Shown piece by piece: positions 1 through 64,000 of a DNA stretch of 64,000 nt (the first letter of the stretch is position 1; every line of letters starts with the position of its first letter). The notes below the pieces were generated by a model. That model was not told the origin of the DNA. It made no database searches and worked only from the letters and a program-made list of their open reading frames with translations. A program made the translations under genes and the position numbers. Origin of the DNA: Allacma fusca (lineage: Eukaryota > Arthropoda > Collembola > Symphypleona > Sminthuridae); the NCBI GenBank assembly GCA_947179485.1, contig OX359245.1, forward strand, positions 50,889,067 to 50,953,066. The letters run 5' to 3'.

Positions 1-2186
1 CGTCCCATTTCCTCTCTGCTTCGGTTAGAGACCTTGAGGCATAGTGGATAGGATGCATGGTCTTATCGTCAGTGCTTTGATGTAATATGGTTCCTATACC
101 ATAAGCACTGGCATCCATGTATAAGTAAAGTTCGGCATCAGGATTATAAAATTGTAAAACAGGAGCTGATACTAATGCATGTTTCAATTGCCTGACCGCG
201 TTATCACATTCTTAAGTCCATGTAAATTTGACTGCTGCCTTCTTCAATTCGTTTGGTTTCATTCGGTTTTGCGATGTTTGCATAATCTGGAATAAATTGA
301 TGATACCATTCAGTCATTCCAAGAAATCTCCTTAGGGCTGCTATTGATGTGGATGGGTCCATATTCATAATTGGTTCTATTTTCGAATCTATGGGTCTTT
401 TTCCTTCGCCACTAATCATTAGTCCAAAACTTTGTGCTCTTCAGAGTACAAATTCAAATCTGATAAGAAGGTCTTCAAATGTTCCTGCATATATTAGGAC
501 ATCGTCTATATATACTAATACAACGGAATACCTCAGGGTTCCCAAGATATCATCCATCATATTGTGAAACTCTCCTGGGGAATTCCGGAATCCAAAAGGA
601 AGCCTTTTCATGCAAAATTTCCCATCAGGAGTGGTGAATGCCATTTTGAGTCTTGATTTTGCATCCAACATTCTCTGCAAAAAACCTTGAACTGCATCTA
701 AGGAGATGAGCCATCTTGCCCCATGCAAGCGGTCAAATTGATCTTGTGGTATTGGCAATGGATATGTATTCTTGACTACGTTTGGATTGAATCTTCTCAA
801 ATCCAAAACGTAACGCATGGTTCCATCTGCTTTCTTCACCAACAATACTGGATTGTTCCACGGTGAGTCACATGGTGAAACAATGCCTTGATCAATATGC
901 TGATTAACCAATTTCCTTAGTTCATCTTGTTCTGAAAACGAAAGTCTATATTGTGGCGTGTATACTGGTTTCGCATCACCAGTGTCAATTGTTACGTATT
1001 TATAATTTACGCATCCAAATTCTGTCTTATCCTTTGCAAAGCAATTACGGTACTTATTGATGACTTGTAATAATTGTTGTTGTTGATTTTGATTTAATGT
1101 AGGTCCAAACTTGCATTCATCAGGTGAAAGTGGTGAAAAATTCTTCGTTGTTCCCTTAGGAATCTTTTCATTTTCATTTTTGAGTTCTACTCCATTACAT
1201 TCATCGTAATTAGCAAATCTTCTTAAAGTCTGTAATGTTGTAGGTATTTTATAGGGATTCCACACCATTGTGTAAGTCTTGCCATCTTCCATTGGGCAGA
1301 CTGTATCCCCAAAAAATAAATCTCTTCTGTGTTTACGGATGGGAGAAATTATTACATTCCCTGTAAAGTTGTCTTGAGTCTTCAGGTCCACTCGAGTCCA
1401 AGAGCGGGGAAGCAGCTCATAGGGCCGAGTAGACCGGACAATACACATCCTCCGGATATTCGGCGACGAGGACAGGCTGCAATCGGTCGAAGAATCCTCA
1501 GACGCAGAGTACTGAGAAGGCAGGCACCGAGACCGGGTAGTAACGGTGCTCTCCGACTTTTCCTCCACTAATGCCACCGACTTGGGGTTGCATGTGATTG
1601 TCGCCAGATGTTTGTAAAGAAAATCCCCACCAAGTAGTAAGAGGGAATTGACATTGGGTATGACTGCGAATTTATGTGATGATAATATGCCATTGATGTA
1701 ATAATGAATGATAGCTGTCTTGTTGTAGTTTATTGTTGAATTTGTTGTGACTTGAGTAATAGACTTGTTGTTGTGGGACTGAAGCTTTATTCCTTCAGGG
1801 CTGTGACGCTGTATTGCGTAGGCACAAGCCGGAGAAATTGTTGATAATCCTCCTCCGTTGTCAATTAAGGCTTCAATGAAGTATTGACTTCTGCCAAAAA
1901 TCTGTAATTTATATGTAATGTCCGTAGGACTAAATTGATGCTTGAGTAAATACTCAAATTCATCTTGTAAATGTGTAGAGGATTCAGATAATTGTACTGA
2001 ATCCGGGGTGACTTGATACATCTGGTCTTCGCCCATATCTTGTTTCATCTTCTTAATTGTAGGTTGGAATTCTTCCTTAGGAGAATTTAATAAATCTTGT
2101 CGTAAATTATGTTTCTTATTTATAAGCTGGTTTCGTTGCTGTACATTATTTATATTGTTGCTATTAGTCAGTTTGTCCCGTATCAA
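1..2186 (-). pseudogene. Ty3/gypsy-like pol: protease, reverse transcriptase, start of RNase H (decayed, cut by window edge)
   Basis: A long minus-strand frame (441-2186, 581 codons) carries an aspartic protease region and a reverse transcriptase. RT runs from about residue 385 to a YIDD box at residues 559-562. The expected protease D-T/S-G triad reads D-N-G (residues 109-111), which should kill activity. Downstream (lower coordinates) the frame breaks near 441. A second frame (204-419) continues with the connection domain (RRFLGMTEWYHQF). A third, at 1-200, holds the start of an RNase H domain (MDASAYGIG). Integrase would lie beyond the left edge. Order and motifs are those of Ty3/gypsy LTR retrotransposons. 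The element is endogenous and defective. The gag part follows at 2.2-4.9 kb. Confidence 0.9.
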
Positions 2187-2199
2187 CTGACCTAATAGT

Positions 2200-2735
2200 T
2201 TAAATTGTCATTGTTATTGGATGAGTCTCCCTGCGGAGGTTACTGACGTTGCGCATTTCCTGCCACAAGTTGGAGAACTGAGGAAAGGATTTGACGATCG
2301 CTGTTTCCTCTGGAATTATTTTGCTGTTGAGACTGCTGTTGGTAATTGTTGTTACGTCCCGTAGCATTATGGTTGTAATTGTTGCCGTTATAATAACCCT
2401 GCTGATTATTATTGCCTTTGTTGTATCCTTGTTGAAAATGTCCGCGGCCACGGCCTCTTCCACGGAAATTATTGTTGTAATTATTCCCTCTGGAATAATT
2501 AGAGTTGTAAAAGGTGCGGTTGTTGTCTTGTTGTTGTTGCTGATTATTTTGTATTTTATAACAAGTAGTCGCATTATGCCCCTTTTGGAACAAAATTGAC
2601 ATACTTCTGTGAAATTACGGACTTCATCTTTCTTGTCATTACAGATAGCACACACATATTTTTTACACTTTAAGACAACATTTAAAGTCGTCACTGATGA
2701 CGTATGGGCCAAACCGCTAATTGTAAATTAGAGCG
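2200..2735 (-). pseudogene. gag nucleocapsid (zinc-knuckle) segment of the gypsy-like element, frameshifted
   Basis: The minus strand encodes a retroviral-type knuckle, C-x2-C followed by GH-x4-C. The first two cysteines and the GH..C half lie in different frames, so there is a one-base shift near 2583. After it comes an Asn/Gln/Gly/Arg-rich tail (2240-2560) typical of RNA-binding gag C-termini. It lies directly before the pol frame, as expected for gag-pol order. It is separated from the capsid part of gag (3.9-4.9 kb) by a mariner insertion. Confidence 0.75.
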
Positions 2736-2739
2736 GCAT

Positions 2740-3885
2740 TTATGGGCTTCACATTGAGCTTATGCGATCGTCCGTGTTTATTAAAATGGCAAAGAAATTT
2801 AGTCCGGAAGTTGAGGGGACAGTTTTGTGACATTCCACGGGGGATTTAGCTCCCGTGCAATAAGTAGGAAACTTAAAGTGCAGGGAATTAGTATTTTCCA
2901 TGTGACAGTGACCAATATAATAAATAAAAAAGGTTTGAGGCGCAAAGTTAAAGCTAGTGACCTTCCATCACCGAAAAAGAAATACCCGCCTATCCAAGCA
3001 AAACCACCCATTGTAAGCCAGATCCGATTATTGGTGTCCAAGGTGAACCTGCCTACCCAGAAAGATATTTCTCGACGATTAGAATTATCCCCGAGTGTGG
3101 TGAGAAAAATTATTTCTAAACTCAACAAGGAAATTCGTCACAAACATCGAGTTTATAAGTTGACCCAGCGCCACATGGCCAATCGGAAACCGAATAGCCG
3201 AATCCGGAATGAGCGTCATCTTGCCGGCAAAAGGTCCGAAATTTTAGTGCCATTGGAAGCGGCTTTATTCGAAGTCCGGAATACCAAGGGGAAACGAAGA
3301 ATTTTTTACGTTACCAAGACGGAAAAAATTCCGGAAGACTGGTACGTGGACTAGGACAAGTTCTTCAAGACAGTAATGGCGGTTGGGGGAATATGTGGTA
3401 GAGGAACGTTGCCCCTCATTAAAGTGCCACGAAAAGTACAAATAAATAAATAGTGCTATAATGGCCGTGGTTTGAGGCCACTAGTGAATCGCCACATTCC
3501 ATCAGTCTACAGTGGGGTCCTGGACAAGGTGTTCATACACCATGACACGGTATCCTCCAACACTGCCCGGAAAAGTCAGGCCCACGCTCAAGATGTGAGG
3601 AAATCTACCGGTGTGAAGATCATTACAAATAGCGAAATAACTTTTAAGTTGCCTGACGCCAGCCAAATGGTTTTTTTTTGGTTTTGGCTACCATAAAAAA
3701 CGCCTAGGGCGTCGCGCTCCTACAACCGAAAACGGGCTTTGGAAAGTCCTGTAGGAGACGTGGCGCAAAGTCGACCTGTCCATGTTCAACCGAGTGTACC
3801 GACCGTGGAAAGCTCTTTGCTGATTCATCGCACACAAGAGTGGGAATCACATTGAGCATGTGAAAAAAATTCATCTCAATTACAA
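2740..3885 (+). pseudogene. Tc1/mariner-like transposase relic inserted in the gypsy gag
   Basis: Plus-strand frame 2827-3354 has an N-terminal helix-turn-helix (SSRAISRKLKVQGIS) and ends at a stop inside the conserved block that starts WYVD. The next blocks continue in the same register up to a second stop near 3450. 3472-3696 then carries the DDE-type block (VFIHHD) and the PDASQM block, where the usual catalytic Asp after Met is Val. A C-terminal remnant reads on to about 3880 with further stops. The order fits a Tc1/mariner transposase with several stops and a lost catalytic residue, so it is dead. Its inverted termini and TA duplication could not be placed. The limits given are where gypsy-like coding stops and resumes. 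Confidence 0.8.
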
Positions 3886-3888
3886 GTT

Positions 3889-4921
3889 TTAAATTTTGTA
3901 AAATAAAAGTGTAAAAAATATGTGTGTGCTACCTACTGTATTCTTTGTCTCAGCTTTGGTTTCTTCCTGCTGCGGAAGTGTGGCTACTGTAAGAGTAGTG
4001 ACTGGAGTTGGTGTCGACTTTTTCTGAGTTAATTCTTGTTCTCCATCAACAATAATTTGTAACCGAGCCGAAAAAAACAGATAAATTTGCTCTGTCTGGT
4101 TCGAAAATAAATCTTTTAAATTCATATAGAATCTTGCGTAGCATTTGACTGATTTTCTTTCTTTCTGTGAATGTACCATCAACTTGAGTAAGTAGATCGC
4201 AAGCTTCAATGATGAACATAGTAATTGGCTTTTTAGGATCAAAAATGTATTTGTCCCATGCTTTCTGTTTTACCTCAGATCTTTTGTCATTTTTGAAATG
4301 CTTGATGAAATGGTCACAGAATTTGTTGAGAACGTCATGAGGACCTAACTCTGCTCTCCATGACTGCAGTGTACTATCAATGCTTTCGTACCAAGCTACG
4401 ACTAACTTAGATTTCGAATTTTTGAAAAAATGATGTAAGATGGTTACCAAAAATTCTGGATCAATGTCTAAATTCTGACTTTCCTCGAGTAAATTATTAT
4501 GCCAGATTGAAGCATCTATTTTGATGTCATAAGGTAATATACGTTCTTTCAATACCTTAAATAATTTCTGATTTCTCTGGATCCTTGTTAAAATGTCATC
4601 AGTAGATGAACCTCTGTCTTGATTTTGAGATTGAAGGAAAGTTCTGCCAGACCTGAATTTAGTTCCCCAATTGAAAGAAGAAGAATCTCCCATACGATGT
4701 ACAAAAGGAACCTTCTGTTTAGGTGGTTCGGTTGTCTTGGGAGCCTCAGGAACCTTTCCGGACTTCTTCTGCAAAACATCCTTCTCGGCCTGGATTCGGT
4801 CCATTTCGCCGTTTAGAGAAATTAATTCTAAATCATACTGTAGGATTTCTTCAACTTCATCTTTGTCATCAGGCATGTTGGTCGCTCCAAGATTCTCTAC
4901 TTCACCGTTGTTGGACATCAA
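3889..4921 (-). pseudogene. gypsy-like gag, capsid part
   Basis: Minus-strand ORF 4046-4921 (291 aa) starts with an acidic, coiled-coil-like N-terminus, followed by a helical capsid-like region (about residues 110-270: ILTRIQRN..., VVAWYES, WDKYIFDPKKP). The frame shifts near 4120 and continues as a Thr/Pro/Gln-rich linker to about 3900, where mariner sequence begins. Position upstream of knuckle and pol supports gag. The retro-element promoter/LTR should lie above 4921, but I could not define it. Confidence 0.75.
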
Positions 4922-5848
4922 AAGTCTTTATATATATTCAATAGTCTTAAATGAAACGAACTGTTCAGAGTTTCAAACTCAAATGGTGCACTGAAATTAT
5001 CACCAAAGTTATTTTCCTACACTGTTGAATGTAAAAATTTCCTCTCTCACTCATCAGGTGCACTTTCTATAGTTTAACACAGCACTGAGAGAAACAAAGA
5101 AAAGGTAGGCGTTGCCTATGGGCGTGTCTTAACACTGATTGGCTGTTCATATGTCCAGATGTTAAGCACTGAAAAATGTTTTTAACGTGGTTGATACGGC
5201 ACTGCGGCGTGTTCAAGATGGCTACCACGGAGTTGGATTATTATTTAATACACTATTTTTCTAAATTTTAGAGGTTTTCGGAGATCACTTCACAAAAACA
5301 CCCGGGAATCGACTTGCATCCTCCACCAGTGAAACATTATGATTTGTTGGTTATTGTTTATGGAACTAAAGATAGGATTATCCTTAGGATCTTTGATGAT
5401 GTAAAAGTATCTTTAATACGGATGGAGTCGTCTCACATTCCTCCTAATATAAGATGATTAAAACACTCGCAAGTAAGGGGTACTGTCTAAGGTGACACGG
5501 GTATTATGGAAGTGTAATATGGGTAAATGATTGTGTAATAAAATATGATTTAAACTGTTTGTAATATTCTGGTAAAATACTTAACGTGTGTATATTTATT
5601 AATTCGTATTCCTTGAGTCTCTCTTTTCCAACTAACTTCTATCTCTTTCCAAACCTCTCAAATTGTCTTGGCGTCCCTTCTTATTTTCTTCCAACTCATC
5701 ACATCTCATTCCTTAGAATATCTTATTTTACCTTTGCATTTAAGGTACATTTGTAAATCTAATCTTTGATATTATTCAAATATTGTTCCTTAGGAACATT
5801 TTAACCTTGAACCTTTATTCTATATTTCTAATATATTTCTATCCGTGA
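4922..5848. other. non-coding; probable leader/LTR zone of the gypsy-like element, unresolved
   Basis: No credible ORF. It should contain the 5' leader and LTR of the minus-strand gypsy relic, but no TG...CA ends, primer-binding site or second LTR copy could be identified. Confidence 0.35.
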
Positions 5849-6495
5849 CAGTATAAGAGCACTCCCAGGTCCTCCCAATGGGATTGTAGTGCTGTAAGTG
5901 TTCCCTATAAGAGCACTGTTTATAAGAGCATTTTCGATGTAAGAGCTGGCATTTTACTTCCTCACGTTAAAACAAATCCTTTGTAAGAGCATATGAGCAT
6001 GGAAACGATTATGAAACGTTTACACAAAAACACCAAGAGCGCCAATGTCTACAGTGTAGTGGAATTGGTGACGACGATGTATTATACACAACCTCTTATA
6101 TGTAGCAAAAGCAAAAGAGGCTAATTTGTAATAAAGATTCATATGAACATACATTAATCGATTATTTGGATGCAAATAGAAATATTGTTGGCAAAAATCT
6201 TGCAATGATTTCTCTACAGACCCAAATTACTACTTCATTCCAACCAAAAATGAATGGTATAATAGATTATTTATAAATAAAAATGGGTTTACCCTGAAAT
6301 CTTATGTAGTGTTTGGTGATGTATTATTTAGCGCACTTCTTAATGTATAAGTTAGCGCATTTATATTAGCGCAATTCTTAATAATGTATAGCCAGTATTT
6401 TAATGTATTTAGATACATGTTCCTTATAAGAGCATACCCTTATAAGAGCGCTTTTGGAGTGCTTTTAGGGGTGCTCTTATAGAGAGAGTGCACTG
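5849..6495. mobile_element. pogo/Tigger-like MITE with TATAAGAGCA words
   Basis: The left end reads CAGTATAAGAGCAC. The right end, read inward on the minus strand, is CAGTGCACTC followed by tcTCTATAAGAGCAC. The word TATAAGAGC recurs near both ends in the matching inverted orientation. The right end abuts TA. CAGT termini and TA suggest a pogo/Tigger-type (Tc1/mariner superfamily) non-autonomous element of about 650 bp. The left TA is not preserved, so the left limit is less certain. Confidence 0.6.
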
Positions 6496-6499
6496 TACT

Positions 6500-6703
6500 A
6501 TCTGTCGAATTGAAGCAAAAAATGTACAAGATAGGGATTATCGTATATTGACGAACCAATGTTATCTGAAACGCCTGTGCCAGAAGTGTTAATTGTTGCC
6601 ATTGCCCGCTTTGCCAAACGATAAAACATCCGTAAAGTCCCCCGAAATCCCGTAAACAAGAAAACACTAAGAAGGCTTTGCAAGCATTGAATAGATTCAC
6701 ATT
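6500..6703 (-). pseudogene. fragment of receptor exon 1 (paralogue of the 15.4-18.0 kb receptor)
   Basis: About 200 bp is near-identical to the inside of exon 1 of the intact receptor (17636-17840), in the same orientation. It includes the stretch encoding VFSCLRDF and VWQSGQWQQ. No other exon follows. The fragment directly abuts the end of the TATAAGAGC MITE. It is a dead partial duplicate. Confidence 0.85.
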
Positions 6704-6914
6704 TGATCGATTGTTTCAGTCAAGTTCTTGGTTATTGTGATGCTTAGCGGGATGCGATGAAGTGTACCCGCTTGAATCTACTGAAAACATTTATGATAAA
6801 TAAATCATTATTTTCATAATCGAAATTTTATTTTAATTGAGGCTGACAGTATATTTTAATTCCTCCATACATATTCCAACCCAACCAATGTATTTCCAAT
6901 GGCGCCATGAACCA

Positions 6915-7040
6915 TTTTGTATTCAGTTCAGTTCCGTTTACAGAGGAAACCAAACTGAACTGATAAGCTGCAAATTGAACTGAAAATTTCAGTTTCGATT
7001 TAATTCCCTTTGTGAACCAAACCAAACTGAACCGATCCGA
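6915..7040. repeat. AACTGAAC-word array, likely one end of a hAT-type element
   Basis: The words AACTGAAC/GTTCAG recur several times in both orientations. The array ends at 7040ff with a possible terminus TAGTGGTCGGATCGG (read on the minus strand), which fits YARNG. The partner end was not found. Confidence 0.35.
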
Positions 7041-7049
7041 CCACTAGAA

Positions 7050-7148
7050 TATACTTGGTATTAATTTTTTTGAAACTGGTGCTGACTGTAATCATTCCCG
7101 TAAAGGAAACCAGGTATATTTTCACTCCACCGAAAATATAGTTGGTAC
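7050..7148 (-). repeat. unit of the 87-bp repeat, split by a hAT insertion
   Basis: This is an inverted-orientation relative of the 9.18-9.50 kb tandem repeat (shared AATATACTTGGTATTAATTT and ACCAGGTATATTTTC). It is interrupted at 7148/8359 by the following element and resumes at 8359-8440. Confidence 0.6.
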
Positions 7149-8358
7149 CAGTGGTCGTCATGGGTACAAAAAGTTTGTTCCCGTTCCTGTTCCCACTCAA
7201 TGGGTACTCCCCTTAAGTGTTCCCGTACCCGGACCCGTTCCCGTTATGATGGGAACAGTATTTTAGGTACCCGTTCCCATGAACGTAATAAAAATGTGTA
7301 CCCGGACCCGTTCCTGTTCCCGTACCCAGAAATTAAAAAATTTTTGGACCCGTACCCGTTCCCACAGCTGGTGTTCCCGGTCCCGTTCCCGGGTCCAAGT
7401 CGTATTGTAATTAAATGTGGTAAAAATTATTATCAGGATTTCACGAACCATCAAACCCTTCGTTTGCAGATAAAAAACAGGCAATATGCAGGGCGGCTAA
7501 ACGCTCTCCCAAAGCGAGACGTATCAGTATAATTACTGATTGTTGAATTCTTCTGAGATTATGTACCGAGTAGACCGAATATCTACACTTTAAAATGACA
7601 TACTGGGAAATGATGCAAGAATGAATGAAACATTGATATTGCTCTGCCAATAATAAAATTGAATACTGATGCGGGTTTCAAAATGGAACTTAATATTTAA
7701 GATCAATTGCTGGCCCAAAGATAATTATTCTGCATATAAAATATATCTGAAAAATATATTCCAGCACGGGTTAGTTTCCCTTTGTTAGTTTTATTTTTTT
7801 TGAATATTAACTCGTGCAATCAATTTTTCAAGGGTAAAACGCGGAGCAAAAGTATAAATTAATAATAATTATTTTAATATTTCCTATATTAACTTGTAGA
7901 ACTATTCTAGAAAATACCGCAACTGTATTGAAACAAGAGTTCTAACATTATTATCTTTAAGACAAGGATATGCGCGTAGAAATTGCACAAAAAAAGAACG
8001 GAATGGAATATGCAAATTGAATTGTATACATAAATAAAGTACTATCAAGTCTTCCAAGATCAATTTTGAGTGTTTTTCAAGAAAATGGTAAAAGTACCCA
8101 CTTGATCCCGGGAACAACAGGTATGGGAACGGGATCATGTGTAGACCGTACCCGTTCCCGATGGGAACGGGAACAAATTAAAAATATCGGTTCCTGTTCC
8201 CACTACTGTTCCTGTTCCCAGTGGTCGGGTCCACCTGAACGTGTTCCTGTTCCTGTACCCAAACAGGTTGGGAACAAAATATTTGTTCCCGTACCCGTTC
8301 CTGTACTCGTTCCCGTTCCCATGTTCCCGGGTTTTACCCGTTTCCGTGACGACCACTG
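7149..8358. mobile_element. hAT-type non-autonomous element, GGGAAC-word family, TSD gttggtac
   Basis: The termini are inverted: CAGTGGTCGTCATGGG on the left and CAGTGGTCGTCACGG on the right read inward. An exact 8-bp duplication gttggtac (7141-7148 and 8359-8366) flanks them. Length 1210 bp. The zones next to both ends (7171-7420, 8100-8345) are dense arrays of GTTCCC/GTACCC words. The centre is AT-rich and has no transposase. ORFs through the arrays give Val-Pro or Gly-Thr stutters and are artefacts. Confidence 0.9.
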
Positions 8359-8366
8359 GTTGGTAC

Positions 8367-8933
8367 TACTTGAAGAAAAACTGGTGCTGACAATGAGGAA
8401 TCACGTAACTTCCACCAAGTATAAAACTGCTCGTAACAGTGAGGATTGACAAGAAAACATGGCTTCCGAGGGTAGCTATGTAGGCCAAAAAAAACCGCAA
8501 AGTACATTTCAACCAATAAGATCAATAGAAGTACCCAAGCAAAATGGCAGGGTCGTTTCAATATGTAACAATTAAATTTACACAAATACTAAACAAGGGA
8601 ATCAACATGACCGTAGATGACACAGCCGAAAACTTATTCTGCAGTGGCCGTCCCGAAGCCCAAAACACATTCTGGGGTAACCGTCCCCAAAAAAGTAATT
8701 CGGCGTACTTAACACGTAGTGCCAAGTTAATAGATAATTTGTCGTGTGAACCCACAACTTGTTAATTCTTGCAAAGAGCTACCACGTGTGCCCTCTGTTT
8801 CTTCCATAAATTCTTCCTATATAACCTATTTCTTCCACAGATTAAATTCCTCGTCGAGAACATACTCTATCATCTACCCCATTATTCCATTACATTAAGA
8901 TATCACCCTCCGAGGGTCTGTTTCGTGTTGGTG
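8367..8933. other. non-coding, no gene seen
   Basis: It holds the rest of a broken 87-bp repeat unit and otherwise unremarkable sequence. Short ORFs here lack any recognisable domain. Confidence 0.4.
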
Positions 8934-9070
8934 GTCGTTTCGGACAGTGAGGGTTAGGTTAGTTCAATTGGAAAGGAGCGCTGGCACTGCGATGGCCCCG
9001 AAGGGGCCATTGTGGTGACAATAGCGCGCCTTTCCACTTGAACTAACCTAACCTGAACGTCCGAAACGAC
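8934..9070. repeat. long imperfect palindrome (foldback) with TTAGG motifs
   Basis: The left arm (GTCGTTTCGGAC, then GGTTAGGTTAGTTCAA) pairs with the right arm (TTGAACTAACCTAACC, then GTCCGAAACGAC). The stem continues inward to a core, TGGCCCC-GAA-GGGGCCA. Total span is about 137 bp. It may be a foldback MITE or a structured RNA. TTAGG is the arthropod telomere unit, but only two units occur, so this is not a telomere array. Confidence 0.8.
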
Positions 9071-9179
9071 GGGTTAGGTTTCCAATTCCCCAAATTCTGA
9101 TTCACCCGAAAAGTATTTTGTCCAATTAATGCCATGTTTGTTTCACAAAAACACAAAATATACTTACTTTAAACCTGCC

Positions 9180-9500
9180 TGATTCCTTATTGTCCGCACC
9201 AGTTTCGCAAAAAATACTACCAGTTATGTTCTCGGTGGAGTCAGAATATACTTGGTGGTACTTACTTTATTTCTTATTGTTGATACCAGTTTACCTTTAA
9301 TTGATATCAAGTATGTTCTCGGTCGAGTGAAAATATACCTGGTTTCTTTTACGGGAATCCTCATAGTCAACACCAGTTTCAAAAAAATTAATACCAAGTA
9401 TATTCTCGGTGTAGTGAAAATATACCTGGTTTCTCTTACGTGAATGATCACAGCCAGTACCAATTCCAGAAAAATTAATACCAAGTATATTCCTGGTACT
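9180..9500. repeat. tandem repeat, unit 87 bp, about three to four copies
   Basis: The AATATA anchor recurs at 9245, 9332 and 9419 (87-bp spacing). Each unit shares ACCTGGTTTC, ACCAGTTTC and TACCAAGTATATTC-type blocks with point differences. Related single units lie at 7050-7148/8359-8440 in inverted orientation. Confidence 0.85.
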
Positions 9501-10151
9501 TCTTCCTTTCGCCCAAAACCCCGACCCAAACCAAAGGACCAATCTTTCTGACGTGCCCTTTAACATTGACATTTTGTGGTTCAGTAAATGACTGGTATAA
9601 TCGATTGATACCATGGTATATACCTAATACAAATTCCACAACTTGTTCCAGATATTTTCCTGGTACGTCCCAGTGGAAATTCCATATAATACACCAGAAA
9701 AAATCCCATGTTAAAATTCTATATACCAGATAGGAAAGAATAACCAATTCCTGTCACGAGTACATGAATTCATGGTCAATTAATGTACGCGGCCTGACCT
9801 ACACAAATACTGGATCAGAGCGCAGCACTAAAAGTCATTTTTAATTGTACGATTTGTTTTCAATCGGTGTAGATACATAAACGTACATTACGAAGACGCT
9901 ACGTGCGTCAATTTGTGGACGTTTCCCCACATACCCAACATTTTATTTGGAAACGCCTCCCTTGCTTAAACACCCATCGTAATCATTCTTGTTTTGTAAT
10001 TGTTCGGCACCCTGATCCGGAAAATCGATCAACTTAAACAATGTTGACTCATTTTTGTTGCAGTTTCAGAAAATTGTACGCAAATATTTTTGATTTAAGT
10101 GCTTACTGAGTTTGCACGATTTAGGGAGGAAAGGTGTTTTTCTAAAGTAGG
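9501..10151. other. non-coding repeat-derived sequence
   Basis: 9661-9760 resembles 40573-40660 (shared CGTCCC-GTGGAAATT and ACCAGATA blocks), so it is an interspersed repeat fragment. No gene seen. Confidence 0.45.
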
Positions 10152-10911
10152 TAGGGTATGTCGATTTGAAAATGCCCGGCATTTTGGGCAACTCGCCCAC
10201 CCAAAATGCCAGGGCATTTTGGGCATTTTCATTTCAGGGCGTGGGCGGCATAATAGGGCATATTGGGCTAGGGCATTTTGGGCATTTTCATCGAGGATAA
10301 ATTGGGCATTTTGGGCAGAATCGTGGAATACAACAGAACAATCTATGCAATACAATTTGACAATGGATTTGAAAATTAGATCTATTTGGTTCGAAATTAT
10401 TTTGAAAATTTTATTCTGCATGTCATTATTTTGACGAAGTTACTTCAACCGGTGATGAAATACGTTTGGATACCATAGGTCATATTGAACATTACAATTT
10501 GTGAAACACCTGTACAGTACACAATATACAGTCTATAAATTAAAATATACCAGGAACTATTTTTCCAAACTGCAGACGATGTAAAATGAACTTCATGTCA
10601 GTGAAATTAAATTGATTTGACTGTTTTTGCCATTAAAATATATGCAAAGAAGCGAATATATAACCAGACATTCACATTTGTAACTATCCCTTAGCTGCGC
10701 GTTCATGCATTTGAATGGATATTCTGAATATATGCTAGTAATCAAATTTTGGTGCCGTGAAAATGTCCAACTTGCCCTGCCCAAATGCCCAAAATCAGGG
10801 CATTTTCAAAAGCTGCCCACACGCCCAGTTTTTGGGCATGTGGGCAGGCATTTTGGGCATTTTCAGCTGGGCGGTCAAATACGGCAGGGCATTTTCAATC
10901 GACATACCCTA
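10152..10911. mobile_element. hAT-type MITE, GGGCATTTT-word family, TSD aaagtagg
   Basis: Inverted termini TAGGGTATGTCGATT continue into GAAAATGCCC. They are flanked by the exact 8-bp duplication aaagtagg (10144-10151, 10912-10919). Length 760 bp. Both ends are packed with GGGCATTTT/AAAATGCCC words. The centre is unique and AT-rich. No transposase. Confidence 0.92.
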
Positions 10912-12463
10912 AAAGTAGGCATAATCATATTAATTATATATTACAATTGAATCGATTGTGAGAATGGTAATCCGGAGAAATGGTAAAATGATTTTAAGTA
11001 GTTCATTTAATGCTTGTGATTCGGTTTGGTTTACAATTTGAAGTACCAATTAAGTTGATTTGCGAGAATAGAGCAATGTTACTACATCGAGATTTTTTTC
11101 TCATTTGATTCATATGAGTAAAAATGCAAGGCTATAAAGCCATCTCGACATCCTAATAAATGATTACATACTTTGTTCTTGCGATCAGTGGACATTCTTT
11201 AGATGGAGGGAAACTAGGAGAAGCTGCCAATCTACATGGTTTGCTAGACATTCCAGTGTAATGAGATTCCGATAATCTCTTCCTAACCCAAATCTCCTCT
11301 CCCTCCCAATTACCTCCTCTGCATTTCCTAAGCTGGACTTGTGATATACTCTCCGTGACCACTCAACAATTAGTAATCTAGTATGTAATTCTAAAATTAG
11401 CTATGACAGGTTGTTTATGCGATGTGTTCTTTGAACGTTTTGAACAACCTACTGTCAGTTTCCTTTCTATCTGAAAATGTATCTCTCCGTTCATTCTATC
11501 AACAATCTTTCTCGGGCATGAAAAGTATAATAACAGTTTCTTTTTCTGGAGACATCTCTATATGTATGAATGAACAAATTTATCCTTGGTTTGCACTTGA
11601 TTGCACTAAAAAGCATCTATGTGTCACGTCTTACCATCTTTTTCTGCTTACATAAAAATGCAAAGGTTTTAGATGCTTTTGAATTCCTGGTCCTTTCCAC
11701 TAATCTGCGACGTGGTACGTGTTTTAGTACTTCATGGAGCTCGCCAAATAAATTATTTATTCCCAAGATCATAAACGCGCAAACTGCGCACGCTGTACGC
11801 AGGACCTCGGACCCATCCGTCGAAAGTTCGAATTCACATATTCTATTATTTCCGATTACCTCACTCGCTTGTCTATATTACGAAACATACTTACAAGAAT
11901 TGTACTTGAAGTGTCCCATACAAATTTCTCAAATGTGTATTCCAACTGGTCGTATTCATGCTTAAGACCAACTCTATAGTTAACCTTCAAACTCGGATTC
12001 ACCCCTTCATGTTTGGGATAAAATTTTGAAATGTTAATCTGAAATTCAATGTTGACGATTTTAAATGGCATTTAACTTTGAAAAAGTGGATCCCCACAGG
12101 GGGTATCAGTCAAAATAATACCACACTCCGTAACATTATACAAATTGGTATTCAATGATTTATGTACTATGTATGTACATGTTCCAAAACATCTACGATA
12201 GTAGAAAAAAGGCCTCGATTAATTCAACGTGTATCATCACACAAGATTTACTATTGATAAACACTAGTGATTCTACTATCCAGGGTTAACCATTTTTGGT
12301 GACAAGTTGATCCAGTATTGATGAAAATAAATTACATAGCAAAAGTAATTAATAGGCACAATTACTACATTAAAAAATATGAACAGAACCAGTTTCATGG
12401 CCTAATCTTGATCTTAATGGCCTTAAAAATTTCTATGGCCCAAGATGACTCGTTGGTTAGAAC
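10912..12463. other. non-coding, no supported gene
   Basis: Short ORFs (for example 11422-11655 and 11570-11965 +) show no domain, signal peptide or repeat relation that would support them. Confidence 0.4.
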
Positions 12464-13131
12464 TAAGGCTTCCATCCGATCGGATGATCCTCGGATATCC
12501 GAAATTTCGGATCGGATACATACTTATCCGATCCGAACACAATCCGATCGGATCGGATACGTACCCCTTATCCGGTCATCGGATTCGGATCGGATTTGGA
12601 AAAGACTTTATCCGATCGGTTCGGATCACAAATAATAAATATCGGATAATCCGACGGATATCCGAAAATCAAATTTTTAGCGCGTTCGAGCGACCAATAA
12701 GAACGAAGTGTGCAACAACAATTTGTCCAAAGAGTAACTGTGCCGCTTTTTACTTGTTTTCTTCTTAATTCTGTGCTTCACATTTACAGCGTTGTTTGTA
12801 AAGTTTTTCTTCATTTTGTACATATGACGTAATGCATGCAAAAATGATTAATATAGTGATGTAGCAAAAAGCTAATGCATTTTTGCAGTGAAAATTCCTA
12901 ATACTTTTTTTTATCACCCAATGGTATCAATTCGGATAATTTCGGATATCCGCGGATCGGATCGGATACTGCACTTATCCGATCCGAAAATTTCGGATCG
13001 GATACGGATGAATAAAATTTTTATCCGATCCGTAACAGTCGGATCGGATAATAAGAAAATTTATCAGAAAATTTCGGTTCGGATCGGATTCGGATCGGAT
13101 ATTCGATTTATCCGGTCGGATGGAAGCCTTA
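12464..13131. mobile_element. hAT-type MITE, CGGAT-word family, copy 1, TSD gttagaac
   Basis: Inverted termini TAAGGCTTCCATCCGA lie inside the exact 8-bp duplication gttagaac (12456-12463, 13132-13139). Length 668 bp. Arrays of ATCCGATCGGAT words occupy both flanks. A unique centre (about 12670-12900) includes GCGCGTTCGAGCGACC. A second copy lies in reverse orientation at 51733-52382 with a different duplication, so the ends are confirmed twice. Confidence 0.95.
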
Positions 13132-13395
13132 GTTAGAACTATTTACATGGCTTAATATAGATCATAATGAGTGTCGCATATACTTAGTAAACACATTACT
13201 GAAAAACGAATTAGTTTCTTTAAATGAGAATTATTATTAAATGACTTTTTACGACTATTATAATATTATACATGTTAAGATTTAAAATCCCAGCATTTAG
13301 TAATGTACTATAATTGTAAGTCAATAATTGGGATAACAAGTGATTAAATGGAAAATTCATAGTTTTTTGTCAGACGTACAAGAGAGTCTCTAATA

Positions 13396-13686
13396 ATGAT
13401 GAAAGTATATTTACTGTGACCATTGGATTTGTCATTTTTTGTAGTTTGCAATATTCTCGCTAATGTTGCTTGGCCTGACTGCACCCTTCGCCGAACGAAC
13501 TTACGCTGAGGATCTAGCAGATGTGGAAAATCGTGGAGGTGTTGGACAGTTAGTAGGTCTTGACAAATATTCTAGAAGCGAGCTAATTTAATATTAGTAC
13601 TGTTAGTTAGTTTCACATTTGAACCTGGACCTCGAAAGAACTCAAGACTAGAGAACTTTGGCACCATCATATCACTATCCCCATGA
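13396..13686 (+). CDS. small secreted peptide, copy of a histidine-rich peptide family (3' end degenerate)
   Basis: Proposed exons are 13396-13404 (ATG ATG AAA, donor gtatat), 13445-13552 (donor gtaggt) and 13639-13686. The join gives a classic signal peptide (MMKFAIFSLMLLGLTAP) followed by ERTYAEDLADVENRGG. Exon 2 is exactly as long (108 nt) as its paralogue at 39191-39298, with no stop, which supports coding. The last exon matches the His-rich exon at 39022-39093. Here the acceptor is altered, so the predicted tail is short (about 54 aa total) and lacks the His run, which survives only in another frame. It may be a peptide with a changed tail or a young pseudogene. Function is unknown. Confidence 0.5.
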
Positions 13687-13852
13687 CTTTAATAAACCAT
13701 CACCATCGCAAAGGAAAATTTTGAGGTATTAGTACAGATCTCACTTGTTGTACATTATTACGATTTTAGAATATTAATATTGCAGTGCTCCAAATGGTAA
13801 AATAGATAATGTTGATGACAACGCTGCTTTTTCGTATTATAATTTTTTGATT

Positions 13853-14045
13853 AATGAATAAAGAAAGCTAAGAAAATTAGTTTTCCATGCATAAAGCAAG
13901 AACGTTTGCCTATCATTAGCCCAATAAGACTTTCACAGGGTCCATGAATAGTTTCAACTAAAACTGTATTCTTAAATCCCATTAAAGATTTTACATAATG
14001 AAACTGGGTAATTTTACATTTACCCGAAATATTGTAACGTTCATT
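13853..14045. repeat. local direct duplicate, copy 1
   Basis: About 190 bp is repeated at 15140-15340 with many point differences (shared CATGCATAAAGCA, ATTCTTAAATCCCAT, ACCCGAAATATTGTAACG). It lies in the 3' flank of the minus-strand receptor and is part of the larger duplicated block also seen at 38.7-40.5 kb. Confidence 0.8.
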
Positions 14046-15139
14046 TGCTTTTGTATACATATGTAATTACTTATAAATAACACATAGATTTTAACCTAAA
14101 TATTGATTAATTGGACATTAAAATAGTTCACGACTGTATGTTGTATTTAAATATGAGTTTCCTAAGCATTACGTATGATTGAATTTTGTTACACAAACAG
14201 TATTAAGTAGTAGTGGATTCATAGAAATGGAATCCTCGGAGCGGGACGTGGAATAAATAGGAGAGCACGCTGTATACATATGTTGACTAATAGACTGTGC
14301 CTCTGTAAATGATATGAATGAATTATTTCAATATAACTTTTCCATACATGATTTTATAAGCAATAACCAATTTTTTCCAAATGAATCAAACCCAAAAGTA
14401 TTCTGTAGCGTTTCCATCGGCAGGTAATGTATATCCTTAGTTATTGCAAACGAATCCATTTGAAAAGCTTAGTTAGAATTGGTATTTACCAATACATAAA
14501 TGCATGTGAACTACAATGCCCAAAATTAAGTAAGACAATTTATTTTTGAATTTACCTGTATCCTATGGCCCATTAGAAACTTCTGTCATGACTTCCTAAA
14601 CCCACATAAGCCGTATCTATGCACATATTACTCAAAAACAAATTAGTTTATTCAAACAAGAATTTATTATTAAATGCTTTTTTATGACTTTTTACGACTA
14701 CTAGTGCGTGTCTGTATATATTACGTTTTCCCATTCGAGGATTTAACAACGTACTCTAATTGAAAGGCAAGAATTGGGATAACAAGTAATTAAAGGTTAA
14801 ATTCGTAAATATTAATGTTTTTGTTAGAATAAAGATATTACGTTGTTTAGCAACAATTTAAGTCAAAAAAGTTGGCTACACTTTGGCACACGCTCCACAG
14901 TTTCCTTTGTAAGACTTTGAAGTTGCTAAAGCAACTTGCGAACAACGCCTGGACCTGATCGAAAAACCGTACTTTACACAAGGTTTTATTTTTTGCAACA
15001 TTAATATTGCAGTACTCAAAATGATGAAACTGAACTGAAATTATTTTGAAACGAACTGAAACGAAACGGAAATTTGCGTTTCAGGAACGAAACACTGGGT
15101 GCACTATTGACAACGCTGTTTATCCGAAATATCATTTTT
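14046..15139. other. non-coding part of a duplicated block
   Basis: 14260-14520 matches 40140-40420 in inverted orientation. 15010-15108 holds a GAAACG-word array ending with a CAGTGTTTCG terminus (minus strand), a likely hAT end fragment. No gene. Confidence 0.5.
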
Positions 15140-15340
15140 GCTTATTGAATAAAGAAAACTAAAATTTTACAGTTCTCCATGCATAAAGCAAAACGTTTGC
15201 TTATGATTAGCCCAGTAGACTTTCGCAGAGTCTATGAATAGTTTCAATTAACATTGTATTCTTAAATCCCATCAAAGATTTTACATATTGAAACTGGGTA
15301 AATTTACACTTACCCGAAATATTGTAACGTTCATTTGGGC
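15140..15340. repeat. local direct duplicate, copy 2
   Basis: Partner of 13853-14045. Confidence 0.8.
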
Positions 15341-15367
15341 TTCCACTCCGATTATAACTTTAGAAAA

Positions 15368-17957
15368 TTATAAAAGCAAGAGATTAATTGTGTTGTCCTG
15401 GATTATTCGCAGTGAAGTAATAATAATTCCTTTGTCGAAGTAGAATAACGAACCACAGTTAATTTTAATAGGCTGCAAGGACCTCAAATAATGCAGATAA
15501 CTATTTCTGTAATATATATGACGTCTTATGTACATTATTCTGTGTGAAGATTCTTCATAAATACTTCCGGACAAACGGTTGTACACCACTCCCACTGTAA
15601 AATTAATGCTTGCATGAAGGAAGGCCGATATTTTAACACGTGTCTCTGGGGTTCGAATCAGCATGAAACAGCTTAAGATGACAGAGCCCATCCAAGCAAA
15701 CTGAGCAACTGGCCCTACCACGGAGAATACGTTATTTATGGCTGAAGCAAAAACCTGGATTTCTTTGTACTCTTTGATGAATCGTCTTAAGCTTGAATTT
15801 TGCTGTCGTAGAATTCCTTGTAAACGTGCATTCTTCGGGGTATAATATGTGAAACTGATGTCGCCCGGGTACAGTTTCCTTAAATAAAATTAGATTCACG
15901 ATGAATCTATACACTCTTACAGGCATTCTTTGTACTTTGTTCCGAGGGATTTTCAAGATTTAATAATTACTATAAAATTTAAATTTTTTTCCGAGTACGG
16001 ACAAAGTCCGTACTCGGATAATGCCCCTAACAACATATTAAACTCAATGATTGAAACAAAGGCATCCAACTATAACACAATAATACATCACCACTGAACA
16101 CATAAAAACATAATCTCAGTAGGTATGTTCAAAAGGCATAAACGATTATGATACGAGGTATCAAAATGCATGAGTCGCAAAAGACAAGCTATCCCAAGTT
16201 GCTGAATACATAAGTAACAAATTGTAATACATAAAACGTAAGGCATCTTGACTGCTCCTTTTCTTCCTATCATTAGTCATGGGGTGTCTTTTGAGATAAA
16301 AGAGTAGGAAAAAAATCTGACTGTATAAGAGAAACCGAGTGTTTGTTGTAAAGTGATTCTAAAACTTCAGGTCAATCTGAAAATCTATTTAAACTACAAT
16401 GTTTTCATTTTGAAAGCAGCAATATTCTAATTTTACTCAGACACGATTAAATTATAAAATGTGGATGTTATGTCAAACTTTGAGTTTATTCTGAAACAAA
16501 ATTAAATAGTTACACTAACAATCTGGAAGCGATTGTAACAGAACATTCTGAACACCTAATTTTCGTGACATCTGCCTTGTGATACGTGATGTATTTTACA
16601 ACTTGATGTCTTATGTCTAACAATAAGCGCTTATGTCCTTTAATACCTTATGTCCATAGTGAATTATAGGTTTAACTCTATGCTTATTGAAATAATCTCT
16701 TCGACTATTTATGTCTTCTACTGTGATATGAAAAATTACTAATGCCGGTCAATCTTTCCTTCAAAGGAATCTTAAAACATATACTTCATTGGGTGGGATG
16801 GAGAAAATTTACCCTTTATAACGATGTATCCCATATAAGCTGATCCGTAATAACTGACCTGTCTTGGTGGGAAATCAAAAATCCCTTACAATTAGCGGAA
16901 AGACAATTTGTCAAAATATGTATAAATTGCTTACCCGATATTTCGAGCTCTGGTCATAATAACCAGTAAAGCGGGAACTCCCGTGGCTAGAACAAGGGGG
17001 AGCAGCAAAGCAAGTCGCAAAACAAAAGACCAAGTCATAAGAAACGAATACACGGTAAGAATTAGGAGTTCGAAGAAAGGATTATTTATGTCTTGAAGCA
17101 CAAATTTTAATGGTGTATCTTGCCTCGCTAACAACATAGGGATCATAACTAGAGTGGACACCGCCCCGTAGTAGCTGCTTGCTACAATAAACAGACGACT
17201 GAATTTTTTTCTGTCACAAGACTCGTCAGCATCCTCTATAGATTAAAAGTGAACCAAACATAGTTTTTAAGCACATTAAAGATAATTTGTAATCCGTATG
17301 CTCGGCATGGGGCTACAGAAACAAACACCTAGAATTTTAATACACCCTATACAAAGTGAGTGTAATTGGCTAATTATTCCCAAGTAAATTGGCACAATTC
17401 CAGTGCTTTAAATTATCTTTTCCAACACCACAGTTTACTTAAAGAAATATTGCAATTGTCAACAAATTTTCATTCACATGGTTTCAATTTTGTTCCTGGG
17501 ATTGATGAAATGTTTCTGATGAAACGGAAGTTTCAATTCATATAGCAAAAACGCTTTGAATTATAATAAAATTTTAATAACCTGTATATTTTTGGTGAAA
17601 CAGCAAAACCATCTTGTGAAGGCTAACGATGCTCTCTGTCGAATTGAAGCAAAGAATGTACAAGATAGGGATTATCGTATGCTGACAAACTAATGATATC
17701 TGAAACGCCTTTGATTGAAGTGTTGATTGTTGCCATTGCCCGCTTTGCCAAACGATAAAACATCTGTAAAGTCCCCAGAAATCCCGTAAACAAGAAAACA
17801 CTAAGGAGGTTTTGCAAGCATTGTATCGATTCACATTTTTGGTAACTTGTGGGCATTCGTCCACAGAGTTCCACTCAATTGGCAGACAATAAGTGTATTC
17901 AGTCCAACGAATACATTTCTTTAAGTAGGGTTTCCATTCAGGTCCAAACTCGAGCAT
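15368..17957 (-). CDS. GR-like seven-transmembrane chemoreceptor, complete, 395 aa
   Basis: Three minus-strand exons join in phase: 17957-17582 (376 nt, donor gttatt), 17235-16935 (301 nt, donor gtaagc) and 15878-15368 (511 nt). Their sum is 1188 nt, with the stop at 15370-15368. The ATG at 17957 is the first after an in-frame stop. Exon 1 encodes the N-terminus and first membrane segments (VFSCLRDF, IIPILYILCF). Exon 2 has two strong hydrophobic segments (LLILTVYSFLMTW, LALLLPLVLATGVPALLVI). Exon 3 has the extracellular loop, more helices and a C-terminal LRSLQPIK...GSLFYF...DNTINLLLL block. Length and the small C-terminal block fit gustatory-receptor-like proteins, and the style matches families expanded in springtails. 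It probably acts as a ligand-gated channel subunit in sensory neurons (family inference). Ligand unknown. Intron 2 contains a perfect hairpin and one arm of an inverted repeat. Confidence 0.85.
15991..16017. repeat. perfect 12-bp hairpin in receptor intron 2
   Basis: CCGAGTACGGAC, loop AAA, GTCCGTACTCGG: a perfect stem in AT-rich surroundings, just after a T run. Confidence 0.9.
16130..16665. repeat. CTTATG-word repeat, copy 1 (arm of an inverted pair)
   Basis: 16130-16360 and 16600-16665 match 19310-18958 in reverse orientation (shared GATACGAGGTATCAAAATGCA, CTCAAAAGACACC-type blocks). The word CTTATG/CATAAG recurs at both ends, resembling the word-array elements elsewhere. It lies inside intron 2 of the receptor. 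Termini and target duplication not resolved. Confidence 0.65.
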
Positions 17958-18849
17958 TTTAAGGGATTTTTACTTATGGCTTATCTGAAAATATTTTGTA
18001 GAAACTTCTTCGAAGAGCTATCGAACAGTTTCTCAGTTGGAGATAAATCCTTTAACACTGTCACATTTAGAATGATTCGTTCTCTAGCTCACGATCGAAA
18101 TGAAGCATCTCTGTGAGCATATGATCTTGGACTAATACCTGAAACTTCGGTAGTTCGAGTTAGTTCCGGCTCCAGGTTGTTTAATTTCAAAAATTAAGTT
18201 TTTAATTTTTCATGTTAAATCCCATAGGAAATTATAATTTTCGAATTTCGAGATATAAACTTGACACTGGTTAAAATGCACCCATCATAGTAATATTAGT
18301 ATGTTATTCGGTAAAAAGTTGTTGGAAATAATTTTCTCTAATTTCTAATTATTTTTAATTGTTTTCCCTAGATTTTTAAATCTATTCACTAATTCACTTC
18401 TAATGAAATATAAAATTATCTGCCCTCGTAATAACCAATAGCGCTTAATATTACGATTTTGCACTTACATGATACTCTAGCAAGATCAAAAGGAACATTG
18501 GGTGTAGTTGTAAAGGGGAACGCTTACTTGAAAAATATCTTTTTCAACTGCTGAATGTATTGTTAGCTTAAAACAAATAACACTGTTTGTGCCGTTTATT
18601 TGCTAATCTAATTTATATAAAGACAAATAATAGACTCCGAAATAAGTTTCTGAGTTGACCATGCATTAGTCATTCAAATATTATTATTTTTTTAAAAATC
18701 CGTTAGACTTCAACAACTTCGCGAAAATATTTGTCGAAAACTTCTCTCAATAGGAGACTCAAATTGCCAGACCAAAGATGCATAATTGAATCACAGTACA
18801 TATATCACACTTATATACACACACAGAATCACAGTACTTAATTTTATTT
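17958..18849. other. non-coding upstream region of the receptor
   Basis: AT-rich and no gene seen. It should contain the receptor promoter on the minus strand, but no clear TATA box or initiator was recognised. Confidence 0.4.
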
Positions 18850-18957
18850 AACTAAACTGGACTTGTGCGACATCAATTTCACACATTATACCAGGAAGAA
18901 AGCACGTTTACAACAAATTCTACACCAGCAAAATTCAATTCAGAAGATTTATCAAGA
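18850..18957 (+). pseudogene. fragment of receptor exon 3, inverted relative to the intact gene
   Basis: It begins after a TTTATTTA acceptor-like stretch and encodes DINFTHYT..ARLQQILHQQNS, clearly paralogous to DISFTYYT..ARLQGILRQQNS at the start of exon 3 of the 15.4-18.0 kb receptor. It is cut off exactly where the CTTATG-word repeat starts at 18958. Confidence 0.8.
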
Positions 18958-19310
18958 ACGCTATGGACATAAGGCAGGCGGTTAGACATAAGACATCCAA
19001 ATGCATAAGTCGGTAAATACATGAGGTTAAACATAGATTTTTTGAATGGACCTAGTTTTTGAATCCTTTTACAGCAAACACTCGGTTCCTCTTATCCTTT
19101 CAGATTTTTTCCCTACTTCTTATCTCAAAAGACACCTTATAACGCATGACAGGAAGAAAAGGAACAGTTAAAATACCTTATTCTTTATGCCTTACAATTT
19201 GTTACTTATGTATTCATCAACTTGTGATAGCTTGTCTTTCGCGACTTATGCATTTTGATACCTCGTATCATAAGCGCTTATGCCTTTTAAACTGATAGAG
19301 GAACTTATTT
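18958..19310. repeat. CTTATG-word repeat, copy 2 (opposite orientation)
   Basis: Reverse complement of most of 16130-16665. It interrupts a receptor exon fragment, which suggests insertion rather than ancestral sequence. Confidence 0.65.
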
Positions 19311-20004
19311 GGTAAAGTGCAGATCAGAGGAGAGCAAAAATAGTCTAATTGTAAGTCCGAGTTACCGCTCGAGCAACCAAGCGCTGCTTTTACGTCCTTG
19401 TATGTGACCTCTGCCAGGATGCTAGCCTCAATAGAGTTTTAATGTTTAACCCATCTAATCAAGAGTGCTGTAAATTTAATTTAATTGTGACCAAATATTA
19501 ACCCCAATTAATCACTACCTGGCTAGTTTCACTAGCCTCCAGTAACATTCGCAGTTTTGATGGAGCCCAATTCATACAATAAAATTATGTCGCCAAAACG
19601 TTTTGGAATTTTCGACCAAAATAAGAAGACTCAAAATAGGTTTCAACTAATATAAATTAATCAAACGCACATTAATGGAACTTACATTAAAAGTGTCTTG
19701 GCAAGTTATGCAAAAATGATATTCCCGGCATTTAATTGTTTCATTGTGTTCAAGATTTCCAACAAAGCGTCAAAATATATTTCACAAAACATTTTGCTCG
19801 GAAACAAAATGTCTAAAATTCTGAAAACAACCTCCATGTTTGTAACAATTGTGACCGCAATTAGTTTTGACCCAGGTCACTACAACTTGCAGAATCTGGG
19901 AAAACATTGGGGAAAAAAAGATCCGTTAGTCCTCTGGACATGTTTCTTTCATGATGTTCTTGTGATATAAATGTTTGAAGAATAATATAATCCACAAGCC
20001 CGAA
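19311..20004. other. non-coding, no supported gene
   Basis: ORF 19698-19970 (+, 90 aa) is open but has no domain, signal or paralogue, so I do not call it. Confidence 0.4.
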
Positions 20005-20295
20005 AAACGTTTTTCATTTGAGTAACGGTTTACCAACGTATATGTACTTTACGGAAGGATTTTGCCTAAAATAAAGGAGATTGAAAAGTAAGTTCGAACG
20101 GCGTTTGATTGCTGTAAAATTATCATGTTATTTTACATTCGATTATTTCTTCAAAGAGCAGAATCCTTCGTTCATCCTTCGTTTTTGCTTCAGCCCTCCT
20201 TCCGCTCCTTTCATAATTGCTAAAGCGAACGCTTAATTCTTTCAAAGAAGGCTTCTTCGAAGGAAATCTTTCGAATGATGGACACTGCTGAACCT
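20005..20295. repeat. direct duplicate, copy 1 (partner 20700-20995)
   Basis: Shared blocks are TTTTTCATTTGAGTAACGG, AGGATTTTGCCTAAAAT, TTATTTCTTCAAAGAG and CTTAATT..TTCAAAGAAGGCTTC. The interval to 20650 carries scattered GAAGGATG/CATCCTTC words in opposite orientation at the two sides, possibly another word-array element. Confidence 0.75.
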
Positions 20296-20699
20296 TAAAA
20301 TATATTTTATTCCTCCCACTGTACAGAAGCACATACTGGTAAACTGCAAATTGCAATTAATTGTATAATAATTATTCGTTGTTTAGAGGTAATCAGCTGG
20401 AAGTTTAAAGCTCTGATTTTGGGACGTGTCAAACGATACGGGATAAATACATGAACATTAAAGGAAGGTAACGCATGAAGGGGATTTAAATATTTTTTGA
20501 TCGATGATGGGAGAATAATAGCGTGATTTGCGAGAAGGATGGGCGAAGGACCGGTAAATATTCAGAAGGCTTCATTTTACGGAATTATTGAGGAACGGGT
20601 AAATTATTGGACACAGTATCCCTTATGAAGGATGATCGAAGGTGATTTTAAATGGACACTACTGCTCTGGGTATCATGGTGCCCTTTTGAGATAAGTGT

Positions 20700-20995
20700 T
20701 TTAAGAATAACTGTTTTTCATTTGAGTAACGGTTTACAACGCACATAAAGTTTAGTTACGAAAGGATTTTGCCTAAAATATCCTACATTAAATTACAAGT
20801 TCCATTGTCGTTCGAATGCTGTAAAATTAGCATGTTCGTGTCCACATTCTATTATTTCTTCAAAGAGGAGAAGGCTAACTTCCACCTTTAATTCCTTTTC
20901 AGCTCTTCCTTTCGCTCCCTTTACAATCGCTAAATCTAACGCTTAATTTGTTCAAAGAAGGCTTCTGCCAAGTAAATCCTTAAAGGATGGACAAC
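20700..20995. repeat. direct duplicate, copy 2
   Basis: Partner of 20005-20295, about 700 bp downstream. Confidence 0.75.
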
Positions 20996-21481
20996 TCTGC
21001 AATGTACATTAGTGTTCTTATAGCAGACATGTTAATGACGGTATATTTTCAATATCGTATACTTATATATGTACCCGAAGGAATCATTTGTTTGCATATA
21101 GCAGGGCTCGTTACCGTTGCTGAAACCAACGTTTGCAACACCGAACCACTCCCTATGAATATAAGTGGTAGTGGTTAGAAATTCATTTTTTAATCAAAGT
21201 TAATCATTTTGTGCTATATATCTATGGAAAGTTGTTACAAATCCTAAATATTAGACATGACAAAAACTATGTCTGGTATGGATAGTGAGCAAGAAAATAA
21301 TGTTGCAGAAATGAAAGTTGAAATGTGTTTTGAGACTTAGTATAGCAAAATTCCACTTGCAATTAACAAACTCCCCAACTATTGGTCACCCTTCCGTTAT
21401 AAAGAGATTCAGTGTTTTTCATTTGTTAAATTGGTTAAAGTTGATTTCGTAGTTCGTGCTATTTTATTTGTTTGTTTTTCT

Positions 21482-23211
21482 AGAGAAAGACTTGCCGTTG
21501 TGTTAAATCCGGCTGTAATTTAGATGCAAATGTGTATATTGGTTTCTACAACGAATTTCGAGCTGTCAATGGAGACAAGCAAACCCAAATTCTTTCAGAA
21601 TGCATTGAAATTACTGAACCGTTAAAACGACGTACACCTACCCAAAATTTTCCCAGGGTCAAAACGAATACATACAGGTACGTAAGTATTTTTAAAAACA
21701 TGTACATGCGTTTTTAAGTTTCTTCTCTTTTAGGTACACACTGAAGTTAAAGGGTAAACGTCATCCAGTTTGTCGACGACGCCTGCTGGAAACATTTCGC
21801 ACTACGCAACATCGGTTACGAACTATTGTCACCAAGATGGAAGCCGGTAGTCTTACGTTTGAAGACGGCCGAGGGAAAGAATGTGGGGTACATCCTCGTA
21901 TGATGACGGATGATTTTAAAGAAAAAATTCGTGCTCATATCACATCATTTGCTACATTTGAATCACATTATTGTCGCGGAGAATGTAGTGCTGACAGACG
22001 ATATCTAGATGATGACTTAAGTGTGACAAAGATGTTGTCACTTTTTAACGAACGTCAGGAGGTACTAAACGAACGGTTATGCAAGTTTGATGCTTATAAT
22101 TACATTTTTAAGACGGAGTTCGATCTGCGTTTTGGATTGCCAAGGAAAGATACTTGCAACTATTGTGATGCTCAAAAAGCATTAATTACGCGAACTTCGG
22201 ACTGTTCTCAAAAGTCCGTATTGCAGCAAGCCCTCGAATTCCATCAGGAAGTCGCAAAGGCAGCTCGTACCATGCATAAGGAAGATGGGGCAAATAAGAA
22301 TGCTGACATACACTCGATTACTGCAGACATGCAGTAGGTAATAGAAGCAAGCAAATTAAATTGTGATGTATACAAATATAGTTGCCCTTTTTATAACATT
22401 GTTATCAGGTTCTTGTCGTACCAAAACGGAGCTGCAGCTCCGCTTATTTTAAACGAAAGCTAAGCACGTTTAACTTAGGGATCCATAAGACTGGTCAAGA
22501 AGATGCAGGAATTTTTATTTGGAACGAGACAATTGCTGAATACAGTTCAAAAGATGTACTCAGTTGTGTATACATATACCTTACTACAGCGTTCCAGACA
22601 CTTGTTTGATTTTGTGGTCAGATCGTTTCGTAGGACAATTTAACAATTGTTACATGATACTTTTTATGAAATATTTGGTCGACTCAAAACTTTTTACGCG
22701 AGTAGAGCATAAATTGTTTGTAACTGGGCATAGCTGGATGAGCTGCGAGAGATATTTCGGTCTCATCGAAAAACGATATGGCCAGGTTAACCCAATCATT
22801 CCAGCTGACATTGAATACGTAGTGAGTTCTGCCAGGATTAATAATCCCTTCACGGTTACCAAAATGACCAGACTTGACTTTTTTGATTTCAACGTCCTGA
22901 CAAACTACGTGTCATTGCCAAATACATTACATGTGACGAAATATCATTGGTTTAAATATGAAATTTCCAATCCAAACATTGTCTCAGCGAAAGCGTTTCA
23001 TAATTCCGTCGATTGGCAAACATTTCAACTGATTTTAAAGAAAAAGGTAGGAATAAGTCGACTCAAAAAATTCCCATTGACATACCCAAGCGACATTGAA
23101 ATTCAGACTGACAAAGCCAAAGACCTCAGAAACCTTATGCTTATTGCAACAAAAGCGAAGCTCGGATTTCGAGGCGAGGAAAGTATTTTTTACGGCCTCA
23201 GTGATCAATGA
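21482..23211 (+). pseudogene. transposon-derived gene of the arthropod DUF7869-type family, broken
   Basis: Exons read as 21482-21676 (Cys-rich start, RKTCRCVKSGC), a 56-nt GT-AG intron, 21733-22337, a second intron ending near 22408, then 22409 onward. Family hallmarks are H-Y-C-R, Y-N-Y-I-F-K-T-E-F-x-L-x-F-G-L-P-R-x-D-T-C-x-x-C-D, then WSDRFVGQFNN and GHSWMSCERYFGLIEK. The family occurs in many arthropod genomes in high copy and looks transposon-derived. The Pfam name is from memory. Damage: an in-frame TAG at 22335-22337 at a non-consensus donor, and a frameshift near 22600 between the two halves of the C-terminal domain. No flanking inverted termini were found. A functional host gene is unlikely. 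Confidence 0.7.
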
Positions 23212-23589
23212 GTATGTTCATATGATTAAACGTTCGGAATATTTTCTCCAAATTTAGTGATCAGCGGTTTCTTTTGTGTGATTAAATCACAAATAAGTTA
23301 TACATGTATTCGGGGAAATTTCGAAAATTGAAAAAATAAAGGCGTGCCATAATCCAGGACCTAACCGGTTGCTTGCCGCTGGTCCTATCGTTGTAACTCG
23401 TCCCGTGCGGGAGCCTTTTGTGGGACAAAAACAGAAACGAGGAATTTTACAAAAGCGCTTCGCTTTAACAATTCGCAATTCAGAATCCAATTCACCCGGC
23501 ACAACATTCGACTCCGACTGCTTTTTAGAGATAATAATTAAAAAACGTTCGCAGCTTGATCAACATCCCAGTTGATGGTAAAACGTATT
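23212..23589. other. non-coding, no gene seen
   Basis: 3' flank of the broken transposon gene. Short overlapping ORFs on both strands have no support. Confidence 0.4.
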
Positions 23590-23789
23590 GTATTTAAAAA
23601 GTAGTGGTTTCGAAGGAATAGGCGAGCAAAATAGGAATAGAATAGGTTTCTGGTGGAAAATGCTAGAATAGGAATTGACTTGAATAGCCTCGCCATCACA
23701 CGCTTTGAATAGTATTTGAATAGATTAGTCACGTAAACGCTATGTAGTAAATAGAATTGACTAGAATATAAAACTTTTGGGCAGCACTG
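23590..23789. mobile_element. hAT-type element end with GAATAG-word array
   Basis: GAATAG/AATAGAATT words recur about ten times and end at a terminus reading CAGTGCTGCCC on the minus strand, a common hAT-type end also seen at 43478. No opposite terminus, so it is partial. Confidence 0.55.
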
Positions 23790-24507
23790 AGTACAGTAAA
23801 TATTGCTTGTCTCCACTGATTTTATTTTATTTTCCAATTCTAACACCTGCAATGCAAATTATTATTGTTTGGCATACTTATGATCTAATATAATAAGCCT
23901 AATTTACGTCAAAGGAACATTGTCCAAAATCTGAAGACGAAGTTTTGGTTTCAGGAAATACTATATTTTTCTTATGATGTTTTGAAAATAGTACATGCCA
24001 TACAAATTTGGATTTCTTCGCGGAGTACCTGGTGTCTTTGCAGTCTCAACGTTTGCTAACACTACAAATTATCAACAGTGTGCGTATTCTGAACTTACTG
24101 AACATTGCAAATTCATTCAAGGCGATAACAATACGCATATCCCATAACATCACATGTGCTATAAAATAAAATTCTTTACTAATAGTAAATACTAATAGAT
24201 CAAATATTTAATATAGTTATTAATAATGGCATATATCCAATTGTTTAAATCGCTGAAGAATTTTGTCATTTCCTTGAAAAAAACTAAATAAAAACTTATT
24301 GCATGCACATCATTTATATAACCCATTTTCACATTCAATTTTATTAGATTTGTCGGATTTGCATTGGATAGAAAATCTACTGCGGAGATTTGCAACTAAC
24401 TACGACATAGATTTAAGGACTTAAAAAAACTAAAAACTAAATGGCGTTCGAACTTCAAATTGTGTATTGTACGTTAGTCACAGAAGAAAAAAAAGCATTA
24501 GGTTTAG
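23790..24507. other. non-coding, no gene seen
   Basis: AT-rich. No domain-bearing ORF or terminal repeat recognised. Confidence 0.4.
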
Positions 24508-25150
24508 AGCCTCCAAAAATTGGTACCGGGTGACCTTTGGCCAGCCCGAGTACCGTGACTTGTTGTCATCACATTTCCAAGTGCACTTAAGACCCGCCTC
24601 TTGTATGCCGTTACTCCCGAGAGCTACCGGGAGGGGCTCGGGATATCCACGGAGATTTGCAACTAATTTTCGAAAGTCTCACTACGCCCCATACGGCACT
24701 GTTGCCAGAGGACGTCTTTTCGCCTCACGCTGTCCACCTCAACTGGACAGTTTCGCCTCCCCTTGGTTGCCGGGTCTCCCTAGGGGTATCGGGAGGGGCT
24801 GAAAAGCTCCGCAGAGACCTGTGGACATGGGTCTTCAAAATCATAAGCTTTGGCCTAGCTGTGGCAAACGCCCGCCATCGGACACGCGTCCAGGCCCAAC
24901 ACTGGACCCTTCTGGGGGCCTCAAGTCCGTCCAGCAGCCCTTACGCCTTAATAATGCCAGGGAGGGCTGCTGGACATATGTTTCAGCATTCCCTGGCACC
25001 GCCGTAGCTCCTTAGGGAAATCAGGAGGGGCATTGGAATATTTGAGCCTCCAAAAATTGGTACCGGGTGACCTTTGGCCAGCCCGAGTACCGTGACTTGT
25101 TGTCATCACATTTCCAAGTGCACTTAAGGCCCGCCTTTTGCATGCTGATC
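24508..25150. repeat. GC-rich repeat bounded by 105-bp direct repeats
   Basis: 24508-24615 and 25044-25150 are near-identical (GAGCCTCCAAAAATTGG, CCAGCCCGAGTACCGTG, CCAAGTGCACTTAAG). They bound a GC-rich stretch with CGGGAGGGGCT and GGACAG motifs that stands out from the AT-rich surroundings. Solo-LTR, SINE-like dimer or transferred fragment are all possible. ORFs inside are not recognisable. Confidence 0.6.
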
Positions 25151-25257
25151 TACATATAGGCTTTGGGTTACTCGAGACAGGGGTTTCCTTTTACATTTTT
25201 TTTCATTGAATAATAATTGGTCGGTTTTTCTTCCGAGCTCCACGAATTACGAATTTT

Positions 25258-25292
25258 GTAGTTTAACTCATAATTATTATGAGTTAAACTAC
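25258..25292. repeat. perfect 16-bp palindrome
   Basis: GTAGTTTAACTCATAA, loop TTA, then the exact reverse complement. Confidence 0.95.
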
Positions 25293-25312
25293 ACTATCAT
25301 ATTAACTTCAAA

Positions 25313-25653
25313 CCGGGGTCGGATTTGTGTTAATCTACATTGAAGATCGTTTTTAAATGTCCCTGCTGGATCCTTGCAGAGAAGTCGTCACGATATCGAT
25401 TTCGAAAATCCCTGCTAAAAAGGTGAACTGTTTTAGAAATCCCTGTTCGTAAAAACCAAATTCCCTTCAAGATGTCAAATCCAAGGTTGAAAAGGTCGTA
25501 TTTCAAAATCCGTTTACAAAACAGTCTTCCATGCCAAATAAAAAACAATAAAAAATAATAATATAAAAAAAATTATAATTTTTTCCTTAGTGAAATTTTC
25601 CCTTCGAGAAAGTTTTTACTCTGGTAAGAATCCCATAAAAACCCACCTCTGCT
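25313..25653. mobile_element. possible GTCGGATTT-end MITE with AAATCCCTG words
   Basis: The left end reads CCGGGGTCGGATTTGTG. The right end (minus strand) reads CAGAGGTGGGTTTTTATGG. Both resemble the ends of the 30624-30926 element, and AAATCCCTG words occur inside. No target duplication was found, so the copy is degraded. Confidence 0.4.
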
Positions 25654-27613
25654 GGGAACCACGAGGAAAATTTTATAATCTAACGAACGGTGTACTGAAA
25701 TGTTTCGCTTGAAGAAAGAAATATTAACAAATATAGCAGCGCAGCTGCACTTGAGAACACAATCACCCCACTCACGTGTTTTTGATATATGATAATTTTT
25801 ATTCCTCTTATTTATAGTAATGAATTTTCCCAATTTACAGATACTCTACCATACGGCGTTCTATTCAAAAAAATATTTTAAAACATTCTTGAATTACATT
25901 TCGCTCCTACAACCAGCCGAATATACTGTAAGTATGAAAAATGCCTGGTAATTCTTCTAATAATTGCAATTTAATCCATTGGAAGTAAAGTTGCAAAACA
26001 CAACCGATCGTTGCAGACATTCATGTATAATGGGGTGCAATGATAATGGAACAAGGTAAACTCTGAGACTCAGGGGGGCCCGTTTAATCTTAACCTAATT
26101 TGCTTAATCTATGGAGGAGAGAGAGAGAGTAAGGTAACATAGTAGGAAATAATATCCCATGACGAACTGAGGGTACACTGTCTAACTATGACAGAGGCCC
26201 ACCTATCCCGAATCACTCAGTAAATCCACTCACATTGACGTGAGCGATCTCTCTCACTACTCACACTTCCGCAACAGCAAGGGCACTGGGCTCAGGAGCC
26301 ATTCCTCAACGATTGTAGTTGAGTACATTCAGTGCTGGACAATTCCTACTGTCCAGTATAGCTGTAGAGTGAGAGTGAAATGTAAAGCTATAGGTAGAGC
26401 GAAACGATATGCAGACAAGGGAGGAGTCAAGGGCAATGCCATGGACACAAACTCATCCGAATATCAGTATTCGCAGTATATGCAAATACACCGATTCATC
26501 TTACGAATCATTATCCGTGTACGGCACATACTACTCCTACTGACACTCTTCCAAAAATGCGCAACATGCCTCCAACCCTCATTTGCCTACCGATAGTGTA
26601 TAGTGAAAGATAGAAAGGACCTGAAATTATTTTGGGCTGAGCTAGAGTCGAAAGCCGGCTCTTCTGCAACCTTACAGATTCGCTACACCACCAGAACCCA
26701 GGCTCGGTTACCAGCAAAACGGTAACATAACGAAAGCATGTACGAGCTTCCTCTGGTTGGCAGGTTTGGGTCAGATATCCTAAATGGCGGGAAGGAGGGA
26801 ATAGTTAGAATTAAAACCCCCATAATAATTTATGCAATGTTTGTTGTATTGAGTGTCTTATATGTGTGTGAAAGTACTCTGTGATGTAAAGACGTTTAAT
26901 TAAATACTTATAAATAAATTATAAATATAAATTAAAGCTTTGTCACACTTACCAACAATCTGCAAACTTAAAATGTTTAACACTATCTTGCATGAATTCC
27001 TCCTGGAAATTCTTCTTCAAGTGTTAGTTATGTTAGGGTATTCAGATAAATGATTATTAATATATAGTATAACAATATTATTAAGGTCAAGTAGAGGTCA
27101 CTCCATTTGAGTAACTTTCCAAACTTGATTAGTTATAAATAGTGCTAAAAATGTAATTAATTGGATGAAAGCAATTAATAAAAGTCTCAAATGTAATCCA
27201 CACAATGATTGAATAAGATAACCCGAAGGCTGATTATTTATCCAAAATGAAACTGAAAACGAAATGATAATTTCTTCAACAATAACTTCAGAAACTTAAA
27301 AATAGAACAAAAGGGGAATCTCAGAGGATTCTAAAAATCAAACAGAAAGGAATAACTCTCAGTTTAAGACTGAGGTTCGCAAATAGGATTTGCACACACT
27401 TTAACACTGTCGTGTGTGATTCATACATCATTACATCATTTCATGAGATGAGACGCGTCCAAAAGTGGAGCGTGAGAAGTCCCTCGTCAGGGATTCTTTA
27501 CTCTGCTCTAGACGCAGCTAGAGCTGACCTTTAACACTAATAACAATTTTATTACATGACTAAAATCACTTCTTACAACTACACTTCTTACAACTATGTA
27601 TTCATACCTTACA
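25654..27613. other. non-coding; its right end is the probable 3' LTR of the gypsy-like element
   Basis: On the minus strand, ACCCCGGGA at about 27614-27622 is followed by TGTAAGG, which fits an LTR start next to the element interior. The far LTR end and its second copy were not identified. Includes a GA-rich run at 26113-26130. No host gene. Confidence 0.4.
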
Positions 27614-27978
27614 TCCCGGGGTCCGGGAAAAACATTTTGTCCTCAAAATGTGAACAATTTTATGATGAATAATATATACATGACCAAAATTATGTCAAAA
27701 TGATACCATCATAAGTACTTGTAAAGTACAAACCTGAAAATGATAGAGTAGATAGCTACAGCAAGAGAAAAGAGAGACAAAAGATTGGTTTTGTGTTTTT
27801 CATTTATACTTACACTTGATAATTTACAAGGAAGGCATTATCAAGTTTTCCTTACTACTGAAAGCCACTTAAAACTATGACAATTTGTTGAATTTCATAA
27901 TTCTAAGCACTAAATACACCGACTAAAAATATTTTTAACACCACACTTTTATATACACAATCACTTTATTGATGAAAG

Positions 27979-28716
27979 TCAATAAGCACGGGGGAAGGTA
28001 ACAACGGGAGCAGGATGCTGGGCGTTGTTATTATCTTCAGGAGTTGACACGAAGACGACCTGCTGGAGGTGTCCGTGTTGACGCGAAGAGGTGTGGCGAT
28101 AACGGTAACAACCGTAAATGATTAAAAGTAATCCAAAAAGAGTAAAGAAAACAATACCAGTTATGGAGAAAATTCGGAATTCCAAATTATAATCACCGGT
28201 GCCGAGGCCAAATTCAAGTTGAGGGGTTGGAATGACGGCAGGGATGACTGGAAGTTTCAAAGACTGCTCTTGTGCAGTCGGAGGGGCTGGTGTAGCTTTG
28301 GTGGACTTAACGACGTCCTCAAAATTGAAAGTTTTAGGGTCGGCAATCAGCATGAGTTGGAGTAGCTTGAAATCTTGTATGGCTTGTTCCATGGGCGACA
28401 AAGTCACGTTAGGGCTGAAATTAACACTTTCACTCGCACTAGTAACATCTTCTTTGAGAAGTTGATGAGGAGGAAGATTTTGATTGAAGGTATTAGAAGG
28501 TGAAGGCACAAAATCAAGCACTTTAGCAATTACGGGAGGAGCAAGCACAAAACCGGCTCGAAGAGCCATCACTTTGAATGCATTAGCACGCTTTTTCTTA
28601 TTTATGTCAGTGAGAAAAGGATTTGGGGCAACTTTAGAATGTAGTGTGTTAATACTTACTGACCTTTGGGGAGGAATCACTAACATTTGGTTGGAAAGAG
28701 CCTGTTGTTTGTTCAT
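27979..28716 (-). CDS. env-like membrane protein ORF of a gypsy-like element, 245 aa
   Basis: An intact frame downstream of integrase, in the place of a third ORF. It contains Pro/Thr-rich stretches and a single strong hydrophobic segment at about residues 182-204 (GIVFFTLFGLLLIIYG), followed by a basic, His/Arg-rich 41-residue tail. This is the layout of a C-terminally anchored type I membrane protein, like the end of an envelope protein of errantivirus-type retroelements. No fusion peptide or cleavage site was recognised, so the env label is an inference from position and topology. The element is truncated and cannot be autonomous. Confidence 0.5.
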   Translation of the reverse strand: MNKQQALSNQMLVIPPQRSVSINTLHSKVAPNPFLTDINKKKRANAFKVMALRAGFVLAPPVIAKVLDFVPSPSNTFNQNLPPHQLLKEDVTSASESVNFSPNVTLSPMEQAIQDFKLLQLMLIADPKTFNFEDVVKSTKATPAPPTAQEQSLKLPVIPAVIPTPQLEFGLGTGDYNLEFRIFSITGIVFFTLFGLLLIIYGCYRYRHTSSRQHGHLQQVVFVSTPEDNNNAQHPAPVVTFPRAY

Positions 28717-28863
28717 TTTGGAGAGACTGAATCCATGTGTGAGGGATGGTAAGCTGTTCCATCCTCCGGGCGGGGGTAGTGGGGCCGCTCCGCCGGAGCA
28801 GATGAGGAAGAAAACACAGAGCGTGGTGAACTTTGTGGAGAGGCCACAAATTCTCCTCGGTTG

Positions 28864-29892
28864 TTAAGCAGGAACTGTGGAGACATATGTGACCGAGTCG
28901 TCGGAGGAGTCCCCGGAAAGTGGGACGACGATTCCTGGTGAAAGGGTGGATTCTTCGAAGAGAGCGGAGGCCGGCTCATCGTGCTCGTTGTTAAAGAAAC
29001 TGTCGTGGACGGAAGTCCCGAACGGAGCACTTCGAAGGAGGGAAGGCGATATGCAGGACCCTCGTTCCGCACGCGAATTGGATCGCTTTGAGCGGGTCGG
29101 ATTAATGATAGGTTTTTGAACTGACACTGGGGGTGAGTCACTTTTGGGGTGGAAAAATCTTGGCACGCCGGAGGTACCGGGTTGGGGTGAATCTCTGGCA
29201 GAACTACTAAAAACTGAGCTCGCGAGTGACTCGGAGCTGACATCTGAATAGGTGGGCGACTGTGGCAATGATATTTCGCATTTGTTAGAGGACTAGAGGT
29301 AGGGAGCAACTTCCGTTGTTTCGGAACTGCCTTTAGATGCTCGAGTGTTGACTGGGTAAAAACTTCTATGTGGATTTGAGGATCCACTAAAATCACTGGA
29401 GTGGACAGAACAAATTCTGCTGGGGAATCCCTCATTTGGTGTAACAATTGTTTCCATGTTATAGCCTAGCGGTACGCTGCCGCACAATAAGCACCTCTTA
29501 ATTGATCTATGAGCAAGGGCACAGCACTGGGTAATACAAGTCCCATGGCGACGTGACGAAAAATTCTGGAGTAGATGGGAACTGAACAATCCGTTGCAAC
29601 AATGACTTGTCCAGTTGCATCCGAAAACTGAAGGGGAAATTTTTTTACAATACACTCGGCCATCGGACAATAAACTGGGATATTGGATGGAGTATGGAGT
29701 GTAACCGAAGCTAACTGCGACCAAGGGTTCTCTCCTAATTTGAAAATTGGCCGGACTCCCAGCGTAGTCATAGGAGTCAGTTGGCCTTGGAGAGTCGGAT
29801 ATTGAGGGGGTGTTGGAGAGTTGGGAGATGACGGATTCATTACGATGCATGTGTAAAATGACACAGTGGGAAGACAAAAGCAAATATGGCAA
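28864..29892 (-). pseudogene. middle part of the gypsy-like third ORF, frameshifted
   Basis: Overlapping minus-strand frames (29466-29918; 28713-29447; 28864-29268) encode parts of one protein split by shifts near 29460 and 29270. They cover a cysteine-containing N-terminal part (YCPMAECIVKKFPLQFSDATG) and a long Ser/Pro/acidic low-complexity part. The region lies between the integrase tail and the membrane-anchored ORF, so it is probably the ectodomain or an accessory protein of the same element. Confidence 0.45.
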
Positions 29893-29895
29893 AAA

Positions 29896-30455
29896 TTATA
29901 CACGTTTGGCTTTATCAATCAATCGCTGAGACTTTCGCACCGGAAGTGGGAGCTTAGATGGAGACGAAACTTTGGATAAAACTGGAACACGAGTCGTACT
30001 TTCAGAAGATGATGATGGAGTGGAAATGTCAGGAGAGTTTGAGGAGTGAAAATGACTGAGCCAGGAGTTAAACTCATCTTGGTCATCACTTGTGTATACA
30101 TACTCAGGGTGTATTATACCGTCACCTAAATCTAAACTTATAAGCTTGAGCTGTGAAAGATGACACCGGACATTAGGTCGCAACCTTTGAGAAGGGAACG
30201 TTAAAACTAGCTCAGCATTATTGTTCTTATCTATGCTTACAATCGTATAGGGGCCTATCCACCTACAGAGTATTTATCGGAAAGACCAATTTTACGCTGT
30301 GGTAAGTAAAATCTAACGTGGGAACCAACTTTATATTCAAAGGGTCTGTATTGCGCACCAAATTTTTCCTTGGCCTGAATTTGAGCTTTGCGAATTAATT
30401 GAGCAATTCGCTGATGCATAATTTTATATTCATAATTACATTCAAGTCCAATGCT
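29896..30455 (-). pseudogene. Ty3/gypsy integrase C-terminus, 5'-truncated
   Basis: The minus strand carries the helix and SH3-like end of integrase: LIRKAQIQAKEKFG, VGSHVRFYLPQRKIGLSDKY, then (after a one-base shift near 30262) WIGPYTIV. A hydrophilic Ser-rich tail ends at 29896. Everything upstream (catalytic core, RT, protease, gag) is missing: the coding stops where a GGGAAC-word array begins at about 30456. Confidence 0.8.
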
Positions 30456-30960
30456 ACTTGAACCCGGGAACGGGACCTGTGAGACGGGCATGAGTCTAAA
30501 ACGTTATCAATTTCTGGGAACGGGAACAAAAACGGGTATTTATATTAAATTCCTGGGAATGTATATCCAAGCTACTGCACCCACTATGACGGGAACTGGA
30601 ACACTGGGGTATATAATGAGTGGCAGTGGTCGGATTTTTGTAAATCTTCCTGGAAGATCATTTCTGAATTTCCCTGCTGACCATTAAAAATCTCTTATAA
30701 GACGTGAAATCCCTGTCAAATTAGGCCAATCAAGCCAAAAATCCCTTTGCTCAACAAATTTCTCTGAAACACGTCAACAAATTTGGAAATCCCTGCCAAA
30801 AAAAGGTCAACGATTTTTAAAATCCCTGTTTGTAAAAATAAATCCCTTCCTTTTGAGATTTTCCCTGCCAGGAATATTTTTCCCTGTGAAGAATCTTGCC
30901 GTCTTGCTACAAAAGTCCGACCACTGAAGAGTGGGAACGAGAACACTCAAGTATGGACTC
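30456..30960. mobile_element. GGGAAC-word element, ends not fully resolved, with a nested MITE
   Basis: GGGAACGGGAAC-type words occur at 30470-30610 and again at 30930-30950, flanking the nested 30624-30926 element. A TACTTGA-type end is seen on both sides, but no matching duplication. It cuts the gypsy integrase. Confidence 0.45.
30624..30926. mobile_element. short hAT-type MITE with AAATCCCTG words
   Basis: Inverted termini CAGTGGTCGGATTTTTGTA / CAGTGGTCGGACTTTTGTA. The flanking octamers are atgagtgg and aagagtgg (one mismatch). Length 303 bp. AAATCCCTG words repeat inside in both directions. A related end (CAGGGGTCGGATTTTTGTAG, minus strand) lies at 31906. Confidence 0.75.
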
Positions 30961-32340
30961 GAAAATATTTGGCAATTATGAAACAGGAATTAAAGATGGG
31001 TATATGTATACAAACTTAACTCGCGAGTAATTCCTGATTATTATTAGAAGATAACATGAAAAATGAAGCCGACTCAACCCTAAACGTTTACCAAGGCACA
31101 ATTAATTTATTTTACAACTTGTATACTGTGGACATTATTGCAATCACTTTAGTATATACATCAGGCTGAAAACCAGATTCTTTTTTTTTGAAATTGAAAT
31201 TACTCCAACAATTCAATACGCTATTACGACTACTTCATTATTTTTATTTTCTTCTTAAGCTCTTTTTTGAAATATAGCTACGGCTTTGGTGATTAGAATC
31301 GATCGTTGAACAAAGTGTATATTCATGACTAGCAGTACATGCAAATAATTGGGTTGAAATTAGAGCATCACCCCGTGGAATATTTAAGGCCCGTGCCCGC
31401 CCGTGGCTCGTAACGTTTTACCCGTACCCGCCCGGCCCGAAAATAATGTTTATCGAAAAAGCCCGGCCCGGCCCGCAAAATTAAAAAAAGCCCGTAGCCC
31501 GCTCGCAAATACCATACATCTTAAATACTGAAAAACTGTATTTTAAAATATTGGTGTTCTTGACTGTTACATACAGTCGTTAAACTACCTTGATTATTAA
31601 GAAGGCAATACAAAAGCTTACGCTGCTATTTCGGCTTTGGTAAGCACTTCTGGTGGCGTTCTTGAATTAATACAATGTTAACTTCTGGATTCTTATTACA
31701 AATACTTGAACTGCTGGCAGGATTCATCTTCTGGACTAAATGGAATTTTCCACAGTAATGAAGAGCGAAGTGAAACTTACTAAATAACAAAGGCAGGTAT
31801 GTAAGAAAACTTTTCTTGCATACCCTGGATATATTTTTTTATATAATATATATATATATTTTCCCTGGGAAGAATCTTCCCGTCTTCCTACAAAAATCCG
31901 ACCCCTGCCTATTTGTATATATTACAACATTTCAGGGTAATTTATTTGTGTATATTTGGCTATAGATATCCGGTTCACAGCATAGACTTATTCGGCTTCG
32001 GTTGTGTGCCAAAGAAACCTTATTTTTAAATAGAAATTTTCGTTGATTCTAGTTTTAAAGTGTTGAATGAGCTCCTCCATTTACCAATGCCTTTTATTTT
32101 GTAATATTTCATCATATATATTTTCAGACTGGATTTTTTTCCCAAGAATGCACGAGGATTTTGAACGACCTGGATAAAATCCTGCTTTACTAGCAGATTT
32201 GGAAAAAAATCTGGTATTCTTCATGTAGTTAATAAACTGTGGGGCTTCATGCAATAAATCCAAAAATTGTGGTAAGGAATTCTAGGAACCAATATAAACG
32301 TAGGAGATAAAACTTTAATTGTTCTCTGAAACTCGCGTTA
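30961..32340. other. non-coding repeat debris
   Basis: 31375-31510 is a CCCGGCCCG/CCCGTACCC-word array. 31861-31906 is an orphan MITE end of the GTCGGATTT family. No gene seen. Confidence 0.5.
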
Positions 32341-32348
32341 CTTAAAAC

Positions 32349-33204
32349 TAGAGCTACTTTTGGGATCGGGTTACACCCGGGAATCGGGTTCGGGATCGGG
32401 AACGGGTTCGAGTTCGGGTGTCTAATTAATGTTCCCAATTACTTTGGGTCCAGGTTCAGCAACATGCTCAGCAGACCCGGGATTTCGGGATCGGGACCGG
32501 GTTTGGGAACGGGTTCAAGCTTGATGCAGGTATTTGTGTTCCCGTCGGGAACCGGGAACATGCTCGTTCCCACACCCGTTACACGCTTCACGTTCCCGGG
32601 AACTACGCAACCATCTAGCGGAGAAAAAAATACAAAGCATGCACGGCTTCCCTCGTTAAAATGTTGAGATACTAATTTTACGTATGCGACTTGAGCCGTT
32701 TAGCAGTCAGTTGGGATCGCATAGTAGTGATTTCCGCCTACTCTAACTTACAAGATGAAATTCATTGCAAAACTCATAGTGGGAATCGTTTAAGCAGTCT
32801 TCCTGCATCTTTTTCGGCAACGCAGACCAGACGTTTAGTTTGATGACAATTTTTAATAGTTCCTAAATCTATTGTATCATGGTACACATGCATAAGTATT
32901 GCTAAATCAATAAAAATGTGAAGAAAAAAATTGATTTACACCAAATGCACTGGTCCCGGGAACGATTCCGGGTTCAAGGGATTCGGGATCGGGATTGGGA
33001 GCAAATTTTATCTGATTTCGGGTTCGGGACCGGGATCGGGTTTGAGATCAACGATTCAAGCATATTTAATATCTGGGTTTTTGTGCACCCGATCCCAGTA
33101 TTTCGGGAACGGGTTCGGGTGTGAGTCCGAAAATATTGATGACCCGATTTTCGGGATCGGGTTCGGGAATGGGATCAAACTTTTCGTTCCCACAAGTAGC
33201 TCTA
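32349..33204. mobile_element. hAT-type MITE, GGGATC-word family, TSD cttaaaac
   Basis: Inverted termini TAGAGCTACTTTTGGGA / TAGAGCTACTTGTGGGA and the exact duplication cttaaaac (32341-32348, 33205-33212). Length 856 bp, with GGGATCGGGTTCGGG arrays on both sides. The third tandem unit has an uninterrupted CTTAAAAC at about 54249 in the same flanking context, an in-window empty site. Confidence 0.95.
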
Positions 33205-33787
33205 CTTAAAACTCGCTCGGTATATAATTACAAACATATATGTATGCATATGTGTGAATAGTTTTTTCCATACAACTGTATCATACATGTCCTTAAAATG
33301 GATTAATAACAATAATTGTTGTAAGTCGACATTTTGTGATTACTACTCGTTACACTTACGTATTTGTCATGCCCTTACTTGAATACAGGCAATCGCCCAC
33401 AAGAACCGCAACCAGAAAATAATTGCAGCTTCGGTTATACGTATTTCTAGTCCCACTTAACCATTTTTTAATCATTAAGATAATTACCACGTGGACTTTC
33501 CTACCACAACTGACCATCAGTTGGGCCATTATTTCTTAAAACGTGCTATTTATTACTTTCCTTGGAATTACCGAATAGTAGCAATATGGAAAATAAGTGT
33601 AGAACTAAATGCCACACAGTCTTATACTCTTTATCGTATTTAGAAGAACGACCAATAAGTCCAAAAGCAAAAAAAAATGATTGGAAAAACTTCAAACAAA
33701 AATCTTGATCCTATTTTTACATTTGCAATTAAACTTTAGAGATTTTACGTCCCAAAGTACCTTTTCACTTTGAAAAACTGTAACCAA

Positions 33788-35180
33788 ATGTTGCATAAGG
33801 AGGAATTGAACCTCAACTTTAAAACGTTGCATCTAATTTCCCTGTTTAATTTTTTACCCATCAAATTTTGTCCCAACACTGGGGTCGCCTCATTTCAAAC
33901 GTCTCGCTTGCGCTTAGGGATCTGGAAAATACAATTTACCCTTTACACCTTAAACTACATCTGGAAACATTGGAGTCTCCTCCGGACCAGATCTGATTTG
34001 AATATATTCAGTATAAATTGTATTTACTGTGCCGTTGCAAATGCTGTTTGGTACGAGCTCTTGTACATTTTTTACCGGCGTGGCCCAGAGAATGCGTATT
34101 TAATCACATTGATAAATGAACGGAGGTTCCAAAAGAGTCAGTACGAAGGTACGTAATTACAAATTGACCGGCTTTCAATCATCGGGGGAAAAATGGACTT
34201 TCATATTAAATTCCAACAAATTTTTTATTATAAGTAAACTTAATCTTCTAGGGCCTAAAAAATCTCTTCTACAAACCACGAGCTCCATTTTTCGCCGCCC
34301 CATCCGAGAAACCGTTATAATAACGTTACCTTTTGCACTATACGGTTTCGGCTTGTCATGGATCGGTCTCTGCTTGTTGGAGCCTCATCAGGGTTTTTGG
34401 ATATTTTCGATGCTTCCAGGGAATTTTCTACATGGACACATTTCCGTTTTCTTGTTCACTTATGAAGCTTGGACAATCCTTTTGATGAGCTCATCTGCTT
34501 ATCTTTGCTCCTACACCGTCCTAAATGTCATACCAAGGCTCACTTTTGATGTTCTGGGATTTATCGCTGTCAAAATTTCGTTAGTTTCTATTTCTACAAA
34601 TTTTTATGTTTTGAGAGCTTCATGCGCTTTAAAGCTTATTTCCGGAATGTTTACACATGAATAATTACTCTTGTGTTGTTTTTACCGATTTTTAAGAGGA
34701 TTGGAGAATCAAATGATCCCTCTGACGGAACTGTCCAGGATTTGCATGGAGCTGAGGATGACCCAAATTGAAATACAGCTTCTTAACTATGTGTACTCGG
34801 GCTTTAACTACGTTATCAAACTCACATTCCTATTTGTTTCCATCGCTGGACTCTTCACGGGGATTAAGCACTTTGGGGACACACCGCTATTTACTCTGCT
34901 GTCCGTAATACTAGCCATGTACATAATAACTTTATTTCTTTTCTTTTTCGGGGACATGTACAAAATACCGGAAATTATGGATTGTTTGAAAGAGCGTCTT
35001 GTGATAGTATCTCGGACTATGAAATGTCCCGAGAGCGTTTATACAAGGAAAATTTTATCGAGTATCCCTCAATGCGGAATTTGTGCAGGAAATTTTTATA
35101 TTCTTGACCGAATGACCAGTGTGGTATTCTTAAATTATGTGCTGTATCAAGTGGCTGGCCTGCTCATAGCTTCTAAATAG
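33788..35180 (+). CDS. GR-like chemoreceptor, tandem copy 1, 390 aa from internal ATG
   Basis: Exons 33788-34148, 34252-34579 and 34697-35180 join in phase to 1173 nt (donors gtacgt and gttagt; acceptors ctag and taag). Exon 1 carries the N-terminal region and first helix (VANAVWYELLYIFYRR). Exon 2 has two or three helices. Exon 3 has two helices, a cytoplasmic loop and the C-terminal GNFYILDRMTS...VLYQVAGLL segment. Copies 2 and 3 have a tiny upstream coding exon (ATGGAAA). Here its donor GT is AT (33593) and the following exon is out of frame, so this copy must start at the internal ATG or is impaired. AATAAA signals follow at about 35212 and 35246. Family: gustatory-receptor-like; ligand unknown. 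Confidence 0.8.
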
Positions 35181-38100
35181 CTTATTACTTATCATTAGAA
35201 GGACGTACAAGCAATAAATACCTACGTGTAAAAATATACGATTAAAATAAATATTTCCCTGAATTTCGCGATAACAAAAATTATACCAGTCTGCCTTTCG
35301 ATCTATTTCAGTTTTAAAAGATCGAGTTTTAAGAAACATATGGAGTTAATTGTAGGGGCATTTTAGTTGATTTCATAGCTACCATATAGTATGTATTTTA
35401 ATTACTGGGCTCTTATCTAGCCTAGCCACTGTAACCGTATTAATTGTACATCAAACTATGTGTATATAGATTTACAATACAAATTGTAGTCTGACAGAGA
35501 CAATTAATTTTTGTTTCAGAGTGCTTTTAACTCATGTGACAGATTAAAAGCAACGACGGCTGAAAGAATATATATCCATATTTACACAAAATAATGACTC
35601 AACTGTGGTATCAAAAATATGCAATCTATTATTTACCATAGATTTAAGTCGCGCGTGTCTAATTGTGTCTTGTAGAAATTCATTTAAAGAAAACTTCAAT
35701 TTCCCCCATTTAAACGCTTTTTCACGAACACTATAGTATGACAGGGAGAAATAATATTCTTTTGAGATACTGATACCAAATTCTGTAATTTTCACAAAGT
35801 AATTTTCGATTTTATATCAAAACATGGAACATGGGAATGATTACGGAATAACCCACGCCTTAGAATACTATTCTGTTCTTATGTTCTTCTTGTGAAATTA
35901 TTTCATTACTGCGGTGTTACATCAGCAGTCGGTATACATATATACATATGTGCATATATTCTTTCATTTTAAACCGTTTGAAGGACTAATGAAAGGTCAA
36001 TGTCTCGTCACGAAATTAATAGCATCTGAATGACTCACAATCAGTGTTTATCGCTTTATTACAAAACACCCTCACGAGAATACTTAAAATTGGTTCAAGT
36101 GCCGAGGAACCATCCAAATTCCTGCTTCGATCCCACGTATTTCAGAAGACGAAAATTAATTTTGATGTGTGGCTTTTGTTCTTCTATTCATTCCATCGTT
36201 GTGGATTAATCAAATACTTTTTGCCATAGCCCGAATTCTCAAAACGGCTTTATAAGTAGCCTTTCCACTTTGTAATCTAAGGACCTTCCATAATTGTTTT
36301 TAACCCTGACCCTAAATTTTCTTGCCCTGGTCGAGGCAGGGCGGTCCACCACCTAAATCCACTTTTGTTCATTACTTATTATAACAGTAGGCAATTATAA
36401 ATGAATATGTAAATTAATAAATTATAAATTGTAATAAAAATATGTATTTAATCAGCATTTATTTCTTACTGAACTAAAAATGTCACAATTTAAAACTAAA
36501 ATCGACTAGTCATAAATCAATGATTAATTCCCATTGACAATACGCTACACATTTACGTACGTGCAACGTCGATTTTAAGCATTCATCAAACGGTCCACAG
36601 CAAAGATGAGCCTTTTAATTCACCTAGCCTATTTCCTTCATATAATTAAACTAACATAAAGTGCCTCCCTGTATGCCTATAATTATAACCCTTGTCAAGT
36701 TATCTCCCCCTTTTAAGGAAATGTTTAACCAAACGTCTTCCATAAATCCTATAAAGGCTAATGCAACATGAAGTTCCTTCCTATAATATGAGAAACAGGG
36801 AGTTGCCTACCTACATTTATCCGTACAAATGTTCTTGTAATATTCCTTTTAGTAATTCCTTTGCTTTGAGTATCATGCAACTACTGTATATCCTATTAGG
36901 AAGTCCAAAACTACGGCTTCCCTATATAAGTACACCCTTAAAGTCCCTACAGAAAACCGAAAACCCCGCATGTGTGCAAGTCGAAATATCCTGTACTTAA
37001 TAAAACGGTATATTTATTTATTGCTACGTCGGTCTCTCGGAATGTTGGTCTGTTGGCCTGTTCCATGCGGAAAATGTGTTACATCATTGTCGTCCAGATG
37101 TCTTAACAATCGTGCTATACCAAGCTTTAATTCTCCGCATTTTTACAACCACTGTTACTTTGTTGCAAAGCAAAAGGTAAGGAATTCCCAATGCAAACTT
37201 ATACATACATTCCTCTTAGAAATTATATGTACACGTTTTATTGATCAGTGCATCAGTTGCATGACTGTACCCCTACTCGGTATGTCGGCATCAGGAGTAT
37301 ACCTGCTCCCTTCATATTATATTTATTTATGAAGTCCCTAGCCTAAATTTTCTAGTTGCCTATATTTTTTCCCACACCAACGGATTATATACACAGTGCT
37401 TATTATATGTTTTCCTTTACACCCCTTTTTTAAACAGCAGAGTTAATAATTTCCAACAACTCCTTACTGAATAACATATTAATTCATCTTTACTAACAGG
37501 GTACATTTTAATCAAAGCGAAGGTTACATATGGAAAATTGAAATTTTTCATGGGACTTAGCATGCAAATTTGGAACTTACATAGAAAGGGTGCCGGACAA
37601 AAAATATAATTTAAACTTTCGCGCATCCTGGGGGTGGAACTAACTGAACTGGCCCAAATTTTTGGCTATCGGCCAAGGTAATTTCGCAGAAATTCTACAG
37701 TATGCCAATTCCAACCCACATCAGGGAGTAACTCATACAAAATTTGATTCCCGCAATCAGTTTGGACCAAATTCTTTTAAAGATTTTCTAAAATTTGTTT
37801 CATTGACCCCAGGCAATTTTTTGGGTCAATGGGGTCACTGAAGGACGGTCGAAATATTTTACAGATTTCAAATTAAACTGTATTGTTCATTTCAACACAA
37901 ATTATTTTCCAGACTGTGTTTTGAGATTCCTTTGTAGAAAAGAACAATCGAAAGGTTAACATTCTTCGGTTAAATGCAGGGTCAAGTTTTGATTTTTGAA
38001 TTTCTGGAAAATTGCAAAATTTTTGCAAATTCGACGTGATTGAGCCCCAGATCAATAGCAAAAGCAAGTCAAGTTTAATTAAGTAAATTACATACTTCTT

Positions 38101-38209
38101 TTAATTAAATTTTGAAAATCCCTCGGAACACCATACACAGAATGTTTCTGAGAGACTCATGGGAAGAAAAAACCTAATTTTATTTAAGGAAATTGGACCT
38201 TAACACTTT
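35181..38209. other. non-coding spacer of tandem unit 1
   Basis: 35520-36060 is duplicated at 56640-57190. 37640-38100 is related to 46970-47020 plus 48866-49000. ORFs such as 36970-37332 (+) have no recognisable features. No gene called. Confidence 0.45.
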
Positions 38210-38676
38210 GGAACACATTATACTGGGAAGAAAACACGTTTACAAACAATTCAATATCAACGAAACTCAAGAATAGAACGATTCATCAAAGAATACAAAG
38301 AAATCCAGGTTTTTGCTTCAGCCATAAATAAGACAAGTTGTTACAAGTTGTTAATATGTAGGACCAGTTATTCAGTGTGATTGGATGGGCTCTGTCATTT
38401 TAAGTTGTTTCTTACTGAATCGAACCTCATTAAATTCATTTTACAACGGTAGTGGTGTACAACCGTGTTTCCGAAAATACTTCTGAAGAAGCTTCCCCCA
38501 AACAAATATGCGTATGGCGTCAAATATATTACGCAGAAATACTTACCTACCTGCATTTGAGGTCCTTGCAGCCTATTAAAATTAAATGTGGTTCGTTATT
38601 CTACTTCAACAAACACATTATTATTACTACTCTGCGAACAATCCAGCTATTAATCTCTTGCTTTTATAGTTTTTGA
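38210..38676 (+). pseudogene. relic of receptor exon 3 (15.4-18.0 kb type), inverted orientation
   Basis: It aligns along most of exon 3 of the intact minus-strand receptor, including ATTCATCAAAGAATACAAAGA, GGATGGGCTCTGTCATTTTA and the final LRSLQPIKIKCGSLFYFNK block. It has deletions and frameshifts, and the last residues are altered. The histidine-rich peptide relic follows, the same neighbour relation as at 13.4-15.4 kb. Confidence 0.85.
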
Positions 38677-39021
38677 AAGTAAGGGTCCGCCTGCAAGTGC
38701 AAATTAACTTCAAAATACTTCGGTTGAATGTAAAATATCAAAGTTTCAATATGTAAAATCTTTCTGGGTTTTGACATTAAATCTACACATTGACCCAGCC
38801 TATCTACTTCTAATGGGACAATCATAGGCAAACGTTTACTTTGTACATGGAGAACTGTAATTTTCCCAGCTTTCTTTATTCATTAATCAAAAACTGGAAT
38901 TCGGAGAAACATCAACATTATCTGTTCTAACATTTTGGGTACATCAATACTACTGTTCTAAAATCGGGACCACCTACAAGTAAGGGCAGTACTAAACCCC
39001 AAAATTTCCATGACCATCATG

Positions 39022-39358
39022 TCATTTGTGATGGTGGTGGTCAAAGTGATGGTGGTAGTGATGATGGTGCCGACGTTCTCTAGTCTTGAGTTCCTGCAAG
39101 GTCCAGGTTCAAATGTGAAAATAATTATTAGTAACGTAGTAATTGCTAAAGTTAAATTAGCTCGCGTCTAGAAAGTTTGTCAAGTCCTACCAACTGTCCG
39201 GCACCTTCACGATTTTTCACATCTGCTACATCCTTGGTGTAAGTTCGTTCGGCGAGGGCTGGAGTCAGGCACAGCAACATAAGCGAAAATAAGAAAAACT
39301 GCAAAACATGACAAATACATATAATGGTCAGTCAACATATACTCATTATTATTATAGA
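39022..39358 (-). CDS. secreted histidine-rich peptide, best-preserved tail, 5' exon damaged
   Basis: Minus-strand exon 39298-39191 (36 codons, acceptor tttgcag) encodes FFLFSLMLLCLTPALA, a signal-peptide core, then ERTYTKDVADVKNREGAGQL. Donor gtagga. The last exon 39093-39022 (acceptor cttgcag) encodes ELKTRERR, then a tail with 11 His among its last 15 residues, ending FDHHHHK-stop. A first exon by analogy with 13396-13404 would lie near 39345, but two bases are missing, putting it out of frame. The only in-frame ATG inside leaves a short signal. His-rich tails often bind metals or act in antimicrobial peptides; here that is speculation. Confidence 0.5.
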
Positions 39359-39399
39359 CTCTCTTGTAAGAGTATTGTCCTCACTCCTCACAGGGGCAA

Positions 39400-41058
39400 A
39401 ACCATTTGGACACATTCTCGCATTACCCCAGTATTAGTTATGTATGTACATACTAACTATTCAAAGGTATAAAAGTGTAATTTTGAACTTGGCTACGTAC
39501 TTGTAGCTTGGAGAGAGAATCGAGAGTCCACTATAGATGTGTGAGTTAAAATGTATGAAATATGTAGTTTACAAGTACAACAAATTATAATTATTCAGAA
39601 ATTGTTCGTAAATTTTACCGTGATTTTCATTTTTGAAGTTCCAAAAAATAAATCCTTGTGTAAAGTTCGTTTTTCCGATCAGGTCCAGGCCGTCTTCAAA
39701 AATTCCTTTGGCGATTTGAATGTACTACAAAGTAAACTGATTGTGAGGAGCGTATGCCGAGGTGTAGCCAAATTTTGTGACTTAAATACTTCCCCTCACA
39801 ATGTAATACATTGACAAAAACATCAAACTTTATGAAATTACCATTTAATTAGTTGCATCCCAATTCTTGCCTTACAATTAGGCTACGTTGTTAAATCCCG
39901 GATTTTCAAATCGTAATATATACAGATACGTACTAACAGTCGTAAAAAGTCATAAAAAAAGCATTTAATAATAAGTTCGTGTTTGAAGAAACTAATTTGT
40001 TTTTGAGTAATGTGTATATAGATACAGCACATGTGAGTTTAAGAAGTCAGGATTTAATTTTCTAATCACCCAGGGCACACATGAATTCGAAAAACGAGAT
40101 TTTATCACATAATTTGAGCGGTGTTTGGAACTGTAGCTCACATGATTGTATATATTGGTAAATACGAATTCTAACTAAGCTTATCAAATGGTTTTGTATG
40201 CATTGACTAAGGATGTACATTACCCTAGGAAACGCTACAATAAACTTGTTGGGCTTGATTTATTTACATAAATTATCCGAAAAATTTGGTTATTGTTTAT
40301 AAAATAATGTCTAGAAAAGTTATATTGAAATAATTCATTTATATCAATAACAGAGACAGTATATTGGTCAACGCATGTGTATTCGAGTGCTCGCCTATAT
40401 ATATTCCATGCGCCGATCCTAGGATTCCATTTATATGAACATGAATCTACTGCCTATTACTGTTTGTGCAACGGGATTAAATCATACGCAATCATTACGA
40501 AACTCATACTTGAATACAACCAGCCATGAATTGTTTAAAGGTCCAATTAATCAATTATATATATAGTGTTATATATGGTGCGTCCCGGTGGAAATTTCAT
40601 ATAGTATGCCAGATAATGTCCCAATTTTAAATCCCTACATACCAGATAAGAAAATGTAATCATAATTTTCTATAAAGCCCTATTTACTTGGAAAAATTTG
40701 ATTCCGAACTTACTGTTAAAGTTGCAAAACTGAACTACTTTATATACTGACAATTAGGGGTGGAATAATAAAATAATTTTTAATCTGGCCCTAACATTCA
40801 AAATAGATTTGTGGGCCTTCACATGCGGAATCTGAAGGCCTTAGTTGACCTTTGTTTTACAATGGCCCTAAATTGTTTACACTGGCCGGACCAGGGTGGG
40901 CCACCCTGAAATTCTACCTGTCCTGACAATTGTTGATTGCGCAATAATCTTACTGAACATTATTCTTGTATTGATGCTGTAAATTGTAAACTACACGTAA
41001 GTTTCTAGCATTCTATTGAACTCAAATTTTAAAAAATAATATTTTTCATATGCTGCTA
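39400..41058. other. non-coding; inverted copy of the 13.1-15.3 kb block
   Basis: 39900-40420 matches 14760-14260 reversed. 39413-39440 is the empty-site version of the 51446-53074 insertion. 40573-40660 is an interspersed repeat shared with 9661-9760. No gene. Confidence 0.6.
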
Positions 41059-41066
41059 ATCAAAAC

Positions 41067-43279
41067 CAGTGCTCGGCACGGGTACGAAAAATCGGTACCC
41101 GTACCCGTATCCGTACCCGAAGTGCGGGTATTTCAATAACTGGTATCTATACCCGTACCCATACCCGAGTATCCGGGTACAAATTTTTCGTACCCGTACC
41201 CGCAATGTAATCTCAATCCATGTACCTGTACCCGTATTGTATCTGTACCCGAAAATACGCGAAAATTGTACCCATACTCGGGTATCTCAGTGTCTTACCC
41301 ATACTCGTACCCGGGTATTTTATTCAGATTGTTTTAATGTAATACATAGTACGTTATATGTAATAATGTATGACACCTGAGTAGGTAATTTTGACTAGCT
41401 AGAGAGGTACTTGACACAGAGCTTCTGTTGGGGACAAAATTCTTGTCCCGTCCCTGTCCCGTCCCGATATTTTTTAAAAACCTTTGTCCCCAGTCCCGTC
41501 CCGACAATCGGGACACGGTGACGAAAACCGTGTCCCCGTCCCGTCCCCAAAAATTTATAAAAACGTTGTCCCCGGTCCCGTCCCGAAAGTCGGGACATGG
41601 GGACAAAAACCTTGTCCCCGTCCCGTCCCCAAAATTTTTAAAAAACGTTGTCCCCGGTCCCGTCCCGAAAGTCGGGACATGGGGACAAAAAGCTTGTCGC
41701 CGTCCCGTCCCCAGAATGTTTAAAAAACATTGTCCCGGTCCCGAAAATTGGGGCATGTGAATAAAATTCATGTACCGTCCCGATAATTACTAAAAACAGT
41801 CATACCGAAAATTGGAACATGAGGAAAATTTCGTACCAAAAATATTTGTACTAAAGACATAAAAAACACATTTATAGAATCGTGGCTCCAAGATTCTTCC
41901 TTAACTTTTTGAGCAACAAGCTTCATTTTCTACAACCTAAAATCGAATGTCTTACATTCGGTGAAATATTGTTCACAGAATAGTTTACTCATGAGCATTA
42001 AAGCTGAATCGTTATCCTTGTTCTGCTATGCTTGCTCGTCCCGTCCCGTTATATACATTACCAAAAGGCATCTCCCGTCCCGAATATAGCGGGGACAATT
42101 TTTTTCGTCCCCGTCCCGTACCAAATATAGCGGGGAACATTTTTTTTGTCCCCGTCCCGTCCCGAGTATAATGGGGTCAATTTTTTTTGTCCCCGTCCCG
42201 TCCCGAATACGACATGGGGACAATTATTTTGTCCCCGGGGACGTCCCGTCCCGGTCCGTCCAGTGTCCCGACGGGACGTCCCTGTCCCCGGCAGAAGCTC
42301 TGACTTGACATTGTATATTTTTATTGAAGAGTAGAAAACTATAAGCGTTTTTGATTAGAAGTAAAATTATCCCCATTTGATTGTTTATGGGCTGATGGGC
42401 GAAGTATTTTATAGCACCCAGTCCATATGTACATGCATTTTTGGCTTGGGACTTGGCTACTCGATTTTTCACTTCTTGATTTATTCGGCCTTTTACATTA
42501 ATTTTCTCATCTCAGTAGCTCTGTGTACATGTAACTCATTAATATCTTGTTACAAATATCCGCCTTTTCCTAATCAACTACCAATTACAAAAAATATCTT
42601 GCCATCCAACTCATCGGAACTCTAATTTTTAAAATGTATTCATTGTGGCTAATTAAGTATCATGTGCATACGTGTCAATCAGACTATTTATGAAATTAGT
42701 GACAAAATACTACATTATGAAGACGTTTTGTATAAAATTTCGTTGAATCCTATCTGTATTCTCCACTTCTATTTTGATATTATTCCTCGTCTGTTTATTA
42801 ATTATTCTTCCTAAAACATGTTTCCATAAAAATATACATTATAGGTATAAATATATGTTTTAGCAACACAGTCTGAAATACAGTTACTGCATGTTGTAAG
42901 GTTAAAAGGGTATTAACAATAAGCTATATGCATTCAGAATTACTAAAAATACCGACAGAATTTTCCAACGGAAGTTCCATTATTTTCATTAAATTCATCA
43001 AAATGTCTCAAATCTCAACATATCCAAATACTCGGGTACAATGGTCGCGGGTACGGGTAAATGACACTATTATACCCGTACCCGGTGGGTATATACCCAT
43101 TTTGAAATCCTTGTACCCGTACACATACCCGTATCCGTACCCGAGATTTTGAGCCGACTAAAGTGTACCCGGGTAGTACCCGGAATTGTTCGGGTACACA
43201 AAATCCGTACCCGGGTAGTACCCATACCCGTACCCATACCCGTTTACCCGAGTATTACCCATACCCGTGCCGAGCACTG
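41067..43279. mobile_element. hAT-type element, GGGTAC-word family, TSD atcaaaac
   Basis: Perfect inverted termini CAGTGCTCGGCACGGGTA and the exact duplication atcaaaac (41059-41066, 43280-43287). Total 2213 bp, including a nested 886-bp element. GTACCCGTACCCGTATCC-type arrays lie at both ends (41090-41320, 43030-43270). No transposase. Confidence 0.96.
41417..42302. mobile_element. hAT-type MITE, GGGGAC-word family, nested, TSD acttgaca
   Basis: Inverted termini CAGAGCTTCTGYYGGGGACA and the exact duplication acttgaca (41409-41416, 42303-42310), inside the GGGTAC-family element, so it is younger. 886 bp. The flanks are arrays of GTCCCCGTCCCGTCCCG. The centre is AT-rich and non-coding. Confidence 0.96.
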
Positions 43280-43287
43280 ATCAAAAC

Positions 43288-43478
43288 GAAGGAATTCACT
43301 GTGACTAGGGGAATTGACTAGACTTGACTAGGGAACCAACTGCAGAATCAAGACTAGGACTACACTTAATTATCGCTATTGCAACTTAAACATTCAGCTG
43401 ACTAGACTTGACTAGTTGCGACTCTAAACTTTAAAGCCTAGACTTGACTTGACTAGGAAGGACTGGCGGGCAGCACTG
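43288..43478. mobile_element. hAT-type element end with GACTTGACTAG-word array
   Basis: GACTTGACTAG words recur and end at a terminus reading CAGTGCTGCCC on the minus strand. The left partner is absent or lost; the 41067-43279 element may have inserted into it. Confidence 0.5.
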
Positions 43479-43786
43479 AAATATATTTTCCCATAGGATT
43501 GTGTCATTCACGTCCTTAAAAGGTATTAAATATAATCATTGCTTCTGTTGCGAGACGTGATTTTGTGATTACTACTCGATACACTTAACGTGTATTTTTC
43601 ATGTCACATGCCCTTACTTGAATACAGGCAACTTGCAGCTTCGGTCATTTGTATTTCCAGTCCCACTTTACCAGTTTTGTAATCATCAAGTTAATTATCA
43701 TGTGGAAATTTTTCCTACCAATACTGACCCTCGGTTGGCTAACGTGCTACTTATTACTTTCCTAGGAATTACCAAGTAGGAGCAAT

Positions 43787-45444
43787 ATGGAAAGTAAGTG
43801 TAGAACTAAATGCCTCGCAGTCTGAAGTTCTTTACCGTATTTTGAAGAATGTCCCAATATTTCCGCTAAAGGTCATAAAAAAGACATAAGTTGATTTTTA
43901 GAACTGGTTTTAAAAACTTCAAACAAAAAACTTTATTTCAAAAGACTCCTATTTTTACTTACTCCTACTTTCCAATTTTAATTAAACTGTAGAGGTTTTA
44001 CTTCCCAAAGTACCTTTGAAAAACTGTAACCAAATGTTGCATAAGGAGGAATTGAGCCTCAACTTTAAAACGTTGCATCTAATTTCCCTATTGAATTTTG
44101 TACCCATCAAATTTTGTCCCAACACTGGGATCGCCTCATTTCAAACGTCTCGCTTGCGCTTAGGGATCTGGAAAATACAATTTACCCTTTACACCTTAAA
44201 CTACATCTGGAAATATTGGAGTCTCCTCCGGACCAGATCTGATTTGAATATATTCAGTATAAATTGTATTTACTGTGCCGTTGCAAATGCTGTTTGGTAC
44301 GAGCTCTTGTACATTTTTTACCGGCGTGGCCCAGAGAGTGCGTATTTAGTCACATTGATAAACGAACGGAGGTTCCAAAAGAGCCGGTACGAAGGTACGT
44401 AATTAGAAATTGACCGGCTTTCAATCACCATCGTGATGGTTGATCCAGGAAAAAAATTGAACTTTCATATTAAATTCCAATGAATTTTTTATTACAAGTA
44501 AACTTAATCTTCTAGGACCTAAAAAATCTCTTCTACAAACCACGATCTCCATTTTTCGCCGCCCCATCCGAGAAACCGTTATAATAACGTTACCTTTTGC
44601 AATATACGGTTTCGGCTTGTCATGGATCGGTCTCTGCTTTTTGAAGCCTTGTCTGGGCTTTTGGATATTTTCGATACTTCCAGGGAATTTTCAACATGGA
44701 CTCATTTCCGATTTCGTGTTTTTTTATGAAGGTTGGACACTCCTAATGATTTGCTCATCTGGTTATCTTTGCTCCTACACCACTCTAAATGTCCTACCCA
44801 GGATAACTGTCGATGTTCTGGGATTAATCGCTGTCAAAATTTCGTTAGTTTCTATTTCTACAAATTTTTATGTTTTGAGAGCTTCATGCGCTTTAAAGCT
44901 TATTTCCGGAATGTTTACACATGAATAATTACTCTTGTGTTGTTTTTACCGATTTTTAAGAGGATTGGAGAATCAAATGATCCCTCTGACGGAACTGTCC
45001 AGGATTTGCATGGAGCTGAGGATGACCCAAATTGAAATACAGCTTCTTAACTATGTGTACTCGGGCTTTAACTACGTTATCAAACTCACATTCCTATTTG
45101 TTTCCATTGCTGGACTCTTCACGGGGATTAAGCACTTTGGGGATAACCCGCTATTTACTCTGCTGTCCGCAATACTAGCCATGTACATAATAACTTTATT
45201 TCTTTTCTTTTTCGGGGACATGTACAAAATACCGGAAATTATGGATTGTTTGAAAGAACGACTTGGGATAGTATCTCGGACTATGAAATGTCCCGGGGGC
45301 GTTTATACAAGGAAAATTGTGTCGAGTATCCCGCAATGCGGAATTCATGCAGGGAGTTTTTATATTCTTGACCGAATGACCAGTTTGGTGTTCTTGAATT
45401 ATGTGTTGTATCAAGTGGCTGGCCTGCTCATAGCAACTAAATAG
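43787..45444 (+). CDS. GR-like chemoreceptor, tandem copy 2, 400 aa
   Basis: Exons 43787-43793 (ATGGAAA, donor gtaagt), 44011-44394, 44516-44843 and 44961-45444 total 1203 nt in phase. The N-terminus is MEIPLKNCNQMLHKEEL. Without the tiny first exon, the ATG at 44034 gives 390 aa. Layout and splice sites match copies 1 and 3. Compared with copy 1, exon 3 differs at about 10 of 161 residues, but the middle part of exon 2 differs at 21 of 70, clustered in predicted helices and loops. The C-terminus has GSFYILDRMTS and LYQVAGLL. AATAAA near 45512. Probably a membrane chemoreceptor of sensory neurons. Confidence 0.85.
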
Positions 45445-45773
45445 CTTACTTACTTATTTACAATTAGAAGGACGTGCAAGGAGTAAATACCTACGTATAG
45501 AAGTATACGATTAAAATAAATATATCACGTTTTAAAAATACTTCTCTGAACTTCGTGAAAACAATAATTCTACCAGTCTGGCTTTCGATCTATTTCAGTT
45601 TAATTCGTTCGAGTTTTAAGAAATATATGGGGTTAATTTTTGGAGCATTTTAGGGGATTTCATAGCTATCATATAGGATGTATTTTAATTACTGGGCTTT
45701 TCACTATACCCATATCAATTGTATATCAAGCTATATATAGGTTTATACTAAAACATGTAGCCTGACAGTAATG
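45445..45773. other. 3' flank of receptor copy 2
   Basis: Homologous to the 3' flanks of copies 1 and 3. No gene. Confidence 0.6.
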
Positions 45774-46667
45774 GCGTGGCCCTCGTGTAAAAATTCGGGT
45801 CGTACCTCGGCCCGGACTGCCCGTGCTGTTTATGAGCGGGTTCGGGTTTAATGCTTTGTCGTGTTGCAAGTTGCGGAACGGGCTGAGTTTTTATCGTATT
45901 TCAACTGGGCGGGTCGGGCTGTACTTTATGCACATAATGCGGGTTCGGGCTGGATTTAAATATACGTTTGGCCTGCAAGCACCCCGCAAGCAGTCCGCAA
46001 AACGTTTAAACAATCAACGATGTTATATGGTTTGCGTCCATTTGTGATTGCACATATGTTTGTGCCTTTATAAGGGCTGGTTGTTACTACTTCTGTTTCA
46101 TCGTGTTTCTCGCTTATCTTTGTGTGACTGTGACGTGTAACGTTTTGAAGTTGCTGCTCTGAACTCAAAGGTAAAAGCATGTAAAATTTATTAGTGCAGT
46201 ATTCTTACAACTAGCTAACGTTTCCTGTGAAGTGATTTTCAAACACAAAATGACATGAGTTAAAAATCAAACCAGCTACAGATGTTAAAACATTTGAAAA
46301 ACATAAACAATATTTATTCTTCTGTTTCTACGGTTTACACTTCTGTTTTAGACATTGTGATAGAGGATGATTCAAATACCTGGAGAAGACCGACCGAGAA
46401 GCGAATCTGACACCGTTATTAAAGTTAATTATTAGTATTAATATTAAGTTGTTAAACAATTTTGGGCCCCCGCGGGGGCCCGCAAGCTGGGTCGGGCCGT
46501 GTCAACTGAAAACAAACGGGGTGTGGTCTGGCGGGGGTCTAAAAAATTACTTTGGGGACGGGGGCGCGCCGACGTTTCAGAGGGTAACTTTCGGGTCGGG
46601 CGGGTTCGGGTTACGTATTTGTGGGTAAAACTCGGGTTGGGTTGGAAAATGGCCTGCGGGCCACACC
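45774..46667. mobile_element. probable MITE, GGGTTCGGG-word family
   Basis: Inverted ends TAATGGCGTGGCCCTC / TAAAGGTGTGGCCCGC (YARNG-type), with GGGTCGGGCGGGTTCGGG arrays on both flanks and an AT-rich centre. It interrupts sequence that is continuous after GTCTGACAG in unit 1 (about 35500). No clean 8-bp duplication. Confidence 0.65.
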
Positions 46668-47023
46668 TTTATTTCCCATCAGGACAGGTCTTAATAATAT
46701 TCATATTCTTACTGCTTAGAAGTTGTAAAATTTTATTAAAATATATTTGCTACCGTAAAAGTCAGTTATAAAGGATCCGCTTATAACGGGTACATCGCTA
46801 TCAGGGGTGCATTTTCCTGGTCTCACCAAAAGTATTTTTAAGCATTGAACTCAAGTTAGTTTCCACAAAATATTGAATATTGAATTGAAAATTGAAAAAA
46901 AGTTAATTTTGTTGGAAAGTCAAAAATAAAAAGTTTAAACAGGATTTAACATTGGGGTTTTAACTTTACGCGAAAATTCTATACCAATTCCAGCCCATAT
47001 CAGGGAGTAACTCGTACGGATTA
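46668..47023. other. non-coding spacer of tandem unit 2
   Basis: The end of this stretch (46970-47020) matches 37680-37735. No gene. Confidence 0.5.
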
Positions 47024-48855
47024 CACCTCTAAACGCATAAAAGCTAAGCGTATAACAGCTAAACGTATAAGCTCAATACGCGTAATCAGCTAAACATATA
47101 ATCGTCTATACGTATAAGGTATCTTAACGCATAATCGTTTAAACGTCTAAGGTATCTAAACGTATAATCATCTATACGTATAGGGTATCTAAACGCATAA
47201 GGTAGCAAAATGTATAATAATGTACACATGTAAATATTGACATCGTTTGAATAAGGCCGGTATTTTAATTCAGGGATCAAAACAATATTTAGCGTTATAT
47301 ACATTCCCTTGAAGCAGCATCATCGTTAAATAGATCAAATTGTATATTGCTTCTTAAACCCACGTCTACATGCAATTTCAATAAAAGGATATATAATCAT
47401 AATAGTCCACGTACAGGCAATGTGTCAAAAAATCTCAGTCAGTCCATTATGTATTTCGTATGCAGTAAGGCCAGAAGAGTAAGGCCTGAGCATACGCGTC
47501 TTCATGGACTCAATGTCGACAATTTTATTAATTCTCGAACTCACCATTTGCAATAATTTTTTTACATTCAGTGTGCTAGTAATTTCATAAATAATTACGC
47601 AAAAAACTTGTTGTAGCACACTTTTTCTAAAATTCTACATAATGTAAAAACGACTGGTCAAATAATAGAATATTTCCAGATTTTCCGAAAATGATCGCAA
47701 CTTTATCACGTTGCCAAACATTTCGAATCCCATAACCTTAATTTTGGACAAAATTTTTCCCTTACCGCATTTCTTTTATTTTGGCTACGGGTAGAGATTT
47801 TTGTCTTTTTTGTTCCATATTTTTGCTGGCGTCTCTACATGCCATTTCAAGGATCGTCTAATATATGTGCAAACTGTCATTGAAATTTTTTAGAACCAAG
47901 CGCCAAAATTATTTTTTTCAAACTGTTTTAGGATAATAACAAACTTAATCCTGAATTCCCTTTGCAATATGTTTTTGACCCATTTTTTGCAAATATAAAG
48001 CTCTGCAAAACACCTATTTTAATTGTAAGCTACAAGAAATGTATTTATGAGGATCTTATTTATTTATCATCCTGCTTCAATGAGGTCACCGGAGCCAAAA
48101 ATGTAACGCATGGTTTAATTTTTTGATATTCAATTTTACTTACTAAACTTTACAACATTTCAGCGGAAATCCCACAAGATTTCCGGGAAACATAATTATG
48201 TTAATTTTGAGTTTCTGAAAAATGCATATTTGTACCTTTCTTGTGACTAAAATTACCCAAACGCTGACGTCGTAGTTCAATTTTAGAAAAACTTGAAGAG
48301 ATCGGTCCTAGAAAATCAAATATATTAATAAGCCACCCCCTGAAATATACTCAGGCAAATATAAGTAACTGGCGTAAATACTGATTTTTACGGGACAACG
48401 ACGTCTCCTGAAAAACAGTGGGGTTCATTACATGAACTATTTGCGTGGGTTTTACCTGTACACATTTCCTGTACGTAGACTATTTTCGTTTTATTGAAAT
48501 TGCATGTAGACGCGGATTGAATATGCAATAGACAATTTGGTCTCTTTAACAACTATGCTGTTGCAAGGGCATGTATTAAATGTGCATGTAAATGCTTTTA
48601 AATACCTTATACGTTTGGACGATTATACGTTTATAAAGCCTATACGTTTAGACGATTATACGTTTATAAAGCCTATACGTTTAGACGATTATATGTTTAG
48701 ATACCTTATACTTATAGATGATTATATGCGTTTAGATACCTTATACTTATAGATGATTATGCGTTTAGATACCTTATACGTATAGAAGATTATACGTATA
48801 ACTCTATGCGTTTACCTGTTATACGTCTAGCCATTTATGTGTTTAGCTATGATAC
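47024..48855. mobile_element. possible large word-array element (TAAACGTATAA words)
   Basis: 47030-47210 and 48590-48850 are arrays of TAAACGYATAA / TTATACGTTTA words in opposite orientations around about 1.4 kb of non-coding sequence. In unit 1 the equivalent interval is only about 270 bp, so an insertion is likely. Exact termini and target duplication were not found. Confidence 0.5.
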
Positions 48856-48959
48856 CGTTAAATGAAGGGTCAAGTTTTGATTTGAGAATTGATTTCAGGG
48901 AAAATATCAATTTTTTCTTAATTCGACGTGATTAGCTTGAGCTTCCAGATCAATGACAC

Positions 48960-50222
48960 AAGCAAGTCAAGTTCAATCAAGTAAACGCTTCTTTAAAATC
49001 TATCTTTTGCTTCAGCCATAAATAGCGAGATAGGACCAGTTGTTCAGTATTTCAGTGTGTTTGGAAGGGCTCTGTCATTTTAAACTGTTTCATCCTGATT
49101 CGAACCCCAGAGAATCGTGTTAAAATACAGTAAAACCTGTATATAATGGTTTTCCTAGGGACGCCGAAATTTGACCACTATAGACAGGGACCACTGTATA
49201 AGTATATAGTGGTCAAAAGTCACTATATAAACATACATATACAGGCATACGAGCAGGAATCCAGCAGTTTGAATTGCATATGTTATTGACAACCAGCAAT
49301 TTTACACTTTTTTAAAAATAATCACTAATTTACTTCTAATTGAGACTTCGAATTTTCACCTTGCCAAGGGAATCTTGAAGAATACTGCAATGATCTTCAA
49401 AGCACCTTGCCTTTTAGGCATTTTCCATAGAGAAATTGGGTAAAAATATTTGTCGACCTATTTATTCGACGAAGTTTCGTTTCGAATTACCTCAGGATGA
49501 TTAAATCATCTGAGATCTTTTAAAGCTAATAATAATTTTTTAAAATGATTAAAAGTAACCACTAATTAATTGAAATACTTCAAAGGACTAATAATATAGC
49601 CAATAAACCATCGTTTGATTTAGTACAAATACATGCAATATTAAACGGCTGGAGATAAAAACGCCCCAAAATGCCTTTAATTGCACTAAACTCAAACAGC
49701 TGTGTCATTGGTTCGGGTTTGCGCGAGTTGTATCCCTTCGTTCTGACTGGTTGACCACTATATACAGGTGCTTTAAGCTGTATTTTGAACTGAAGGGGCA
49801 TGCTCATTAGACCACTATGAACAGGTTACCACTATATAGAAAACCATTATATAGAGGGAATTCCCTATGATAAAGGATAGGAGATGGGACCGGGAAGCCA
49901 AATTTGACCACTATTGACAGGAAACCACTATATGAACGGTCATTATATACAGGTTTTACTGTATTGGCCTTCCTTCATGGAGGCACAGTGGGAGTGTTGT
50001 ACAACCGTGTGTCCGGAATTATTTAAGAAGAATCTTCACGCCGAACAATGTGCATACGACGCCATATATATTACTAAAATACCTACCTGCAATTGAGGTC
50101 CTTGCAGCCTATTAGAATTATGTAATTGTGATTCGTTATTCCACTTCGACGAAAGCATTATTATTACTTCTTTGCGAACAATCCAAGTAACGCTGTTAAT
50201 CTCTTGCTTTTATATTTTTTAA
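48960..50222 (+). pseudogene. second inverted relic of receptor exon 3, split by a MITE
   Basis: 49010-49125 and 49964-50215 together match exon 3 of the 15.4-18.0 kb receptor (TTTGCTTCAGCCATAAATA, GGCCTTCCTTCATG, GTGTACAACCGTGTGTCCGG, AGGTCCTTGCAGCC). A stop follows the LQ-equivalent point, plus frameshifts. A TA-flanked element sits between the halves. Confidence 0.85.
49128..49961. mobile_element. pogo/Tigger-like MITE, TSD TA
   Basis: Inverted termini CAGTAAAACCTGTATATAAT, flanked by TA on both sides. 834 bp. GACCACTATATACAG words repeat near the ends. The insertion point in receptor-derived sequence (GTTAAAATA / TTGGCC) is confirmed by the uninterrupted intact gene (TTAAAATATCGGCC on the minus strand near 15640). 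Confidence 0.92.
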
Positions 50223-50564
50223 AGTTGTGGTCAGCCGGCAAGCTCAAATGAACTTTAAAATATTTCGGATGAATGTAAAATGTCCAAGTTTGAATATGTA
50301 AAATTTTTCTGGGTTTTGACATTAAAATTTTAATTAAATCTACACATTGACCCTGTCTATCTGCTTCTAATGGGATTATCATAGGCAAACGTTTGCTTTG
50401 TACATGGAGAACTGTAATTTTCCCAGCTTTCTTTATTCATTAATCAAAAACTGTAATTTTGGTAAACATCAACATTATCTGTTTTAACATTTTGGGTACT
50501 TCAATATTACACTGTTCTAAAATGGGGACGTAAGGGCAGTATTAAACCCCAAAATTTCCATGAC

Positions 50565-51400
50565 CATCATGTCATTTGTGATAGTGGTGGTCAAAGTGAT
50601 ATGTTGGTGGTCAAAGCAGTGCGTCGCATGGGTACGGGTAGTACCTGAGTATTTGGGTACAGGTACAGGTCCAGGTCCGAAATCGGTACTCTGTTTAAGT
50701 ACCCAAACTGAATGGGTACTTTATCATTTTTGGGTACTAGATATATGTACCCAAATTTTGGGTACAAAACCAGGTGTTGGGTACAGGCACAAACTTGGAA
50801 GTTTTTGGGTTATACCTGACAGGAACAGGTACAAGCTTCCAATATACCCTGTAGAACCTGAAAAATTAATACTCGAAAATGTGGGAACTTTTACAAACAG
50901 AAATCCATCTTACGAGGCATCTAGTGTAGTATGTGGCTCTCTCTCCGACCTACAGGTCTATTTTGATATTCAGCGTGTTTTCAGGAGTGCATCGTAATTT
51001 TTGAAAAAGCATACGGTTATGCAATAGGGATGGTTGGCTTAGCACAACGTGCCAGCAATAGGTACGTGTAATTACAAATTCCACTTGTGATTCAGTAAAA
51101 CTGGCATTAAATGGTATTGTGGTCCAGGTTCAAATGTAAAAATAATTAATAGTAACATGAGTAAGTGCTAAAGTTAAATTAACTCGCTTCTAGAAAGTTT
51201 TTCAAGTCCTATGAAGTGTCCGGTACCTCCACGAATTTTCACATCTGCTACATCCTTGGTGTAAGTTCGTTCGGCGAGGCATGCAGTCTGGCACAGCAAC
51301 ATAAACGAGAATAAGAAAACTGCAAAAAATTACAAATATAATAGCACAGTAAACGTACTGTCATTGTTATTAGAGACTCTCTTGTAAGAGTATTGTCTCC
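50565..51400 (-). pseudogene. third copy of the histidine-rich peptide gene, broken
   Basis: The exon equivalent at about 51210-51325 has a one-base deletion in the signal region. The His-tail exon is reduced to 50573-50616. In between, about 500 bp of unrelated sequence begins with CAGTGCGTCGCATGGG (50617) and GGGTAC words, probably one end of another hAT-type element. The flanks match 39.0-39.4 kb. Confidence 0.75.
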
Positions 51401-51732
51401 ACAGGGGCAAAACCATTTGGACACATTCTTGCATTGCCCCAGTATCAGGGATGAAATATCGGAAAAATAAAAATTCCGACTCCAATTACAATACCTGCTT
51501 AAATTTAATTTCGATTTAGATTCCGATTCCGATGTATCCAAATAATTGATTTTGAATTCGGATACCAATCAATTCAAATACTTTTAAATAATTCCGATTC
51601 CAATTCCGATTCTATGCATGTAACCTACAATTTATTATTATTTTTGTAATTTTTAAGTCATTACATTACTTCATTTAAACTGTTTGCTTACTCCTTCGGT
51701 AGTCGACCTGGGTTATAGTTTTAAATCAAACG

Positions 51733-52382
51733 TAAGGCTTCCATCCGACCGGATAAATCTAATATGCGATCCGAATCCGATCCGAACCGAAATTTTCGGA
51801 TAAATTTTCTTATTATCCGATCCGACCGTTACGGATAGGATAAAAATTTTATTCATCCGTATCCGATCCGAAATTTTCGGATCGGATAAGTGCTGCTATC
51901 CGATCCGATCCGCGGATATCCGAAATTATCCGAATTGATACCATTGGATGATAATGGAAAGAAGTATTAGGATTTTTCACTAAAAAAAGTATTAGCTTTT
52001 TACTACATCAAAATATTAATCATTTTTGCATACATTACAAACTGAAGAAAAATATTACAAACACTGCTGTAAACTTGAAGCACGGAATTAATGAGAAAAC
52101 ACGTAAAAAGCGGCACAGTTACTCGTTGGACAAATTGCTATTGCACACTTCGTTCTTATTGGTCGCTCGAACGCGCTAAAAATTTTATTTTCGGAAATCC
52201 GTCGGATTATCCGATATTTATTATTTGTGATCCGAACCGATCGGATAAAGTCGTTTCCAAATCCGATGACCGGATAAGGGGTAAGTGTCCGATCCGATCG
52301 GATTGTGTTCGGATCGGATAAACAGTGTATCCGATCCGAAATTTCGGATATCCGCGGAAAATCCGATCGGATGGAAGCCTTA
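51733..52382. mobile_element. hAT-type MITE, CGGAT-word family, copy 2, nested, TSD atcaaacg
   Basis: Termini TAAGGCTTCCATCCGA, exact duplication atcaaacg (51725-51732, 52383-52390), 650 bp. The whole is the reverse complement of the 12464-13131 copy (including the CGAACGCGC centre) with moderate divergence. Confidence 0.96.
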
Positions 52383-52824
52383 ATCAAACGTAATGCAGAG
52401 AAAAGTCTTCACACAGTAGCCTAAGTTACTGGAATTCTCAAGATTACAAATGTTACTTGCTGGAGAATTGCAGATTTTGAATCATTCCATCACTTGAACA
52501 AATTAATTCAGATGTCCCTTGTGCCGTCCATAGTTGTTCCACAGAATACGTTGAAAGTTGGAACATGTCTTTAATTTTTTTTGTGTTTCTAAATTTCTAT
52601 TGCAGTCGTAGTAATCATAAACAAATGATTCTTTCTTTCCATTTTTATTACTACGATAAAGAACTATTTACGCAAAAAAACGTGTAGAAGTGTAAAATTT
52701 AACGTACTATATAAAAGGTCCTAAAGGTCTCTTTATGGCTTCAGAATGTAATATCAGAAATGGAATCGGAATTCATTGAAATATCATTAAATTCTAATAC
52801 CAATACCGATACTTACTTTCCAAT

Positions 52825-53030
52825 TCCGATTAGAATTCCAATACCTAATTTTACAGTATTTTTAATTCCGATTAGAATTCCAATACCTAATTTTACAGTG
52901 TTTTTAATTCCGATTAGAATTCCAATACCTAATTTTACAGTATTTTTAATTCCGATTCCAATTCTAATACTCGAATTTTACAGTATTTTTAATTCCGATT
53001 CCAATTCTAATACTCGAATTTTTCGGATTC
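52825..53030. repeat. 42-bp tandem repeat inside the ATTCCG-word element
   Basis: About five units built on ATTCCAATACC, TAATTTTACAGT and TTTTTAATTCCG. The 42-nt length makes a 14-residue repeating ORF, which is an artefact. Confidence 0.85.
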
Positions 53031-53082
53031 TTTTTCGATTCCGATTCCAATTCCAATTCCAATTTTCAACCCTGCCCAGTAT

Positions 53083-53467
53083 TAGTTATGTACATACATA
53101 CTAACTATTTAAAGGTACTTATAAAAGTGTAATTTTGAACTTCTTTATGTACTTGTAGCTTGGAGAGAGAGTCAAGAGTCCACTATAGATGTGTGAGTTA
53201 AAAGGAATGAAATAGTTCACTAGTACAACAAATTATAATAATTCAGGAAATATTCATAAATTTTACCGTGATTCTAAAGGCAAGGTTATAGGAAGGGTCA
53301 ATTAAGGATTAAGGTAAGCATAATCAAAAATTGCATTGTAAGGGCATCTGACGTCGAGAAATAGAGATAAATGTTTCACGTACGTTCATTACTTACGTAC
53401 AAAACATAACGTTGAAAAAACGACGTCAGTTAACAAGTAAAACCATACTTACGCAGACACATTTTTA
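53083..53467. other. non-coding 5' flank of the peptide relic
   Basis: 53083-53280 resembles 39428-39620 (shared CTTGTAGCTTGGAGAGAGA block), the conserved upstream region of the histidine-rich peptide copies on the minus strand. Confidence 0.6.
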
Positions 53468-53835
53468 GGGCGGCGTCAGCAATCTTATAAAATAGTGTCT
53501 GTATGTACCGAAGTTTACCTCCGAAACTACTCAACCGATTTTGTTCAAAATTTTTGTAAGCATTATTTTGGTAACTTCCTTAGATGAGTTCGTTATTAGT
53601 TGAAATCTGTTCACTTGTTCGTTCGTAAAAAAATAAAAAAGAATAAAATTGTTGATTTCTCCTGAACTGTTCCCCCGGTTTTCATGAAATTTTTACACTC
53701 ATGATAGTCCGTACTACTAACACTATTTTTCCAAAAATTGTCAAAACATTTTTTTTAAATTTGTAACGGGAATTTTTTAATTGAGTCATAATACAATAAA
53801 GGGAATGAGGGAGAGGGCCGTAGCTGACGCCGCCC
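53468..53835. mobile_element. 368-bp MITE with GGGCGGCGTCAGC termini, TSD TA
   Basis: Exact 13-bp inverted termini GGGCGGCGTCAGC flanked by TA. The interior includes CCGAAACTACTCAACCGATTTTG-like sequence of a kind common in insect repeats. The superfamily assignment (Tc1/mariner by TA) is tentative. Confidence 0.8.
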
Positions 53836-54626
53836 TACGAGACAGCATAAAATAATTGCGGAATGATGGTTTTTTTAAATAAATTTTAACTGCTTTGGTA
53901 TACAGGATAACACTGATTGACGACCAAGTCAAACACGTTCAACGCATAATTACATCATACTGCACATTAACCCAGGCCCAGCCACATGCTGCAGGCACCC
54001 AATCCTATTTTTCAACGAAAATGGCATTTAAACCTAGACAAGGCATTTTGAAATGGTACCAAAAGGCAAGGAAGGCACAAATATTTACCTACTTCTCGGA
54101 TAAGGGGAAACGCCGAAACATTATACAGGAAAGGCGAGAAGGCAGGTGTTACTGTATTTAAGTTTCATGACAATGTTAAAGGCGAGGAAAACCAATTGCC
54201 CATGACTACGTTAACTATAAATACTTGTTCTCGGAAACGCGCCTCACTTAAAACTCACACGGTGTATAATTACAAACACATATATAAATAGTTTTTTTTC
54301 CGTGTCATTTATGTCCTTAAAAGGGATTATATATAATCATTGCTTGTGTTGTAATCAGTTATTATGTGATTACTACTCGTTACACTTCACGTATTTTTCA
54401 TGTATGCCCTTACTTGAATACAGGCAATCGCCCACAAGACCCGCAACCAGGATATAATAATTGCAGCTACGGTCATATGTATATCCAGTCCCACATTGCC
54501 AGTTTTGTAATCATTAAGATAATTACCACGTGGAAATACTCCCTACCAAACTGACCCTCGGTTGGGCTATTATTTCTTAAAACATGCTACGTATTACTTT
54601 CCTAGGAATTATCGAATAGCAGCAAT
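53836..54626. other. non-coding; upstream region of receptor copy 3
   Basis: 54230-54620 matches the upstream sequence of copies 1 and 2. ORF 53895-54161 has no support. Confidence 0.5.
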
Positions 54627-56287
54627 ATGGAAAGTAAGTGTAGAACTAAATTCCTCGCAGTCTTATGTTCTTTACCGTATTTCGAAGAACGTTCCAATAT
54701 TTACGTAAAAAGTGACAAAAAAGACATGAGTTGATTTTTAAAACTGGTTTCAAAAACTTCAAAAAAAGTAATTAATCCTATTTTTACATTTACAATTAAA
54801 CTGTAAAGGTTTTACGACCCAAAAGTTCATTTTCACTTTTTGAAAAACTGTAATCAAATGTTGCATAAGGAGGAATTGAGCCTCAACTTTAAAACGTTAC
54901 AGCTAATTTCCCTGTTTAATTTTTTACCCATCAAATTTTGTCCCAACACTGGGATCGTCTCATTTCAAACATCTCGCTTGCGCTTAGGGATCTGGAAAAC
55001 ACAATTTACCCTTTACACCTTAAACGACATCTGGAAACATTGGAGTCTCCTCCGGACCAGATCTGATTTGAATATATTCAGTATAAACTGTATTTACTGT
55101 GCGGTTGCAAATGCTATTTGGTACGAACTCTTGTATATTTTTTACCGGCGTGGCCCAGAGAATGCGTATTTAATCACATTGATAAATGAACGGAGGTTCC
55201 AAAAGAGTCAGTACGAAGGTACGTAATTACAAATTGACCGGCTTTCAATCATCGGGGGAAAAATGGACTTTCATATTAAATTCCAACAAATTTTTTTATT
55301 ATAATTAAGTAAACTTAATCTTCTAGGGCCTAAAATATCTCTTCTACAAACCACGATCTCCATTTTTCGCCGCCCCATCCGAGAAACCGTTATAATAACG
55401 TTACCTTTTGCACTATACGGTTTCGGTTTGTCATGGATCGGTCTCTGCTTGTTAGAGCCTTATCTGGGCTTCTGGATATTTTCGATACTTCCAGGGAATT
55501 TTCAACATGGGCTCATTTCCACTTTCATGTTCATTTATGAAGTTTGGTCAGTCCTATTGATTTGCTCATCTGCTTACCTTTGCTCCTACACCGTATTAAA
55601 TGTCATACCTAGGCTAACTGTCGATGTTCTGGGATTTATCGCTGCCGAAATTTCGTGAGTTTCTATGGATTAATTATATTATGATTATGGATTGATTATA
55701 CAAATTTTTATGATTTGAGAGCTTCATATGCTGTAAAGCTTATTTCCTGAATGTTTACACATGAATAATTATTACTCTTGTGTTGTTTTTAACGATTTTT
55801 AAGAGGATTGGAGAATCAAATGATCCCTCTGACGGAACTGTCCAGGATTTGCATGGAGCTGAGGATGACCCAAATTGAAATAAAGCTTCTGAACTATGTG
55901 TACTCGGGCTTTAACTACGTTGTCAAACTCACATTCCTATTTGTTTCCATCGCTGGACTCTTCACGGGGATTAAACACTTTGGGGACAACCCGCTATTTA
56001 CTCTGCTCTCCGCAATACTAGCCATGTACATAATAACTTTATTTCTTTTCTTTTTCGGGGACATGTACAAAATACCGGAAATTATGGATTGTTTGAAAGA
56101 ACGACTTGGGATAGTATCTCGGACTATGAAATGTCCCGAAAGCGTTTATACAAGGAAAATTGTAGCGAGTATCCCTCAATGCGGAATTCGTGCAGGGAAT
56201 TTTTATATTCTTGACCGAATGACCAGTTTGGTGTTCTTGAATTATGTGTTGTATCAAGTGGCTGGCCTGCTCATAGCTTCTAAATAG
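54627..56287 (+). CDS. GR-like chemoreceptor, tandem copy 3, 403 aa
   Basis: Exons 54627-54633 (ATGGAAA, donor gtaagt), 54826-55218, 55327-55654 (donor gtgagt) and 55804-56287 total 1212 nt in phase. The N-terminus is MEIHFHFLKNCNQMLHKEEL. The alternative ATG at 54858 gives 390 aa. Intron 3 is 149 nt against 117 in the other copies. Exon 3 is nearly identical to copy 2, and exon 2 carries its own set of changes. C-terminal GNFYILDRMTS and LYQVAGLL. All splice sites are canonical, so it is probably functional. Ligand unknown. Confidence 0.85.
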
Positions 56288-57724
56288 CTTATTAATTACC
56301 ATTAGAAGGACATACAAGGAATATATATCAACTTGTAAAAATATGCGATTAAAATTAATATTTCATACTTAAAAAATATTTCCCTCAATTACGCGTTAAC
56401 AATAATTATTCTACCAGTCTGCCTTTCGATTTGTTTCAATTTAATTCGTTCAAGTTTTAAGAAACATATGGGATTAATTGTTTGGGTATTTTAGGGGATT
56501 TCATAGCTATCATTTGCTATGTATTTTAATTACTGGGCTGCTATCTAGCCTAGCCACTGTATCCATATAAATTGTACATCAAGCTATTTATATAGATTTA
56601 CAATAAACGTTTTCAATAAAAATTGCAACTATAAAATTGACAGAGATTATTATTTTTTCACAATGCTTTTAACTCATATGCTATAGATTAAAAATAACAA
56701 CGGCTGAAAGAGTCTATCCATATTTACAGTAATTAAGTACTGACTCAATTCTGGTATCAAAAATACGCAATTTACTATCAACCACGGATTGAAGTCGTGC
56801 GTGTCTAATTGTATCTTGTAAAAAATAATTTAAAGAAAATTTCAATATCCCCCATTTAAACGCTTTCTCACGGACACTTTGAGGACAGGGGGGAAATAAT
56901 ATCTATTCTTTTGAAGAACCTGCTGGGAACAAGGCTGTAATTTTCACAAAATAATTTTTCGGTTTCGTGTCAAAACCTGGAACATGGAAATTCTTACGGA
57001 ATAACCCAATTCTTAGAATATCGTTTCATTCTTATGTTCTTCTTGAAAAATGATTTCATTACTGTATTACATTAGGACTTAGGACTCGACAAATTCTTTC
57101 ATTTTAAACGGTCTGAAGGACTAATGAAAGCTCGTCACGAAATTAATAGCAACTGAATGACTCAGTGCTTTATTATCGCATTACTATATACACTACACCC
57201 TCACGAGAATACTAAACGTCAGGAAATACAGATAGCTATTAACTACGGGAAATTCACTCAACAGTCATCCTAATGAATTCCATACTTACACCTTACCGAA
57301 AGTATGTACACACGTTGATAGCTAATAGTCCCAATGTCCTCAGTGTAACTGATCTTACCTGAAAATGAATTTATTGTTAACCTACAAAGATGCGGTTCAG
57401 CGACTACACAATGACGTACTTATTTAATCCCAGGAACAGAAAAACGTCAATGTACTCTGCGGGCGTAATAAGAGACACCCTCATAATGAAGTTTTTATTC
57501 GGATTCTGAGTCTACAAATTTTAGACATGACTCGCATATTATTTTCCCAAGTGCGACTGGTCCCTAAATTGAAATTCTTTGAGGAGTACTAACGTTGACT
57601 ATTTAGAAACCATAAAATGCAGTCGATAAGGAAACGATTGAAGATCATATGTGAATACGAGAAATGACAGACCAAAGTCACGTTATCGCCTCTTAAAAGC
57701 CCCAAATGTGGGAAACAATCTCCC
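56288..57724. other. non-coding 3' flank of the receptor array
   Basis: 56640-57190 duplicates 35520-36060. The rest is unique up to the promoter of the first secreted-protein gene. No gene. Confidence 0.5.
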
Positions 57725-57754
57725 CTAATTACCCTCTCATTTAATAATATTAAA
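57725..57754 (+). promoter_or_regulatory. conserved upstream block of secreted gene 1
   Basis: A 30-bp block (CTAATTACCCTCTCATTTAA at its start) is identical at 59763-59792, and lies 118-120 bp upstream of the TATA box in both genes. It contains TAATTA/TTTAATAAT homeodomain-type cores. A shorter relative (CTAATTACTATTACG) lies at about 61752 for gene 3. Confidence 0.6.
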
Positions 57755-57844
57755 GGACCTGCATGTATAATTAATCAGACCGTTTGAGAAGCGACGTGGA
57801 GCAGCCACGTAACAACACACATGGGATGTAATATGACTATTGCG

Positions 57845-57852
57845 TATATAAA
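57845..57852 (+). promoter_or_regulatory. TATA box of secreted gene 1
   Basis: TATATAAA, 110 bp before the ATG. The same spacing occurs in the two paralogues. Confidence 0.75.
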
Positions 57853-57954
57853 AGGGTCGAGGTGAAACAATCTAAGACAGTCCCGATAGAAAAACTGGAG
57901 CTAAACAGTAATAATTTCATATTTCTTCAGAGAAGATTTCCAAAATCCATCAAA

Positions 57955-58705
57955 ATGATCCGCTCAATTCTCCTTTGCTGTTTGGGAATTGTCATTGTGC
58001 AGGCACTCCCCGCTGTGGATATCGAAGCTCAAAAGGCAAAGCTGAAGGAGAGTTTGGGTAAAAATATTATTTCTGGACAGAACCACCTGAAAATATTTTA
58101 TAATATAGGAGTCGACAATTTTAAATAATATTATATTTCATGAATTTAATAAAATTTCAGACAATTTTGAAAATACCCTGAACACACTCCCAATGAGTTT
58201 GTCAGCATTCGGGATAAAATCTGCAGCGGACATTGTCAACGTATTGAAAGTTTTGACGCCTAATATGGACCCAAAATATGCCACTCAAACGGATCTTCTC
58301 ATCCAGGCTCTGGAGGACCCTCAAGTTACTCCATATGTGGATCTGACATTGCAGAAGCTCCCGGAGCTGGGACCAGTCTTCCATGGAATCCGAACTTTCT
58401 TGGAAGGACCAGAAGACAAACCACTATTGGATGCTATTGAGCAAGTCCTCCCACCATTGGAGACTGCTGTCAACAAACTGACTGAGAAAGTAATTGGAGC
58501 ACTCTCGGAAGCCCAAGTTGAGATTACTAAGGAGGTGGAAACTTTTAATACGCTTTTGCAAAAGCCAGAGGTAAAGGAGGTCCTTCTAAAATTTGAGGCT
58601 CTCCCCGAAGTCATTAAGCTCCATGACATCGGCAAGAGTTACGGACTGGATCTTTTAGGGGGCCTCAAAAAATTGGAAGCCAATCTGGCCACACCTGCCC
58701 CTTAA
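57955..58705 (+). CDS. secreted helical protein, tandem copy 1, 215 aa
   Basis: Exons 57955-58057 and 58161-58705 (donor gtaaaa, acceptor tttcag, phase 1) give 648 nt. The N-terminus is a signal peptide (IRSILLCCLGIVIVQA), and cleavage near ALP is likely. The mature part has no Cys and looks all-helical, with repeated Leu/Pro-bounded segments. Best conserved is LPELGPVFHGIRTFLEGP, then KPLLDAIEQVLPP, and ALPEVIKLHDIGKSYGLDLL near the end. TATA box at 57845. I recognise no domain. It may be a haemolymph, gut or salivary secreted protein, or a lipid or ligand carrier, but this is guesswork. The position next to two paralogues shows a recent tandem family. Confidence 0.9.
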
Positions 58706-59762
58706 AACATTTTGAAATTTCAATTTGATTCTTAAATGATTATTTTAAAAATTAATTAAATTAAGTGGGGGATGATTCCAAAAATAATCTTTTGAGATTG
58801 ACTTCTTATTTGCATATAACGTCAAATTAAAATTAGATTACACATATCATCACACATGTAATACATCCATAAAAATGTAAGTACGCCTCCTCCAAGTGAC
58901 ACTGTTACTAGATGTCGCACTATGTAAATCTGTCATGGGCGTTTTTATAATAGTTCGCAGGAATTTCCGCCGAGGAAATCAATATCTCTGAATTTTGACA
59001 ATGGGGATTTGCCGGAGGTTCATAACAAAAGTCAAATTAACAGCTAGCTTCTAATCATCCTTCTCTCGAGGAGGGTTAATAAACAGAGCTTCAAGATCCT
59101 TCCCCAAGGTACCAATTCTCTGATAAAAGAGACAATTGCAACTGGAGGTGATCTGGATGTTCGTGTGTGAGTCTTTCCTAATAATGAGTGTAAAGTAGCT
59201 GTAAATTAGAATTTTTCTTGAAACCTTGTTAGTAGTTTTTCAATAAATTATCTATGATTTTTAATTACACGATATAAGTCCATCAGCTGGTAATTACAGT
59301 CATCACGAGAAGAAATCCAAAATCTACACGACTCTAAACAGAAACAGCTTTGGCTCATCACCCCTCTTCCGATAATACGAGCTGGAGTAGATAGTTATGC
59401 AACAATATTACCGTCAAAGATGATTAATGAAGTACTGATTACTACTTATTATATGACATGCTACAATTTATTATGTTATTACGAATTTGCTGTGCGTAGA
59501 ATCCGCATAATTATAAAAAGTAATTACATACTTTTCATTATGGTCCAAAAGTTTCTGGACACATTACCATTGAATGAAATAATAATTGTCTTTTCTCATT
59601 ATAACAGCATTACATTCCCTTAGATGTGCACTGACGTTATAAACTGAAAGCGCATAATACCAGTTATGAGAAAGCAATAAATGTTAGCTGTTGAGTCTGA
59701 GAACTGGAAGGAAAAAGTCCCTATCAATTCTGAAAACTCCCAAATGTTGCATCCAGTCTTCC
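58706..59762. other. non-coding spacer between secreted genes 1 and 2
   Basis: No supported gene; the ORF at 59420-59623 has no features. Confidence 0.5.
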
Positions 59763-59792
59763 CTAATTACCCTCTCATTTAATAATATTAAA
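59763..59792 (+). promoter_or_regulatory. conserved upstream block of secreted gene 2
   Basis: Identical 30-bp copy of 57725-57754, at the same distance from the TATA box. Confidence 0.6.
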
Positions 59793-59880
59793 ACCACTGC
59801 ATATGTCCATTAATCAGAAATCAGAGCCATTGAGGGTGTTCGTGGAACAGCCTTGCGACAACACAAGTGATACATCCAGG

Positions 59881-59888
59881 TATAAAAG
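59881..59888 (+). promoter_or_regulatory. TATA box of secreted gene 2
   Basis: TATAAAAG followed by GGTC, as in gene 1 (TATAAAAGGGTC), 112 bp before the ATG. Confidence 0.75.
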
Positions 59889-59992
59889 GGTCAACATGAA
59901 AAAAGCTGGGACAGATCCGTCCAACAGATCAAGTCCAGCTACTTCAGTAACAATACTGAGATTTCTTCAAAAGATTTTTAAAATCCATTAAA

Positions 59993-60746
59993 ATGATCCG
60001 CTCAATTCTTCTTTGCTGCTTGGCAATTGCCATTGTGCAATCAATGCCCAATAAAGATATCGAAGCTAAAGGGTTAAAGCTAACGGAGCAGTGTTTAGGT
60101 AAAAATATTTGACTGTAAATTAGAATACCTGGAGAAAATAGTTATTACAAACTGAAAGAATACACATAATAATTATACAAAATGTAAATAATTTATTAAT
60201 ATTTCAGACAATTTCGAACACACTCTCAAGACACTCCCAGCGCGTTTGGAAGTATTCGGGATAAAATCCGCAGCGGACATTGTCAAAGTATTGAAAGTTT
60301 TGACTCCTAATATGGATCCCAAACATGCTGCTCCATCTGAACTTCTCATCCAGGCTTTGGAGGATCCCAAAGTTAGATCATATGTGGATTTGACATTGAA
60401 GAAGCTCCCGGAGATGGGATCGGCATTCCATGGAGCCCGAGCATTCTTGGAAGGACCGGAAGCCAAGCCACTGTTAGATGCTATTAAGCAAGTCCTCCCA
60501 CCTATGGAAACTGTGGTTACTGAACTGGCTGAAAAATTAAAGTTGGCATTTTCCGAAGCCCAAGTTGAGATTACCAAGGAGGCGAAAATTTTTAAAACGC
60601 TTTTGCAAAAGCCGGAGGTCAAGGAGGTACTCGTAAAATTTGAGGCACTCCCCGAAGTCACTCAGCTCCATGAAATCGGCAAGAGTTATGGCCTGGACCT
60701 TTTAGGGAACCTCAATAAGGGAAAACAACTGATCAGCCAGGATTAA
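59993..60746 (+). CDS. secreted helical protein, tandem copy 2, 214 aa
   Basis: Exons 59993-60098 and 60208-60746 (645 nt, phase 1). It is closely related to copy 1 over the whole length. Signal peptide IRSILLCCLAIAIVQS. Mature part begins DNFEHTLKTLP and includes VFGIKSAADIVKVLKVLTPNMDP and LPEMGSAFHGARAFLEGP. It ends differently (NKGKQLISQD) from copy 1 (lacking the ATPAP tail). One Cys (EQCL) sits at the exon junction. A polyadenylation signal AATAAA follows near 60900. Function unknown, presumably as for copy 1. Confidence 0.9.
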
Positions 60747-61132
60747 CGGGGCATTTTGATTTTTCTCAAAATGATTTCTTGAAAGGTGTGTGGTTATGGA
60801 AACCGTTTTATAGGACTTCGGTGACAGGGAAGGTTGTACGTAGTACCCATTAGAATTTTCTGGGATTATTTTAAATGTACTAAAGTTGTAGTAAAATTAA
60901 ATAAAGTAGCCAACAATTATTCCACTACGAATTCTAAAGCCATTACTTTATTTACTCGAAAAACAAGGGATTCCAATGATTTGTCAATAGGCAATGATTC
61001 AAAGTAGACTAATTTTTAAGAAGTTAAATATTCAATTATGATAGTTTAAAAAAATAATTATTACTAATAGCCTTCGGGTCCTTTCATTACTTACATACTG
61101 CTCTTCTGCATCTGCACTCTAGTATATAGTCA
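60747..61132. other. non-coding spacer after secreted gene 2
   Basis: Holds the 3' UTR and polyadenylation signal of gene 2. Nothing else seen. Confidence 0.5.
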
Positions 61133-61199
61133 CTGAAGAGGCAAAATGGTCTACAAGCTGTACAAAAGCACGCGCATATAGACCATTTTACGTCTTCAG
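61133..61199. ncRNA. candidate miRNA-like hairpin
   Basis: A left arm starting CTGAAGAGGCAAAATGG pairs with a right arm ending CCATTTTACGTCTTCAG: 19 of 21 bp, with a loop of about 25 nt. Size (67 nt) and near-perfect pairing fit a precursor miRNA or a MITE-derived hairpin. It sits alone in the spacer between secreted genes 2 and 3. Expression cannot be judged from sequence. Confidence 0.4.
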
Positions 61200-61887
61200 C
61201 AACCTCATATGTATATACAATACATTGAGACTTGAGACTTTAATTTAACATCCAAATGTTGCTTTTATTTCCCAAAAATGCTTTTAGAGCTGCGGATAAT
61301 ATGTATGTTAATTTGTAGCCTCAGGAGAATTTTATACGTTACATAACGTTACAGGTTAAACGTTTTTAAGAGGTGCAGTCATATAAATTTCCATGGTCCG
61401 GAAATTCTGAAGAATGAATGAAATAATTTTGAATAAATCATTGATTTCTTATCATATTTTGTCATTACCACAAATAAACTGAACATTAGATGAGGGCAAT
61501 TAACATATCAGGAAGCTCAGGCAATATTTACCAAAATTATTATTACGTATATTATTAACTAACTGAAATCCATCTGAGAACCTAGAATCGAATATGGTAA
61601 GTATGAAACTGATCTTACTTTAAAATAAATACCTTGTCTTGGCTGAAATATCTTCAATTAATACATAAACTTTAGGATTTGAACTTGATGGAAATCCACG
61701 AGCCAAAATTCATTTATCACTTTAAAAACCCCAGCGGCTTCATGTGTATATATTTTCCTAATTACTATTACGATTATTAAGATTAAATGTACCAAATACA
61801 TAATTATACGAGACATTTGAAAGATTTAATAGACAAAATAAGAAGACTCTGGTGCATACATACATCCTATCAGAAAACCATTCTGGG
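61200..61887. other. non-coding spacer upstream of secreted gene 3
   Basis: Contains a CTAATTACTATTACG stretch near 61752 resembling the conserved upstream block of genes 1 and 2. No ORF. Confidence 0.45.
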
Positions 61888-61895
61888 TATATAAA
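61888..61895 (+). promoter_or_regulatory. TATA box of secreted gene 3
   Basis: TATATAAA, 111 bp before the ATG. Confidence 0.75.
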
Positions 61896-61998
61896 GGAGA
61901 TCAAGTTCAGTCATACGAGATATAGTTTTGCAGGCAAGAAAAACTCAGGCAATTCAAGCTTTTAAAATTTCTTTAGAAAATTTTGAAAATTCTCCAAA

Positions 61999-62736
61999 AT
62001 GATCCGGATAATTTTTTTTTGCTGTATGGCACTCGCTGTAGCCCAGGCATCCCCCGCCATTAACATTGCAGCTCAAGCCGAACAGTTGAAGGAGCAAATC
62101 GGTAAAAGTCTTTGTAGTGGGTGTAACCTGCTAAAAATAGTTTCATACAAATAATAACAAGAATAGTAAGAATAATAATAATCTTAATATAATATTCCAG
62201 ACAAATGGGAAGATTCCTTGCATGAACTTCCGTCAACGTTGGCGTTTTTGGGGATAAAATCATCAAAAGACATCATCAACTTTGTGAACTCCTTTAAGTT
62301 TGCCTTGAACTCGGAACAGGCAGAGCAACTTGATCTAATCGTACAGTTTTTGCAAGATCCGAAAATAATGTCACAAATGGATTTGGCACTCCAGACCCTT
62401 CCAGAGTTGGGACCGCTCTTTCATGGAGTCCGGACATTCCTCGACGGACCAGATGGCAAGCCACTTTTAGACGCTGTGGCTCAAGTTCTCCCTGAAATTG
62501 AGGAAACATCAGCCCTAGTGTTTAATCAGCTACTAGAATCCTATATCCAAGTATACCCTCAAATTGCCAAGACTGTGGAAGATATTAACGTGGTATTGCA
62601 AACGCCGGAGGTCAAGGGAGTGTTTCCTAAATTTCTGGCGTTACCGGAAGTCATTAAGCTCGATGAAATCGGTCAGCGTTACGGACTGAATGTATTAGGG
62701 GGGCTGAATGAACTGAATGCTGTGCTGAATCCCTGA
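61999..62736 (+). CDS. secreted helical protein, tandem copy 3 (divergent), 212 aa
   Basis: Exons 61999-62101 and 62201-62736 (639 nt, phase 1, donor gtaaaa, acceptor ttccag), the same gene structure as copies 1 and 2. Signal peptide IRIIFFCCMALAVAQA. The mature part is clearly paralogous but the most diverged, keeping LPELGPLFHGVRTFLDGP, KPLLDAVAQVLPEIEE, LPEVIKLDEIGQRYGLNVLGG. The N-terminal half (INFVNSFKFALNSEQAEQLD) differs from the VLKVLTPNMDP of the others. AATAAA follows at about 62779. No known domain recognised. Confidence 0.9.
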
Positions 62737-64000
62737 GTTTACAAATTACTGTGAAAGTTAAAACATCGATTTGAAATTAATAAATTGGCAAGATTCAAGC
62801 TCGATAATATGATCATATAGCATTGTACTAATAAAGATTAGTACATTATATCCTTTCCTTATACACATTACATAATTTTATTATTTCTACTTGCTTATTA
62901 GTCAACAATAAGGCCCAGGAATCAAAAATATGAAAACAATTGCTTTAAAGAGATGGCATAGAAATTCATATTTTTTGCTTGACAGATATATATACCAACC
63001 TTCTCACAGTTTTAGACACCAATTTTTTACGTGTGACTTGGATTGTTAAAGAGCCAATAAATCCGCATAAAATTTGGTATAACCGCAGCGTTGGAAATTA
63101 TGTATGAAAACGAGATCGTCCATGATAAAATGAGACCATCCGAAATTCATGATTTTTTCGCATCTTTCTCACTTTCACTCTTCGAGCTGAATTTCTCAAC
63201 CTCTGCTATCTACATATTTTTACCGGTCGTTCCGACAAGTGTGAATGTAGGAACTTGGTTGATAGTTCCCTGAAAAACCTATACGACGACTGGTAGTCAC
63301 AATCAGTCTCGTGTTAACAATGTATTTGATATTAACTAACACGTATCCATTATTGCACTTATTGATTTGCATTTATCACTGTCTCCTTAAGGAAGGATGT
63401 AATACATTTTATATAATCATTGTGTCCCACAAAATCGAAAAGAACATTCCAAGGAATACGTTTTGGTACAATACTACTTTTGAAATGACCGGAACGTTGG
63501 ATAACAAAAACGGCTTGCTATCTGCAACTGCAATAACAGGATCTGTTTCGGACCAGGGCAATGAAAATAAAACTATACATTATAAAATTACAACACGCTT
63601 ATTTGTGAATACTATGGACAATATATTTATGAAACAGAAAAGTTGCATTACTTCATTCCTGCTGTCTTTAGTTTTTATGCTTTCTAAAGGGTACATATCA
63701 TATAATAATACATTTCATAACATTAATCATTACCACCTCATTTCAACCATTTAATCCTGTACTACAAAACAGCATTATATCTGTAGTTATGCTTTACAAC
63801 ATACAGATTTTAGCAGCGTATTTAGATATAGTAAAACATTTTATGTCGTGTCAGGCATTAAATCTTATCAAAATATATATTTAATGCCTGGTCACAGTAA
63901 GGAAGGAACCCCTTCCTGTAAGGTGTTAGCAGACTCTAAAGCAACAAAACCACGGAACTAACTGGTTTTATTGTATTAAATGGCATTAAAAAAAGAATAA
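62737..64000. other. non-coding end of window, no supported gene
   Basis: ORFs 63091-63273 and 63311-63754 (+) lack recognisable domains or paralogues. A 12-bp inverted repeat CAGGCATTAAAT/ATTTAATGCCTG lies at 63852-63890. Confidence 0.4.

Follow-up and report, generated by a model that had tools for sequence, protein, structure and literature searches.

Family-specific subterminal word arrays in probable non-autonomous hAT elements of the springtail Allacma fusca

Introduction

Within 64,000 nucleotides of the Allacma fusca genome (contig OX359245.1, positions 50,889,067 to 50,953,066, forward strand; hereafter the window) lie several short elements whose flanks are filled with copies of a short word that usually changes from family to family, raising the question of what these elements are and what the words do. 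A preliminary description took them for hAT-type MITEs, regarded each word as the possible binding site of a different transposase and suggested an undescribed unified class. Since subterminal words are known as binding sites in hAT elements (Ac, Hermes, Tol2), the last suggestion fails: the accessible text of PMC10368747 reports sets of subterminal repeats near the ends of most hAT transposons, cooperative binding of the Ac transposase to its own repeats, and 17 and 14 copies of the motif AAG(T/C) in the roughly 450-bp ends of Hermes. According to the portion of PMC3260210 available, maize Ac/Ds has 8-bp duplications, 11-bp TIRs and AAACGG subterminal hexamers bound cooperatively by transposase, with abundant non-autonomous copies retaining ends and hexamers, and PMC8097297, in its available part, describes hAT-type binding domains with many differing specificities, mostly CGG-containing. 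A family-by-family survey of words was not found in the largely open-access literature searched on hAT MITEs with subterminal repeats.

Results and discussion

Elements of the window

The window was scanned for 8/8 target duplications enclosing inverted ends that start with YA (10 bp, at most two mismatches). Twelve matches were obtained, eight being exactly the elements listed in the preliminary description, two being weak with 2 mismatches (15270 and 22644) and two lying within the copy at 51733; ten Markov-shuffled windows yielded four matches in total in the same scan. The eight elements belong to seven families and all carry perfect 8-bp target duplications, as the scan demanded, with inverted ends matching at 10/10 positions in seven elements and 9/10 in that at 51446. 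They are listed below, with no strand assigned.

7149..8358: element A, MITE; TIR CAGTGGTCGTCA 12/12; 8/8 duplication GTTGGTAC; word GGGAAC (also GGGTAC)
10152..10911: element B, MITE; TIR TAGGGTATGTCGATT 15/15; 8/8 duplication AAAGTAGG; word GGGCA(TTTT)
12464..13131: element C copy 1, MITE; TIR TAAGGCTTCCATCCGA; 8/8 duplication GTTAGAAC; word CGGAT
32349..33204: element D, MITE; TIR TAGAGCTACTT; 8/8 duplication CTTAAAAC; words GGGAAC, CGGGA, CGGGTT, GGGATC
41067..43279: element E, interrupted by F; TIR CAGTGCTCGGCACGGGTA; 8/8 duplication ATCAAAAC; word CGGGTA
41417..42302: element F, nested in E; TIR CAGAGCTTCTG; 8/8 duplication ACTTGACA; word (C)GGGAC
51446..53074: element G, interrupted by C copy 2; TIR CAGGG(A/T)TGAAA 9/10; 8/8 duplication CCCAGTAT; word CGGAAT
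51733..52382: element C copy 2, nested in G; 8/8 duplication ATCAAACG; word CGGAT

All seven families have YARNG-type TIRs (CAGTG, TAGGG, TAAGG, TAGAG, CAGTG, CAGAG and CAGGG), so that the proposed common design of YARNG inverted ends, 8-bp duplication and family word is borne out in all eight elements. The TIR of element G is Ac-like, and this element resembles Ac in joining a CGG-containing word to an Ac-type terminus, CAGGGATGAAA. The unique AT-rich centre also proposed does not hold by GC in three elements: the centre at 51446 is not AT-richer than its arms (GC 0.314 vs 0.285), and those at 32349 (0.423) and 41417 (0.407) exceed the window mean of 0.37. Moreover, as F lies within E and the second C copy within G, part of two of these 'centres' is a later insertion. 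None of the small frames within the window elements is long enough to be a hAT transposase gene such as that of locus L123 (see below).

The window holds further array-bearing features.

47028..48855, no strand assigned: extra element with paired TAAACG/TATACG word arrays; a search for its ends (47-48.8 kb) gave no convincing TSD or TIR
50617..50880, + strand: one-ended relative of A/E; terminus CAGTGCGTCGCATGGGTAC, GGTAC-type words; right end not found
43300..43478, - strand: truncated element, word GACTAG; right terminus GGGCAGCACTG; left end searched for and not found
23600..23789, - strand: truncated element, word GAATAG; right terminus GGGCAGCACTG; left end searched for and not found
6920..7045, - strand: truncated copy of a TAGTGGTCGG-type family, word AACTGA, identified by eye; fuller copy at L097:4471-5838

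Word arrays and their geometry

Counted over whole elements, the words lie far above the order-1 Markov expectation, with GGGAAC present 22 times in element A (0.97 expected), GGGCA 18 times in B (2.73), CGGAT 42 and 37 times in the C copies at 12464 and 51733 (4.74 and 4.55), CGGGTA 33 times in E (1.23), GGGAC 51 times in F (3.84), and GGAAT 24 times and TCGGAA 13 times in G (3.59 and 0.88). The words first listed thus stood as regards their excess, but their phase had been arbitrary and the best word of element D is GGGAAC (its top 6-mer, 12 copies) rather than GGGATC (9 copies). Read head to tail, six of the seven family words contain CGG. We treat this core as descriptive and dropped it as a statistically over-represented feature, given that in a dinucleotide-controlled test z exceeded 3 in just 2/15 shorter and 1/11 transposase-bearing elements, few elements showing an excess, in part since these dinucleotides are themselves dictated by the word.

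At all 50 ends measured, 10-48 terminal bases precede the first exact 5-mer word, which corrects the view that the word starts inside or right behind the terminus. Same-strand spacings of up to 40 bp are frequently 5 or 6 bp (148/341) or 11 or 12 bp (45/341). The inverted first word pair was ruled out as a common Hermes-like feature by its lack of enrichment (20/52 ends vs 191/570 adjacent pairs), and the excess of words in MITEs over transposase-bearing elements was not significant (p 0.08). Each of the 25 elements kept has 0, 1 or 2 copies of its word in the flanking DNA, of which up to 250 bp was taken per side; the arrays therefore do not extend past the element ends.

A total of 264 kb, the window included, was scanned by structure alone, independent of words, using random pairs as the null. 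Word arrays exceeded the 95% level of this null in 24 of the 25 structure-defined elements (among them 16 of the 17 that lie elsewhere than in the window) and the 99% level in 15. Both ends were located around the hAT transposase gene at 13 of 26 loci (10/20 plus 3/6), those of L079 and L120 being accepted only under looser criteria; 11 other loci yielded no ends and two hold deletion derivatives, so these are uninformative on coding elements. A clear array is present at all 13 end-defined loci except L078, where it is weak (z 5.8), and the arrays of these transposase-bearing elements mostly use differing words. The shorter elements supply 14 further words beside 11 transposase-word pairs.

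Assignment to the hAT superfamily

The hAT origin proposed earlier is supported, the design of the window elements being shared by hAT-transposase-bearing elements of this genome and the Hermes-type target nTnnnnAn occurring in the duplications of 12/29 elements, some of the same family, vs 2.9 expected; this bias was absent from 15 further C copies (2/15 vs 1.5 expected). Alternatively, some window families might be mislabelled as hAT and derive from a different superfamily that makes 8-bp duplications (P/THAP, for example), a reading we consider quite improbable. Duplications of 8 bp are not exclusive to hAT, and this genome does contain a THAP/P element with an 8-bp duplication and CAAGGCTATAG ends (L097:286-4089), but that element, the sole P transposase seen, has its own 29-bp TIR and duplication and is merely inserted in the left arm of a C copy, and no THAP/P transposase was found between window-family ends. 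B, F, G and the second C copy have duplications that depart from nTnnnnAn, and the sequences read include no coding copy of A, B or D-G, whereas YARNG fits all seven TIR types, nTnnnnAn fits the duplications of A, D, E and the first C copy, and C agrees with a hAT in its word and in a large part of its terminus. The data thus support the window elements as predicted non-autonomous hAT elements, mostly MITEs, with a related coding element, among the sequences read, for C alone.

Two candidate autonomous elements were rejected. The 7.1-kb C copy at L097 with a THAP/P transposase is not an autonomous C, the P gene being the separate nested element above; this copy is a MITE broken by nested insertions, two further stretches also interrupting it. 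The CGGGTA array that adjoins a hAT gene at L087 is that of an E-like MITE inside the transposase gene (3122-4870 by eye, 7/8 duplication) and not of an autonomous E.

The CGGAT word and its transposase clade

Autonomous hAT elements with the same ends as the window families had been anticipated. This was realized by half: among the transposase-bearing elements read none has ends identical to those of a family A-G, but C has a related coding element with the same word. This element, at L123, is an Ac-like hAT with a CGGATA array at each end. Its duplication matches at 8/8 and its TIR at 14/14 positions, and its terminus equals that of C at 17/22 bases, the ends being related, not identical. 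It gave a zf-BED match split over two frames, a hAT dimerisation domain and a sub-threshold hAT RNase-H-like match, and a PDB search matched Hermes over its last 70 residues. The L124 transposase, 56% identical to that of L123, has a frame with a stop and 23 CGGAT in the 3' end of its locus, with 1 in the preceding 3.3 kb and 0 after; its terminus, TAAAGG, is one base longer than in C and L123, and a left end was looked for and not found. L125 and L126, placed in the clade by a profile match plus, by eye, the last codons, each have 15 CGGAT and the terminus TAAGGTTCTGCACGGAT; being near-identical loci read over 701-base 3' flanks, they limit the clade evidence to at most three families. CGGAT arrays are thus present at 4/4 examined loci of this clade (two near-identical) vs 0/20 other hAT loci, which have at most 4 CGGAT per 400 bp. 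Judged by the 12 outermost bases, C is closer to L077, a MITE with another word (9/12), than to L123 (8/12).

Across 11 families word similarity weakly tracks transposase similarity (rho 0.36, Mantel p 0.0275, with words chosen by hand among the top-ranked ones). The fast co-evolution of arrays and transposases suggested in the preliminary description goes beyond these data, and the L083 and L084 transposases, whose 190 C-terminal residues are 64% identical, have one and the same word. The proposal that each word is the site of its own transposase is therefore upheld as a link between word and lineage, binding itself being what we infer from it.

Copy number and variation of families C and E

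Exact termini number 348 for C and 1057 for E genome-wide (reversed-pattern controls, 1 and 0). In E, 33/38 pairs span 0.8-2.0 kb and two copies of 3.3 kb (contig C1, 8673932-8677238 and 8923381-8926677) are candidate coding elements, and 22 C copies span 561-689 bp, each with 22-49 exact CGGAT and target duplications matching at 8/8 (17/22 copies) or 7/8 (5/22). Viral and prokaryotic collections, which may omit records close to the genome of the window, gave 5 and 63 matches to the C terminus, by our own estimate about the chance frequency, none of them array-bearing (no more than 6 CGGAT within 250 bp).

Distinct 3-19 bp indels among the 22 C copies fit whole words in 11/11 cases in the arms vs 3/14 in the centre (p 1e-4), under a rule (5a+6b) fixed after the lengths were seen. 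Together with tandem blocks of 82 and 41 bp in the F arms and 42 bp in the right G arm, these whole-word units would suit arrays that are microsatellite-like by-products, in which any short sequence at a hAT end would be multiplied by replication slippage or gap repair, with no recognition role. That account is improbable in our judgement, as the two ends carry one and the same word, which in most elements occurs in forward and reverse orientation, is broken by spacers and stops at the termini, is common to a transposase clade, and in C is better conserved (0.982) than the spacers (0.968, p 0.006), with the centre at 0.941.

What the words may do

It is likely that the window elements are non-autonomous hAT elements whose word arrays are putative multiple binding sites for a cognate transposase lineage; judged from the DNA alone, the words are most likely transposase binding sites, a strong form of a known hAT feature. 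In this model, the transposase of the mobilising lineage would bind the words, as multiple sites, through its N-terminal BED-type domain, each lineage reading its own word. Tandem sites, commonly spaced at 5-6 or 11-12 bp and for the most part present in either orientation, would bring multimeric transposase to the ends in a cooperative manner, as is proposed for Ac and Hermes. Arrays would expand and contract by whole words via slippage and may be retained because they decide which transposase picks an element up, which would amount to selection for many sites. Host transcription or silencing factors, rather than transposase, might instead bind the words, and the accessible text of PMC8097297 does describe domesticated hAT-derived CGG-binding proteins, but the word varies with the element family and tracks the transposase clade, and the arrays are located at hAT ends, making host binding very unlikely.

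Compared with Ac/Ds, the springtail elements are alike in their 8-bp duplications, subterminal repeats and non-autonomous copies with kept ends (PMC3260210, available portion) but differ in the dense head-to-tail arrangement of the words and in the many different-word families of one genome. Hermes, as far as PMC10368747 is accessible, is similar in the BED domain acting on short subterminal repeats, the multimeric transposase and the nTnnnnAn target, whereas its inverted first repeat pair is no rule here. The hAT-19/CGGBP proteins of PMC8097297 (available part) have BED and Hermes-type domains with divergent, mostly CGG specificities matching subterminal regions of the hATs tested; there proteins were applied to arrays, whereas here the cis side is described family by family within one genome, the CGG core being descriptive. 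Tol2, as cited in the accessible text of PMC10368747, also has a repetitive subterminal motif, mutation of which lowers excision, but is one family with one motif vs many here.

A more tentative, and on balance doubtful, extension is a readable recognition code, in which dozens of hAT lineages in one genome would retain an ancient core (CGG for the Ac-like lineages, AGG for another group) and differ mainly in two or three adjacent bases and in phase, these lineage-specific bases beside the core letting each transposase ignore the elements of others, whilst MITEs would capture transposase by amplifying the word into high-avidity arrays. If so, word sharing would predict who mobilises whom. Prior papers, in their accessible text, treat hAT subterminal repeats of single families (Ac, Hermes, Tol2), and the transposase-word pairs and further words of this one genome (11 and 14) make co-evolution, cross-mobilisation and a BED-domain code directly testable. 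As the CGGAT result suggests, the word of a MITE with no known autonomous partner may point to its transposase lineage.

Word arrays in the window and beyond

The preliminary description had listed seven hAT-type MITE families (here A–G) in eight elements, each family with its own array of a short subterminal word. A blind structural scan of the window, using as its criterion an 8/8 target duplication flanking inverted ends that start with YA, gave 12 matches and recovered all eight elements exactly, compared with 4 matches in total from ten Markov-shuffled control windows. The terminal bases were paired 10/10 in seven of the elements and 9/10 in the remaining one, and two elements were nested in others:

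41417-42302, family F element within 41067-43279 (family E)
51733-52382, second family C copy within 51446-53074 (family G)

Counts of the family word exceeded the order-1 Markov expectation in every element, so that the proposed words mark real arrays, whereas the phase in which they had been written proved arbitrary. Phased head to tail, they read CGGAT, CGGAAT, CGGGTA, (C)GGGAC, CGGG(A/T)(A/T)C, CGGGAA and GGGCATTTT, six of the seven containing CGG. A large element at 47028-48855, with inverted TAAACG/TATACG word arrays and no clear duplication or TIR found, is possibly another transposon type relying on the same trick.

In order to assess generality, 20 regions of 10 kb from the same genome were fetched around high-ranking hAT dimerisation domain matches (20 of the 150 listed), and a structure-only scan of these regions plus the window (264 kb) gave 26 matches, with 1, 1 and 1 match in three Markov controls. 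Removal of one match inside a C copy left 25 elements, counting second copies of three families. Each was scored by the best 6-mer over its two ends, the null being 2000 random pairs of pieces with equal spacing taken outside elements, which itself includes some undetected arrays and a satellite; 24 of the 25 (16/17 outside the window) surpassed the 95% level of this null and 15 the 99% level. Arrays running past the termini, an outcome named beforehand as contrary to the proposal, were not seen, the flanks of the 25 elements holding the family word only 0-2 times. A word array is thus present in nearly every element of this build within the 264 kb. The words mostly differ between elements and, beyond those of the window, include CGGAAC, CGAGTA, CCGGTT, AGGAAC, CTGGTC, TGCGAA, ACTTGA, ACATGA and others. 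ACTTGA arrays recurred in four fetched regions (L078, L081, L082 and L086) and represent one further family:

L086:6276-7556, ACTTGA-family element, TIR CAGTGCTGCG

Spacing, copy number and change of the arrays

The 25 elements gave 341 same-strand word spacings of ≤40 bp, of which 148 were 5 or 6 bp and 45 were 11 or 12 bp; the words therefore follow one another head to tail at intervals of roughly half a helical turn or one full turn, intermixed with opposite-strand copies. Exact termini of family C occurred 348 times genome-wide (reversed-pattern control, 1). We compared 22 C copies, two from the window and 20 with both exact termini from contig C1, the contig of the 392.7-Mb assembly on which the window lies. 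These carried 22-49 words each, and their duplications were perfect in 17 and 7/8 in five, so that a lack of 8-bp duplications in most copies, also named as contrary, is not what these C copies show. Majority-base identity was highest at word positions (0.982), lower in arm spacers (0.968) and lowest in the centre (0.941). Distinct indels of 3-19 bp were expressible as sums of 5 and 6 (a rule fixed after the lengths were seen) in 11/11 cases in the arms and 3/14 in the centre; C arrays thus gain and lose whole words. Family E had 1057 exact termini (control, 0), and among the 100 places listed 33 of 38 adjacent terminus pairs were 0.8-2.0 kb apart, with two pairs at ~3.3 kb, the size of the transposase-bearing element L123.

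Transposase-bearing elements and the family C word

Both element ends were located around the transposase gene at 10 of the first 20 hAT loci and three of six further loci, L079 and L120 among them under looser criteria, and ends were not recovered at 11/26 loci. The words of these elements were CCTAT (a weak array, z 5.8), CTCTAC, CCTTC (two families), AAGGC, CCCTC, GAACTC, CGTTAC, ATAACG, CAACA and CGGATA. Another two of the six further loci, L121 and L122, belong to the ATAACG family but are internally deleted to 1.3 kb, with ends and arrays retained, resembling maize Ds-del, described as derived from Ac by the same route (PMC3260210). Long satellite-like CTCAAA arrays lie either side of one hAT element (L096:1-2101 and 6351-8151).

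L123 is 3319 bp long, with a TIR of 14/14, a duplication of 8/8 and arrays of CGGATA, the family C word, at its ends. Its zf-BED match is spread over two frames, the second half being under the Pfam cut-off; the hAT dimerisation domain lies above cut-off and the hAT RNase-H-like match below. Four PDB matches, to Hermes or 'transposase' chains, cover the C-terminal 70 residues; among named proteins the top match, at 38% identity, was a 'putative AC transposase' from Folsomia candida. The expected autonomous hAT sharing ends with the MITEs was thus found for C in part: L123 shares the word and 17/22 terminal bases, the most among the elements compared and partly the word itself, but the ends are not identical, and over the first 12 bases L123 matched 8 and the best other element 9.

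Loci L124-L126 were picked as same-clade by profile range and frame length, CGGAT being expected there beforehand. In L124, whose protein is 56% identical to that of L123, the 3' end held 23 CGGAT, against 1 in the preceding 3.3 kb and 0 beyond; the terminus, TAAAGGTCTTCACGGATCGGAT, exceeds the TAAGG type by one base. The 701-base flanks of L125 and L126, near-identical to one another, had 15 CGGAT apiece and the terminus TAAGGTTCTGCACGGAT, clade placement here resting on the profile match and, by eye, on the flanks' first bases, which encode an L123-like protein end. At 20 other hAT loci CGGAT reached ≤4 per 400 bp. Over 11 families, C-terminal transposase identity against word similarity gave rho 0.36 (Mantel p 0.0275) with words hand-picked by us from top-ranked candidates, which is suggestive, not strong, evidence that word similarity may track transposase similarity.

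Superfamily assignment and proposed mechanism

The pattern nTnnnnAn, the target preferred by Hermes (PMC10368747), fitted 12 of 29 duplications (expected 2.9, p 1e-5), a bias which that set as a group has in common with Hermes. It was absent from fifteen extra C copies (2/15 fit), and the duplications of B, F, G and the window's second C copy did not fit. Duplications of 8 bp are also produced by the P superfamily. As mover of C this was rejected, since the sole P transposase met sits within a C copy and has its own ends:

L097:286-4089, THAP-domain P element inside a C MITE, 29-bp TIR, 8-bp duplication

Given the group bias and these separate ends, we keep hAT as the probable label of these families as a group; it is firmest for C, and for the others it follows from their design.

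Ac transposase is described as binding cooperatively to AAACGG hexamers (PMC3260210), and the Hermes BED domain, within a multimer, as binding subterminal repeats, which are reported from most hAT elements (PMC10368747); the principle is already known, and the suggestion of an undescribed class is withdrawn. Specificities reported for hAT-type BED/Hermes domains are diverse and mostly CGG-containing (PMC8097297). The BED domain of one lineage would have one word as its site, with avidity supplied by the array and array variation generated by slippage, and MITEs may retain the array because it determines which transposase moves them. As far as the literature searched shows, the view of many word-transposase pairs within one genome is new, as is tandem array growth by whole words.

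Other features of the window

441-2207, minus strand, retroelement remains with a reverse transcriptase match
27979-30273, minus strand, retroelement remains with long ORFs, the one checked having no Pfam match
58109-62736, row of three related ORFs (182-198 aa), the one checked having no Pfam match
33740-35180, 43986-45444 and 54807-56287, local cluster of one gene in three similar copies, membrane-protein-like and, by eye, chemoreceptor-like
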